Source: Flammulina velutipes
Lineage: Eukaryota > Basidiomycota > Agaricomycetes > Agaricales > Physalacriaceae
Length of the DNA stretch: 64,000 nucleotides
Assembly (NCBI GenBank): GCA_011800155.1
Contig: CM022372.1
Span: forward strand, 310,001 to 374,000
Direction of reading: 5' to 3'
Position numbers and translations under genes: made by a program. Under the pieces are notes generated by a model. It saw only the letters and a list, made by a program, of their open reading frames with translations, did not search any database and had not been told where the DNA came from. Shown in pieces: positions 1 through 64,000 of this stretch; positions within the stretch are counted from its first letter, which is position 1, and each line of letters begins with the position of its first letter.

Positions 1-893
1 TTCCGAGGATGTTTGGGCAATTGGGAGACCATATATAGCTCACAGAAGGTGGTAGCTGCAGGATGGTGGTAAGTACCATCTAAAGCCTACACCGTTTCCA
101 GTATGCTGTCTAACACCCATTGGCAGTGGGATCAATAGGTCGATTCGATCATCAACTACTAAGATGCATCGTTGTTCGTTCTACTTGTGAGCATTCAGGA
201 AATCATCATCACTTGCCCAAACTACACCCACAGCAACGTGGTAGCTTGACTCGATGGGCGCGGAGTCGCTGGTTGAGTAAGGGAATAACGAACGGTGCTA
301 CAGGACACGTTGTTAGATTTGGCTTGGATTGAATTGAAAAGAAAATGGCATACCCACGAGGGGCGTAAGACCCAACTTGCAAGGAGTCCGCTGGTAGCAC
401 TAACAGCCCGACCTCCTAGTATGCCTGTTCAGAAAAATGTCAGTGTTATCTGGTATTGACCTCGCAGCGGCGACCTACAACGGAATGGCCCTTAAACTAG
501 AGCGTTCGGATTAGCACCGAGCACGGGAGCGAGAGCGTCCTGCGTCGATATGGGCTGAAAATACACAGATGAGAAGAGGAGGGGATAAAGTTGAGCAGGA
601 GACGCACGAAATCGGAATGAAGGGTAGGAGATGGCTTGTCTTGGGGAGAAACGGCGGGAATAGTTGGGAGATCACCCAATTCATCGGCGGGGACATGATC
701 AGCCTCATCGGCAGAAACGTTAATCTGATATATTTGTCAGTATATCAACATCCAGCTTGTTTATATAGGTAACGTACGCGCGCTTGAACAGGTATGGCAT
801 AAATGAGTTCGATCGTGTTATCTCCTTCGGGGAATAGCTCGCGCTCGAGCTGTGAATGCATTTCAGTTGATGATAAAGTGATAAAGATGAAGA

Positions 894-1560
894 ATGAAAC
901 GTTCGCGTACCTCTGAGCAGATACTTCTACCTTCCGTTACCGGCGTCGGAGCACGAATGGTAATCTCGAAATTGCTAGACGTGTGCTGCGAACATAGTCA
1001 ATCGATTGATGCTTTCCTCTTCTCAGATGAGAAAACACGTACCTCGTTCACGTCCCAGTCGTCGTCGGAAGCCTGATAGTGTTATCAGCAATAGACGTAT
1101 AAGAAGAAATGTCGAACATACTTGCGGGATGGAAGGAACATCCTGTGCCGGCATGGGAATAGGGCCAGGCGAGAGACCTTCCGTAAGACCGCGGCTGATA
1201 GGTTTGACGGCTAAGCTGTCCATAGAGCCAGACCATGATCGCCTGTTCTCTATCGCTGTCAAGGATGCTGAACCCAAAGTGTGTTTGTTCACGGATGACT
1301 GTGAGATTGTTATTGCCGATAGTCGAGAGGTAAGCGTAATGCAAACCTTGACTTCAGGTGGAGCGCGGTGTTGTTCCGCGCTTATGACAATTTCCGGAAC
1401 ATGCTGTGTGAACATAGCAGTTGTCGTGGAACGAAGACAGTGTGCGCCATCTGCGCGAACTTCTTCTACGATAGGGATTGTAGGAGCAATGCTCGGATGT
1501 ACAGTTTCGGTAGTCTGGTTACAAAGTCATGAGTGTTAGGTACAGATGAGCGGACAGTAC
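894..1560 (-). other. Exon-like reading frames downstream of the zinc-finger gene
   Basis: Three minus-strand open stretches are joined by plausible GT-AG introns. One piece near 1365-1520 contains TTETVHPSIAPTIPIVEE. A second near 1125-1310 is Ser/Pro-rich (SRGLTEGLSPGPIPMPAQ). A short acidic piece near 1050-1080 reads ASDDDWDVNE. Proposed introns begin GTTTGC and GTATGT. An upstream frame at about 1560-1640 (Pro-rich, ending APQETNK before a GTTAGT donor) could feed into them. They could be a disordered C-terminal extension of the zinc-finger gene at 1596-2283, but the frame does not connect without a one-base shift or an intron I cannot place. No domain is recognisable, so this may equally be chance or a decayed gene. 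Confidence 0.28.
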
Positions 1561-1595
1561 ACTAACCTTGTTCGTTTCCTGGGGCGCCGGGGGCG

Positions 1596-2283
1596 TCAGA
1601 GAGGTCGAAGGCCGGCGCTGCTCAGCGTCGACTCGGCCTTTGGAGCGTGAAAGTCTAGTCTTATCTCAAACAGACAAAACTCCTTGTGATGGCTAAGTTC
1701 TAGGGCATTCGAGTACGGGCCGGGATTCTGGCAAAATCGAGTCATGCAGGTAAGGTCCTTGTGGACAAGTCTGTTGTGCTGTACGAGGCATTAGTAGTAT
1801 GTCTGAATGCTTGTAGTGATCATACCTTGCGCAGGTCACTGTCGTTGCGAAGTGGAACACCCCAACATTCTGGGAACCTGCAGCTTGGATGAGCCGGCGA
1901 GGACACGTAGTGGGCGTTCGCGTCAGAACGAAGAACTTTGGCGCCACAGGAACAGTAAAATGTTTGAAAAGCTGTATGCTGTTCAGCGACGTTAACTACC
2001 CTTGAAATATATGTAGATAGTTGACATACCTCCCGGAATGCCACGTCGTCTGTATATCCGAGACCACAGCATCCACAGGAAGGGTGCTGGGGCGAGTTTC
2101 TGTAGTGCTCTTGTAAACCATGATCACTCTTGAAGTTTCGGCAGCATAGACGGCATCTGAAATTTCCGAGAGTGTAATCTTTCCCGTATTGCGATGGGCG
2201 CTGTTGAGACATTCAAGGTTAGCAAGATATCGCCAGAACGAAATAAAATGGCATACAGTCAATCCGGAGTTCATGTTCAACAT
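1596..2283 (-). CDS. Small C2H2-type zinc-finger protein, four exons
   Basis: Splicing 2257-2283, 2030-2200, 1826-1978 and 1596-1778 gives 177 residues beginning MLNMNSGLTRPSQYGK. The introns are 47-56 nt, GT-AG and phase 0. The reading shows the pattern common in mushroom zinc-finger proteins: FRCRLCCRNF, then LQEHYRNSPQHPSC and CGLGYTDD, then a second unit with CSCGAK and AHYVSSPAHPSC. Splice sites were picked because they restore the histidine after FRE (FREHTAFQ) and after DLRK (DLRKHNRLVHKD). Such proteins are presumed nuclear and nucleic-acid binding, but the target is unknown. The C-terminal exon ends at a TGA; a one-base shift would open further Pro/Ser-rich frames to the left, so the true end is uncertain. 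Confidence 0.6.
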
Positions 2284-2603
2284 GCTGAGAGATAGAAGGT
2301 ATAACCACAGTAGAGTTGCGATGGGAGACGGAAGAGCAAATTTCGTTGGCTAAGCGTGCACAATTTCGAATCCTTAAATAACCTGGTACGAACAAGGGCA
2401 TTTGACGATGGCCGTTGCTACCAGAGTACAAGATCTCCAGGCAAAGAGTGATCTCTTGTAAAATTTTGAAGGGCATTGTTCCGAGAAAGACAAAGCTTGA
2501 AAGCATTCATTCCGAAATGTGTCGGTGTGGAATGGAAGCAACCACGACAAGCTGCAGGACCAAGCTGCTCGGCTCGGGCCGATCGTCCGTCCCCTGCTTC
2601 GAA

Positions 2604-3092
2604 CAAGAGGAAAGCCCGATCCAGATCTTGGACACTGATCAAGCCACGCGAGCCAAATGCCGATCAGGCGGCTGGCCACTGAGGGCAATTTTAGTGGCGC
2701 AAGCCGTCGTCCATCTACTTCAGTATTCCGATCTCAATTAGTAGTGCTCTCTCATGAAAGAAGGTTTTCTGCGAAGACATGTAACTTTCTGTGACTGATT
2801 CTTGCATAACATACTGGAATCCATTCACTCAGATATCTGGTATATTCTCACAGGTTGGGAGACCTTCTATTAGATGTGAAGTGAGATATGGCATACGAAT
2901 GGTTCTAAAAATTGTATTTTCTTGTGTCATGAGAGTGGTAGACGAACTCGATAAGTGGCGCAGCGGTTGTAAGGACCGGAATCCTTGATCCATTGATGGC
3001 CGTGAAGGTCACGAGATCTTCCTCCTTCCTTTTTCTGGGGGTGGGTGGGTCGTGGGAATCGTTTCCAAGATCTGAATCGGGCTTTCCTCTTG
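2604..3092. mobile_element. MITE, hAT-like, copy 1 (489 bp)
   Basis: The two ends are near-perfect inverted repeats: left CAAGAGGAAAGCCCGAT..., right ...ATCGGGCTTTCCTCTTG. About 29 bp match with one or two mismatches. The element is flanked by an exact 8-bp direct repeat GCTTCGAA (2596-2603 and 3093-3100). A second, closely similar copy lies at 35154-35646 with a different 8-bp duplication, which proves both boundaries. There is no coding capacity. An 8-bp target duplication and CA-starting termini fit the hAT superfamily; the autonomous partner is not in this window. Confidence 0.9.
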
Positions 3093-3100
3093 GCTTCGAA

Positions 3101-5083
3101 CGTCCATGGTCGACGACGACAGTCTGTTCGATGGCTATGCGCTGTGAACGCTTGAAAGGCTCAACATGCATTGTTCATATGTATATCTTGTCGCTTCTTG
3201 TTTTATCCAAGCAGGATCGCGTTAGGTCGTCAAATCGGAAGGAATATCTCTAACGATACCCAATGGGACGTCCATTTTATCTGAGGACGATGCATCAAAT
3301 GGTATTAGTCTATGAGGCAACTTGGACACTTCAAATTCAACGCTTTGAGAGATACTTGCATCTCGCCTGTCGACATCTTCGTGTGATCCTCACTGAGTCG
3401 CGATAGCTCTACGCATAAATTCGCAGCTGCTAGAAATGTTACACCCACCGTTGAGAACGGTATCGGAGACATGCAGATAATGGGGTCCAGAGAAGGTGCG
3501 CTGCTGCTTTGGTACATTGCGATCTATTCTATTCCTCTAACGTCCAACAGTCTTCCAGCTTGTTTTGATTTTTTCTCCGATGCGAGTCCGTCTCCTCAGT
3601 CGCTTATTCACCCTCCAGCCGTGCGGGCAGATATTACCGTGAACGGTGACTGATATCGCACTCAGTCATTATACAAAAAACACCTCGTTTCTCCGATAGA
3701 GGCTCAACACCTGTGCGATCAGTAGGGCTTGGACGCTGAAGCGCAGGTATCTCGTCTTCTCACAGCATGAAAAGAATCCGGAATTGAGAGCAAACCTCGC
3801 GCTTCGGTGCACCATCATGTACGATATTCCTTCAACGCACACGATGTGTCTTATCCTCTTATCCAGCTTAGTCTCCCATTTGAAGTTCGTTTTCTTTTTT
3901 GCATCCTTCCCATCGGTCACTGATCCACCATGCACACATCAATGCTGTCTCTTTCTTACCCACCAGCATCATCTTGGAAGAACCGCTGATGAGCTTTCCG
4001 TCAGCGATAATCGACACTCTGGAGTCAGGGCGTCTGTCTGTACTCCTTCGAAGTTGATTGCCAGCTAGTCGCTCTACTCCGCCTCCGTCGAAGACATTCT
4101 TCACAACTTTTCTCAAGTACTAAACGAGCTACTTTACCGGATAATTGGGCCTCGAGAAGCGCCGTCATCCATTCCTTTTCCCATACCAGCCTGATACCCT
4201 CCTTCTAGCATGCTGCGAAACATTTTGTGATATGATGTGTGTTTCCCTTTCTGTGTCTTTCTAGTCGCTTCTTTGCCATCCAGCTCGTACTTGCCTATAT
4301 TATCCTTGCCGTCACGAAGGCACATTCGTTTCATCATTGCGGCGCTCATAGAGAAGACGGAGGCTCGCGCAATGGGTATCCAGTGGTCGGCGCTTCAACA
4401 CTTCGACTCAAGATCTTGTATGCCTACTTCGATACTTGGATAGCACATATCGACGTTGTCGCACCTTTCATGTCATCCAATCCATACATATGGTAGTACT
4501 TGTACACCAGATTCCATGTGTCAATCTGGAAGCTACGTTGAATGGACATAATACCTTCGTTGAATCTGAGGCAACTTACAGGATGCCTCTCTGAGGACTA
4601 ATCACCCCCCGGAAGCAGCATGCAGCTCATTGGGCAGGTTCTTATGCTTCACAGTCGTACTTCCTGATACTGTTCACCTAGTTTTCTAGCACCTCTCCAA
4701 GATTTCTTATCAAGTGCGAGCTCAATGTCATATTCTCACGAGCCACTTTCGCCTCCGGACTCGCCACCCTATATTATCCTTTGGATCTGGGACGATTCAG
4801 CAGACGTGCACATTGGCGGGAGTCTTAGGTGTGTTTCTCCATTGTTTCCATTTTTGCTCGCTAAACATCAACTAGTCATGTTCCCACTGGCACGTCCAAT
4901 TCCTGCGCCAAATCCTTTCGGTGCAATTGTCAGCTTGGTATCAATATTACTGTTTTTCCCGAACCATGCGTCGGGGTCGGGAGGTTTTGCATGCATGCAA
5001 CGTTGGAATGATATGTATAGATTACAATTTCCGCTGGAATATATATATATATATATTACAATCATATAGTAACGCACAAGGAG
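3101..5083. other. Intergenic stretch without a supportable gene
   Basis: Only short overlapping frames on both strands occur, none with a recognisable motif or a convincing chain of introns. Stretches near 3890-4100 and 4230-4500 have protein-like composition in more than one frame and may be decayed coding sequence. Confidence 0.4.
5039..5056. repeat. (AT)n microsatellite
   Basis: Uninterrupted alternating AT run just past the 3' end of the gene at 5084-6342. Confidence 0.9.
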
Positions 5084-6342
5084 CTAATTCCATAACGAAC
5101 TAACAGTAGGTGTCTCGTTCAAAACATAGGTATCATCGCGTAAATCGACAGGCGTTTCTGGCTCTACCTCCATCTCCCCCTGTTGCGGCGTCTTTGGGAC
5201 ATTTTTTGTCCACCAGTTGGAGAATTCAGTTGCCAGATTTTGCTGATGTTGTTCGAAAGTAGGATCCGTGTACGCGTTGCTTGCCAGTGCAAAATGCCCA
5301 ATGTTGAAAATATCCGACTCCGCCACAATGGAAGCGCCTGGGACGCCATCGACGTAGAGCAGATAGAGGGCAGCTCGAAGAGCTCCCGAAGGCTCCCCGT
5401 TTACCATCATCCACCGAATGGGTATGCGAATAGTGGGTGTAAAGTCCTCCTGGGGAACGTACTGAGCGAGAATACTCGGATTCTTTTGCAAATATGTTGC
5501 CGTTAGGGTAGGATATTTGACAGTGTCAGGGCGATCCCACTCGCACACCGCAATACACCCCAATGATGAGTGCTAGACGCACTATGAAGATGTTTGGGTG
5601 CCTCACAAACGTGTGAAGAACCTGGAGGAGAACCTCCGGGACGATGCGGGACGATGAGTTGGAAAGCTCTCCCAGAACGGCGTCAGGTGAGAGTGAGGAC
5701 CACTCAACGGAGCAGTAGAACGCCGCTGGTCGTTTCTTAGCGAATTTGATATCTGGGGAATATGAGGTTGCATGAAAAGGGAAATAGAATATAACGGACC
5801 GCTGAGAATGTATGTCACATCCAGTGGTTTTGCCTCCCAGATGGTTAGGTGGTGTGTTATCTTTTCATGTCTCCCTGGAAGTCGCTCGTATGTTGGGGTG
5901 CTGTTCAATGCCATCGGGTTGGTTCTGATAACATGAACATCCCGTCCCACCTCATCTATCGCAGTCTCGCGGCCCTCTGGCCCCGATACCATTGCACGAT
6001 CTACCGAGAGTGTCTGAAGAGCTTGGACGGCATCAGGAATAACATATGAAGTTCCCTGAGACGGAAATAGTTCGGCGACTCGCGTCAAGTGAATCCAGCA
6101 CTGAGGGTAGAGGATCGACACAGTGGCTGGGTCGTCAAAGATAATACAGAAAGAGACAATGTTCTGGATATATGTGAGAGCGGCATAAACACCGTATTCG
6201 AAACGAATGGCTTCCGCGAAATCGAGGCAGTCCTGAATATGTTTCATGACCTGTCTGCGATTGAGTCGCAATGACTAGACAGTTTGGGAGTGGTCAGCAA
6301 AGATCTAAAAGCAGGTGAGGACAGGATACTCACGTTTGCCAT
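5084..6342 (-). CDS. Hypothetical protein, multi-exon
   Basis: I do not recognise the family. A coherent model starts MAN at 6342, splices a GTGAGT intron into SLRLNRRQVMKHIQDCLDFA, and runs through a long exon with LTYIQNIVSFCIIFDDPAT. It then splices at about 5818 into a frame reading DIKFAKKRPAAFYCSVEW, and once more (GTGAGG donor near 5610) into HSSLGCIAVCEWDRPDTVKY, ending ETPTVSSLWN. Total is roughly 380 residues. There is no signal peptide and no clear membrane segment. The last third is acidic and Pro/Thr-rich. The consistent open frames across four exons argue for a real gene; the function is unknown. Confidence 0.5.
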
Positions 6343-6635
6343 GGTGGAAGAAGACAAGCGAAGGACCCATCGAATTCTACTGATTATCGCAACCGCATGT
6401 TGTGTGGTCTTTCCCACGCCACACGTTACATGTGGCAAAGATTATCAGTGACCCAATCGTTCGACACATGTGCGTGAGTGCCTCTCATCAATCTGAAATA
6501 TCTAGTATCATAACACCGATGAGAAAGATGGTTACATGAATATAGAAAGTTACAAGGGACATGAAATTACTATATTTTCTGAACGAACACTACTATCGCG
6601 TCAAATCCTCCTCCCCCCACAGCTTGATAAGTCCA

Positions 6636-7187
6636 TCAGCAATGACTGGAAACAAGATTCTGAGAGGGACTCACCTTTCGCTCCTCTTTAGGCCGCGAAT
6701 TAAACGCACTCAAGTGCCACATCGTCTTCTTGTTGATGCCGGCCTTCTGCCACATCTCCTGCATGCGCAAGAACGCAGGATGAAAGTCATCGGGATTGAA
6801 GCTGGCCAGATCATAACTGTTTATGATGCAAAACCCATGATGCGCCTCAGGATAGTAGGCGAGCAATCGGTAACTGATATTGGGGGCACGAGGAGGCATC
6901 TGGCTGTGCTTCGTGCAGTAGAGTTTGACGGCGTTTATGATTTCGGTCTCGCTTGCTTGGTGGTCGGCACCGATAAACTTTGCAAACTGTCGCATCTCGG
7001 CCTCGTTGACGCCAATGCCGAGTTCGAGCAAATGAGGGAAGTGGCGGGTTTTCCAGTTAGGCCTATAGACGTCTGGAATCTTTTGCCAAGGGCCCACAGC
7101 ATCAAAGTCATCCTGGATATGTTACATTTGAGAAATTTTATCGCTTTATATTGGCTGTTTACTGACCGGAAGGCTAAATTTGGACAT
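6636..7187 (-). CDS. Hypothetical protein, small, spliced
   Basis: The start is MSKFSLP at 7187 (exon 7167-7187). A 54-nt GTCAGT...CAG intron (7113-7166) joins it in frame to DDFDAVGPWQKIPDVYRP. The main exon continues with HFPHLLELGIGVNEAEMRQF and FNPDDFHPAFLRMQEMWQ. Near the 3' end a GTGAGT after RPKEERK may be a further intron; without it the frame stops at 6636. The protein is about 165 residues, soluble, with no motif I can name. The two-exon structure with a typical intron supports a genuine gene. Confidence 0.5.
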
Positions 7188-7748
7188 TGTGGTGGGAGGA
7201 AGTCAACATGAATTGTGTCAGGTGACCGGCGGACCGGCTTTTATCACTACACGTGACTAACGTGGCGAGCTCTCAACTCTTCTGGCAATCTTGCCATTGG
7301 AGGGAACAGTAAAAGTGCTATACTCGAGTGAATCTCCAGGTTTATTATAGTAGTTCTCGTCGTCATCTTCGTTCGACTGAACGAGCTTCAGGCTTCGGTC
7401 ATATTGGCCAATCACGCCACAATTGACCAAGTAAGGGGACGTAAATCAGTCGTGATCGATATATCTTTGCGACTATTGATAACTCGAACGGTCTCTCTCG
7501 AGCTCGTGGATATTTTTAATCAATGTATGGCACTGAGTTATATGTCCATTGTCTACTCAAGCCACAGTGCTGGCTGCTGCTAACTCCCTTTGACGTCCAT
7601 GCCCGCTGTGCAAGAAATGGTGAACAGTGCTGGTGTCTTCAATCACTTCGTTGTCTGAAAATCTTACTTATTCGTGGCCGAAGAGTGAAGTAGATTCAAC
7701 GCAAAGTGATGTCATTTGAAGTGTATTGAGAATCAAGATGACTGTCTC
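7188..7748. other. Intergenic, nothing recognised
   Basis: About 560 bp between the small hypothetical gene and the 3' end of the GH20 pseudogene. No sizeable frame or repeat is seen. Confidence 0.4.
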
Positions 7749-8397
7749 TCATTCGAGATTATAGGCCCCTGGGCGTATGGCGCACCACAGAGGCTGGAGG
7801 GCGATAGCGGCGACACCACACTGATTGAAGCGGTATCCGACTTCATGCAGCGCGCTGGTAACATTTCGTCCCGATCCTGACCAGAAAACTTCGGCGGACG
7901 ACGCGGCGCGGGGCCATACGATGGAGTCAAGGTTGGAGGGTGATCAGATTGTTCCATCCATAGCAAGTGTTGACCTCAACCGGACAGTGAGAATGGGAAG
8001 CATGATGAATCATGACACACGAAAACGTATCTCCAAGGACAAACGCAGCCTGCTCGTCTGTCATGTTCGCGATGGGATCGAAGGAGTATGCATGCTGCCA
8101 AGTCTTGAAAGGGTCACACCAGCTGTTACCGTCGAACTCGCCTAGCCATGCGCCAGCTCCGCAATCGAGATAGAAGTAGTCCGAGGCGGCATGTACGATT
8201 CTATATCCCTTCTCTACAACGGAGACGGCGTTGCTCGACGAACGCCAGACCATGATTACGGTGTCCTTCTCGACGGTGCTGACGTTAAAGTCGAGCACCA
8301 TCTCTTCCCAAACGACGGGAGTCTTGTCGGCATTACGAACAACAGAGTGGGTAGCGGCGGTGGGGTCGTTTAGCGCGTCATCCAACTCGTTGAAGTA
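7749..8397 (-). pseudogene. GH20 beta-N-acetylhexosaminidase, C-terminal half, broken
   Basis: The minus strand reads a fungal GH20 chitooligosaccharide hexosaminidase C-terminus: KTPVVWEEMVLDFNV, then VHAASDYFYLDCGAGAWLGE and GNSWCDPFKTWQHAYSFDP, then QHLLWMEQSDHP, then DSIVWPRAASSAEVFWSG and GVAAIALQPLWCAIRPG. In intact relatives these form the end of the (beta/alpha)8 barrel with conserved substrate-binding Trp residues. Three lesions are visible. The intron at 7975-8030 has ATACGT where a donor GTACGT is expected. One base is missing between QSDHP and NLDSIVWPR. A Ty3/gypsy element is inserted at 8397/18902. The 5' half upstream of the insertion is not convincingly present, so the gene is dead. 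Confidence 0.85.
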
Positions 8398-8694
8398 TGT
8401 GAGGTTCGGGTAGGAGTTACCGTAGCCCACACGAGTTGTAGTTGTTTGTTTAGAGGTTTCTCGACCGGCGAGAAACAGTACGCAGAATGACTAGTATGTG
8501 TGTTGAAATTCCGAGTATTCTACTTTACAGTGGTAAGTACATGAGCCTTATATACTTGAGCCAAGGTATAGTAGTTACTGGCATAGCTATATACCAGTAC
8601 AGTTTCTATGAATACGAACGCGTTAGAACAGGAACGATGAGGCCGGTATGATGTTACGGTAACCGGACCGGAGAACGTGTATCGAATCGTTACA
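8398..8694 (-). repeat. 3' LTR of the Ty3/gypsy element
   Basis: 297-bp direct repeat identical to 18605-18901. It lies just past the polyprotein stop at 8723; a short purine run (GGAGGG) immediately inside is the only polypurine-tract candidate. Confidence 0.95.
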
Positions 8695-8722
8695 TACGCC
8701 CTCCAGATCTTCGAGAGAAGAT

Positions 8723-11700
8723 CTACTCCTCATCCTCCTGCATAGCCTCACCATCATCCTGGTAGTTAGCCAAGTCGTCATCTTCATCGGCCGACGCGTC
8801 CTTCTCTGACGGAACGAAGTCCGGAGCCCGCGGGTTGAGAGTACTGGGTCCAGCCACGGGAGTGATTAGCGTGGATTGGGGATATGGACCCGGCTGGCGG
8901 GCATGGACGAAGGTGCGATGGATTCCTCTAAGCCGGCTCTCCGTGAGTTTCGTCTTCAACCCCTTCTTCGCCTCTGTCTCCTTCTTCCTCCTAAGCTTCG
9001 ACATCATAAACCTCTCATCGTCCCTGGCGGTCCTGCGTGCGATATTGGCTCGGTAGCTCTGGAGCTCCTCGTAATCGACCTCGTTTTGAGTGACCTGGAT
9101 CGGAACGGGGGGTAGGAGATCGTTGATGCGCGGAGGGCGATTATCAGGGACGTGGATCTTTCCCTCGGATCGATCGATGGTGCAAAAATGGTCCTTCCAG
9201 TGCGGACTATGATTGAGGACTTTGGTGAAGTATTCGAAACCGAAGGGAGATGTGTAGTTTTCGGGAAACGAGCTGGTTTTAGAGGCCTGGCGGAGGACAT
9301 TGTCATGTGTAAAGATTCCCTCGACCTGATCGCGTGCGAAGTTGCTATCTTCGTATCCTTCTCGGCGTTGTTTCGCCGATGCCTGCACGACGACGGAGTT
9401 ATGACCAAGAATGACGACGCGGGGGTGAAGATTATAGGATTCGATAGGGCGGGGCGGCGGAGCCATGGTAGATAGTAGTGGATAGAGTGGGCGAAAAAGG
9501 GGAGACAGGAAATGGAGTTGTAGGAATGGTGCTAGTGAGTTTATGAAGTCCAATCCTTGTCCTGTATAACCTTTATACAATCCACTGTCTCCGTGAGCAT
9601 CGCCAAAGTGATTAATCTCTAACAAGATGGCGCCGGCGTACAGTATCTGCGGATCAACGTCGGTAGGCACCGAATAAGATTTAACCTTGTTGCGTTTAAG
9701 ATCGTCGATCGAGTCTAAACCCAAAGTTTCCAAATATTCCGGTAGCGCGTGCAAATGTTCAACGTCTTTGAGAGGGAGGAGGGTAGTGTCCCCTGCCTTC
9801 CATTTCACAGTGAACATGAGATCCTGTCCGGTCCCGCAGTGAGCAGTGATGGCATCTACTGCCCACTCATTTTCAAATTTGTCAAACGGTAAGATTTGAG
9901 TTTCGCTGCGACCAGGGAATAGTCGGTCATCGTTGGGAACGTGAATGTGCAACAGGGACGCATGAAACGATCCATGTATGCCCCGTTGCTTGAGACGCGC
10001 AGGTAGCGCCACCTCAAATGTTCCATTATCAAAATCCCGCATAATTCGAAACGGCCCGATGTATTTAGGCACCAGCTTGCGTGCTGTACCCTTTGGTAGA
10101 GTGATGTTCTTGGTAGAAACATATACCAAGTCGTCAAGCTTAAACGGCACTTGGCGTCGGCGCCTATTGGCGTCGCGTGTCTGCTTAATTCGGGTGTCCA
10201 GAATGTTATCATGTGCTTCAAGAATTGCGTTCTTCAAGCGTTGTGCAAAGACTCTGACACCCGGAAACTCAGTCTTTGATGCCGTGTCCCATATCATTGA
10301 GCGGGGAATGCGTCCAGAGTTCAGAAAGAACGGGGAATAGCCCGTAGTTTCCGATCGCGCCAGATTGATGGCAAACTCGATAGCGGGTAGCTTAGCTACC
10401 CAGTCTTTCTGGTTTGGTGCGATACATTGACGAAGCATTTGTTCAATGGTTCTATTCGCACGCTCTGTCAATCCATCAGATTGCGGATGGTATGCCGACG
10501 ACATTTTGAGTTTCGTTCCAACAAGGTGGTTAAGGTGTTTCCAAAACTGGCTTGTGAATTTGCTATCGCGGTCGCTAACGATCGCACGCGGCATGCCATG
10601 AAGTTTGTAGACTTCTGAAAATACCAGTTCTGCCACATCGCGAGCTTTGTATGTGGTGCGACCGGGTACAAGATGTACCATTCCAGTAAGATGGTCCACA
10701 ATGACGACTAACGAATCATATGTCCCGTCGCGGTCTTTAGATAGCGGCAACGGCTCCATGAAATCGATTCCGATAACATCCCATGGATGGTTCGGCGGCC
10801 CAAGTGGTCTTAGCTGTCCGTACGGCTTTTGATTATCTGGCTTTATTTGTGCACATGTAGAACATGATTTACAGAATAAATCTGTATCATGGGCCATAGT
10901 TTTCCACCAAACATGGGCGCGCAGATAGCTGATAGTCTTGCGTGATCCCAAATGCGCCAGTAATGAGTGTGCCTCATCAATGATGATTTCCCGGACTCGT
11001 CGACCTTGATGAGTGATGTCCGGGATGCATAATAGCTGAGAGTCATCTTGTACCTTTAGATAGAGTAATCCATCTGCAGTGTACTCGAAGTTTCGGTACT
11101 CTTTTGGCTTACTAATTATAGCTTTGAAGGCATTGTCATTAGAGTAACGGTGACGTATGATTTCTAATAAATCCATACCAACGCGCCCTCCAGATACGAC
11201 GTCGAGGAAGGAATCTCCCTCGAGCGCGGCATCTGAGTCGGTGGCGTGGGAATTTTGGTATGTGCCTAGCGCGAAACGTGACCTCGCGCTAGGCACATAC
11301 CACTTTCCCAAAGAGGAATCAGGGACTTGGTCTCGATCAATGACCTGTCCTTTTTCAAATTCGTTCTTACTTGCCCTGGAGCTCGATCGAGTGGTACGCG
11401 TCGCGTTGGATGTGTCCCACGCGTCGGTCGTGTCGGGTTTGTCCCACACATGGTTCATGTTGACGGCGTCCTGCGTGTCGCTCGTGCTGGGTTCGTCCCG
11501 TGCATTGTTTGTGTTGGGCTCGTCCTGCACCTCTGTGGATTCGTTTGAAGGGCCATCTTGGTGAGTGTTAGAATCAATCATTTGTATGATATCTTCTTCC
11601 ACATCCCCGCCCTCCATTCGCGTTCCAGGTGTTGGACCTTTGAACGTGATTTTGCCTTTCATTTTTCGTGCAAATGCAGTAGATTCTGACACTGTGTTTT

Positions 11701-14700
11701 TAGCCCGTTTACTAGGATTATAATCTACATCCTTTCGTGTACGCAAGGCCATAGGCGCGGCATCAAGTGTCGATACGTTCAATTGTGCCGCGGCTTCAGA
11801 CCCCACCAAGACGGGTCGGGTGACATTAAAACCATCCAGTACGTCGTTATCATGTACATCATGATACGTGTACTCACTGCGTGCTCTCATAGTACCTTTA
11901 GCGTCGTTTGCATAGATGCGAGAGAGCGCGTCTGCCAGTACGTTCTCCGTACCCGGCAGATACTTGACATCGAAGTCGAACGAGCTGAGCTTCTCCAGCC
12001 AGCGCGCCTGCCGTCCGGAAAGGTCTTTCTGGTTCAACAGGTACGTCAACCCCTTATGATCTGTTACCCAAGTGAACCTCTGCCCTTGCAGGATATCGCG
12101 GTAGCGCAGCATGGTTTCGACACCAGCTAGCGCTTCTATTTCATGAACTGGATAGTTCTGCTGTGCGGCGCTGAGCTTTGCAGAGTAGTACGCTGCCACA
12201 TTTCCCTTCTTCCAGTCATCGCCTTGGACGACGACACCTGCGATACCTGTGGCACACCCGTCGGTGATGAGCCATACAGGGGGAGCACCTTCGGAGTAGT
12301 CCAGAGGTGTGCGATTTCTCTCGCTACCTTCCGCGATCTTGTTTTTAACATCTTCGAAGGCTCGTTGTTCCGTGTACCCCCATCGAAAGGGTACAGCGTC
12401 ACCTGTAATACCACTCAGTATTCCCATAGGAATTCGTACTGAGTCAACGTCGTCAGCTAGGTATCCCACAGAACCAAGAAAACCACGCAAGAGGTCGCGA
12501 TTCGTTGGTGTAGGCCATTTTAAGACTGAATCAACTTTATGGGGATCCATTCGAATACCATCATTGTCGACGATACAACCAAGTATCTTTACCTGGCGCG
12601 CGAAGAGGCGCATCTTACGTTCTGCGAGGTAAAATTTGTTATCCGCCAGTATTTTTATGACTGTTTTCAAATGTTCTACGTGTTCTTCGATAGATTCAGA
12701 ATAGATGATGATGTCATCCAAGTAAACATCCATCCAGCGTCCAATGTAGGATGCGAATAGATAGTACATTATACTCTGAAACGTAGCAGGTGCGTTACAG
12801 TCGCCCTGCTGCATGACTTCACTAATCATGACCCCGTCGGGTGTTTGCATGGCAGATCGCGAGACATGAGCAGGTTCAATACGAACTTGTTCAAACGCGT
12901 CGCTGCCGTCCATTGTCGAGCGGAACTTAGCTTTAGCAACCCGACGCCGTATAGCCTGAGGGTCAGGAATAGGAGACGAAAGTTTTCGCGTATTGCTATT
13001 TCGCGGGCGAAAGTCGCAAACGACTCGGATACGTTTTGGATCATCAATTTTGGGAAGAATCATCATCGGGAACGCGTTCTTTTCAGCTACGACGCGCCAC
13101 CTTCCCGTTTTCAGATAACCATCACGTTTTTCTGCCCATTGGTCTCGGAACTTTTCCGGACATTTTGCTGAACGCCACGGATATACTTTGTGCTCGTCAA
13201 TCAAAGGTATCTGGTGGTTTATTGCTCGAAGCGGTGGAAGTGGAGTCTCTGACGCTTTCTTAAACAGGGGTCGCGCATATTCCAAGACCTCTGTTCGGGC
13301 TTTCTCCAAGCGATCTTCATCGCTCAGTTGTGTGGCGTTGGTCACAACTTCTGCAATCCACGGGCCGTTGCTGATAGGTAAGCTCTTTGTGCTTCCTATT
13401 ACGACTTTTGGATCGTTAAATCCAACAGAAACACTATGTTGGTGCAGCCATGGGGTACCCAGGATCATATCATAGCCTGAGAGGTTAGCCACATCGAAGT
13501 AGCGTTCTTCATCAATGCCTTGATACTGAAACCTGGCGCGCGCGCCCCAGTTTATTTTTGAACGAGATCCTTGTACAGCCAATTGCAGGGCCAACGGGTG
13601 AGTGAGCTCAACTTTCTTAAGTCGGAGCTGGTCTAACAACGTAGTAGAGACCATGTCCGTCATCGAGCCCGTATCAATGAGCGCCCGAGCTGGGTGTCCA
13701 TTCATTAAAACAGCAATTATGATCGGACGAGGCACTCGTCGACCCGACTCCTTGACTCGAGAGGCATTGCGCTGAACCGCGGGGAACTTCCCTCTCGGAA
13801 TTTGAGCCCCCGCGGATAGAAAATCCATGTTATTGACCCGAAGGAGTGGCGCTCCTTCGTTGTCTTGTTCATGGAAGTCAACGGGTAGCAGATGGCTCAG
13901 GCTATCTGCGACGTCTCGTACAAAGTCTCGGAACATACGTGTTCCCTCAAGCTGCTGGAGCCTATATGGATCGAAGAAGGTATTTATGATCTCATGACAT
14001 GCTTCCGTATGGGTAAGACCCACTATCCCATTTTCGCCATGACTGTAATGCCGTAGCCTCGTCCTCATGTAATCAGCCAATTCATGTAACACGAAGTTGT
14101 CTCTATGCTCCGTGGGTATCCGTATTATTTGGCGCGTCATCCGACGTGTCCAGGTTAACTCCAATTGGCTATCACGTCTAACTCTATTCACGAGATGTTC
14201 GGCAGCCATATAACAGCCCAGATAGTCGGCATCTTGTTCGACCATTTTCCATAACTCGGGATAGAAGCTACCAGGTTCTAACGAGGTTGGTTCTAATCGG
14301 GGTTCCCTTTCGAACTCGTCTGAAAGAAACCCCAACATAGGATTTCGCCGGGTTACTGTAGGTCCCCATGCATCCCATTGCTCTTGTAATGAGTGTGGCG
14401 CATCAACTAGTTGATGTTCGTACCAGCTTGCAAGATCAAACTGGGGATTGAAGGTATATCTTTCAGGTAGGGATGTTGAGAATAAAAGGTGATGATCGTA
14501 TATCTCAAAGCTTTCTAGTTCTACTGATTTCGACACAGTGAACCGTAGGACCGGGCGATCAAATCGCTTCTTGCCGCCACCTATCCAAGGGGCATGCAAG
14601 TTCAAGTACGCGGCCACTGTATCCGTGTCCAGTTCACCTAAGCATGGGAACGAATTCCCCGTCCAGTGTGATTCCATCCACTGATACCGTCCGGGAATTC

Positions 14701-17700
14701 GATCAAAGATCAAGCCATTGTCTCGTGCACGCACTCGGGCGTACCATTCTACGACCGAAAAGGTAGGGTGACGTGCATACTTAATGGGTAGAACTGCGTC
14801 CCTTCCGTTATACGCATCATCCATTACAATGTACGCCCCTTGAGCTTGATGAGTACGTATCTCACGCTCAGCTATCTTCGGATCCCACGGATCCTCTCCA
14901 GGAAAAGGTCCTGAGCGCGAGAGAAGATACGTAATCCCGTGTGCCCAGAAATCACCAATTCGAGCAGGAGGGAGTGGAGCCACTTCGTCCTTTCCTTCCT
15001 TCGATCCGTGATATAGTAGGTACCCTTTCTCAGCGAAGGGGAATTCACACTCGCACATTGTGAGATACCCCGGCCCATCGGGGTTGGTTCGACATATTCT
15101 AAAATGTCGACGTCGTTCACAGAACTTGCAGCGGCGAGGTACCCCAACCGACTGTTGTGGCCTAACCACTTTTGGTTGTGGAAGGGGAAGCACTGGAGGG
15201 GGAGGTGCGCCACCGGATAGTGAGTCCTCGTCCCAATCCAGTGACATGTCTGATTCTTCAGTTCCTCCCGAAGGTAGACCGTTCATTGTATCAGGTCCCA
15301 ACAAAGGTAGAGCTTCAATCTCCGAGTCGGGGGCATCTATCAACGGTGGGGTATCGTCGTCATTAGATAACGAGTCAGATGGATCCATAGATTGATAAAA
15401 GTCATCTCCCTCATCTTCCGAGTCGCTAACATCCTGTAGCGCCGGCATATCCTCGTCCGTATCAGATTCCTCTGAGTCGGATTCAGATTCAGACACAGTT
15501 ACTAATGCGGGCATTTCAATGTCGTCTTCTCCGAGGTTATTCCCGAGAAGCACATGGGTATGCCAAATGTTTCCCACTTCATCAGCAATGAAGGATGGCA
15601 TGGACGGTTCAAACAAAGTTTCAAAGCTGTTTTCATCTACGGGACTTTCAGGTATGTCTCGCCTGACATTAACTCCAAATATTTCCCTTAAGAGATCATA
15701 GTTAGGATCCCTTTCGGAACGATATTGATCGGGGTCAATATTGATACTCGCAGACGCGATCGATACTGACCCTGTCCATATGTCGGCGTGGCCTGTATCG
15801 CGCACTGATTTTGAGTCGGATTTCGACTTCGATTTATCCGAAACTTTAGCGCTCGCGGTTTGTACACCCGGAGGCCTGTTCCCTTTTCCTTGAACAAACT
15901 GGCCTTTGGGGCAGCGTGACTTATGATGGCCAGGCTCTCCGCAACCAAAACATTTGTTATTGGTAAGGTAATCTGCCCGTTGTTGTTCCGTCAACTGGGG
16001 CTTACGGTCTCTAGTGTTATTGTTGTTCTTTCCCTTGTTGGGATTGAACTTGGGCTTACTACTTTGCCCGTGATCCCGGGACTGGGATTGAATGTTAGGT
16101 GTGAACGAAGAGGATTTGGAGACACCATTAGGCCTTCCAAATCTAGATCTCTTTCGTTCATCCCCTGGGCGGTGAGCAGATTCTTTCGCCTTTGATAGTT
16201 CGCGTGTTTGCTTACGCGCATTTTCCTCTATTGATAAGATCATTTCAATGCGCTCAGCTTGTTGTACCAGACGTTTGTATGACACAGTCTCTGGGTTGAG
16301 ATCCGCACGATACAAACCTCCTTGGACGTCAGGACGCAAACTTTCCCAGAGCTTGAGTACCTTCTCCCGTGTTCGGGTTATACCAGTTGTATTAAAGAGT
16401 TCGTTTAGCCGTAATACATACTGTCGAACACTTTGTGACGGCCCCTGTGTTGCATTAACCAGTTTCTTACGCTGTTCCATACGGAACGTTGGCGGGAAGC
16501 AATGGTTATATAGTTCAACAAAGAACTCCTGGGTACGCCAACTTTTGACGTCGTCTGCTACAGCGCTGATGTACCAAGTCTTTGCTAAGCCTGAGAGGTA
16601 ACGTGCTATCTTCTTGACGCGAAGCTTTTTATTTACACATCCTTCCCGCACATAGTCCATTGAGTCTTCTAAGAACGTTTGGAATGTGCGCGTATCAGCT
16701 GCGCCACTGTAAACGGCAGGAGGTTCGGGCTTTAAGCTACTCCTTCGAGAGCTCTTTCGTTTAGACGATTTCTTCTTGCCTTTCTTAGTTGACTTCTTCT
16801 TTTTCTTGTGACGAGAAGAAGAGTCAGAATCCTCACTGGAGTCTGAGGAGTCTTCATCATCAGAGCTTGAGCTGTCAGATTCGCTGCTCTCGCTGGATGA
16901 GTCCTCTGAGCTTTCATCCGAGGATGACGATGACGATTCACTTGAGGAGTCACTAGGCTCCGCTGATTTATTGTGGTGTAGTAACTTCGCTAAATGACTA
17001 CCTCCAGCCAGCTGATTGACTGATCTCAACGGGTCTTTCTTAGGGGCCGAGGGAGTTCGACGTTTCGACTTTCCCTGTACTGTATCGCGAATTTGGTCAT
17101 GCACCGTGTCGGTAAGTGGCGTTAATGACCGATATTTTCTAGTGGCCTTAGCCTTAGCCTTAGCTTTGACATGCTTGCGCTTTTTTACTTCTCGCGATCG
17201 TTTCTTCTGCTTTCTCGAAGGTTCAGAGTCCGAATCTGATTCTGAATCACTGTCCGGAGAGGGAGAAGAAGGGTCCGAGTCATCATGAGGAGGGAGCGGC
17301 TTCCTTGATGATTTCACGGTTGTCGAGTTGACAGAGACAGGCGAGTCATGTAGTAGCTCGTCATAGCGTACATGCTTCTTTCTATCAAATTGATAGTTCC
17401 TGTCACTATTACTGTCCTCGTCGACACTCTCTATCGTAGTCTTATAACTCTTGCGTGGCGCAGGAGTCGGGGTACTATCAGACGAGTGGCTGGATTCGCT
17501 CGAGCTGATTTCTGGTTTATCACGAGATCCACTTAGAGTAGTGGTACTCGGAGTCTGTACCCGTGTCAATCCAGGTGGTGCGATGGGAGAGTTTCCCCGC
17601 GCGCCCGGAGTATAGACAGATTCCCACGAGTGATCTGACGGTCTTTGTCCGTTACTGCTATCACTGGGAAATAAACTTTCATCAAAGTAGTTGGGCCCAC

Positions 17701-18457
17701 TAGGTTGAATCCTAGGTCTCTTAAAACTCGCGATGAGTTGTTGTTGGGCATAGTAGTCCATCTCGTCATGGTCTAAAGTTATATTACCCCAGTTCCTGGG
17801 GTCTATACCTTTGCCCTTTCCTTGATAAGGAAGATCAGGCGACGCGGGATCGTGTTCAGAGTCGGTCTCTGATACCGAACTGAATTCGGATGGGTCGAGA
17901 ATCTTAATGCCAGATTCTCGACGCCCGATTAGGTATTTTTCTTCACGCGTCAAGCTCTTTTGAGCTTTAGATATGGGTGTAGAAGCTTTCTCATTACTAT
18001 TATAAGAGAACAGGCTTCCGTCTCTTTCAACGGAAGCCTTTTGTCTACTATCTTGGATTTCTCCGGGACCGTCGTCTCCGCGAGATGATAGTTGTCCGTC
18101 GTCGGAGTGTCCCTGGATCGAGTGATCCGGGACAGGGTCCGAACGACGTGCAGCCTGCGGATCACGATGATCCACAAAGCTGTCCGAGGCGGCCTGAGGC
18201 GCGTCCTCACTACACGATGAGACTGACGTAGAGTGTACTGCTCGATCGGGAGGGTTGTCAACAGAATCAACATCCACCTTCTCCAACTGAATGGAGGCAT
18301 CGGACAACGCCGGCAAGGACAGGTTCAGAGAACCTGGTGACGGATTATTTGAAACAGGATGATTGATTTGAGACGTACCTTTAGTCGGAGTTAAGAGTCC
18401 GGGCGCTGAATTAGAGCGCGCGCGCGTCCGAACTCGGGAACGAGTTGCATAGGCCAT
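8723..18457 (-). CDS. Ty3/gypsy gag-pol polyprotein, 3,244 residues, single ORF
   Basis: Order along the protein: a long Ser/Glu-rich disordered N-terminus (about 1-560); a Gag domain (TFQTFLEDSMDYVREG...); a CCHC knuckle CFGCGEPGHHKSRC near 840; another low-complexity acidic stretch; an aspartic protease (RALIDTGSMTDMVSTTLL) near 1640; reverse transcriptase with YLDDIIIYSE; RNase H (WVTDHKGLTYLLNQKDLSG); an integrase with an HLGSRKT zinc region and HPQSDGLTERANRTIEQ; and a chromodomain-like segment (TVKWKAGDTTLLPLKDVEHL). About 350 further residues follow from MAPPPRPIESYN and match no domain I know. There is no frameshift between gag and pol. The start MAYATRSRVRTRARS is chosen as the first Met after the 5' LTR and leader. 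It lies intact within matching LTRs. Confidence 0.95.
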   Translation of the reverse strand: MAYATRSRVRTRARSNSAPGLLTPTKGTSQINHPVSNNPSPGSLNLSLPALSDASIQLEKVDVDSVDNPPDRAVHSTSVSSCSEDAPQAASDSFVDHRDPQAARRSDPVPDHSIQGHSDDGQLSSRGDDGPGEIQDSRQKASVERDGSLFSYNSNEKASTPISKAQKSLTREEKYLIGRRESGIKILDPSEFSSVSETDSEHDPASPDLPYQGKGKGIDPRNWGNITLDHDEMDYYAQQQLIASFKRPRIQPSGPNYFDESLFPSDSSNGQRPSDHSWESVYTPGARGNSPIAPPGLTRVQTPSTTTLSGSRDKPEISSSESSHSSDSTPTPAPRKSYKTTIESVDEDSNSDRNYQFDRKKHVRYDELLHDSPVSVNSTTVKSSRKPLPPHDDSDPSSPSPDSDSESDSDSEPSRKQKKRSREVKKRKHVKAKAKAKATRKYRSLTPLTDTVHDQIRDTVQGKSKRRTPSAPKKDPLRSVNQLAGGSHLAKLLHHNKSAEPSDSSSESSSSSSDESSEDSSSESSESDSSSSDDEDSSDSSEDSDSSSRHKKKKKSTKKGKKKSSKRKSSRRSSLKPEPPAVYSGAADTRTFQTFLEDSMDYVREGCVNKKLRVKKIARYLSGLAKTWYISAVADDVKSWRTQEFFVELYNHCFPPTFRMEQRKKLVNATQGPSQSVRQYVLRLNELFNTTGITRTREKVLKLWESLRPDVQGGLYRADLNPETVSYKRLVQQAERIEMILSIEENARKQTRELSKAKESAHRPGDERKRSRFGRPNGVSKSSSFTPNIQSQSRDHGQSSKPKFNPNKGKNNNNTRDRKPQLTEQQRADYLTNNKCFGCGEPGHHKSRCPKGQFVQGKGNRPPGVQTASAKVSDKSKSKSDSKSVRDTGHADIWTGSVSIASASINIDPDQYRSERDPNYDLLREIFGVNVRRDIPESPVDENSFETLFEPSMPSFIADEVGNIWHTHVLLGNNLGEDDIEMPALVTVSESESDSEESDTDEDMPALQDVSDSEDEGDDFYQSMDPSDSLSNDDDTPPLIDAPDSEIEALPLLGPDTMNGLPSGGTEESDMSLDWDEDSLSGGAPPPPVLPLPQPKVVRPQQSVGVPRRCKFCERRRHFRICRTNPDGPGYLTMCECEFPFAEKGYLLYHGSKEGKDEVAPLPPARIGDFWAHGITYLLSRSGPFPGEDPWDPKIAEREIRTHQAQGAYIVMDDAYNGRDAVLPIKYARHPTFSVVEWYARVRARDNGLIFDRIPGRYQWMESHWTGNSFPCLGELDTDTVAAYLNLHAPWIGGGKKRFDRPVLRFTVSKSVELESFEIYDHHLLFSTSLPERYTFNPQFDLASWYEHQLVDAPHSLQEQWDAWGPTVTRRNPMLGFLSDEFEREPRLEPTSLEPGSFYPELWKMVEQDADYLGCYMAAEHLVNRVRRDSQLELTWTRRMTRQIIRIPTEHRDNFVLHELADYMRTRLRHYSHGENGIVGLTHTEACHEIINTFFDPYRLQQLEGTRMFRDFVRDVADSLSHLLPVDFHEQDNEGAPLLRVNNMDFLSAGAQIPRGKFPAVQRNASRVKESGRRVPRPIIIAVLMNGHPARALIDTGSMTDMVSTTLLDQLRLKKVELTHPLALQLAVQGSRSKINWGARARFQYQGIDEERYFDVANLSGYDMILGTPWLHQHSVSVGFNDPKVVIGSTKSLPISNGPWIAEVVTNATQLSDEDRLEKARTEVLEYARPLFKKASETPLPPLRAINHQIPLIDEHKVYPWRSAKCPEKFRDQWAEKRDGYLKTGRWRVVAEKNAFPMMILPKIDDPKRIRVVCDFRPRNSNTRKLSSPIPDPQAIRRRVAKAKFRSTMDGSDAFEQVRIEPAHVSRSAMQTPDGVMISEVMQQGDCNAPATFQSIMYYLFASYIGRWMDVYLDDIIIYSESIEEHVEHLKTVIKILADNKFYLAERKMRLFARQVKILGCIVDNDGIRMDPHKVDSVLKWPTPTNRDLLRGFLGSVGYLADDVDSVRIPMGILSGITGDAVPFRWGYTEQRAFEDVKNKIAEGSERNRTPLDYSEGAPPVWLITDGCATGIAGVVVQGDDWKKGNVAAYYSAKLSAAQQNYPVHEIEALAGVETMLRYRDILQGQRFTWVTDHKGLTYLLNQKDLSGRQARWLEKLSSFDFDVKYLPGTENVLADALSRIYANDAKGTMRARSEYTYHDVHDNDVLDGFNVTRPVLVGSEAAAQLNVSTLDAAPMALRTRKDVDYNPSKRAKNTVSESTAFARKMKGKITFKGPTPGTRMEGGDVEEDIIQMIDSNTHQDGPSNESTEVQDEPNTNNARDEPSTSDTQDAVNMNHVWDKPDTTDAWDTSNATRTTRSSSRASKNEFEKGQVIDRDQVPDSSLGKWYVPSARSRFALGTYQNSHATDSDAALEGDSFLDVVSGGRVGMDLLEIIRHRYSNDNAFKAIISKPKEYRNFEYTADGLLYLKVQDDSQLLCIPDITHQGRRVREIIIDEAHSLLAHLGSRKTISYLRAHVWWKTMAHDTDLFCKSCSTCAQIKPDNQKPYGQLRPLGPPNHPWDVIGIDFMEPLPLSKDRDGTYDSLVVIVDHLTGMVHLVPGRTTYKARDVAELVFSEVYKLHGMPRAIVSDRDSKFTSQFWKHLNHLVGTKLKMSSAYHPQSDGLTERANRTIEQMLRQCIAPNQKDWVAKLPAIEFAINLARSETTGYSPFFLNSGRIPRSMIWDTASKTEFPGVRVFAQRLKNAILEAHDNILDTRIKQTRDANRRRRQVPFKLDDLVYVSTKNITLPKGTARKLVPKYIGPFRIMRDFDNGTFEVALPARLKQRGIHGSFHASLLHIHVPNDDRLFPGRSETQILPFDKFENEWAVDAITAHCGTGQDLMFTVKWKAGDTTLLPLKDVEHLHALPEYLETLGLDSIDDLKRNKVKSYSVPTDVDPQILYAGAILLEINHFGDAHGDSGLYKGYTGQGLDFINSLAPFLQLHFLSPLFRPLYPLLSTMAPPPRPIESYNLHPRVVILGHNSVVVQASAKQRREGYEDSNFARDQVEGIFTHDNVLRQASKTSSFPENYTSPFGFEYFTKVLNHSPHWKDHFCTIDRSEGKIHVPDNRPPRINDLLPPVPIQVTQNEVDYEELQSYRANIARRTARDDERFMMSKLRRKKETEAKKGLKTKLTESRLRGIHRTFVHARQPGPYPQSTLITPVAGPSTLNPRAPDFVPSEKDASADEDDDLANYQDDGEAMQEDEE

Positions 18458-18604
18458 TCTTTTCGAAGTTTCGTCGAGGAAATGGGTTAAGCGTAGTATG
18501 AGAAAAGAGTTAAGCAGAGAGTCGAGGTTATCCGGGTTGATCAGACCAGGTGTATCCGTCGACGTGGGTTTTGTGGAATGAGTTTTTAGGCTCTAGTCAA
18601 AATA
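18458..18604 (-). other. Leader / primer-binding region of the Ty3/gypsy element
   Basis: This is the 147 bp between the 5' LTR and the polyprotein start. The bases directly inside the LTR (minus strand TATTTTGACTAGAGCC) do not begin with the TGG usual for a tRNA-3'-end primer site, so the primer is unclear; a self-primed or internal-tRNA mechanism is possible. Confidence 0.5.
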
Positions 18605-18901
18605 TGTGAGGTTCGGGTAGGAGTTACCGTAGCCCACACGAGTTGTAGTTGTTTGTTTAGAGGTTTCTCGACCGGCGAGAAACAGTACGCAGAATGACTA
18701 GTATGTGTGTTGAAATTCCGAGTATTCTACTTTACAGTGGTAAGTACATGAGCCTTATATACTTGAGCCAAGGTATAGTAGTTACTGGCATAGCTATATA
18801 CCAGTACAGTTTCTATGAATACGAACGCGTTAGAACAGGAACGATGAGGCCGGTATGATGTTACGGTAACCGGACCGGAGAACGTGTATCGAATCGTTAC
18901 A
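18605..18901 (-). repeat. 5' LTR of the Ty3/gypsy element
   Basis: Identical by eye to 8398-8694 and bounded outside by the second AAGTA copy. It should carry the element's promoter. Confidence 0.95.
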
Positions 18902-19008
18902 AAGTAGTCGCCTGCATCTCTTCGAACGAGTGGCGGGAGCTCATCATCGTCGCCGTCTGCAGAGGTATTCATCATCAGGAGGGCGTATACATACGGGGTT
19001 ACGGGCAT
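18902..19008 (-). pseudogene. Host sequence on the 5' side of the retrotransposon insertion
   Basis: The minus strand reads PPLVRRDAGDY up to the insertion, in frame with FNELDDALND on the other side. The residues before GDY do not resemble the GGDE active-site region expected shortly upstream in GH20 enzymes, so the gene was already decayed, rearranged, or has an intron boundary here. Confidence 0.45.
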
Positions 19009-20052
19009 GTTTAGTGCGCGACGCTATTCTACCTACCATTGCTCATTCTCCCCGTATGTCTCGTCTTGGCCGTTGGGAAGTATGAGACAGGCTGCGCAGG
19101 TCTTGCCAAGTACAGCACCATTTTTCAGCTCCTCCTGACTATTGATGCGCGGTCCCCACAGGAAATTGCGCGACCCCGCATTCAGCGTGTCGTCAGCCGC
19201 AGGTGGCGCTTACTTCCGCCGCTTGCCCATTTCACCTCCTATTATCATAGACAGGCACGCAAGCGTCACAGCTGACCCATGTGCACATTTTGGGCCGCCC
19301 TCACCATCTAGCTCAGTGTCGCCGCTCGCATAGTGCACAATTGCATTCCCGGGGCACCGCGTTCAGTGACCGGACACAGAAGCGCGTGTTCTCATCCGGT
19401 CAAGGAGCACCCATGCCAACATATCAGAACGAAAAGAGAGGAGAGACTCAACGACGACAGCAACGAGAGAGTGGAGAGAATCGACGGCAAATTGAGTACT
19501 TACTGTATGTAATCACGACGAACACGAGCAGAGCCTGTGACAGCGCCCAGGGAGCGCAAGAGGAAGGTTACCTTACGAGAGAGTGGAAAGAATCTATAAC
19601 GGAGACGAGAGAGTGGAGAAAATCGATAACGACGAGGAGAGAGTGGAGAGAATCGACGATGAAGAAGAAAGAGTGGAGAGACTCGACGGCAAATTCGGAA
19701 CTCACGAGGATCAACGACATCCAGGTATTTGTCCAATCATACGGAAGGATGTTATGGGACGTGGTCAGGATGATGATAGTAGAAGAAGAGGATGTGGATA
19801 ATATTTCTGAAAAGCGGTCGTCATTCAGGTTATGTATCCATGAGCAAGAAAAGCCCTCGGATGATGCTCAACATGGTGTAAAGCAAAGGTCAGGGCGCTC
19901 ACATCGACGAGTGAACAATCCAAGCGGAGACATGTTTCGATTGAGGCGCAATAACACTGCTTGAATACCCCATTCGAAAGGGTCAGCGGTCGCTCGGAGC
20001 GAAGGAGTGCTGAGCGACGTCGGTAGCAGGACACCAAAGATACCATACGCCA
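19009..20052. other. Repeat-bearing intergenic region
   Basis: A 227-codon plus-strand frame (19281-19964) exists, but its middle is encoded by a minisatellite and the rest has no recognisable feature, so I do not call it a gene. The minus strand also stays partly open through the same repeat. Confidence 0.35.
19455..19700 (+). repeat. Minisatellite, about 30-bp unit
   Basis: Degenerate repeats of the type GAGAGAGTGGAGAGAATCGA occur about five times (near 19466, 19580, 19608, 19638 and 19668). The outermost units both run into GACGGCAAATT. In the plus frame the unit reads REWRESI-like peptides. Confidence 0.8.
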
Positions 20053-20545
20053 CTAGAACGAGGGTCGGAAGAGGATATACGCATCCTTGATCCTGTCTGA
20101 GAAGTGGTTCAACAGGTAAGGGCCCATTTGGAAAGACGCAGCAAACACGACGCTGTCAGGAACTTTGCTGGATGAAAAGATAGGCGCAGCCTCGAACCGG
20201 CTGGAGGGTAGATCCACGATGAGAGAGAAACATTCTACGTGGGCAAGAGGGAAGGTACATGGCTTTGGGTGTATGCCGCCACACAAACCCAAAAGCGGAG
20301 CAGTGTAGATATAAGTTCAGTTTGAATATAAGCATGTCTCTCGTGGGTAGTGCACCTGTTGAGGTCGCGGGTAGAGGCAAGGGGTCACTGAGTGTCCAAG
20401 GAGGACGGGGAGGATGATGTCGTCTGGGATAGAACGGACAGGACTGAGGATCTCCCGGTGCGTAGTTTTTGCGCTTTGTGTTCAAGAGATATAACTTAGC
20501 TAGGGGTTTGAGGAGACGCTGATCTGGCGTTCCCGTATTGGGCAA
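20053..20545 (-). CDS. Possible hypothetical gene next to UTP18
   Basis: Two overlapping minus-strand frames are protein-like. One (20156-20545) contains DQRLLKPLAKLYLLNTKRKN and a Pro-rich stretch. The other (20053-20292) contains PFEASSF-type sequence ending KDAYILFRPSF. A splice near 20270 could connect them, and a further 5' exon near 20600-20660 (IFDQFFGIPETSSTG) is possible. No family is recognised and the exon structure is not settled. Confidence 0.28.
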
Positions 20546-20701
20546 CGACTCATGGGTGGGAAGCAGATAATGTACCTGCCCCGTACTACTCGTCTCAGGT
20601 ATCCCAAAGAATTGGTCGAAAATCCGCCATGGAGAGAAGTCAAGCTACCAAGATAACATATGGTTAGGGTTTATTCATATTTTCCTCAATTTCCTTTCTC
20701 G

Positions 20702-20725
20702 ACCACCACCACCACCACCACCACC
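20702..20725 (+). repeat. (ACC)n microsatellite in the UTP18 leader
   Basis: About eight ACC/CAC trinucleotides end 22 bp before the UTP18 start codon. Confidence 0.85.
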
Positions 20726-20747
20726 GCGGCGTCTCTTCATCCTCGCC

Positions 20748-22492
20748 ATGGTCGAACCACACCACACCAGAAAAACTAGAAAGCGCCAGAAAGTAGTCGA
20801 TGAATCCGACCCAGTACTAGAAAAAGACGACGAAGAGCGCAAATTGGAAAGCCTACTCTTCGGCGTTCCGTATACGCCTGAAGGGCACGAACTCGTCGTC
20901 GAGATTAACGACGACGATGACGGTGACGCTCTAGATGGAAGCAAGGAGCTGGCAAATCTAAAAGACGCAGATGTAGGTTATCTCAATCCCTTCTGATAAT
21001 TATCGCTAACTTGATATCTAGCTATTCTTCGTAGACGACGGAGCGGACGTATCACCAGACAGCCCCGGTGAAGACGACGAGCCCACCCCACCAAAATCCC
21101 AGACGACCGCTGCATGGTCAGACCCCTCAGACCCTCCCCTCGTATCCCTCCAATCCAATCGACTCCGAAAACTGCGCGATACACCCTCAGAAAACACACT
21201 CTCAGGCCGAGAATACGAAAGCAGACTTCGCCGGCAATTCGAACGTATAAATCCCGCTCCAGCCTGGGCACGAAAACGGAGACGCGAAGGAGAAGACGCC
21301 GCCGACGAGCTCTTAACTTCGACCAGTGGCATCATCGCCAGCACACGAAAAACCAGCGTCATTGAAAGTGGAACGCTGGCCATCGAGAGACTGCGGGATG
21401 CGAATCAGGCAGCGCAAAAGAGCGGGTGTGGCGCCGTGCAGTCTTTGGTATTCCATCCCAGCGATCGCGTCCCAGTCCTTGCTGTCGGTACGTCGGATCG
21501 ACGAGTTCGGCTCTACAATGTACGTCTTTAATCTTCTCAGATGCCTCCACTGACGCTTTACTTAGATTAACGGACATACATCTCCTCTACTACAAACCCT
21601 ACACACACCCTCCCTCCCGCTAAACGTCAACTCCCTCTCGTTCCACCCATCTGGCTCCCAGCTCCTCCTAACATCCGCCTCCCGCCCATCCTACGCAATC
21701 TTTGACCTCCAAACCTCCCAAATCACCACCCTCTCCTCCACTCGATTTTCATCCACACGCCAAAAACCCGAAAACCTCAACCTTACCTCCTTCAGCCCCT
21801 CGGGGAGTCTTCTCGCCATCGCAGGGAGGACTGGGAACGTCCACGTCGTCGACTGGGTTAGCGGTGGCGGCCAAGTCATTGGCACGATGAAGTGCCCCGG
21901 AACAGGCGGCGGGGGAATAAAGGCGATGTGGTGGTCTTCAGACGACACGCTCACTACGCTCACCGCCGACGCCGAAGTCTTCGTATGGAACGTCGGTGAA
22001 CGCAGGTGCGTGCGTCGATGGAAGGACGATGGTGGTTTCCGTGGAACAGGCCGAGCAATGGCAGGCTCTCAGAGCTGGCTTGCAGTAGGCGGGAACACCG
22101 GCATCGTCAACGTCTACGGGAAAGACGCTCATGACGCAGAGGCAGACGGCCAACCCAAGCTACAAAAGGCTATTGGGAACCTCACGACGGCTATTTCGGA
22201 TATGCAGTTCAACCATGACAGCCAACTTCTGGCGGTGGCAAGCAAGGAGAAGAAGGATGCGATGAAGCTGGTAAGTCGTAGTCTGTCCATGTCTGCTCTC
22301 TGTCTTGCTGACTTGAATTGTTAGATCCATTTGCCCTCGTTGACCGTCTTTGGGAACTGGCCTACTTCCAGCACGCCATTGGGCCATGTTTCCACGCTAG
22401 GCTTTTCGGCTGGTAGTGAGTACCTCGCCATCGGCAATACCAAAGGACGTGTCCTTTTGTACCATGTCAAAGACTTTGGCGCGCGCGGCTAG
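20748..22492 (+). CDS. utp18: U3 snoRNP-associated WD40 protein Utp18
   Basis: Utp18 belongs to the UtpB part of the small-subunit processome and acts in nucleolar 18S rRNA maturation. Exons 20748-20972, 21022-21519, 21566-22270 and 22325-22492 join through introns of 49, 46 and 54 nt to about 530 residues. Family hallmarks are the N-terminal KLESLLFGVPYTPEG, the LFFVDDGAD motif straight after intron 1, the PAPAWARKRRRE region, and then WD40 blades (AVQSLVFHPSDRVPVLAVG, VNSLSFHPSGSQLLLTS, LTSFSPSGSLLAIAGRTG, VFVWNVGERRC, DMQFNHDSQLLAVAS). It ends STLGFSAGSEYLAIGNTKGR. It is intact. A fragment of a related copy occurs at 46269-46311. As a core housekeeping gene it probably marks the left edge of the specialised-metabolism region. 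Confidence 0.93.
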
Positions 22493-22640
22493 CATTATAT
22501 ATTAGTCAGTGATGATATCTGTGCAATCATCGAGTAAAGTGGTATATTTAGTGATGTATTATGCTATGATATTCAGATGCTCGACAAGAAAAGCCGATAC
22601 GTTCAAGGTCCATGTATAGCCCGGGTAAGTGTGTGGCGTT

Positions 22641-23110
22641 CTACCAATCCTGGAAAATGAACACCTTCGGGCCAGATAGCACCAGCTGCATCCTGGGCGT
22701 TTGGAGGTACTTCGGGATAGGTAATTCCCTCCTCGCCAACTCCTCCGCATCATCGCCAAAAGCATCCTCGCCCAAAGAAATGACGTTGATTGCTTCCCTC
22801 GGGCCCTCCAAAGGGTACGCGCCAACCAACCAGTGTTCATCCCGATCGACACTCTCCGTAAATTGGTTTATTATCGAGTCAATCCTCCTATCCTGGTCAT
22901 CCGTGGCGTTTAAATATATCTTGATCTTCTTCCAGTCGATCTCAAAGCCTTTCACGTAGTGCACAGGGGCCTAGAAAATAATGAGGAAGCAACTCCGAAC
23001 GCCACAGAGTACGTACCATTTGTATCCTACGGGCAAATTTTGACTGTTGAGAGGCCTGGTGGGTGATAACCTCAGGCACTAATGGTGGTCAGGAGCCAAG
23101 ACACCATTAC
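22641..23110 (-). CDS. Hypothetical protein
   Basis: The last exon reads APVHYVKGFEIDWKKIKIYL, RIDSIINQFTESVDRDEHW and PKVFIFQDW, ending at 22641. A GTACGT...CTAG intron just before it joins in frame to SKFARRIQM. A further exon, EIFVSDATRT spliced to VPEVITHQAS, probably lies at about 23060-23130. The true start codon was not found. No domain is recognised. It is tail-to-tail with UTP18 and only about 150 bp away. Confidence 0.5.
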
Positions 23111-23510
23111 CAGTCCTCGTTGCGTCGGAAACGAAAATCTCGACAACCAACCACAACCCAAACAGTGACAATTGAACAAATCCAGAATCTTGCAACAAAG
23201 CTAAAAAGGATGAAAAAACAACCCCATGAAAAACGATGTGTATCTACGTGGTTATGGCCATGAATGAATATGTGGTTAAGAAAAAAAAAGAGGAAAGCTA
23301 GCGATGATAAATACCGAACAAGATATAGTATAAGCGGATTCCTTCAACTGCCAGTTCCCGTATGCCTCGGTCGCGGCCGCTGCAGATCATGATTACTCCG
23401 CGCGCGAGGCAAAGCGCCCGAAAATATACCCTCAAACGACCTCTCCCCTCGAGCAGTCCCCTCGCGATTTCGCACTGTCACAGTCCCCGTGCGCTCCCTT
23501 TCCCGTGGCC

Positions 23511-23930
23511 TCACAGTCCCAGTTCCCATAATAATAGGCATCGGTACTTCATTGTCCCCAATCGGTATGCCTCCCACCCACGTCTGGGGTATACGGCCAA
23601 GTTGACGACCCTCCGGTACGTGATGATGCCGGATGCGGTGGGTCGACGAACGGTCAGGACCACGCTCAGCGCCACAGGCTCTTCCCCTTCCTCATTCTCC
23701 TCCCTCGCACTACACCAAAACCGATGCCCTTCGCTCCACGCCGTGCTCTGGCATTCCTTCCCACAATATTTCGCTTTCCGGCATCTTCGACATTTTGCAA
23801 ACTCTCGAGGAACAGTTGCCCTTATCAAGAAAGAAACGAAAAGGAGACGGTGGTAGTAATAAGGCAAGACTTGAAGAAATGTACCCACCTCCAAAGCAAC
23901 TTGCCATCGCGAGCACGTGATCTTTCTTCG
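23511..23930 (-). pseudogene. MYND-type zinc-finger protein, C-terminal fragment
   Basis: The exon at 23511-23820 encodes TVPREFAKCRRCRKAKYCGK followed by ECQSTAWSEGHRFWCSAREE. This is the second half of a MYND finger (C-x2-C, C-x3-C, H-x3-C) in the PREFAKC context typical of fungal Mub1/SamB-like proteins, which act as ubiquitin-ligase adaptors. A 68-nt intron (23821-23888) leads to a short upstream frame (RSRARDGKLLWR), but the first Cys pair of the finger and the several-hundred-residue N-terminal part are absent. Within about 120 bp the FAD oxidase gene begins its 3' end. It is best explained as a truncated gene; an unseen start cannot be excluded. Confidence 0.55.
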
Positions 23931-24047
23931 TATCTTTTCGGACGCGTTCTCCATCGCTTTTGCTTCCTTCAAAGGCAGATGGCAATATTGTCAATCTCAC
24001 CCAACGATATGGATGCTATGTGCATGATATGTACGCAAATTTCCCTA

Positions 24048-25708
24048 CTACATCGGCAACTTGAACCCTCCATGCCAGTACTTGCCAAACACGTTCTCCG
24101 GATCGTACACCCTCTTGACTGCTCTCATCTTTTCAAAATTCTCCACGTCCATCCCTCCGTATACATCCTGGCTACCAAGCGCGTAGTTCATATAGATGAA
24201 TGGGTGCAGCACCTGTCGCGCTCTAGCAGCTCTGTCGATATGGTCAATCAGGTCGTCCGTAAATGCCTTCATAACGCGATCATCGCGACTCTGGTCCCAG
24301 AATACACTTCCTAGTATCACTGTATCAACATCAGAATCATGCTAGTACGAAGACAAGTAGACCATACAGAACAGATTGCCGTCGCCTTCCTTCATCCTAG
24401 ACGGGTTGCCTCCATTCCGAGTCCCGGCTGACATCAATCGCTTGTTAATAGGCTGGAACGTCAGCGCCCACGACGCCCCGGGAATATCTACAAGCTCCTT
24501 GAACATCTCCTTACCATCCAAATGCAATGCCCACGCAAACTGCGCATCAGTCTGAATCGTAAACGAAAACCACTGCGCTCTACCACCCCCCGGCGCCGAC
24601 CTCAGCACCTCCTCAGCCATTTCCCCAAGACTACACACCCGCACAGAGCTTGCGAGCGGCTCGTACTGCTCCATTCCAGCGAACAGCGCGGGAAACTCGA
24701 TGGGCTTGAAGTACATCACCGGCGCCCAAATCACGTATCGCCCCAGTGCTTGACTATAGGCCATGCCCACTGCCGTCATACCCTTCGGGTCATCGTCCAG
24801 TTTATCCGTAAACTCTGCCAAATGCGCAAGCAGGGCAGGCGCCGCAGAGATATCGTGCACCTGTGCACCAGCCCAAATCTCACCGATGGGGTACGTCGAC
24901 ATCTCGAACCGCGTCACAATCCCAAAGTTCGTGCTTCCCTGCTTCATAGCCCAGTAGAGATCTGCGTTTTCATTCAAGCTTGCGCCTACGAGGGAGCCGT
25001 TGGCGAGGACCATTTCGTATCGGAGAACGTTATCGCTCCCGAAGCCTTGTTCGGTGGATAGAAATGAGATCCCGCCCTGTGAGTGTGGCGTCAGAGGATA
25101 CTTAACAGGATATTGGGAGACACTGACGTGTATCAGGAATCCACCGACTCCGACGCCTGCTGAGCGACTGCCGACGGTGGTGAGGTTATGAGGAGCCAAA
25201 GCTGGATAGACGTGGGCCGACCAAATCGCCCCGCCTGCAATGGAGACGACGCGCTTGTTGTCAGAGAGCGAGACTTGGTTTATTTGTCCCAAGTCGATGG
25301 TAAATCCGCTGGGTCCAATATTGGAGGCGCCAGACCAGGCCATGTGGCCCCCGCTTTTTACAGCATAGTGACACCGGTTGGTGGTGGAGAGGGATAGAAT
25401 CCGTGAGACGTCTAGTGCGTTACGGGGTGATACTCTACAGGACGGCAAGTCCGATTCTTGTTCTTTCGAGTAGTACTCTTGCTGTTCGAAATAGGCAGTG
25501 GTACCTGGGAAGAACACCTGTTCGGGGAGGGCCACGCTCAAGAGGCTGCACTAAAAGATGGGTAAGTAGTTGGACACAGAGCTGAGAGAGTCGGATTTAT
25601 GAAAATTACACAATTTTTTGCTTGAGACACCGATAATGTAGATGAACTCGGCCAATACTGGTAGAGTAGAGTGAGTAATGCAATTCCAAGAGAGAGGATA
25701 TACATCAT
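24048..25708 (-). CDS. FAD-linked oxidoreductase, berberine-bridge-enzyme type
   Basis: Exons 25610-25708, 25128-25550, 24368-25076 and 24048-24319, with introns of 48-59 nt, give about 500 residues. The N-terminal hydrophobic stretch MMYILSLGIALLTLLYQYW looks like a signal peptide or anchor. Next come CCSLLSVALPEQVFFPGTTA, KSGGHMAWSGASNIGPSGFT (the SGGH histidine is the family's covalent FAD site) and GVGVGGFLIHGGISFLSTEQ (seen only after splicing). The BBE C-terminus reads YMNYALGSQDVYGG and DPENVFGKYWHGGFKLP. These enzymes oxidise alcohols, sugars or hydride-donating natural-product intermediates. It is divergent from P450-A with 403 bp between starts and forms the left end of the proposed cluster. 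The substrate is unknown. Confidence 0.88.
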
Positions 25709-26111
25709 AATGGTGATTAGAGGAGGGTAATTCAAAGACCGACATTTTATGAGGCTCTGGGATACGGGAGGAGAAATACGGCTAGGAAACGGAGAACGCG
25801 ACGCTCCACCGAAAACACTGTTCCTAGTGACTACAGATCCATGGGTTTACCGGACGGTCGTTGGAAGATAAGTTGCGGTCCGGAGAGTCCCGATTCACAC
25901 GATCATTATCATTCCCTTTTGTCGTCCGTATCTCATCTTAGATTCATCACAGATTCACGCCAGATCCTGGCCGGGTCTACTAACTTTGCTTCTTTGTACT
26001 CAGGTAATGACCATGATTATCGGTATCACCGAATGAACCAGACTTGGTGTACAAGCGGGTATTCCACATTCCGCTTTTAAGCTGGGTGCGTCTAACTCAT
26101 TTTACATCACC

Positions 26112-28112
26112 ATGGACTCTACCAACAGTTCTTTTTATCTGCTCGTCAGCGATAGCACAGCGGCTGGGTACAGCTGGAAGGCACTCATATTCGTCGTCGT
26201 CCTCGCATGTACTTTACACCTTGCACGACCAAGGAGCAAGGGCAAGCTTCCTCCTGGCCCGCCAGGTTGGCCTATCATTGGCAACCTCTTAGACCTCAAC
26301 GACCGATCCTGGCACAAGTTCACCGAATGGAAGAAGACATACGGTCAGTCTCTCACATTCACCTGGTTGGTTCGATGTTGATAACCTATAGGTCCCATAT
26401 ACTACGTTAACCTCGCTGGCCAGAACGCAGTAGTGCTTGGCAGCCACAAAGTCGCCGCCGACCTTCTCGACAGACGAGCTAGCATCTACTCTGACCGCGG
26501 AAAGAACATCGTAGCAGGTCAACTTCTCACCGGCGGCCTCGTATTTGCCTTTTCCCAGCACAACGACGTGTGGAAACGCATGCGACGGGGATCCCATGAG
26601 TGAGCCCAAGACCTATGTACGGTAGTGTTTACTCAAATAAATGCCTCCGACAGAGCCCTAAACAACAGCGTAGCCAAGGACTACATGCATTTCCAAGAAA
26701 CCGAGACCGTCCTTCTCATGGACCAGCTCATGCAGAAACCCGCAGATTGGCATAGCCATCTCTGCCGCGCGTCAACGTCTCTTGTCATGTCTATCATATA
26801 CGGCCTTCCTCCCCTCGAGGACTCCAAGGATCCCATCATCGTGCGCGTGAACCACTTCACTGAGCGCGCGCTCGCAGCCGCAGCACCCGGGGCGTACTTA
26901 GTCGAATACTTCACATGGATGCAGTACCTCCCGCGATGGATGTCTCCGTGGCGTGTTTACGCAGAGGAATGGTTCGCTAGAGACTCTGGCTTGTTCGAAA
27001 ACCTTTTCGACGATACGAAGCAGAAGCGTCTGGGAGGCGACGAAACTACAAGCGTCGCTGCTAAGTTGCTGGAGGATATGAAGGTCAACAAGAAGAACCT
27101 AACTGACAAGGAAGCTGCATGGCTGGCAGCTACGCTTTAGTGAGTCCTTCTTCTCTCGCTTTGTCGCCGAGTTATTGGTTCTAATCTTCTTCCTTCCAGT
27201 GCTGCGGGTGCAGAAACCGTATGCCTATTTTTCTTCGATTTTTGTGATTTTTGAAAAGAATGCGAACTTGACAGACGTCCGGGCAGCTCGCGTGGTGGGT
27301 CGTTGCTATGATACTCCATCCCGAAGCACAGAAAAAGGCGCAAGAAGAGATCGATAGGGTTGTCGGGCGCGATCGTCTTCCTTCATTCCGTGACTACGAG
27401 CATCTTCCGTATGTCCGCGCGATGGTCAAAGAGGTTATGCGATGGCGAGGAGTCGCACCACTAGGCGAGTTTCTTTTCCATACCTCACTGGGCCTAGGGT
27501 ATTCATTGATCTATCAGGTGTTCCTCATAGACTGTGCCAGGACGACTATTACGAAGGGCACTTCCTGCCAAAGGACACACTGTGCATCGTCAACGTTTGG
27601 CATCTCAACCATGACCCAGACGTCTATGGTCCCGACGCCGATGAATTCCGCCCAGATAGACATCTCGACAAAGACGGGCGGCTGTTACCTTCCATTGCTG
27701 ATACCAAGGAGGAAGGCCACGTCACGTACGGATTTGGACGAAGGTAAATTCATTTACTTAACCCACATCTTCAACTCCATTGACGGGTGGCTAGGATCTG
27801 TGTTGGGCGACATGTCTCCAACAATAGCATGTTCATTGAAATCGCGTCCATGCTCTGGGGATTCGACTTTTTACCAGGTAAAGACGAAAACGGCATTATC
27901 CAGCTACCGGACCATATGGATAGCCATAACGAGGGTCTTGTTGTGTGAGTTCTGCCCTTGCGCTCGCGTTCTTGGTACTTACGCAGACATCCAGTGGTCC
28001 TGTGAGTTTCCCGTGCACGGTCTCTCCCAGATTTCCGGAGGTGGAGTCTGTCATTCAGCAGTCAATGGAGACGCGTGGCCTGCATAGAATGGGAGAGGGG
28101 AAAGTGTACTAA
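26112..28112 (+). CDS. Cytochrome P450 (P450-A)
   Basis: Heme-thiolate monooxygenase. A membrane anchor ([14 protein letters not shown]) precedes the proline-rich hinge [18 protein letters not shown]. The I-helix is [14 protein letters not shown] across a splice, K-helix ExxR is KEVMRW, the PERF-like motif is FRPDRHL, and the heme loop is YGFGRR/ICVGRH across a splice, so the axial Cys is present. About eight exons total roughly 500 residues. The intron after APLG starts GCGAGT, a GC-AG intron; the paralogue P450-C has GTATGT at the same place. The last intron (GTGAGT...CATCCAG) is needed to avoid a stop and gives [19 protein letters not shown]. It is closely related to P450-C (same SQHNDx[20 protein letters not shown]) and faces away from the FAD oxidase. 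Confidence 0.9.
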
Positions 28113-28697
28113 CACAATAGATAATAGAACTTGTAAATATTGAATAGAACGTTTCGCGTACCGACGCCATATCACTTGCATCCACCAAGAAATGCCAATT
28201 CTGCTGTGTGAAGTCGCCGGCTGGTGAAACAAGTCGGCTCAGGTAGACAGTCAATAGTTTGTACTCCACTACCGGATGGACCCAAAGTCGATTAGCGTAT
28301 GTTAGATAGCCTCACATTACGCGACGTCTCCTGCTTGTACGTTTAAGTATTCATTTCCCGTCTTCTGGGGAGTAACACATAAGGCGTTCCATTTATATCG
28401 ATTTTATCTCAAGCATCTTATTCTCCGTCCTCGCTGTATCAGTAAGTGGTACAATGGGGTGTGGCGCACCTCTACGGAATCAATCTCACATTTCACATGT
28501 GGAGTCTACGTATTACGGACACGCGGATGATTCTAAACAAGCTAGAAGAACGTTTGTATTTGTTTATATACATCTATGTAGTAGTTATATATATCGAGTT
28601 GTAGACAGCGAGAATTAACAGTGAAATAGGTTTGTAAGTGTAGATTTACAAGAAAATAGAGTGATGAAAAGTACTAGTTCGATTATTAACAAAGAAT
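28113..28697. other. Intergenic between convergent P450-A and GMC genes
   Basis: 585 bp with no frame or repeat that I can support; it is AT-rich toward 28600. Confidence 0.4.
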
Positions 28698-31257
28698 CTA
28701 ATTTCCCTTGAGAATGAAATCGGCAGCCTGGATGATATCAGGGATTTTGCTGCGCAAACAAATGACAGGGCGCACCTTCTCGGCAATAGCATAAACGGTT
28801 GACTGAGTGTGTCCGATAGGGAGAGGGAAGATACTCGCGTCGACGACGCGAACGTTGGCCAAACCGTAGACTTTCAAGTAAGTGTCAACGACACCCTTCT
28901 TCTCTCTAGGCGCCAAGGCGTTTGTGCCGATGTAGTGTCCTCCGCTCTGCAAATGGATGAGGTATGTTCGACAAAGAGAAGGCGTTAACGTACGGCTGCA
29001 GTGTTAGCGATCCAGTCCATGATGTCCGCATCAGATGCATCAGGAGCTGGATTGGTTTGGACTTGGATAAGATCGCTGAACGGAGGAGTCGCTCCAACCA
29101 TCCGGATGAATTTGATTGTCTCGAGAGCGATTTGTCTATCTATAAGACGGTCAGTAAGAGATGCAGAATATGACATGATGAGACGTACCGAATTCGGTGG
29201 CGAGAAATGCAGGATCTATGAGGAGGTTCGCAGCAGGGTCAGCGGAGGAGATGTGCTAAATAATTTTGTCAGATCATTTGCGCCAGGATATTACTGCTTC
29301 GTTACTTACGACGCTGCCTCGCGATATAGGGTGTATGTTGCCTCCGAGAACAAAGCAATAGCTCTTGCCCTCCTCGGGTTCGATGGAACCAGTGTTGAGC
29401 TGGATGACCTCTTGCGAGGGGACCTTTCCATCGGTCAGCCATTGTCGTTGCACCTCCATCTGCACGGAGTGAACGCTATCCTTTGGCGCCAGAGCTGCAC
29501 CTTCGTCGTAAAGACGCAGCAACTCGTCCCATCGCTCAGAGCTAATCCAGTCGTGTAACCAGAAGAACGTGAGAGCGGCATCAGTGACAGCGTAAGGGCC
29601 AGTTCCATTTGCCCGACTACAATCATATGTGAGTTTGGCGTTCAATGTCAAAATATGAAAGACTCACTATTCAGCCATAGCTTGTTCGGCGAATGTCTGA
29701 TTGTTCCTCAGGATGTCTGTTGTCGTCCACGTTAGAACATCGATCTGGAGCCAGAGTGAGAAGACGTACCGAACGTTGTGATTCCGTCCTTTAGTTCCCA
29801 CTGCACTCCGGACCAGACGTGCTCCTGGAGATTAGCTCCAACACCTGGAAGTTCAACAACGGTCTCGATATCGAACTGTGATAGCACAGCGGGGTCACCG
29901 ACACCTATAGATATATGAGTTATAAGAAATGACATGCATTCGTGGTCATTTACCAGAAAGTTCCAAGAGCTGTGGCGACTTGATGGGCCCGGATGACAGG
30001 ATGATTTCCTTGGTGGCGTTTACAGCATACGTTGTACTGCCAACCGAGAACTCGACGCCAGAAGCCACGAGGTTCCCAGACTCGTCGGATGAGCCAAAGT
30101 GCAAGCGATGTCCCTAAATGACCTCAGTAAAGGATATGAAAGGCGGTGATCATGGTGCGTACAGTTGCTCCGACGAGAATGTGTAAGTTGTCTCCAGCGA
30201 CACCGTTGCAGTAGTATTGTTTCGCAGAGTAAGTGCGAGTACTATCGGGACGCCTAATAGCTGACCAGGTGTTGTAGACACCGAACGGATTGCCGGCTTG
30301 CTGATGAACAATTAGATACGCGCAAGGGGAACGAAACAAAAGACACTAACAGGCTCAGCAACAGTGTCTATTCCGATGCTGTTCAAAGCCTGAACGTACG
30401 GGACCATTGGATCCGCGTACCAGATTTGATGAGATGCCTGGAGTAGTGTAAGTACGAATGTCAAGTTGAAAGTGACCTGTCTTACTTCCATGGGGCCGTT
30501 GAAACCGTATACCGGCGAGGTCAAGTTCCTCTGCTCATCCGTCAGTCCTGGGAAAGGGTCGGGGGTTACACGAGACATATTCTCGGACTTGATCATGAAT
30601 GGCAAGAGCCCGTCCCAGTTCCAACCATTCTTTGGCCCGAATACTTCCCAAGAGTTGTATTCCTCTTCAGTTGCCCTATTCCAAGCCATCCCGTTTATAC
30701 CACTCGATCCACCCAGCATTCGTCCTCTGACATGATATCAGACCGATAGGAAGTGCAGACTCGTTGTTAGACTCACCGAGGCATAGAAACGGACCGATTG
30801 GCGGCATGTTGTTGAGGAACCATTTGGAAGCTCCAATCGTATTCCTCTCTATTCCAAGCTTGACCCCATATCTCTAAACGAGAACACGCAGGTTAGAAAT
30901 ATGTACGAGAAGAAAAGCGAATCATACATACGTGGAATATCGACAAGGTCATCTTCACGATGGTGCGGTCCTGCTTCAATGACGCCTACGGTGTGGGTAC
31001 CATCCTCAGCGAGCCTGGTAGCCAACGTTACACCAGCGGTGCCGCCACCTGATACCGCGTCAACTTGGCTTTGAATTGACATGGGACGACTTACCTATCA
31101 CAATGTAATCGAACGTTGTTCCCAAAAAATTGTCAATGTCGCTTTGGGAAGGCGGAAATGGCAGCTGAGAGCAAGGACCTGGTCCTTGTGCAGAGACGAA
31201 GGAGTGAAAGAGACTGGAGACAGCGAATAGGACGAAAGGAAGACGTTGGTTAGCCAT
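28698..31257 (-). CDS. GMC oxidoreductase (aryl-alcohol/glucose-oxidase type), secreted
   Basis: A signal peptide (MANQRLPFVLFAVSSLFHSF VSA) is followed by FDYIVIG/GGTAGVTLATRLAE, the FAD-binding GxGxxG split by an intron. The GMC signature is GRMLGGSSGINGMAWNRA, and the second signature SSGPIKSPQLLELSG/VGDP matches the family's GAIxSPxLLxxSG. The C-terminal active site has GGHYIGTNAL and VVDASIFPLPIGHTQSTVYA, supplying the two His-class residues of the catalytic pair. About twelve exons with short introns total roughly 600 residues. Such flavoenzymes oxidise alcohols to aldehydes with release of hydrogen peroxide, either in wood decay or as dedicated natural-product oxidases. Its place between P450 genes favours the latter, but the signal peptide leaves an extracellular role open. 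Confidence 0.9.
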
Positions 31258-32920
31258 TGAAAGGAAAGCGGGGCTGGATTGGACGGAAACTCTTTGAAAA
31301 ATCCCTCTTTATACCATATCCTGAAACAAAAATGAACGGGTGAAGCGCGTCTACGTGAGTCAATACCCAAGAATGGACATCTGAGACTTACCGCTTTGTC
31401 TGTTCCTGGGCGGCATCCGCTCAGTCGAGGGTAAGTGCGGTCCACTAATTATGGCGGTGTTGCTGAGATGGTTTAACTGTCGGATCGGAATTATACTGGG
31501 ACCTAAATTAGATCTATAATCCAGGGGTCAAGATACGCGAGAGGCGAGACTCAGAGGCGAGAAATGTACGAAGTGAATGAACGCCACGACGCGCTACGAT
31601 ACGATATTGAATAAGAGTGTTGAGGATCGTCGGGAAGTCTCTCAGCTGAGCTTCTCTTGATCCGTTGAAATAGCGCATCCCGAGGTACAAACGAGCCGGA
31701 GGCGTGTTGAACATCATGTTCAAGTTGCAATGAAGCCAACTCTCACGTGAGTCATTGCGTCAGAAGAAACATCGCATCTATTTTCGCACGCTGTCCGTTC
31801 ACCCGCCGTCTCCAAGAACAGGCTTAGTAGAACTCACTCCGATCGTGGCGGAGACCTATGCGGCTACATTACAAGTACACCCATAAAGTATGGGCTTGCG
31901 CCACAATCAATCATATTTTTCTTGTGTGCATAATATCAATAAATCCGACGGCTGCGAGATATCTGACCCAATCTTTGAAGATAGGATGTTTTCTCAGACA
32001 GGGACAGGCCGTGTGTAACATCTATCTCTATGGTACGTATGCTAAAGTCCCGGAAGATAAGTAGTATACAGCTTTACTAGTATGTCAAACATGATAGGTA
32101 CTTCGGATTGTGATTTATAGCGATATCTTGATTTTCCGCCATGGAGCAGTCCCGCAGTTCAGGGCGACAATTGGTTCGAGAACAGCAAGCCATTGAGAAA
32201 TTATATTCAGATTGATGTCATTACACATACGCCACATATCATCGAGCCGAACACGACGCGTCTATTCGTACTTCCATCAGCCAAAATGACGAAAAGTGAG
32301 CGTCACTTAGAACTTCCCGTCTAGGAACACGCTACAATCTCCCGCCACAAAGAGCGGAACCGTTTCGTTCACAATTGGGTGTTTCATACAAACATTCGTA
32401 TTGTCTCGATCTCCATGCTTATAATTCCTATTGCGTACGATGCTCCGATAAGATTCATAAGTTTCTGATGAGCTGCAGTACTAATTACTTGCGATTTCTT
32501 TGAGGCAACATTTACCTTCGTTCTGGTCTTTTATTCTTTCCTAAAGGACCTGATACTCTTATTGACAAACTATCATTCCGATTAAGACGAGCGCGATACC
32601 ACGTCACGGTGAAGTACTGTGCATTTATCTTCGCACACGAGTTTCAAAAGTCCGTCCGTGGGAGACTTTTGACACAGGTATTGTAATTGACTGCCTGAAT
32701 GTGCTGAATTGCACAGTTCTCTAGTAGAGGGCACCCCGATGGCCGAGTGAGGGAATATCGCCACCTCAGAAGGTTTCTCGTTTACCTGGTGTGATGTTGA
32801 CTTACTACTTGAACTGAAGGCAGTAGAAACAGAACACGCATCTGGAGGAAAAAACTAGTGATTGACGAGCATCTAGTGAAGCGAACATGTACATTATTTG
32901 TTGCATGAGATTGTAACGAT
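31258..32920. other. Intergenic, 1.66 kb
   Basis: Only short frames are present. A minus-strand stretch at about 31514-31740 (MMFNTPPARLYLGMRYFNG) has protein-like composition but no motif or exon partner. No repeat is noted. Confidence 0.35.
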
Positions 32921-35039
32921 CTATCCTTCAACGTTTGCCAAACCAGCATTTCTAATAAGTTCTTCGGCGTGTTTAGACCGCGGCTTGATGTTACACTGGA
33001 AAGCCAACGGATGACTGAAAAACCATGAATAACGGAATACACCAAATAAGACGGCCACGCACTTCACAATTCCCGAGTCGGGCTCTGGGCTTGGCAGCAT
33101 CACTTTGCCGTCAGGTCCTTCGGCGGGGCTGATATCGAAGACAGCCAAGATACAAGCTGCTGCTATCCAAGCAGTATCGACGGCTTGGAATCGACCCTAT
33201 CGTCAAATACGATCAGAATGGTACAACTACAGAGGCAATGTCGTGAACATTACCGGGCAAACACGAGTTCCGTATCCGAACGCCACCTTCATCGCATCCG
33301 GGACAGTGTTATTCAGCTTTCCTTCTGCGTCTAAATAGCGCTCCGGCCAGAATCTGTCCGGGTCTTCGTAGGTTTCAGCACTGTGGAGAAGAGCCCTACA
33401 CCAAAGGTGAGGATGAATGGTCAATAGGAAAGAGACCAACTTACCACGAGTTTCCCGCCACCATGGTTCCCTTTGGAATGAAGAAACCTTTGTATATGTC
33501 GTCTGCTGCAGTCGCATGAGCCAGCGCTGTGAGGATAGCGATAAATAAGAGAATGCACATCTTTTACGAAGATTTACTTACTGACTGGAGCCGCCCAACG
33601 CAGAATTTCCTTCATTATAGCCGTAACATATGGCAAGTTTGCTTCGTCTGAGAATTCGGGGAGGCGTTCAGATCCCACAACGCGGTCGAGCTCGGCGTGT
33701 GCCTTAGCCTGCACGTCGGGATGAAGTACCATGAGCAAAATAACGAAGCGAATGACTCCGACAGTCTGCGACACGAATGTTAGCAAAACTGCTACCCAGA
33801 GCAGAACATGGCGTTTACTGTATCTGAGCCGCCGACATATAGCGTGCCGGACAACGATCGGATTATCGTGTCAGCGAATTGAGGGTCGTCCCACTTGTCT
33901 TGGATTTGGTCGGCCAGTACCGTCGTGAGGCAAGGACTCGCAGTTCCATTTTTCTGTCAGGTTCATGAGCGAGTTGATACATGATGAAAGCAGCGGAAAC
34001 TTACAAGCTGCTCCTGTAACCAATCGTATGGCGCGTCCCGCATCTCGAATCCCATGCGTTTGTATTCCTCGACATCCGCCCTCCATCCCAAGCCAGGAAT
34101 ACGCGACATCCATACCGGAATGTGTTGCACTGAGTGCAGATTAGTTGAGATAAAGCATAGAGGAGGAACTCAGCTTACACCAAGGAAACATATCCACCGG
34201 ATTAGATGCGGAAACTGACCTCTCTAAACCTTCAGAGCCCTTCTCGGCGATCTCAATGTACGGATCGTTCTCTAGCTGCACCTTCATGCCATAAGTCATC
34301 TGCAAAATAAGCGAGCCAGTCATGCTACCATCAATGAGTCTTTGAGATTTACAGACTGCGAAAATACACTCACTAGCGACAACTCTGATAGAAGTCATCT
34401 GGATTCTTGAGAATCTTCTTGATCAGGCCGTGAGCCATCGAAACCTCGAGTGGTCGATACTGTCGCGCGGCGACTTGACGGAAATGGGGAACGAACTCTT
34501 TGCGACAGGCTTTCCACAACGCCTTGTTGGAACTGAAGCCCCAGTTCCAGTTGAAACCCGCACTAGAATACCGAGTTATTGGGCATACAGACAGTGTGAT
34601 CGTGGTAGCTCACGCTTCATTAAGCAACGGAAGTCGAGGCCTACATTAGACGGTTCAACCTTGTGTATTGTTATAGACTCTGCACTTACCTCTCGGAATA
34701 AATATTGGCACGTCGCTCGAATAACTCTTCGATAGTCTTCATGTCGTTCAAGATGACGATCCTCGTGCCTAGCATGTTGACACTGATGATGGGAGAGTCT
34801 ACGAAAGGCATTAGGGTAAGCGCGAAAACCAACATTGATGCCAGGATGAAGGACGTACTCAGCTCTTTCGACATCTTCGCGAAAGCAATCCATTGTCCTT
34901 TGGGAGGTACGTCGAAGATGTTCCCGAGCACGGGAAGTCCCTTCGGCCCAGGTGGGTAGGGATACTTGTTGCGTCGAAAGAATACGAACAATAGCCCAAG
35001 GGCTCCGAGGAGGATAGCGACTTGCAAACGAGATAGCAT
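32921..35039 (-). CDS. Cytochrome P450 (P450-B)
   Basis: The N-terminal anchor is MLSRLQVAILLGALGLLFVF and the hinge YPYPPGPKGLPVLGNIFDVP. The I-helix is GGSDT followed across a splice by VGVIRFVILLMVLHPDVQ. ExxR is KEILRW, the PERF-like motif FWPERYLD, and the heme loop AFGYGTRVCP/GRFQAVD. The last splice gives NHPLAFQCNIKPRSKHAEEL. About twelve or more exons, all with short introns, total roughly 510 residues. It belongs to a different P450 subfamily from A and C (sequence clearly dissimilar outside motifs). It is head-to-head with P450-C, with a MITE in the shared upstream region. Confidence 0.88.
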
Positions 35040-35153
35040 TAGACGTGCTACATGACAAAGGTGACCTCTTTATAACACCGAGATGCGAAGAGACCGCAAA
35101 CTGATAAGTAGCATGACCGTGTTGGAGCGCGTTGCGGCATTTGCCACCAACAG

Positions 35154-35646
35154 CAAGAGGAAAGCCCGATCCAGATCTTGGACACTGATCAAGCCACGCG
35201 AGCCAAATGCCGATCAGGCGGCCGGCCACTGAAGGGAATTTCAGTGGCGCAAACCGTCGTCCATCTACCTTAGTATTCCGATCTCAATTAGTAGTGCTCT
35301 CTCATGAAAGAAGGTTTTCTGCGAAGACATGTAACTTTCTGTGACCGATTCTTGCATAACATACTGGAATCCTTTCACTCAGATATCTGGTATATTCTCA
35401 CAGGTTGGGAGACCTTCTATTAGTTGTGAGGTGAGATGATATGGCATACAAATGACTCTAAAAATTGTATTTTCTTGTGTCATGAGAGTGGTAGACGAAC
35501 TCGATAAGTGGCGCAGCGGTTGTAAGGACCGGAATCCTTGATCCATTGATGGCCGTGAAGGTCACGAGATCTTCCTCCTTCCTTTTTCTGGGGGGTGGGT
35601 GGGTCGTGGGAATCGTTTCCAAGATCTGAATCGGGCTTTCCTCTTG
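35154..35646. mobile_element. MITE, hAT-like, copy 2 (493 bp) between two P450 genes
   Basis: The same family as 2604-3092, with the same CAAGAGGAAAGCCCGAT / ATCGGGCTTTCCTCTTG ends and nearly identical interior. The target duplication is ACCAACAG (35146-35153 and 35647-35654), different from copy 1. It fills more than half of the 942 bp separating the start codons of P450-B (35039) and P450-C (35982). Confidence 0.92.
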
Positions 35647-35981
35647 ACCAACAGAGTTAAGGCTAATAGCCGCCGGCACCATCCTTTTTACCTCATCCCA
35701 TCGCTCACTAGAAATCTCCGTAGATATGTCCAACGGGGAAATCTCGCGCTCTGAAGAACATTGTCTCGTTAAGGTACGTTGTTGATCATTGTCAGTATCC
35801 TATTGTCTCCACTTACACCCTTTTGTCAATCTAGATGGCACTTCGTGCGGTCCGACTAACCTCAATCAGACTCTAGTTATGTCTGATCTCAAATAGGTGG
35901 TTGTCACAATTTAGAAATGACAAACGATATAACTCAAAGCCAGCCTAGAAGCTGCAATTGTATCGCACAAGTCCAGCCAAT

Positions 35982-37954
35982 ATGTCCACTCTGCGTTCTT
36001 TCTCGACCCCCTTCATCGACCTCCCCGTTCTCGATCGTCAAATGGTGCTCAGCTGGCAAGCTCTCGTCAGCTACACCTTCGCCTTCCTCCTCATTCGCTG
36101 GGTCTTCTCAAATAAACCCGCCCATCCACTTCCTCCCGGCCCGAAGGGATGGCCAGTTCTAGGAAACCTCCTCGAGTTAAACGACCGCTCCTGGCACAAG
36201 TTTTCGGAATGGAAGTCTGTCTATGGTACTTCCATTCTGCTTCTAGTTTTTGAGCTCGTTCTGACTCTTATCCTAGGCCCGCTTGTGTACATCAATATCG
36301 CTGGTCAGAACGCCATTGTCATCAACAGCCACAAGGTAGCTGCAGACCTCCTCGACCGACGCGCTGGCATCTACTCCGATCGCGCAAAGAACATCGTCAC
36401 TGGCGTCCTAACTGGCGGCCTCATGTTCGCGTTTTCCCAGCACAACGACCTGTGGAAGCGCATGCGCCGGGGTGCACACGAGTGAGTAATTCATTTTTTT
36501 GCTCACGACTAACCTGACTCGCTCCGCAGAGCTATGCATATGCAGGTAGCGAAGAATTATCATGGACATCAGGAGGCCGAGACCGTTCTCCTCGTGGAGC
36601 AGCTTCTGAAGCATCCTAATGCTTGGGATAATCATATCCGACGTACAGGTGTCTCGCTCATGATGTCGATCTTGTACGGCGTACCTCCACTCAAAGACTC
36701 GAACGATCCCGTCATCAATCGCGTCAACCATTTCTCAGAGCGCGCTCTTCATGCTGCGAATCCCGGGTCCTTCTTGGTCGAGTACTTCAATTGGATGCAG
36801 TACCTTCCTCGCTGGATGTCTCCGTGGCGCCGATATGCAGAGGATTGGTTCGCCAAAGACTCTGTTATGTTCAAAGAACTTTTCCACCTTACTTCGGCTC
36901 GGAAAGAGGCAGGCGACGACACGGCTAGTGTGTGTGGCATGCTCATCGACGACCAGCGTCAGTTGCGCACTAATCTCACCGACGTCGAGGGTTCTTGGGT
37001 TGCCGCCAATCTTTAGTATGTTCTATCATTTTCTTTCTGCGCTTCAATCGCTTATTGCACTCATTTAGCTCTGCTGGTGCCGAAACGGTGCGCTTGTCTA
37101 GCTTGTTATCACACGCAAACTTACAATTTTCAGACTTCGGGCCAGATGGCATGGTTCTTCATGGCTATGCAGCTGTATCCAAGGACTCAGAAGGCTGCAC
37201 AGGAAGAGATTGACCGAGTCGTTGGTCGAGAGCGTATGCCTTCATTCAGAGACTTTGAACAGATGCCGTACATTCGGGCTCTTGTCAAGGAGTGTTTGCG
37301 CTGGCGTAGCGTAACGCCTCTCGGTATGTGTAGTTATCTTGTGATGTTGCTTCGTCCTGATCGAACGACAGGTGGGCCTCATCGTCTCTGCCAGGACGAT
37401 ATCTATGAGGGTATGCTGATCCCCGCGGATACTGTCTGTATCGTCAACGTCTATGGGCTCAACCACGACCCCGAAATCTACGGCCCCGATGCTGAAGAGT
37501 TTTGTCCCGAGCGTCACCTCGATGGCGATAAACTCAAACCTGCACTCCCCGACACCAAGGAAGAAAACCACGTCACATATGGATTTGGACGCAGGTGCGC
37601 ATTGTTCAATTTACGTCGGGGCGCTCTCTCATTGAAACAACTAGAATCTGTGTTGGGCGGCATGTCGCTAATAACAGTCTGTTCATTCAGATCGCTTCCG
37701 TTCTCTGGGCGTTCAATATCACAGCTGGTCCTGGGGGAGATGGAAAGGTCGTTCCTCCCAACCCTATGGACAGCGATAACCAAGGGCTTGCGGTGTAAGT
37801 AAATTCGTTTTCGGTTAGTTTCTTGGCTTATATAACTCTTTCAAGTCGTCCCATGGCCTTCACATGCAAGGTCACTCCTCGCGCTCACCCAACCGAACTC
37901 TCGCCTATCATTCAGCAGGTGAAGGAGAATTTTGGACTGCAGGACTATCAGTAA
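35982..37954 (+). CDS. Cytochrome P450 (P450-C), paralogue of P450-A
   Basis: Start MSTLRSFSTPFIDLPVLD. An anchor (LVSYTFAFLLIRWVF) and hinge PLPPGPKGWPVLGNLLELND follow. The I-helix is SAGAET/TSGQMAWFFMAMQ, ExxR is KECLRW, the PERF-like motif FCPERHLD, and the heme loop [16 protein letters not shown]. Exon order and intron positions match P450-A almost one for one, so the two arose by duplication. Stop TAA at 37952, after VKENFGLQDYQ. About 510 residues. Within the proposed cluster it would hydroxylate or further oxidise the isoprenoid intermediate; position and substrate are unknown. Confidence 0.9.
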
Positions 37955-39500
37955 CTTCGCAGCGATTGTAACCATAAACATAGATCAAAGAATTCAAAGT
38001 TTGGTAGAACAGAACCGCAGTGATATCTTCGTTACTAGTTTCTTTCGTGATACAATGTACCCACCTTACAGTGTTATAGGTTCAAAGTCGGATTCTCTGT
38101 TATCGACCGTTACAACCCTAGGCGTGACTTGAACTCCCATATCACGGTGGAGTGTGGAGTGTTGAGAACTTGAAAATATGGGGGATCTTACAACTTAAGA
38201 TCGAATAGATCTCCCAATATTTGGGCTTTCTCTTCGATTTGGAGCTTTTCTCAAAGGTCAAAGGTCAAGTCATTATACAGATTACAGCCGGCGAGTCCCT
38301 TCGTTGAATTGGCGTTCATTACCCGTTTAGGACGGTCAGCTAAACCCGGATCCTTTTGCCTCCGTACCACCATCCGCAAAGTGAGTTTGTAAACCCGTTT
38401 GCCATCCTTTATCTCACTGACTTGCGTTAAGGGTCGTTCTCGACTCATTCATGTCTTATCCATCATTTCTCTCGTTGAGAGTGAGCAACATCCAAAATGT
38501 CCCATATTCAGCACTGTGCTTCGCGCAAACAATCATCCTAGATTCGTATCCATCAAAGACCCCCACAATCCGACAGTCTTGACGCCATATCCATAACCTG
38601 GTGGCGTTAACGAAGCTATGGCAATGCCCCAACCTGATTGACTTGCGTTCGTCGAGAACGACCATCATTCTCGCCCGCCGTACCCTGCAGCAACTCCCGT
38701 ACGTTCGATATCTCCTAATGAACTATCTCGCACGTTTCCGACTCGAAGGATATACTACTATCTGATATTTCTCGTCAGATGCACGCTCCCAGCCTGCTCT
38801 ATGTGTTCACGACCGTGACGCCTACTTCAGAATCATAGTTTTGTATCATGGACTCGATGACTGTGACTGCTCGTTAATCCAATGATCTACGACCAGCCAA
38901 GTAAGTGAAGTCGTTCTCCTCAACTTACTACCAGTACGTTCCTCTCTCCTCTCTAAAATCTGGTCAAATCTAACGACCATTCATTCAGCTCTATTATTTG
39001 GTTTGTACTCGCCACTGCGACACACTTCACAAGTGTAGATGCGAAAATCATACATGTCAATGACAAACCTTCGGCTCATGCGCTTAGTTCTAGCGAAGCC
39101 CGATTCCGTAACCAACATTGGAACTTGAACGAAAACATTGACGTTCGGAAGGCCAGTCCGTTCGGATCGCTCTTCGTCGACAGCTCGGGATTGAATTTGA
39201 GCCTCCAAAGTCGAACATCCTAAGCCATTCAGCGAAATGTCCATATGCTCGCCGCATTCACAAGAGACGGGTCTTCAAGGATGGTGTATGAGCCTCGAAG
39301 ATCATTCGTGAGTAGTAGAGATTTTCGTAACTTTGTATGGTTGTAGTGGGAATCGGTCAATGACGGGGATGTGGGAATATGTCTAAATGATAGGTCTGAT
39401 TCGTTTCTATGGAATTGGTGTACTACGAGGAAAGAAAACATACAGTACGTGAATCTCTATCGTACATTCGACTCCTACTAACAGAAATATTTCTAGGGCT
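37955..39500. other. Intergenic, 1.5 kb
   Basis: Short frames only. Minus-strand pieces at 38456-38668 (SFVNATRLWIWRQDCRIVGV) and 38981-39244 (LPNVNVFVQVPMLVTESG) may be remnants of decayed genes, but no family or exon chain can be supported. Confidence 0.35.
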
Positions 39501-40563
39501 TCAGGCAAAGTGACGAACCCAAAATGGAAGAACCTGGCTAATACAGAGCCATGCCTAGAACATACCGTTCAGTGAGTTTCTAGGAACAGTTCTACGACCG
39601 TTCGCATACCATATAGTACCTCAGGGAAACTTTGTCTTCGTACTCCGACCGCTGAGTCAATATACGTGTCGCGAGGTACGTCCCGAGCATGACATAGGAC
39701 GCAATCTGGAGCGCACTCAACTTCCAAAAGATGGAAAGCCCGAAAGTCCATGCAAGTACGACGGTGAAAGTCATCTTCCTGCTGAACTCTGGCATGACCA
39801 CCGGGAAGGTAATACGTTCCTGCATCCTATCCCCGACTTCATCGCGGAAGTCCTGCACATGAATCGTTGTCGAGATCAACAAGGTACTGACATATGGGAT
39901 GATCCATTCTATTCCGCCGCCTCCTATCGTGAGAGTGAGTGTTAATTTTAGCAACCAGGTTAATTCGACATACGAGCGCCACTGATTCTTGCGGCTCCAA
40001 CGTTCCAGGACACGAGGCCGACAGCGTTCAGAAAGTTCTTGGAATACCAGGCATTGTCCAAACCGAGCTCGTTATACACAACGAAAGACAGTGTCAAGGA
40101 TACTCCAGGGTAGACGACATCGAACGCAACGGACAACGCCAGACAGATCGGGACGAGTGCCCAACGTAGTATCTTCGTTCCTCTCACGGTCATCAGACCA
40201 GCGGGAATAGGTCTGTATGGCTTGTTGATGGTATCTTCCTCGACGCCGTACATCTGATTCGCGGCGCAGAACTGGAGGAGGTAGAGCCAAATCCAAACAA
40301 GCAGCTTGGGAAAGGTATTCAAGGAGAGCTGTGGTGCGGCGAGCACGCCATAAAAAAGCTGGCACCATTAGTATTGGGCTGGCTATAGTATTAGAGAAGC
40401 TTACTGTGGGAACAATAACTGTTTTGTAGTCTGAATGAGTGAAGGCATACGCTGTGGCGCCCAACCACCGGAGCCCGTTTAGCACGTCCTGCGCAAGAAT
40501 CTCGGACACGTTCGAGGAACCATGTCCCATCTTGACGCGATAATGAGAGGAAACTGAGGTCAT
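39501..40563 (-). CDS. UbiA-family membrane prenyltransferase / terpene cyclase
   Basis: Exons 40405-40563, 39974-40358, 39610-39923 and 39501-39554 (introns 46, 51 and 55 nt) give exactly 303 residues, the usual UbiA size. The first metal-binding motif is NQMYGVEEDTINKPYRPIPA, i.e. N-x(7)-ED in place of the canonical NDxxDxxxD; the NKPxRPIPxG tail is typical of fungal members. The second motif is IHVQDFRDEVGDR (DxxxD). Hydrophobic helices surround both (LLVWIWLYLLQFC, WALVPICLALSVAF, MTFTVVLAWTFGLSIFW). Fungal relatives include UbiA-type sesquiterpene and diterpene cyclases as well as aromatic prenyltransferases; sequence alone does not decide which. It lies in the membrane. It is the only skeleton-building enzyme in the region and therefore the presumed core of the cluster. 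Confidence 0.9.
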
Positions 40564-41198
40564 GATTAAGGATAGAGGAGAGGACTTTCGTTTTTCTGAG
40601 CAATTAAAACTGCGAAGGTTATTGAGATATATAGTGACCCGGTGGCTGGATCTTAGTAATACAAGAAAATCCCAACCAAGTAGGTCACCTATCTGCTTTC
40701 AGTGCAGAAAGTACGTGCAATGATAGGTATCCGAGTCAAGTAAAATGGCTCTTCTGATTTGAATTTCATAAGATAGTCGGTGGTCGGATAGCCGGAATTT
40801 TACTCATACCATTGCGTCGTGATGTGGATTGGTACATGTCCCTGTACAATAAGCTTACTGTCCACTCAAACGATATCGAAACAATGTAAGGACATCAATT
40901 AAACGTGGACGACGGAACCTTAGCAATACGAACCCGGAATTTTCTATGATTTGGAGTCCTTGGAACCTCCAGTAAATATAGTAATACCGCAGCCATCACT
41001 CCCCTCCTTGCGCGTTTATTTTCTACGCCACACTACGAAAGAACTCTTCAAGCTTATAGTTCAAGAAGATACTGAGATCTGAGATTCATAATTAAGATCT
41101 TACCAAATTACATCGCTTCTCCGATTCGTATCTGCCAGTAACGACATCCCTTTGCTACAAGTTCCCGCAGATTCACATTCGTTAGAGATAGCAATCTT
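40564..41198. other. Intergenic, 0.63 kb
   Basis: This is the promoter region of the UbiA gene and the 3' flank of the next minus-strand gene. No frame or repeat is supported. Confidence 0.4.
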
Positions 41199-42851
41199 TC
41201 AACCGACAGACCATTTCAGGCGGCTATCAAGACTAAGTTCACCCAATAGATCCACATCCCTGAAGACGATCGCAGACGTGAGAACTCCCCTCTTCAACGT
41301 TCCTCGAGTTTCCATATCCAGCATCCTCAACGCCGACGATACGAATAGAAGTGGTGTGACGACATACGCGGCCTCAGCCCCATCAATGCGTCCGACCACA
41401 GATACGTCGGGTTGTTCCGTCAAAGACCTATCTTCAGAATACCCTAACATAACGTTTGATATTAGACTTAGTATCCCACAATCACGCAACCAGACACTAA
41501 CCTTTGCCATAGAAGATCTGGGAGAACCGTCCACGCAGTAGTCTAGGACGAATCAATTAGCTTTGTGGAGTCAATTGAACAGTAAACGGAATAATATACT
41601 GGTCTTTGGACGGACCCTCGAACGAGGCCACGCCATGAGTGAACAACTTCGGATGCGCCAAGAGCAGCTTTCTTCCCCATGGCCTACCAACCAAAAATAG
41701 AAACACGGCAAAGTAGAACTTGAACAGGAGGAAGGCCCAGAGTGTGGGAAGCACGAAGTATGCATGAAAATGCACCGAATGTGGCGCAGTCGACCCGGAC
41801 TTGGAATCTTCAAGGTAGATATCTAGGACTTGAGACATATGCACGACGGATGGATCTAAAAGTATCTCCATGAGTAGAAGTCCAAATTATGGGGTTGGTA
41901 TATACCAGCGACGAAGTAAGGAACGAGATAGCCGTCGACTCGAGGGTCTTTCATCGCCCCGAACGAATTACCCTTCACAGGCGAAGACTTGCCGACTGGA
42001 TTTGGAATGGGCCAGATATTCGACAGGTCTTCGCGCACTGCCATCAAATCCACCATACCCTGTGAGAAACCATGAATCGCGGACTCGAATGTCGTGTAAT
42101 GAACTGTAAACTAAGTAAGCAATAGAAATATTAAGCTATACAGTTACATTTACCTCCGTAACGGCCTGTACTTTCAAAGCGGCAAAACATGTCAATTGTA
42201 GACGGAATACCATGTTTGGCGATGATGGCTTTCTTCGTTTCAAGGACACCGAGATCGCAAGGCATGCAATCAAACGCCTGTAGTCAGAATGTCACTATCA
42301 TTCAATACAATACGGGAAACACAAACCGCAGCATGCAAAATAGTGACGCCAGCATCTACCGCATCATGATGATGCTGAAGGTGCATCCTTTCGATGAACT
42401 CCGGTTCGCCTAGACACAATCATAGTGTCGAGAAGTTGATTGTGGTAACAGAATTTGGACTAACCGGTAATGTCAAGATAGTTGGCGTGTCCTTTGATAC
42501 ACGCTTTCACGACTGGCTCACCGAATAAGCGGAACGGACCGACACAGTTCATGATCACTAAGCAAATAATAATCATGAGCCGTGCACAATACTATGAGCG
42601 TGCAAAGAACCACCTTTAGCTTGGTGTGCCATCTCAAGCATCTTCAAGTCATCTGTTACATCAGCAACAATGACCTCCGGGATCGGAGCTGATTTGCATT
42701 CGAGGGATTGCTGGAGGGACTTGAGAGCGATTGTGTTCCTTCCAGCGATACCCCAAGTAAATCCTGCGGGAAGATCTTTCGCGTTGGCGATTTCTTTCAC
42801 TACGAAACCAGCAGTAAAGCCTGTGGCCCCGTAAACGATGAGGTCGAGCAT
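41199..42851 (-). CDS. Saccharopine-dehydrogenase-like oxidoreductase
   Basis: The Rossmann N-terminus is MLDLIVYGATGFTAGFVVKE, followed by AGRNTIALKSL and VIVADVTDD. Downstream exons read NCVGPFRLFGEPVVKACIKG, HANYLDIT/GEPEFIERMHL and AAFDCMPCDLGVLETKKAI. A membrane-like segment follows (WAFLLFKFYFAVFLFLVG). The end splices to LLRGRFSQIFYGKGYSEDRS and YVVTPLLFVSSALRML. This matches the family of saccharopine-dehydrogenase-like / trans-acting enoyl-reductase-like proteins found in fungal and actinobacterial lipid and terpenoid pathways. About 420 residues with seven or eight exons. It is divergent from the NmrA-like gene over 293 bp. It probably performs an NAD(P)H-dependent reduction of an enal/enone intermediate; this is inference. 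Confidence 0.85.
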
Positions 42852-43144
42852 GAGTGGAGTGTTAATTCATAAGCAACGTCTTGTCAGTTTTTGAACTGCC
42901 TCGAACGCCGGCTGCGATGAAGACGGTCGTTGCAAAGCTTGATTTGGTATAGATATGTCGTTTTAATCAGGCTGGTAGACTCATCGGAAGCGGACTCGTT
43001 ACTATTCAATCGCAGGCATAACTCTTCCGGTTCCTGTATGAGTTGATTCCTTTCCCACGGAGCTCTTGTAGACATGTCCAAGTAAGAAGCGCTGAAGATA
43101 AGTACAAAAGGATCTACTTACTTGTTCTAATCTACCATCAGACA
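42852..43144. promoter_or_regulatory. Divergent promoter region between two reductase genes
   Basis: 293 bp separate the start codons of the saccharopine-dehydrogenase-like and NmrA-like genes, transcribed away from each other. No specific motif can be named. The arrangement would allow co-regulation. Confidence 0.5.
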
Positions 43145-44227
43145 ATGTCGACTTACGAGACTTTTGCTATCGTAGGACTTGGGCGTCTTGGTATCGATAT
43201 CGCTCGTGGGATTCTGGAGGTCAAGCGCTCCAAGCGTCCTGAAGTGAACGTCAAACTCATCATCCGTCATGTACACCAATAGTACTTATCTCTTTTGATT
43301 CTATCACTGACAAAAATGTAGGAATCGTTGTCCTCTGGTGAAGCGAACACGCTAGAAGCGGATGGCGCGGAGGTTCACAAGGTTGACTACAGTAGGCCCG
43401 CCACCATCCTCGCTGCGTTGGAGGGCGTCGATGTCCTGGTATCCACCATCGGCTACTACGGACTCTCAGCGCAAGATGCCTTAGCCGACCTTGCCAAGAC
43501 CTCCGGAGTGCGTCTGTTTGTTCCCAGTGAATTCGGCGCGCGCAGCGACGCAATGGCAGATGAAGCATTCACAATCAAAGAGCGCTTCCGACAGAAACTG
43601 ATCGCGAACGGTGTCAATTACGCTGTTTTCTACTCTGGCTTCTGGGCTGATTTTGATCTCCGTCCGTGAGTACTTGTTCACTGGCATCCATACCTACACG
43701 AGTTCGACTAATGGTACTATCTACGTATAGAATGATCCTGAGTGGGTGGTTCGGAATGGATCTCAAGAATAGGAAGATAGATAAATGGACGAGTTGGGAC
43801 GTGCCCCTCTCGTTCACGACACAGAGAGATGTGGCGCGGTTTGTGGTCCACGTCCTGACCATGCTGTCTCCAGATCAGTTGGAGAACAGGATTTTCCGTA
43901 TTGAGGGTGATCGTCAGGTAAGATACCGACCTGGTCGTCCATTGAAGGCTCCGACTAATGGATTTTGAGACATGGGACTCGTTGTTCTCTGCATTCTTGG
44001 ATCGATCAGGAGAAAAATGGAGAGACATGGACGTAATCTACCGAACACGCGCGGAGCTCGATGCCAAGCTGGAGAACGAGCCCGGAGATGTGGGTAAAAG
44101 ACTTTTGAGAGCGGCAGAAGACGGCATGTTCTGCGTTGAGGTAGATGGAGCGGGATTGGATAACGAAGTGTTCCCCAGTTGGAATGCAGAGAAAGCCCTG
44201 GATGTTATGATTGCAAGCTTCGCGTAG
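43145..44227 (+). CDS. NmrA-like / isoflavone-reductase-like NAD(P)-binding protein
   Basis: The N-terminus MSTYETFAIVGLGRLGIDIA carries the dinucleotide-binding GxGxxG. Next come LEGVDVLVSTIGYYGLSAQD and the family's GVRLFVPSEFGARSD (SEFG motif), then FYSGFWADFDLRP/MILSGWFG and RDVARFVVHVL. The lysine of the KxxxxxxL segment (FTIKERFRQKL) is present. Four exons splice cleanly (RH/ESLSSG, RP/MILSG, DRQ/TWDSLFS), giving about 310 residues. In the family these act as reductases of phenylpropanoid or other small-molecule substrates, or as redox sensors. Its position between two other reductases supports a catalytic role. Confidence 0.87.
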
Positions 44228-44471
44228 TAGCCGTACGAGATTCAAATCAATGCGTCATTATGGACAGATCTAGGGCACGATCCTACGCATCGATCAAATA
44301 GAAGCCGGAATCAATAGTGGTGCCCATTGAATATTGAATACCGGAGCTGGCGAATGTGCGCTCTATACAATCATGCCGGAAGATGACAACTCCCTAGTCA
44401 TATACGCTGATACAATATACCGAATACTTCATAACAGCAGCACCAAGTGATTGCCTTACTAACTAATCCCA

Positions 44472-46125
44472 ATGTCTGCCCCTCCCAAGAATATGCCATA
44501 TGGTACGCAAATTTCTAGTGAAAAGGAATAGCCCTGATCTCTCGTTCAGTTACGCTCGGAAATTCCGGGCTCAAGGTCTCGAAGATTATCCTAGGATGCA
44601 TGTCCTATGGCTCTTCCAAGTGGCAGCCTTGGGTTCTCGACGAAGAGGAGAGTATCAAGCACATCAAGTTCGCGTATGCATCTTTCTTTTCATACTCACC
44701 GACACGTCTAAGATTTGAACAGGTACGATAACGGGATTCAGACCTTTGACACTGCCGATGTGCGTCTCTTTGTTCTCATCGCGGAGTTCCCTCACCTCGT
44801 TTCATTAGGTCTACTCGAACGGACAAGCCGAAATCGTCCTCGGTAATGCCATCAAGAAACTTGAACTCCCGCGGGAGGAAATCGTAGTCATGACAAAGGT
44901 GCGCCACATTCCGCAACTTCGTAGCAAACCACTCAACCATTCGACAGATCTGTGGCGCCGTCGGGAAAGAAGTAGGTACCTCGGCCTGGGAGCTTCTCGT
45001 TGCAGGCCCGGACAACGTCGGATACGTCAACCAACACGGTCTCTCCCGTAAACACATCGTCGCCGGCGTCAAAGCCAGCTTGAAGAGGCTCCAACTTGAC
45101 TATATCGATGTTTTGCAGTGTGCGCCTTTATTTGTACTTCTCGTTGCGCGTTGTGTTTGCTGACTGAGATTGATAGGCCATCGCTTCGACTACGGGACTC
45201 CCATTCCTGAAATTGCAAGTCTTCGTCTCTATCTGCTCTTATGTGTCTCATTTTCTACTAGATGACTGCTCTTCACGAGGTAGTCCAGGCGGGATTAGTG
45301 CGCTACATCGGCATGAGTTCCTGCTATGCCTACCAATGTACGTCCCTTTCATAGTTCCAAAAGCTAGTTCTGACGATTTAATAAGTCCACGCGATGCAAA
45401 GTACGCACAAGACTAGCCCTCATCTAAAGCGCATTGTTTATTTTATCCGCAGACTACGCTATCACGCACAACCTGACACCATTCATCTCGATGCAGAACC
45501 AGTACAGCCTCGTTTACCGCGAGGAAGAGCGCGAAATGATGCCGACGCTCAAGGTTAGTTGGTTTGACATTGTATTTTAGGAAGCAGTCTTTTACCTATT
45601 GTGAAGCACTTCAACGTTGGCTCCATCCCATGGTCCCCACTTGCTCGTGGAGCGTTGACTCGTCCACCCGGACAAGAGGTCAAGACACTCCGCCAAGAGA
45701 GCGATGAGATGACTGCCGACCATTACTTTGCCCTCGGGGCCGGAAACAGACAGGTCGCAGAGCGGTGAGCACCTTGTCTTGGTTTGTGCCTTCTGCTTAA
45801 ACATGAATAGAGTCAATGAAATCTCGAAGAAACACAACACCACCATGGCACAAGTTGCCCTCGCCTGGGTTATGAGCAAAGACGGTGAGTAATATTGGGC
45901 AACTGTAGTTCTGTTTTCTGACGATGTTTTAGTGGTGACTGCTCCCGTCATTGGAACGACGTCGATCGAGAAGATGAAGGATCTCCTAGGTAGGTTCACA
46001 GGAATAGCTGTTTTCAGTTTCGCTGATAAGTCGTTACAGGCGCTATCAATGTCAAGCTCACCGAGGAGGATATCAAGTACATGGAGGAGCCGTACAAGCC
46101 TATGCAGATCCACGCATTCATTTGA
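44472..46125 (+). CDS. Aldo-keto reductase (yeast-AAD/plant-type)
   Basis: The start is MSAPPKNMPY, with a GTACGC intron joining to VTLGNSGLKVSKIILGCMSY. The catalytic Asp/Tyr are in FDTAD/VYSNGQAEIVLG, the Lys in EEIVVMTK, and the His in LQCHRFDYGTPIPEIM. Later come GLVRYIGMSSCYAY, LTPFISMQNQYSLVYREEER, IPWSPLARGALTRPPGQ and VVTAPVIGTTSIEKMKDLLG. About eight exons, roughly 350 residues, all four tetrad residues present. It reduces aldehydes or ketones with NADPH. It is the last gene of the proposed cluster at the right side. Confidence 0.9.
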
Positions 46126-46268
46126 AGGCCTATGTAGATTTACCATACAAATTTGTGTAAATCTGCCAATGTACCAACAATATAGCTTCATTCAAGTAAG
46201 TGCGCGCCATAGGACAGATGGAAATCTCGTGAACGTTCTACGGTTGCACAGAGAGGTAGAGGTGATAC

Positions 46269-46311
46269 TTGGTATTCCATCCCAGCGATCGCGTCCCGGT
46301 TCTCGCTGTGG
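46269..46311 (+). pseudogene. Fragment of a second UTP18 copy
   Basis: About 43 bp match UTP18 exon 2 (21445-21487). It starts with 29 identical bases (TTGGTATTCCATCCCAGCGA...) and encodes LVFHPSDRVPVLAVG in the same frame. The four differences inside the match are all third-position and synonymous. No homology is visible on either side. Confidence 0.65.
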
Positions 46312-46417
46312 GAACCTATACCGTAGACACAATATATAATGTCGTGGTTGTAAGCGCACATCAAAAATACACTTTTCTCGTTACAACCACAAATCGCCTA
46401 ACCAGGGTAATTCCTCC

Positions 46418-46455
46418 TGGTTAGAATGCACTGGACGCGTAGTGCATTCTAACCA
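46418..46455. other. Perfect 15-bp stem-loop
   Basis: TGGTTAGAATGCACT is followed by an 8-base loop (GGACGCGT) and its exact reverse complement AGTGCATTCTAACCA. It lies between the aldo-keto reductase gene and the next gene. Function unknown. Confidence 0.85.
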
Positions 46456-46700
46456 CGCTTATGCCCCTTGCACGTCAAATACCCTATTTGGGTCCTTCCC
46501 GCCCCGCCCGCCGTTCCTGATCGCAAATCTTAGGAGATCTCATCGATTCTGTCGATCGGTGTTCCTCTTAGTGATGTAATTTGCGCCACTCATCCCGCCA
46601 GCATCCCAATCAAAATACATGTGATAGTTGCGACCGAAAATAGACCCATTGAAATGTAAATAAAACTACGCTTTTGACCAATACAAAACTTTCCCCGTTC

Positions 46701-47354
46701 CTAAATATCCTCAGCTCCTTGGTAGTCTTCTCCCAAACCATGAGCCAACTCCTCGACGTAGTTTGCCATCCGGTCCGCCTTTTCGGCTGCGCCACACTCG
46801 CCATGCCTTCCCCTCATATCACAGGCAAAGTTCACGAGAGCCGTGGTGACGAGGAATAAGTCGGAACGGGCTGTGACATGGCAGCGGATGTGGGCAGCGG
46901 TAGCCCAGTGATCTCTGGGGTAGATAGGTGCCAAATCCCGGGCCTGATTTCCAGCTTCGTCACCCGGCGCGCCTTCATAATCCTTGGCGTCCCCCATACC
47001 GTGGGCAAGGTTTCCTACATGATACGCCAACTTGTCTATAACGCCAGCTTCCTCACACAGAGCGCCGTACGAGAGGCGCAGCTCGGAAGCGAAATTGTAG
47101 AGGTCCATAACGAAGCCGAAGACATGGCTGCGAGCAGTGATCCAATAGCGGAGGTGAGGGATTGTGGAGTCTCCGACGGAGTACTTTTTGGTGGACTCGT
47201 CGTATTTTTGTTCTATGTAACGCCGGACGTCGCGCTCCGCATATTCTTGGGCATCATGTTGCGCGTAACGAAGGGCGCCGCGCAGTAGATCCCACTGAGC
47301 CGCTCGTAGGGCGTCGTGGCGAGTTTCGTCAGGGGTGATAGCAAAAGACGACAT
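46701..47354 (-). CDS. Intronless hypothetical protein with an internal duplication
   Basis: The start is MSSFAITPDETRHDALRAAQ at 47354; the frame is open further upstream, but only to a GTG and another Met at about 47439. About 217 residues without introns, unusual for this neighbourhood. Two copies of a roughly 60-residue unit are visible: ITARSHVFGFVMDLYNFASE ... LAYHVGNLAHGMGD-DYEGA, and VTARSDLFLVTTALVNFACD ... MANYVEELAHGLGEDYQGA. The N-terminal part is charged and helical (YAQHDAQEYAERDVRRYIEQ). No known family; no signal or membrane segment. Confidence 0.55.
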   Translation of the reverse strand: MSSFAITPDETRHDALRAAQWDLLRGALRYAQHDAQEYAERDVRRYIEQKYDESTKKYSVGDSTIPHLRYWITARSHVFGFVMDLYNFASELRLSYGALCEEAGVIDKLAYHVGNLAHGMGDAKDYEGAPGDEAGNQARDLAPIYPRDHWATAAHIRCHVTARSDLFLVTTALVNFACDMRGRHGECGAAEKADRMANYVEELAHGLGEDYQGAEDI

Positions 47355-47537
47355 GGTGAATTCAGTATAGCTGCGTACAGTTTTTCGACCTGGTCGTGCT
47401 GGTTGTTTGCCTTGCCTGCCGCCTGACGAAAACATATTATAGGACAGAAATGAAGCGGCCCTAACGTGCTCTGACGTCACAGGCCAATAACAATTGCCCA
47501 CTCACTACTTACGATCGAAGCAACTCTTCTTTTACAT

Positions 47538-48254
47538 TAGGGCTTCAAGGTCCGGTCTCGGTCCGGTCTTTTTCATTTTTTTTCAAGGACCGCCAACCGG
47601 GGCGGTCCTTCATTTTCTTCTTTTTGGAAGGACCATCAACCGGGACCGGTCTTTTAATTAGACCGTCGCAACTGCAGTCCGGTCTTTCCAGTCCGACCGG
47701 TTGAACTGGGGGCCGGTCCGGACTGCAGTCCAACTGGTCCAACTGTTGCATAGCGCATCCCAAGGTCGAGTCCCGTACACAAAAATGTGCATCTAGTAAG
47801 GATTGAACTCAAGACCTCACCTAATATAGGTGAAATTGAGGTGTTCTAACCACTAGACCACAGTGTCTTGTTATATATAGGAACTTTATGCAATATACTA
47901 TGTCGTTGTCTAAATTTCAACTCACTATTATGTATTCAAGTGTTCGTTTGAGAGGGTAAACATTGTAATTATTCAATTCAGCTTGACATATGTGCTGAAA
48001 TATATGTTTTTGTACTCTAAACTAGCTAAAATATGTTCGCACACCCTTTGGTAGTCCATTTTACTATGGACCGGTCCACGACTGGTTGCACCAGTCTTTT
48101 GGCAGTCCTAAATATTCTCATCCAACCTCAGGACTGCCAACTGGGACCAGTCTTTTTTCCGACCGGTCTTTTTCTCTTGGCGGTCTTTTTGCGGTCCGGT
48201 CCGGTCCAGTTGGCAGTCATTTGGCAGTCCATAGGACCGGACCTTAAAGGCCTA
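47538..48254. mobile_element. MITE of the TAGGG family, copy A (717 bp)
   Basis: Terminal inverted repeats TAGGGCTTCAAGGTCCGG (left) and, reading inward from the right, TAGGCCTTTAAGGTCCGG. The exact 8-bp target duplication is TTTTACAT (47530-47537 and 48255-48262). Both ends are packed with GGTCCGGTC/GACCGGTC-like subterminal repeats. It has no transposase frame. The 8-bp duplication is consistent with hAT-type or KDZ/Zisupton-type mobilisation. Confidence 0.88.
47797..47864 (-). ncRNA. tRNA-like sequence inside the MITE
   Basis: The minus strand reads CACTGTGGTCTAGTGGTTAG, then AACACCTCAATTTCACC, then GAGTTCAATCC. TGGTCTAGTGG is a good pol III A box, GAGTTCAATCC is close to the B box GGTTCGANTCC, and the middle resembles a tRNA-Glu anticodon region (TTC). 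The acceptor stem does not pair, so this is a degenerate tRNA or a tRNA-derived SINE head rather than a working tRNA gene. Confidence 0.5.
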
Positions 48255-48309
48255 TTTTACATACAATAATGGATGCCGCCTTTTACTTTCCTCCTCCTGT
48301 CACCATCTA

Positions 48310-51300
48310 ATGCAAAGAGAACTCCAACGCATCCAGCGGCAAAAAAATGGACAGCGACGGCATCGCTCCTCATCTACTCCACCCCCTTCATCCTCTAATT
48401 CCACCACGACCATCATAGAACACGTCACAAAATGGCAAGGCAATGCACCGAAACCTGCTCATGTCTCTTGGTACGAATCTACTGTGAACTTGACAGACGA
48501 TATCTCCGATCCGATGAACGTGTCGGAAACCTCCCAATTCCTTCATAACGGCGGAGGTGTGTTCACGTTCCCCCAATCATGGAGGACAGCCCATCAGCGA
48601 AACGACGAAGAGCGAGTTATAATGGCAGATCCCAACCTGCAACATTGTTCGGAGCATCTTAGTCGAGCTAAGTACCCTTCGGTAATTGCGCCTTCTTTTC
48701 TTCTCAAGCGTTGGTAACTGATGGGTGTACAGGATGATCCCCTTCGCGTCTGGCGCACTCGCATAGACCACCACCTCGCACAACTCTTGCTCTTGGAAGC
48801 ACCGTCGCTACAAGCTCTCACGCAGTGTGCAGGAAAGGAAGAAGACGGACCTTGCCCAGAAACGCCAGCGTTCCAATGTCAAAGCTGTAATGACCAACGA
48901 TTATACTGCTCTTCCTGCTGCCTCAAGCATCATCGTACCCGCGGGTTGTATTTCCATAGAGTCAGGGTAAGTCAAGCTCCCAATGTTCCCAACCGTGGCT
49001 AATGACGATCCAGCAATGGACGGAAACGCACTTCGAAAAGATAAGCTTGACTGACATGAGGTTGATTTTGCAATTGGGTCACAATCCGGGCGAGTTCTGC
49101 CCACTTACACGTTACTCTAGCGCCAAGAAATTTGTGGTCATTGACATAGACGGGGTACATACTATGCAAATCCAATATTGTGGATGTGGTAAGGCAGACC
49201 CGTCGTACGACATACAGCTTCTAGCGTCTCGACTATATCCCGCAACCACTTCAAACCCTGAGACGTGCGCCACATTTCGGGCCCTAGAACATTTCCAGAT
49301 GCTCTCCTTCATGTCTAAGGTAGGCATTTCAATGACCTTCGTGACAAAGAATCTGACAATCTGCCTAGGTGTCCGCATGGGAGTACTTTCACACCGTCTG
49401 TCGACTGACTGATAACACGGGGACATTCACACCACCCGTACGTTACCAGCCCACCTCCTCACGGTGTATTTACTCACTGTTTCCTGTCATAGGATCGATA
49501 TCAAAATTTTCTACTTATGATTCGTCAATGGCGGCACCTGAAAGCTTTGAAGCGATTCGGGCGAGCTAACGATGCAACGGGACGCGTAGGAACTCAGGAG
49601 GGTGATTTAGCTGTGCGATGTCCTGCCTGCCCGTATGCAGGAATCAATTTAGAATCTCGCGAATCGTTGAGTACTACGTCCGATCTTGTTAGCCTTACTG
49701 AATGCACCTAGATCGTGTCCCAACAAATACACTGACCAACTCTTCATTGCGGTGGACGCGAACTTCCGTCTTCAACACAGAGGCGGCGGTAGTTCCCTGG
49801 CAAACGACCCCACATTCAACGATGGGCATGCCTACATGTGCTCCGATCAGCCTTTCGAGAAATACTTGGAGGTATTCGATAAGCCTATGGTTGAGGAGAA
49901 AAACTCGTGTAGCCGCTTCGATGTGGTCAAGCTGGCCAACATGAAGGGTGGAAAGGGGACAACAACTACTGGCGTGGTTGCCGTAGTCTGCGCACGCCAC
50001 GATATGAAACGTCCGAACTCGGTTGTAAATCTGAAAAAGGGGGAACGGTAGCTTTCTCACATTCACCTGCCACACACTGTTCATAAACATTTTTAGCTAC
50101 GTCTTTTCCGACTATGCTGTCCTCAACACTCTAGGCCATGCCCCACCCTCCGATGTGATCATCTCATATGATATAGCGTGTGTTTGGTGCAAAAGCCTTT
50201 CTAGCCGTATTGCCTCCTACGCCACTCACGATAAGGCCCTCGCTCCACCATGCACCCATAATTTCAAGTTTCTCGTCCCGAAGTTCCATCTCCCGGGACA
50301 TCTTGGACTCTGCCGCTACAGATACTCATTTAATTGGCTGCGGTACATGGGTCGGACCGACGGTGAGGCGGCAGAGCGTAATTGGGCAGCATCCAATACT
50401 CTTGCCAGCAGCACCAAGGTCATGGGCTCCGGATATCGCCGCGATACTTTGGACGACCATTTTGGAGATCAGAACTGGCGCAAAGTGTGCCTTCTTCGTA
50501 AGGATGCATGTATTCCTTTGATGTCCTAGGCTAATTGATGTCTCAGTGTCCGCTCTGCTATCCAAACTCCGGGATGCAGTGGACAACCGAGCTGTCCAGG
50601 TTGTTTCCTTCCAGGCCTTCCAATCGTCTCTCAAAAACACGGATCAGCTCGACGTATGGAGAAAACAGGTACTCAGATGGGAAAAGGACCCCCAAAATAT
50701 GAGCATCGACAATCCCTTAGAACCGAAGAATAGAGGTGTGTTCTTATCGTAAGAAAACTACGGTCTGTCACTAATAGAACTAGAATTAAGAGACAGTTCC
50801 GTACAGCTTGCGTTAGCCCAGGAGGAAGCCGCCCATCAGCCCGCGGAATACGTCCATCATTCAGTTGTCGGCCCGTCGCAATTTCTGACGATGGCCTTAG
50901 ACTTGGAGAGTTCCCAGTAAGTTTTGAATGTCAATGCTGGCCTCCCATCTGTTCGCTGAAATCCTGCCAGATTAAAGCTAAAGGCAGAAGCCACAGAGCT
51001 GAAGACGCGCACACGTGTAACTGATTTGCAAAGTGCGCGTTTTCAAGAAAAGCTCAATCGCCTCCAACGACGTGTTCACGCCTTCCAAGAAATTCAGGGT
51101 GTCTATATGCCTCGAGCTACTGTTTCTTGGGCTACTGAAGACACAGAGAGCTCGGGCGCAGCGGAACCTCCCTACGACACTCCTCTCCTTCTTCCATCCG
51201 CTTTCTGTCGGCCCTCGACTCCGCTACTCAACACGCTAGACAATGTTCTCTTATCCATCGAAGCCCGTTTGCGTGCGGCACACGGCGAAGATACTTTGGG

Positions 51301-52042
51301 ACGACTGAGAGAACACTTACTTCTCCGGAGCAGAATGTACCGAATAAAAGATCGTCAAGTCCGTGGGCAAATTCTTTCCACCAGGGCTAATACTACACTC
51401 CATACAGTCAACGCGACTATCCTAGCTGACGCCCTTCAATACCGCACCCATTACCGTGCCCTTGAGGCTATGGATCCCTTCATGGCTACGCATACGTGGA
51501 AGCACAATTTAAAGCCACTGCAGGATAGTGACATGAGGACATTGGAGGAGTCAGAGGAATCCGAAGGTCGCAGGTCCCTTTCGTGGATCTGGATCAGCCA
51601 GGTAGATGTTTCCACTGAAAAGGGCATGCAGGAAGGTTGTCTCCTTTCCCTCCTCTATTTTGTCCTACTCTAACACAGTGCTCGTCCTCTAGCCTTAAGG
51701 ATAGAATGGTGCAAGTCGAGGGCATGTGCTCAACGCTGGCAGGAAGAATGCGTCATTCTGAGAGCAGAGATGAAACGTGTCGTTAAATCTACACAGTATG
51801 AGCTGCAGCGCTGGACAGCGCTCACTGCAGGTGAAGGTGCAGAGTGTATGTGCACAGTCCCGGGCTTCTCTCGAGGTGCGCAAGCCTACGCACATCGCCA
51901 AATCGCACTCCGGCAAAGAATGCTGCAACACGCGCAAACAATCTTTCTTAAGGCGCCTGGGGATGAGAAAGCCGTTGTCGCTGACGCTGACGAGAACACC
52001 GAACTTATTGATGTCACCGTGGACTTAGATACTATTACATAG
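48310..52042 (+). CDS. KDZ (Kyakuja-Dileera-Zisupton) transposase
   Basis: A multi-exon transposase of roughly 1,000 residues. The N-terminal cysteine cluster of KDZ proteins is present: CPETPAFQCQSCNDQRLYCS then SCCLKHHRTRG. The RNase-H-fold core supplies a D-D-E triad: IAVDANFRLQHRGG (D, about 49765), IISYDIACVWCKSL (D, about 50170) and GRTDGEAAERNWAA (E, about 50360), with VPKFHLPGHLG between. The C-terminal third is helical and coiled-coil-like (LKLKAEATELKTRTR...). Introns are short, and most splice cleanly (AKYPS/DDPLRVW, MSK/VSAWEYF). One junction near 49670-49720 is hard to resolve and may hide damage. It lies between two MITEs whose target duplications show they are separate insertions, so the element's own ends are unknown. 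Confidence 0.88.
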
Positions 52043-52257
52043 CTATCTGTTCTATTCATAACATTTTTTCCTAAGTAGGCGGCCCATAGAATGGATTTCG
52101 CCTTATAGAAAATTCCACACGAGGTAGAGTAGCTCCGACAAAGAACAATTGAGGACGACAAGATGAAATTATGAGAGGACAAGATAACGTCAATACACAA
52201 CTAACTATCTGCAATACAGTGACACTACATTACTCACGTAGACGCTGACGTTTCATA

Positions 52258-52859
52258 TAGGGTTTAAAGGTCAGGTTAAGTCAGGTTAATGACCCACTTT
52301 TTGGATTAACCTGACCTTAACCAGTCATTCAATATCATGAAAGTTGATTAACCATTAACCATGACCAGTCAATAAGTGTAACCAGTCACTCGAGACTCAG
52401 TTATAACTAGCTATAACCAGTTAAAACTTAATGCAGTTATAACCAGTTATTAACAGGTTATGACTGGTTAATATGGTATCAACCCTATAATTTAGAGGTA
52501 AACCAAGGTTAATGAATCTATTGATTTATCTTTTTCATATTCAAGTCTATGTTTTCTGGTCTTTCTCTTCATAATGCTAGTATATCAGACTTTAGTAATG
52601 ATATATATACTATATATGTAAGAAATCTTTGTGTTATAGCTCTTTTTCTCTTCATATATTAAGAGTATCAAGAGTATTGGTTATAACCAGTCAAGACCAG
52701 TCATTGACAGTCACATTAAAGTTCTCCAAATGCTTTAACCATTAACCTTAACCAGTCATTCACAGTAACCAGTCGCTCAGGGTCCGGTTAATGTTTCCAG
52801 TCAGGTCAGGTTAAGTCGCTTGAAAATGACCAGTTAAGTAACTTAACCTTTAAACCCTA
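52258..52859. mobile_element. MITE of the TAGGG family, copy B (602 bp)
   Basis: Inverted ends TAGGGTTTAAAGGTCAGG (left) and TAGGGTTTAAAGGTTAAG (right, read inward). The exact 8-bp target duplication is GTTTCATA (52250-52257 and 52860-52867). The interior is AT-rich and full of TTAACCAGTCA/ACCAGTTA-type repeats on both strands. It is non-coding. Its terminus design matches 47538-48254, but the interior is different. Confidence 0.88.
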
Positions 52860-52867
52860 GTTTCATA

Positions 52868-54736
52868 AGGCGCTGATAGAGGCAAAGTTAGAATCATTGC
52901 TGGGAGCGTAGCATTAAAGACCTTACTGAATCGACGTCGCCCTGGGATCTGTTGAGAAAAAAGGTGTTGTCACTGACATCGGTCTGAGAAGTGATGCAAG
53001 AGTCAGCAAAGGTAAGACCTTGAGTGGAAAAACCTACCGCAGCGAGTGATCTCTTGGCTGTAAGGGATTCCAGGGGAGGCAGTTCCAGGTTGTCCTCGTC
53101 ATCCGTAGCGAGGGTGTACGATGACAAAGTAAAAACCTGCCTCTTCCGACGTCGCTCGGGAAGCGGCAACTCTATTGGCGGGATGTTGTGCAGTCGTGGA
53201 CTGCGACGAATACCAGTAAGATCCTCCTCCTTCTGAAGGTGCTGGATACGGCGGCTACTGTAAGCAGTAAGAGTGGGCGATGGGTCTACGGTGGAGCTGG
53301 CTGACGATCGGCATCCTCTGCATCAGGAAAAGCCTACTAGCCTAAAAGTATCTTGAAGCAAATGCAATAAAACAATATCCTACAAGCTAAGAAGGAACTC
53401 AGAGACATCTCAAGATCTCTTTAAGTAGTCAACATCAAACCTACACTCTAAAAGACTCCTAAAGCTGTCTAAGAATATTCACACAGACTATATAGCTTAG
53501 AGTAGCTTTGAGAGTCTTGTAAAGTATCGTAAAATTACGGGATGTCTCTAAACATCTCAAAAAGCCTTGAGATGTTAGACATTGAGTGACTTGCTTTGGT
53601 CAGCTTTAGGATGCTTTATTGAACTCTTGAAATAATGAAATTATATTCATAATTCCAAGCTAGCTATTTTAACTAGTTCCCATAGATATAAGTGTTAAAG
53701 ACTTCTTAAAATCCGAGTAAAACATGTATTTTGCCTATAACTTGTAGTGCGTCCCTGCGATTTCTATGATTATATAAGCGTTTTGTAGCCCTAATTGTAC
53801 GCTTTCTGACAGTATTTAATACTTTTACCTTCCAGTCAAGTGTAGTAGTGCTATTGCTTGAACACAAGAAACAGAGAATTGATTGAATGACTTATGGCCG
53901 GAGCTGCACCCCTTATTTTCCCACGGTTATGGGCTCGTCTTGTAGCCCTAATTAAACGCTTTCCAACCATATATAGGTCTGCTATCTTCCATGCAAGTCC
54001 CAGAGAGTTATTGATTGAACAGTGAGAAATCAAGAATCAAGAATTGATCAAGTCCAACAGGCAGGCAATTTAGGTCCGGACCTCCGGACCCAAACCCTCT
54101 GCCCTGGTCATGTGACTTCATGTTGGTATTTAAACCAGAGCTAAGCTCTGATCCCATCATTCCTCTCTTGACCTCTTTCCTTCATGTTCCTTCTTTAAAT
54201 CTTCAAGTCTTGAATGTTCTCTTGGTATGTGGACTTGTTTCTTCTTTGCTTATGCTTGCTAATCATTGTCTCTTGTTCAAGGGTGCTCTCTTTTGACTGT
54301 GTTCAATGTTCTGGTATGTTTCTTGCTTTTTGACTTGCATTCTTGACTAATCTGCTCTTTCTTTTAGATATTTCTTTTAACCATAGTTAACTTGATACTT
54401 TATATAATGTATTATACTTGTCTGTTGATAGTCTGATAAATAAACTGGATTTTCAAAGTCAATTTCTCTGTCTAAATTATAACTGTTTCAGTCTTTGAAA
54501 AGCTATTCCAAGTATATTTAAAGCTGTCTAAAGCTACTTGAAGTAAAGTTAAAGCTATCTGAAGCATAGTAAAGGCTTGTTAAAGCTACTCTAAGTGCAC
54601 TCAAAGCTATCATAGACATCCTCAAAGCATCTCTAAGCAAATGACAATCTGAACCTTGTCTTTAACAGCTCCGATATCTTTTGCTGCTTTATAGCTTATA
54701 ACTGCTCATGTTGACTATAAGTTTCTATAACTATCT
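52868..54736. repeat. AT-rich repeat-filled region without genes
   Basis: Short degenerate repeats built on AAAGCTRYYTRAAG occur near 53450-53620 and 54500-54650. Two imperfect copies of a block starting TTGTAGCCCTAATT and ending near GATTGA lie at about 53778-53890 and 53938-54025. A minus-strand frame at 52894-53169 (LSSYTLATDDEDNLELPPLE) looks protein-like but has no partner exons. A TTTAAACC box followed by a CT-rich tract at about 54130-54210 could be a promoter or LTR remnant. Confidence 0.45.
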
Positions 54737-55883
54737 TCAAGCTGGACGGTCATTTCCTGATGTGGGTAGGCTGCCATTAGACTTGGTTTCCCGGGCCCAC
54801 TTTCTCACCTCCCTCAGGTCCTCGTCGGTCTCCTGTATATCGAGGTCGTACTGCTTCAAGTCGTCTTCGATTTCCTGGTTGGAAGGAAGACGGCGTAGGG
54901 GAGTGGAGAAAAGTAGCGAGGGAGGAGGGCGCGGCTTGAAGGGGACCTGAGGTTTCGGGTCACCGGATACGGTCAGAGGCCCAGACGACGACAAGGAAGG
55001 GGAGACTGCAGAAGGCTAGCGCTCGGGGGAAGGTTCTGCGCTCGGGGGCGGGGCGGGTGGTAGATTGGGTGAGCGCCGATCTCGTTGATCACTGGGGACA
55101 GAACCGTTTGCTACAGAAACACTCGCTGCGGAAACACTCGCTGTAGTCAATGGAGTGAATACTCCGGTCAGGGTTTTCGCAGGTGGCCTACGGGTATACT
55201 TCTTAGTATTGGCAACATATTGCGACAGACTTCGGGGCAAGGGCAATCTCTGTTCGGAGGCAGTGACAGTGGGGGCCTTTCTGGGGTCTCCCTTTGTGGG
55301 AGGCCAGTCGGAACCTTTAGCGTGACCGGGGGCACTGAGCGACTGCAGTTTCTTTTCGCCGTCATTCGTTGTCGGGGCCGGCTGCGACGTAGATGCGGAT
55401 CTCCCTGGAGCGTCGATTTTGGGCGGCTGGGACGTGGACGTGGCTGGAGCGAAGATTTTAGGCGGCTGCGACGTGGACGGGAATGTCCCTGGAGCGTAGA
55501 TTTTGCTAATATCCTCGCGCATTCGGATATTTGCGGCAGCGTGGAGTAGATCTCGTATGTACTGCCCAATCAGGTCAGCCCACAAGACCAAAGTCCTCAC
55601 TAAGTAGACGCACCTCGAACTCCTGAAGCCGCCAAAGGGCGTAGGGCCGGAAGTCCATAGGGTCAGGCGCCTGAAGACGCTTGAAGCGCGCTTGGAAGCG
55701 AGGAAAAATGAGGTTGACGAGTTTCCATACGTCGCAACCCCCCATGCCGAACGTACGCCTATATTCTTCATAGTAGTGAATGATAAACTCATATTCTGCT
55801 GGAGTGGGCTGCGTTCCCTCAGTTCGAGGTTCTACATTGCTGGCAAGGGGACATACCTTGTCCATACTTGTAAAGGACGACAT
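54737..55883 (-). CDS. Hypothetical Pro/Ser-rich protein with an in-frame stop
   Basis: Exon 55614-55883 (start MSSFTSMDKVCPLASN) contains YEFIIHYYEEYRRTFGMGG and DVWKLVNLIFPRFQARFKRL. A 52-nt GTGCGT...CAG intron joins it to YIRDLLHAAANIRMREDISK. A long Pro/Ser/Thr-rich region follows with short repeats of PGxSxSTSQPPKIxAP. A TAG at 55016-55018 ends the frame after PSPER. The same frame reopens immediately and runs on to 54737 with a conserved-looking helical end (LRRLPSNQEIEDDLKQYDLD). The first 110 residues look like a folded domain I cannot name. Either the protein ends at the TAG, or the gene has a nonsense mutation. Confidence 0.5.
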
Positions 55884-55989
55884 GCGTGTGAGCCAGGAGA
55901 ATTTTGGAAGAGAACGGCATACCATTGGACGACATTTTATTTAAAGGACGTCCAGAGCCCGACAGTGTCCCTGGGAGCAGCAAGTCGTG

Positions 55990-56240
55990 CAATTTTTAAC
56001 ATACACGAGCTGTGTTGTACAACTTACCACGGGCGACCGTGTTTGTGACAGCCGTTGACATGGAAAGTCCGCGCAAATATACAACTTACCACCAAGCCGG
56101 GCATTCATGACTGTCATGGAAAGCCCACATAAACACTTTAGTACCTGGTTCGCCGTTGTTAACTTTCCTCCATATAAGCATAGCTATACAACTTACCACG
56201 AACGCACGTATTCCCGGCTGTCATTTGAAGCCCGTTGATA
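55990..56240 (+). repeat. Diverged tandem repeats with a TACAACTTACCAC core (left block)
   Basis: Three units begin with TACAACTTACCAC (about 56018, 56080 and 56188) and continue with a GCATTCCCGGCTGTCAT-like stretch and a GGAAAGCCC-like stretch. Similar units reappear at 57960-58160. Confidence 0.65.
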
Positions 56241-56249
56241 CACCTTGTA

Positions 56250-57950
56250 ATATTTGGATGGGCAAAGCCCCCATATTTTGCGATTCACAAGGCAAACAAG
56301 TCAGAATGGACATAGGAAGAAGGCATTATGGACGGAATATACCACTCCACACCAGGCTAGCAGTACGGAGAAGGTCCTTGTTACTGGGACTCATCCTTGG
56401 AACCTTGAAGTCATGCACTGGTTCAGCCAGGCAATCGACCCTGCTCTCGAAGCGGGAGGAACCTAAAACTACAATACAAGTAACTCGACTTAGGTCGATC
56501 AATAAAACCAGTACTCAGTCTTGCACCCGCCATCGTGTCGGGTACTTAGAAATAAGGATCCCACTCTTCCAAGGACAGTTCACGAACCACCCGCCACACT
56601 TGGACGGACTTAGCCACCAAAACGCAGAGGACGGAGATCGACCATCGAATCCATCAAAGGCATGTTGTGTCATGAGTCATGATCTCAGGGGAAGTAAACC
56701 TTATTCCTGAATCACACTCTGACTCCCTGGATCTCATCAATATAATCCAGATCGGGCAGATCTCCCAGATTGAGCACAGAAACCCAAGTCCCTCTGTTGG
56801 ATAGCATTCGGGCTCTGCATAGGAAACGCCAGAGGCACTGTAGGACCCACCTAGGAGTTGAGCCGCCAACACGACGGGCCCGACTCCTGGGCGGGGCATT
56901 ATTGGAAATAAGGTCTCTCTATCGAGAGAGGAAAAACACAAGGCAACAGGGACCATGCGGGTGCTAATTGAAGGCCCGCGCGGATCGCCTAAGAATGGAG
57001 AGATACACATGGAACAAGCATGCCAGCTGACCTTGGATCACTCAGGAGCTGTGTACCCGCGCGGTACACCACTCCTCATTGGGTGCATCCAGGACAAATA
57101 CCTGGCTAAGAATGATGAAGGCCATACGGCCCAAGGCACAACGAGGTTCACGGGGCCCGCCAACGTGGCGGCCGCTCCTGTGGTGGGTAAAATACAGTAA
57201 ACCAGCTTTAGTCACGCTCTTTAGAAATACCTATATAATACGCTCGTTAGCATACTGTAAACTAGCTTGGACCCCCAGTAGACGCAGCCCACAAAGCAGT
57301 ATTTACCGTCGGTTAGCTCGATAGGATTGAATAGAAGTTCTGTCACATAGGTGACTTTGAATCTGAAAGCAAAAGGAACTTAGAGCCATTGGAGCTACTT
57401 TGAGTAATTGAAGTTTAGCCATTGCCTGTGCCATCGACGTTCCCGGCGCTGTCTCAGAACAGTCATCTAACCACTTGAAAGAATCTGATTGGAAGACCCA
57501 GTCCCCGTTGAGTGTGGTTTAGACTGCAGCTAAGCTATCGTTTTAAGCCGCGGACAGAGTCCGTTGAGTCTTAGAGCACTAGATAGATACCAGGGTATCT
57601 GGACGCAGACCTCTTAGCGTGGTTGAAGATTGACGGACCGGTTGGAGCTTTATTAAGTCTGCCTCACGCATCCCAATCGGCCTGTGACTCTTGTTGGCCT
57701 CTAGTTTTCAACTAAAGATCAGATCCCTGTTACCCCTCGAACTTGTTATACATTTTGAACCATTGCAATCGAACCCCCATACCTTCCCGAAACCCCAAAG
57801 ACCAGTTCATCGAACTCTAAACAATTAAAAGCAGACCCGCTATCGAAGCGGACTTGCATTTCCACGCCTACTTGTTAGTGTGTGTGTGTGTGTGTGATTT
57901 GGTGGTGTTCTTTTGCACTGCTCATCACCGTACCAAGACTTCAATGTCTT
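56250..57950. other. Non-coding segment between two blocks of the same repeat
   Basis: About 1.7 kb with no credible gene. Some frames stay open (e.g. 56654-57010 on minus), but without motifs. GC content and style differ from the flanks. It may be an insertion into the repeat array, for example an LTR-element remnant, but I found no matching ends. Confidence 0.35.
57879..57896 (+). repeat. (GT)n microsatellite
   Basis: About nine GT dinucleotides at the right end of the segment above. Confidence 0.85.
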
Positions 57951-58165
57951 CGACAACTCAGGGGGATAGCCAGAGGTATATAACTTACCATGAACGCACG
58001 CATTCCCGGCTGTGGTTTGAAGCCCGTACCAAGACTTTAATGCATGTCTTCTCTTCGACAACTCGGCAGATAACCAGGGATATATAACTTACCACCAACG
58101 TAGGTGTTCGCGGCTTTCATTGGAAAGCCCGCAGAAATGCTCGTCTCTGACGGTGGCGTACAATT
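57930..58165 (+). repeat. Diverged tandem repeats with a TATAACTTACCA core (right block)
   Basis: Two units of about 100 bp each contain GTACCAAGACTT, then CTTC GACAACTC, then TATATAACTTACCA, then an ATTCCCGGCTGT/GTTCGCGGCTTT stretch and an AAGCCCG stretch. They match the left block at 55990-56240. Confidence 0.65.
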
Positions 58166-58292
58166 TATTTCCGCTGCACTACACTGGTTATATAGAAATC
58201 ATGTCGATATTCTGAGTTGAGGACGCAAAATAATATGTGATTAGCTAGAGTGAGTAGAGGCAAAGGAAGCCGGAAGACTCACAAAGGAATTT

Positions 58293-59190
58293 CTTCGGGC
58301 GGTGTCACACTAGAAAATTTAAAATATAAATTTATCCAGTACAGGTTTCACCGGAACCTAATATATGGAACAGGTTATTCTGTTTGTTCAGTTAAAATAC
58401 CTTTTATGAAATTGGACTACTTTCGTAGTCGATAGAAGTCGATTTGGTCAAAACTTAGTCTCTTAGTAGTCGTGAAATGTGTCGTAGTCTGATGTCGAGC
58501 TCGCTACAATGCAAGTTCAAGTCTGTTACTTGAAGTAGAAGTTAGTACGGTAGTTGTTCAGTCTGTCGGAGGTGTCTCGTAGTCGCGTGATTGAGATGAT
58601 AGCAGTCTTTCACCAAGATTTCGTATCTTTCTCTCAATTAAACTTAAATCCTTCACTTATAGGCTCTGACCTATTTATAGAAGATGTCTGATTGGTTACG
58701 TTGTAATCTTGGAGTCACTCAGCTCTCGCTATTGTAAAGAGGTAAAAGGGTGATCATCATTAGGAGTGAAATTGGGCTCCTTATATACTAGTTTACAGGG
58801 TATTTCTAAATATAGAATGGTCTGGTCGGGAGCTGTCGCCAGCTGAGTAAGCTATTGTATTAGTAATATACTACTTTATCTGAGCTGTCCAAATATAGTC
58901 GGTAAAGGTATCGTAGCTACTTCAGTCTTTCGTCTGTGCTTCAACGTCTGAGATCGTCAAATATGAACCGTAAAGGTCATCTACTGTCGTCTGCTGATTA
59001 AGCGATGAGTAATCGTCTGATTAGTAATCCGATTACCTGTATTGCTTATAAATAATGTTCTAGGCTGTCTGGCTGACTAATGCAATTGCTAAGCTCGCTA
59101 AGCATGATTACATCGTCAGGTGTATAGCATTTCTTAAAGTTATTTTCAATTTTACTTGAATCACACCTGATAAACTTTTCGGGTGTGACA
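58293..59190 (-). repeat. Probable 3' LTR (about 900 bp) of a second Ty3/gypsy element
   Basis: On the plus strand the segment starts TGTCACAC and ends GTGTGACA, a perfect 8-bp inverted terminus of the TG...CA kind seen in LTRs. It lies just beyond the last element-encoded frame (59249). The matching 5' LTR would be to the right of the window, so the assignment rests on ends and position only. Confidence 0.6.
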
Positions 59191-59248
59191 TATTCGCGGG
59201 GGACAGAAATTTCAACTGTCCTCAGTTGCATAGTATAAAATTGAAAAT

Positions 59249-60206
59249 TTACACGATCGATGAACAGTTATCAGCAGGGAATATATATGAGTTAAAGGAT
59301 GAATCTGCCACGTTGCTTGTTGCAGCCTCCCAATCGACTCCATTTCGGCTGTGCCTCTCCTTGAGAGGGTATACAGTTTTGCGGTACCAGAATGCGCGAA
59401 GCTTCGCTTCCCAACGCCGAAGTAGTGGTAGTTCCATCCGGAGTGGGTCAATGAGTATGGTCACGGGATACTTGATCCAGTATTTTGGGGTGGACTTCCG
59501 GCCGTTGTAAAAGTATGCGTGAACGATGGGGAATTTGCCAAAGAATCCTCCAAATTCCTTGATGAATCCATGGCCATAAACTGCTGGGTCGAAGATGTAT
59601 CCTCCAATCTGAATGGTACGTTCACGTTCACAACTTCGTCCGTGCATAAGGGCGATGGTAAATGTCGGTCCAATACCAGAATGATAATCATCGTTGAAGA
59701 CACCAGTCAAGAGACGAACGTCGCAAGCGGGGGATGTATGCCACTTGGTGAACTGGATGCCCTCTCGGGACTGATATGCGGCAAGGACTGAGGTAGGGTC
59801 TCTGAGAAAGTCGTCGTCGGAATGAATGCGGTGATGATAGATGGAGCCCGGAATGAGTCCTCCTCCGACGTTAGTGATGCAATCACCAATATACGAAGTC
59901 GGAGAGGGTGGAAAGCCGTAGAACTCTGAGGGCACATAGGGAAAGGCGAAGATGGTGAACCAAATCCTCTGGCATTCCTGACTTATTCGGGCCAGTTTAG
60001 CCTGATTTCCTTTTAGTATGGTTTATTAGTCATGTTGGTGACGTACCATCAGGTAGGCTCCTAACACATGAAGAAATAACATAGTCTGGCAGTGGTATGA
60101 AGAACGAGCGTGGTGGTTGTCGGAGAAGTCGAAAAACATCATTCGGTGGTCTAGTCACTGTTCTGAATAGCTGTCGTAATGCTTTGTGTACCTGGTCTTG
60201 GTCAAT
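59249..60206 (-). CDS. Unknown 3' reading frame following the second pol gene
   Basis: Directly after the pol TGA the same frame reopens (IDQDQVHKALRQLFRTVTR, then PPRSFFIPLPDYVISSCV) to about 60047. A short GTACGT...AAAAG intron (60010-60046, 37 nt) would join SLPDG to NQAKLARISQECQRIWFTIF. This continues to YVPSEFYGFPPSPTSYIGDC and a 220-residue stretch ending IFPADNCSSIV. No ATG is in place at the start of the large exon, so it is likely expressed as a pol extension or spliced product. No domain is recognised and there is no membrane span. It lies inside the element, between pol and the putative 3' LTR. Confidence 0.45.
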
Positions 60207-63200
60207 TCATTCAACTGATTGTCCTACTGTGTCCGAGTCTTCTGAAAGATTCTCGTCCCTGTCGATCAGCGCATTGTGGTCAGCTCCTTCTAATGTCTTG
60301 TGTGCTTTGTCATTTTGCTTGTCTCTCATGATATCATGTGTTCGGCTGATATAGGGTATGACTCGAAAGGCTGCAAAGGGTGCCGCACGTATGGTGCCAT
60401 CTAATTCTTTGACTACATAATTACCCCGAGTCGTTCGCTTAACTATCTCAAAGGGTCCGAGATATCGGTCTTTCGTCTTAAATTGGGTGACGTTCATTTC
60501 TAAAGCTGTGTTCCGGATGAGGACTAGATCGCCCGGTTCGTAATGTTCAAACTGAAGCCGATGTTCAAACCTCCGCATGAACTGCTCTTTTGCTCGAAAT
60601 CGGGACTTTTTCAAAATCTCACTGGCCCGTTTGGTATCCTGAGGTAGCTTTTGTAGTTGGCGTATTCTTAATTGTAATAATTCTACCTTGGTCAGTCCTT
60701 TCTGAAATCCTTCAACCAGGAAGGTTGCTTCAGTCAGATCAAACGGTAGTAAGGGTTCGGCTCCGTGGAGTAGGAAATAGGGTGAGTATCCGGTTACATG
60801 ACTCACTGTGATCCGATCTGCAAATACGGCAAGCGGCAGTTGGAGGTGCCAGTTCCGGACATCTCCGTTTGGGTTCCGATCACTGGATAGAACTAGTGCC
60901 TCTCGTAATACTGCATGACTTCGTTCTACTACTCCGTTAGCATGCTTGTTGTAAGGTACAACTTTGACTTGTGGAATATTTAGGCGATCCATCAGTTTTT
61001 CGAATGCTCCAGCTACTTCTGATCCATTGTCGGTGGTCACTTGTTGTACCACTCCATATCGACAATAAATTTCTTCCCAAAAGAACTTGGCCATTGGCTT
61101 GGATTGATTATTCCGTAATGCTCGTGCTTCGATAGCTCCTGTTAAGTCATCCTTGCAGCTTACGACCCAGCTAAATCCACCTGACTCAGGCATTTTCATT
61201 ACATCAATATAGACCTTTTGGAATGGATGTTGAGGTGAAGAGACAGTCGGAGGTATTTCGAGCCTAACTTTGGATCGTAGTTGACATCGTATGCATGAGG
61301 CTAGATGAAAATGTACATCACTTCGTTGGTAGGGCCAGTAGAATCTAGCTCTAAGGAGTTCATAGACTACTTGTTCCCCTTTATGGCCTAGTTCGTCATG
61401 AGCTTGGGTGATAAGTTCGACTTTCTTTGTAGCGTTTAATATTACCAATTGTGGTGTGCTTCCTGGGTTTCGTTTGAACATCCGATCAGATTCCTTGTCA
61501 ATATAAAATTGGGTAACCTTTTTTAGAAAATGTCGCCTGGCTTGTTCACTAGTGAATCCTTCTATTGGAAGCTCTAACGTGCGTAGAAAGTGATGTACTT
61601 TCTGGATATTTTGATTTTCTTTTCCCATGTTCATGTCAGCTGAAGGTAAAGTCTTTGCTTTGTACGGCATGACACTTAATGGTCTTTGATCAAACATCAG
61701 GGCTTTCTCCGGATGGGGAATATGAGTCATTAGAAATACCTTGTCGGTCCAAAAGTCTGTGTCGCTATCTGATTCAGTATTTTCGCTAGCTGCTAGCCTT
61801 CGCCTTGAGAGCCCGTCAGGACCTTTAAAGTCTTTGGCTGGTACATGTATTAGTTCAAAATCGAATAATAATATGCCTTGAATCCATCGATTCATTGGCG
61901 CCTTTGGATCTAGTGCTGGTCCGTTAATCATTCCTTTAATGTACTTGGCGTCTACCTCAATTCTGAGTCGATTTTCAGTTCCGATCAAATGGAGACTCCA
62001 GTGTCTTAAGGCACGATAAAGTCCGTATAGTTCTAGCTTTGGTTGAGAGTACTGTGACTCCACCTTATTCATTGGTATCGATCCATATCGTGCTGGCCTT
62101 CGTTTTCCATTTTCATCTTCTTGTGATAGAATGAATCCGACAGCTATGTAACTTGTGTCTACCGATAAGTAAATGGGTCGGTCGGACTTATAATCTATTG
62201 GGCGTAGAATTGGTGCTGATGTAATGGTCTTTTTCAGCTGTTCGAAGGTCTCTTCTCGTCTGGATGTCCATTCGAATTCGGTATCTCGATGCAAGAGCTC
62301 AGTGAGTGGGCGGATAATTTTAGAATAATCCTTGATCCAAATTCGGACAGTTCCGCAAATTCCAAGGAAACCTCGGACTTCACTAATATTTCTTGGTCTC
62401 GGCCAGTCTAGAATCTTGATGACTCTGTCCTTATCTGGTTCCCGGCCTTGAGCAGAGCATGTCTGCCCCACGATAGTTACTTTAGGACGACACATTTGGG
62501 TCTTCTTTGCCGAGAACGTTGCTCCCGCACATTCTATTTTATGCATGATTCGGTTTACATCATTAGCGTGTTCCCAAATAAATCGGCGGATTTGAGAGTT
62601 GTCTGGTAGTGTCTCTGGTTGTCCTTGGTCGTCAAGGTACTGCGTGGATGGACCCTTGATAGGAAGATCATCAATAAAGACGTTAGCGACATGTGGAATC
62701 TCATCTTTCAATATGAAGACCATGCAGTTCTGAAATTCAGCGGGTGAATTAGTATATCCTGTGGGTAGTGCTGTCAGGCGTAATAGGCCAAGAGGGGAGG
62801 AAAAGGCGGTCATGTCTCGGGACTTGACACTGACTATTCTGGCGTCAAATCCCCAGAATAAGTCGAATACAGTATAGCATTGGCTTCCGGCAAAGGGTTC
62901 GACAAAATTATCGATTATTGGAAGTAGCCCGGCATCCCGAATAGTGACTTTATTCAATGGTTGGAGATCATGCACAATTCTAAGAGCTCCGTTTTTCTTG
63001 AGGACACAAAACCATCTTCCTCGATAGGAGGACTGGCTTGGCTCATAAGCACCAGCATCAATCTTATTTTTTAATACTTCCACAACTTTATCTAGAATTC
63101 CCGGTGGTATCGGAATGTTTCGATATTCCCAAGGGGTATGGGGAACAGTAGGCATGATGTAGTCAGAGAAATAACTCTGCTTTAGAGTTCCTCGATCAGT

Positions 63201-63926
63201 GTCTTCGAATGCTAGAGCCTTTTCATTTAGCCTAAGGACATGTTGAAATAGTCGTTCTTCTTCTTTCGAAAGGAAACCTTCGTGATTGATATCTAGATTG
63301 TCCATGCGTTCTTGAGTCAGTCGTTGACCTGGACTAAACTCAGGGGGCTTAGTTGGTAGAGGTGAAAGAGTAAGTAAAGGGTCTTCTGGTATAGTGCGTC
63401 GTACTCGAGCTTCTTCCGGAAATGTTCCCGACACTGGGTGGACCTTCTTATCCACTCGTTTATACATTGTAAATATTTTAAAGGTTTCGGAGATACTTCT
63501 ATCCTCCGACGACCAGTCTGTGGGAAAAATCACTAGATCTCCGGATTCTGGTCGATATGCGGTCAGGATCAATGGAGTCAGCTCTGGGCTTTCGGATCCT
63601 TTTAAGCGGTGTCGTGTGAATGATGGTAGACCCGATTTACCTACTTCGATGTACATGACTTTATGTGTATCTATTTCTGGCTGGTTTTCTTTAAAATTCA
63701 ATTGAATTTCAAAGATACGATACACAGGTATTAGTACAAGTGCTAGTACGTATGAGAGCACTTGGCTTCCCATCTGTGCTAAGAGTAGAGTAGAAAGGTC
63801 CAAAAATAAAGGAAAGCTACTAAGGAAGACTATAGTGTCTGTAGGAAACAGAAGGCAATAGAAGTTATACGAGTACAATGGATGGACCATAATAAATATC
63901 GTACATAGGTACAATGGCAGTGCCAT
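60207..63926 (-). CDS. Ty3/gypsy Pol polyprotein (RT, RNase H, integrase), element 2
   Basis: A 1,239-codon frame. Reverse transcriptase has RWFCVLKKNGALRIVHDLQP and NVFIDDLPIKGP (FIDD in place of YxDD). RNase H has LELYGLYRALRHWSLHLIGT, and the tether region ends KDFKGPDGLSRRRLA. Integrase has an HDELGHKGEQ...CIRCQ zinc region, the catalytic YIDVMKMPESGGF and TTDNGSEVAG, and NKHANGVVERSHAV. It ends ...SDTVGQSVE. No protease or Gag is visible in the frame; these should lie beyond 64000. The N-terminal 90 residues are hydrophobic and may not be translated. It is intact over this length and clearly a different lineage from the 8.7-18.5 kb element. Confidence 0.93.
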   Translation of the reverse strand: MALPLYLCTIFIMVHPLYSYNFYCLLFPTDTIVFLSSFPLFLDLSTLLLAQMGSQVLSYVLALVLIPVYRIFEIQLNFKENQPEIDTHKVMYIEVGKSGLPSFTRHRLKGSESPELTPLILTAYRPESGDLVIFPTDWSSEDRSISETFKIFTMYKRVDKKVHPVSGTFPEEARVRRTIPEDPLLTLSPLPTKPPEFSPGQRLTQERMDNLDINHEGFLSKEEERLFQHVLRLNEKALAFEDTDRGTLKQSYFSDYIMPTVPHTPWEYRNIPIPPGILDKVVEVLKNKIDAGAYEPSQSSYRGRWFCVLKKNGALRIVHDLQPLNKVTIRDAGLLPIIDNFVEPFAGSQCYTVFDLFWGFDARIVSVKSRDMTAFSSPLGLLRLTALPTGYTNSPAEFQNCMVFILKDEIPHVANVFIDDLPIKGPSTQYLDDQGQPETLPDNSQIRRFIWEHANDVNRIMHKIECAGATFSAKKTQMCRPKVTIVGQTCSAQGREPDKDRVIKILDWPRPRNISEVRGFLGICGTVRIWIKDYSKIIRPLTELLHRDTEFEWTSRREETFEQLKKTITSAPILRPIDYKSDRPIYLSVDTSYIAVGFILSQEDENGKRRPARYGSIPMNKVESQYSQPKLELYGLYRALRHWSLHLIGTENRLRIEVDAKYIKGMINGPALDPKAPMNRWIQGILLFDFELIHVPAKDFKGPDGLSRRRLAASENTESDSDTDFWTDKVFLMTHIPHPEKALMFDQRPLSVMPYKAKTLPSADMNMGKENQNIQKVHHFLRTLELPIEGFTSEQARRHFLKKVTQFYIDKESDRMFKRNPGSTPQLVILNATKKVELITQAHDELGHKGEQVVYELLRARFYWPYQRSDVHFHLASCIRCQLRSKVRLEIPPTVSSPQHPFQKVYIDVMKMPESGGFSWVVSCKDDLTGAIEARALRNNQSKPMAKFFWEEIYCRYGVVQQVTTDNGSEVAGAFEKLMDRLNIPQVKVVPYNKHANGVVERSHAVLREALVLSSDRNPNGDVRNWHLQLPLAVFADRITVSHVTGYSPYFLLHGAEPLLPFDLTEATFLVEGFQKGLTKVELLQLRIRQLQKLPQDTKRASEILKKSRFRAKEQFMRRFEHRLQFEHYEPGDLVLIRNTALEMNVTQFKTKDRYLGPFEIVKRTTRGNYVVKELDGTIRAAPFAAFRVIPYISRTHDIMRDKQNDKAHKTLEGADHNALIDRDENLSEDSDTVGQSVE

Positions 63927-64000
63927 GATTAGAAGGGTGATTGTTAGATAGACGAATATAAAAAGAAAAAGGAAGGGGGCATAGGTTGTATAAATAACAG
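63927..64000. other. Window edge inside element 2
   Basis: 74 bp upstream of the pol frame, AT-rich. The rest of the element (5' LTR, gag, protease) is presumably outside. Confidence 0.5.

Follow-up and report, generated by a model that had tools for sequence, protein, structure and literature searches.

UbiA-type terpene cyclases lack the classical terpene synthase motifs, and cluster finders that rely on those motifs may miss them. One such enzyme, the beta-trans-bergamotene synthase Fma-TC of the fumagillin pathway in Aspergillus fumigatus, belongs to a polyketide-terpenoid pathway. In Antrodia cinnamomea, the UbiA-type bisabolene synthases Tps1A and Tps2A are encoded in the clusters tps1 and tps2, and the available part of the paper on them gives NXXX(G/A)XXXD and QDXXDXXXD as the motifs of UbiA-type terpene synthases (PMC9835599). 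The eri cluster of Hericium erinaceus, with EriG, is associated with cyathane diterpenes, and the col cluster of Cyathus olla is likewise of the cyathane type, according to the accessible portions of two papers (PMC12843870, PMC11186289). For Hohenbuehelia grisea, the accessible text reports 21 fungiSMASH clusters without a UbiA-like gene, the genes sought there being prenyltransferases (PMC11574748).

Here we describe nine adjoining genes of Flammulina velutipes that, in our judgement, very probably form a single biosynthetic cluster for an oxygenated terpenoid. We regard the locus as a genuine and probably functional terpenoid cluster of the UbiA type.

Layout and gene models of the nine genes

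Within the window, the 64,000-nucleotide stretch of DNA that was analysed, nine intact, intron-rich genes fill positions 24048 to 46125, with no other predicted gene in between. They are listed below together with their left-hand neighbour; the P450 heme motifs, the SGGH motif of the BBE-like enzyme and the GGH motif of the GMC enzyme are all visible in the translations.

20748..22492, plus strand: WD40 protein, presumably Utp18-like; an unrelated neighbour taken as the cluster boundary and not as part of the cluster
24048..25708, minus strand: BBE-like (VAO-type) FAD oxidase, 500 aa, 4 exons; SGGH motif
26112..28112, plus strand: cytochrome P450 CYP1, 542 aa, 8 exons including a GC-AG intron; heme motif FGRRICVG
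28698..31257, minus strand: GMC flavoprotein oxidase, 635 aa, 14 exons; GGH motif, N-terminal hydrophobic stretch
32921..35039, minus strand: cytochrome P450 CYP2, 515 aa, 12 exons; heme motif FGYGTRVCPG
35982..37954, plus strand: cytochrome P450 CYP3, 541 aa, 8 exons
39501..40563, minus strand: predicted UbiA-type terpene cyclase, 303 aa, 4 exons
41199..42851, minus strand: saccharopine-dehydrogenase-like (SDH-like; SCCPDH type) NAD(P)-binding reductase, 389 aa, 9 exons
43145..44227, plus strand: NmrA-like/isoflavone-reductase-type reductase, 304 aa, 4 exons
44472..46125, plus strand: aldo-keto reductase (AKR), 350 aa, 13 exons

Gene models were rebuilt with a self-trained gene finder under re-weighted settings. 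Splice sites were checked by hand for the BBE-like, CYP1, GMC, CYP2 and CYP3 genes and for the whole UbiA gene, which has weak coding statistics, was missed by the gene finder and was modelled by homology and manual building; the SDH-like, NmrA-like and AKR models are gene finder output as given. None of the nine reading frames is interrupted by a stop codon between its first and last codons. Neighbouring genes are separated by 244 to 1663 bp, the gene finder placed no gene in the two largest gaps, and the intergenic stretches of three divergent pairs are short (403, 942 and 293 bp). Pfam confirms the family of every gene (p450 in three of them, both the N and the C domain of GMC, then UbiA, Sacchrp_dh_NADP, NmrA and Aldo_ket_red); in the BBE-like oxidase, whose hydrophobic N-terminus could be a signal peptide, FAD_binding_4 lies above its cut-off and BBE exactly at it (20.6 bits). 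The genes are contiguous, intact and of pathway type, as in a fungal biosynthetic gene cluster. These models and domains bear out the claim of an earlier note on this DNA that nine such genes adjoin one another with no unrelated gene among them, and its outer limits coincide with ours. Reading frames of Ty3-type retroelements flank the cluster, at 8.7-18.5 kb and 60.2-64 kb of the window.

CYP1 and CYP3 are 63% identical and are a probable local duplication, while CYP2 is more distant (34-35% to either). The nine genes include neither a transporter nor a regulator, and neither a transferase nor a prenyl-diphosphate synthase; a glycosyltransferase and an ABC transporter are also missing from the flanking predictions scanned.

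The UbiA protein and its relatives

The UbiA gene product scores 78.3 bits against PF01040 (cut-off 34.2) and has the helical membrane fold of the family. Its motif I, NQMYGVEED (residues 87-95), fits NXXX(G/A)XXXD, and its motif II, QDFRDEVGD (residues 205-213), fits QDXXDXXXD. The latter pattern recurs in 42 of 44 homologues, and the prenyltransferase motif NDXXDXXXD is absent from the protein and from all 44. Tyr148 lies 53 residues past Asp95 and may correspond to Y155 of Tps1A, where the spacing is 55, the two being compared by spacing; 42 of the 44 relatives have Tyr at this position. With both cyclase motifs present and NDXXDXXXD absent, cyclisation of a terpene is the likeliest function of the protein, in preference to that of an aromatic prenyltransferase or of COQ2/COX10. 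Orthology to COQ2 or COX10, which the earlier note had named as a finding that would speak against its reading, was rejected on the cyclase motifs and on six other UbiA loci elsewhere in the genome, whose motifs differ and which lack cyclase motif II.

The named relatives are from Agaricales and share 42-64% identity with the protein, the best (64%) being from Pleurotus ostreatus. Motif II is the same in nearly all of these Agaricales proteins, which include PLEOSDRAFT_1050368 of P. ostreatus and others from Mycena, Marasmius, Moniliophthora, Stygiomarasmius and further genera. In motif I, however, most relatives (34 of 44) have Ser in place of Gly/Ala, whereas the protein described here has Gly. 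Since Ser falls outside the published pattern, cyclase activity of the clade is an extrapolation, and we know of no product for any of its members. Two distant homologues, P0042 and P0043, are labelled 4-hydroxybenzoate polyprenyltransferase at source, and both carry QDXXDXXXD. No Aspergillus-named protein was among the UbiA homologues found. A tree was built from the window protein, 30 of the 44 homologues and one paralogue from the same genome, the 14 left out being mostly short. Its outer branches are long and its bootstrap values unsettled, and we use two of its groupings: the pairing of the window protein with the metagenome protein P0001 (100/100) and an inner clade of 24 rows (100/99).

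Proposed pathway and alternative readings

We propose that the membrane-embedded UbiA protein, whose two Asp-rich motifs would bind Mg2+, ionises a linear prenyl diphosphate and closes it into a ring, with no transfer to an aromatic acceptor, as its motifs and fold suggest. Going by the chemistry of their families, CYP1, CYP3 and CYP2 would hydroxylate the resulting hydrocarbon, and the BBE-like and GMC flavo-oxidases would convert alcohols to carbonyls. Reduction of carbonyls or of conjugated double bonds would fall to the AKR and to the NmrA-like and SDH-like proteins. Gene content, intactness, contiguity, the cyclase-type motifs and the UbiA-P450 linkage in other species are observed, while the substrate, the sequence of the steps, the product and co-regulation are what we infer. 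Words of 7 to 10 nucleotides shared among six intergenic regions were not above chance, the top sharing being equalled in 178 to 200 of 200 shuffles.

Prenyl-diphosphate synthases (PF00348) are encoded at four loci in the genome, none of them on the cluster's contig, which favours, without proving it, a sesquiterpene product rather than a diterpene. As substrate we moderately favour FPP drawn from primary metabolism, and GGPP would be a possible substrate of lower likelihood. A diterpene cluster of the erinacine or cyathane kind, in which the UbiA protein would cyclise GGPP from a synthase encoded elsewhere, is a variant of our main reading, its odds overlapping with it, and we rate it as rather unlikely. 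The Gly in motif I fits the (G/A) pattern, and the eri core, as far as the accessible text describes it, likewise consists of a UbiA cyclase, three P450s and an FAD-dependent oxidase, with reductases as well (PMC12843870). However, eri and col bring their own GGPP synthase according to the available descriptions (PMC12843870, PMC11186289), whereas none lies in the cluster or on its contig, and no EriG-named protein is among the 44 homologues, in a search that needs shared 5-residue words and returned rows mostly without specific names.

It appears improbable that the genes serve no single pathway, being either oxidoreductases that chance has brought together near retroelements or else a UbiA-P450 pair next to unrelated reductases. 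The Ty3-type frames on either side would suit such an origin, as would the SDH-like gene, which is linked to UbiA in neither of two species that have a UbiA relative, its own relatives sitting on other contigs. The linkage analysis covered the P450 pair and the SDH-like gene: the SDH-like gene shows the scattering of orthologues that the earlier note had named as evidence against a cluster, and the P450s do not. A UbiA-P450 core appears to be conserved: a relative of the P450 pair shares a contig with a UbiA relative in 9 of 118 rows, from other Agaricales (Mycena maculata, M. floridula, M. galericulata, Marasmius oreades, M. fiardii, Stygiomarasmius, Collybiopsis luxurians and Dendrothele), and in all nine cases the P450 is of the CYP1 kind, CYP1 being the nearer of the pair to these proteins. 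Among the matches listed, 17 of 26 contig-placed CYP3 relatives from species with a UbiA match lie off the UbiA contig, as counted by eye. P450 genes occupy at least 86 separate places in the 38.1 Mb genome, a lower bound since 92 of 301 candidates were scored. With 86 places, the chance that a given gene has three P450s no more than 13.5 kb away is P ~3.6e-5, and with 200 places ~4e-4, both from a Poisson sum that uses a distance picked after the fact and ignores the frequent clustering of P450 genes. This low chance, the nine intact genes of tailoring type and the short common intergenic stretches of the three divergent pairs argue against a fortuitous neighbourhood.

The earlier note had also left room for a prenylated aromatic, but a meroterpenoid cluster in which UbiA prenylates 4-hydroxybenzoate or hydroquinone, as for clavilactone, vibralactone and pleurotin, now seems very improbable: such prenyltransferases are known from several basidiomycetes in the accessible portions of the literature (PMC12790560, PMC11574748), yet NDXXDXXXD is absent from the UbiA protein and all 44 homologues, QDXXDXXXD is present in the protein and in 42 of these, and Pfam found no PKS, phenylalanine ammonia lyase or decarboxylating monooxygenase among the predicted window genes scanned.

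Comparison with known clusters

This complete set of nine genes, with a P450 partner that recurs across genera, could be taken directly to heterologous expression and offers a means of testing what the whole Agaricales UbiA clade makes. A bolder conjecture, which we regard as doubtful, is that this clade (motif I mostly NQXXSXEED, often with its own P450 partner) forms a skeleton new to UbiA enzymes and that the SCCPDH-like protein acts as a terpenoid ene-reductase, a role that we have not seen reported for this family. Should this protein act on the terpenoid, the enzyme families involved in terpenoid tailoring would gain a further member. The protein had no match among PDB sequences at E below 0.28, and the term 'saccharopine dehydrogenase' was absent from those of the matching papers that were checked. 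No title or abstract opening was found that describes this nine-gene set, in a literature search with poor coverage of subscription papers.

The likeness to clusters built around UbiA-type cyclases, which was the central claim of the earlier note, is supported by the cyclase motifs, by the absence of NDXXDXXXD and by the pairing of UbiA and P450 genes on contigs in Agaricales. Fma-TC shares the cyclase motif pattern (PMC9835599, accessible part) but is an ascomycete enzyme, unlike the UbiA protein of this cluster. With regard to eri, the GGPP synthase, glycosyltransferase, ABC transporter and second UbiA gene EriF given in the available text are absent from the nine genes (PMC12843870), for which Pfam upholds the earlier remark that GGPP synthase, glycosyltransferase and transporter are missing. 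The col cluster is also described, in the portion available, as lacking an EriJ homologue, and its ColB has 304 aa against 303 aa for the UbiA protein here (PMC12843870, PMC11186289). The tps1 and tps2 clusters likewise combine a UbiA-type cyclase bearing the cyclase motifs with several P450s and several reductases, and the accessible text does not mention a prenyl-diphosphate synthase for them either (PMC9835599). Compared by description, tps1 has a methyltransferase, Tps1D, which the present cluster lacks, while the latter has BBE-like, GMC, SDH-like and NmrA-like genes (PMC9835599, accessible part). Clusters of this kind are already known, and the gene set described here is a further member.

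Gene content and borders of the cluster

The window covers 310001-374000 of contig C5 in the 38.1 Mb genome (23 contigs) of the basidiomycete Flammulina velutipes, where predicted introns are short, with a median of 52 bases. Training a gene finder on the window plus 20 additional stretches of 10 kb, and then checking splice sites by hand, yielded nine genes, all complete, in the interval 24048-46125. An earlier note had proposed a UbiA-centred terpenoid cluster here, and Pfam matches agree with the family it named for each gene. Intergenic gaps measure 244-1663 bp, and the gene finder predicts no gene in the two largest. In window coordinates, the cluster and its surroundings are:

8723-18457, minus strand, long reading frame of a Ty3-type retroelement
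24048-46125, nine genes in the order BBE-like oxidase (-), CYP1 (+), GMC oxidase (-), CYP2 (-), CYP3 (+), UbiA (-), saccharopine-dehydrogenase-like (SDH-like) reductase (-), NmrA-like reductase (+) and aldo-keto reductase (AKR, +), CYP1 to CYP3 being P450s
46701-47435, minus strand, single-exon prediction of 244 aa right of the cluster, with a fair coding score
60210-63998, minus strand, long reading frame of a Ty3-type retroelement right of the cluster

Left of the cluster lie a 110-aa prediction without a Pfam match and a WD40 protein, and beyond the latter a Ty3-type frame (gag; reverse transcriptase, RNase H, integrase); across the flanking frames the domains are gag, protease, reverse transcriptase, RNase H and integrase. 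On the right, the 244-aa prediction has no match in a Pfam scan and displays an apparent internal repeat. Farther right are a few weaker predictions, one of which (248 aa) also lacks a match in a Pfam scan. The 10 kb following the window (L021) hold a long prediction, 53-9991, resembling a third retroelement frame, a label given from gag-like sequence and length alone, without a Pfam scan. The nine genes are thus bounded by the WD40 gene and retroelements.

A cyclase-type UbiA protein and its paralogues

The UbiA protein carries NQMYGVEED and QDFRDEVGD, which fit motif I, NXXX(G/A)XXXD, and motif II, QDXXDXXXD, of UbiA-type terpene synthases as defined in PMC9835599. Among 44 listed homologues, motif II is present in 42 and the prenyltransferase motif NDXXDXXXD in none; two distant members are named 4-hydroxybenzoate polyprenyltransferase at source, yet both contain QDXXDXXXD. 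The strict (G/A) form of motif I occurs in four of the 44. In the alignment the position of Tyr148 is Tyr in 42 and Ser takes the (G/A) position in 34, making the Gly of the window protein uncommon within the clade it belongs to. One title cited in PMC11745945 concerns a sub-group of UbiA-type cyclases whose motif I is distinct. The UbiA fold is predicted for a relative. In the tree, the window protein pairs at 100/100 support with a metagenome protein to which it is 69% identical, within a 24-row clade (support 100/99) whose named genera are Pleurotus, Mycena, Marasmius, Moniliophthora, Stygiomarasmius and Collybiopsis.

Genome-wide, at least 24 PF01040 matches group into 12 loci, six of them cyclase-type by motif II and six with other motifs. 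The genome therefore has at least six cyclase-type genes: the window, C1:2665k and four more (C8:2534k, C9:268k, C9:2252k, C3:1645k). The best paralogue match of the window gene has 41% identity. The C1 gene (C1:2660500-2670499; NQTFSGPED, QDFADVEGD) has an aldo-keto reductase nearby, together with a P450-like prediction and an alpha/beta-hydrolase-like gene; this is a second UbiA-P450-AKR neighbourhood and a candidate second terpene cluster. Its aldo-keto reductase is 42% identical to the window AKR; other paralogues reach 77% over single exons, so the C1 enzyme is not the closest. Inspection by eye of 10 kb stretches around the other four revealed no clear biosynthetic neighbours. Elsewhere, two highly similar UbiA genes with a DDILDYDID motif (C8:2427k, C8:2437k) occupy opposite strands, separated by about 9 kb. 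At C8:2296200-2306199, an NDXXDXXXD-type gene was seen by eye near a P450 and a methyltransferase-like prediction, a possible prenylated-aromatic cluster.

Linkage of UbiA, P450 and SDH-like genes

CYP1 and CYP3 share 63% identity, and CYP2 is more distant from both (34-35%). We matched UbiA homologues with the best 120 of 1038 CYP3 homologues (118 comparable rows) on species and contig size, inferring one shared contig where both agreed. Nine of the 118 rows matched: Mycena maculata, Stygiomarasmius scandens, Collybiopsis luxurians, M. floridula, Dendrothele bispora, M. galericulata (twice), Marasmius oreades and M. fiardii. Five of these P450s are among the ten best CYP3 homologues. Locus tags of UbiA and P450 are six apart in Marasmius oreades and 23 apart in Stygiomarasmius; in the other seven cases linkage is at the level of the contig, and contigs reach megabases in size. 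A count by eye assigned 26 of the 118 rows to species that also have a UbiA match; 17 of these are unlinked, among them rows from Moniliophthora, Pleurotus pulmonarius and M. rebaudengoi. Since all nine linked P450s are nearer CYP1 than CYP3, CYP1 is probably, on sequence similarity, the older partner, with CYP3 derived from it by duplication.

The SDH-like gene has the opposite pattern. Among the best 120 of its 446 homologues, neither of the two species having both genes carries it on the UbiA contig (Mycena vitilis, 47% identity; Stygiomarasmius, 50% over 63%). The only close paralogue found in the genome, at C5:422450-424031, lies about 70 kb off on the same contig (65-80% identity by exon), and by eye its neighbours are a gag-like frame and alpha/beta-hydrolase-like predictions; the genome otherwise gave one weak match. 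Unlinked relatives and a nearby paralogue suggest that this reductase was perhaps recruited locally.

Proposed pathway and known clusters

To our knowledge, no product is known for the nine-gene cluster. No characterised protein turned up in its cyclase clade, and the mainly open-access literature that we searched gave no published description of the cluster. We propose that the membrane UbiA cyclase would convert FPP (or GGPP) to a hydrocarbon, which CYP1, CYP3 and CYP2 would oxygenate. The BBE-like and GMC oxidases would oxidise alcohols, and the AKR, NmrA-like and SDH-like enzymes could reduce carbonyls or activated double bonds. Among solved structures, those related to the BBE-like protein include EncM and 6-hydroxy-D-nicotine oxidase; the nearest are a putative glucose oxidase and aryl-alcohol oxidases for the GMC oxidase, perakine reductase for the AKR and phenylcoumaran benzylic ether reductase for the NmrA-like protein. 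Both flavo-oxidases have a hydrophobic N-terminal stretch; their site of action may be the secretory pathway or the extracellular space.

According to PMC12843870, erinacine biosynthesis uses an FAD-dependent oxidase, EriM, to form an allylic aldehyde whose subsequent rearrangement is non-enzymatic, a precedent for the role of the BBE-like gene. The Hericium erinaceus (eri) and Cyathus olla (col) clusters are described as containing a GGPP synthase (PMC12843870, PMC11186289), whereas a profile search of C5 gave no PF00348 match; by this analogy we prefer FPP over GGPP as the cyclase substrate. Mushroom UbiA-type terpene clusters as such are already known; the set of tailoring enzymes in the nine-gene cluster is its own.
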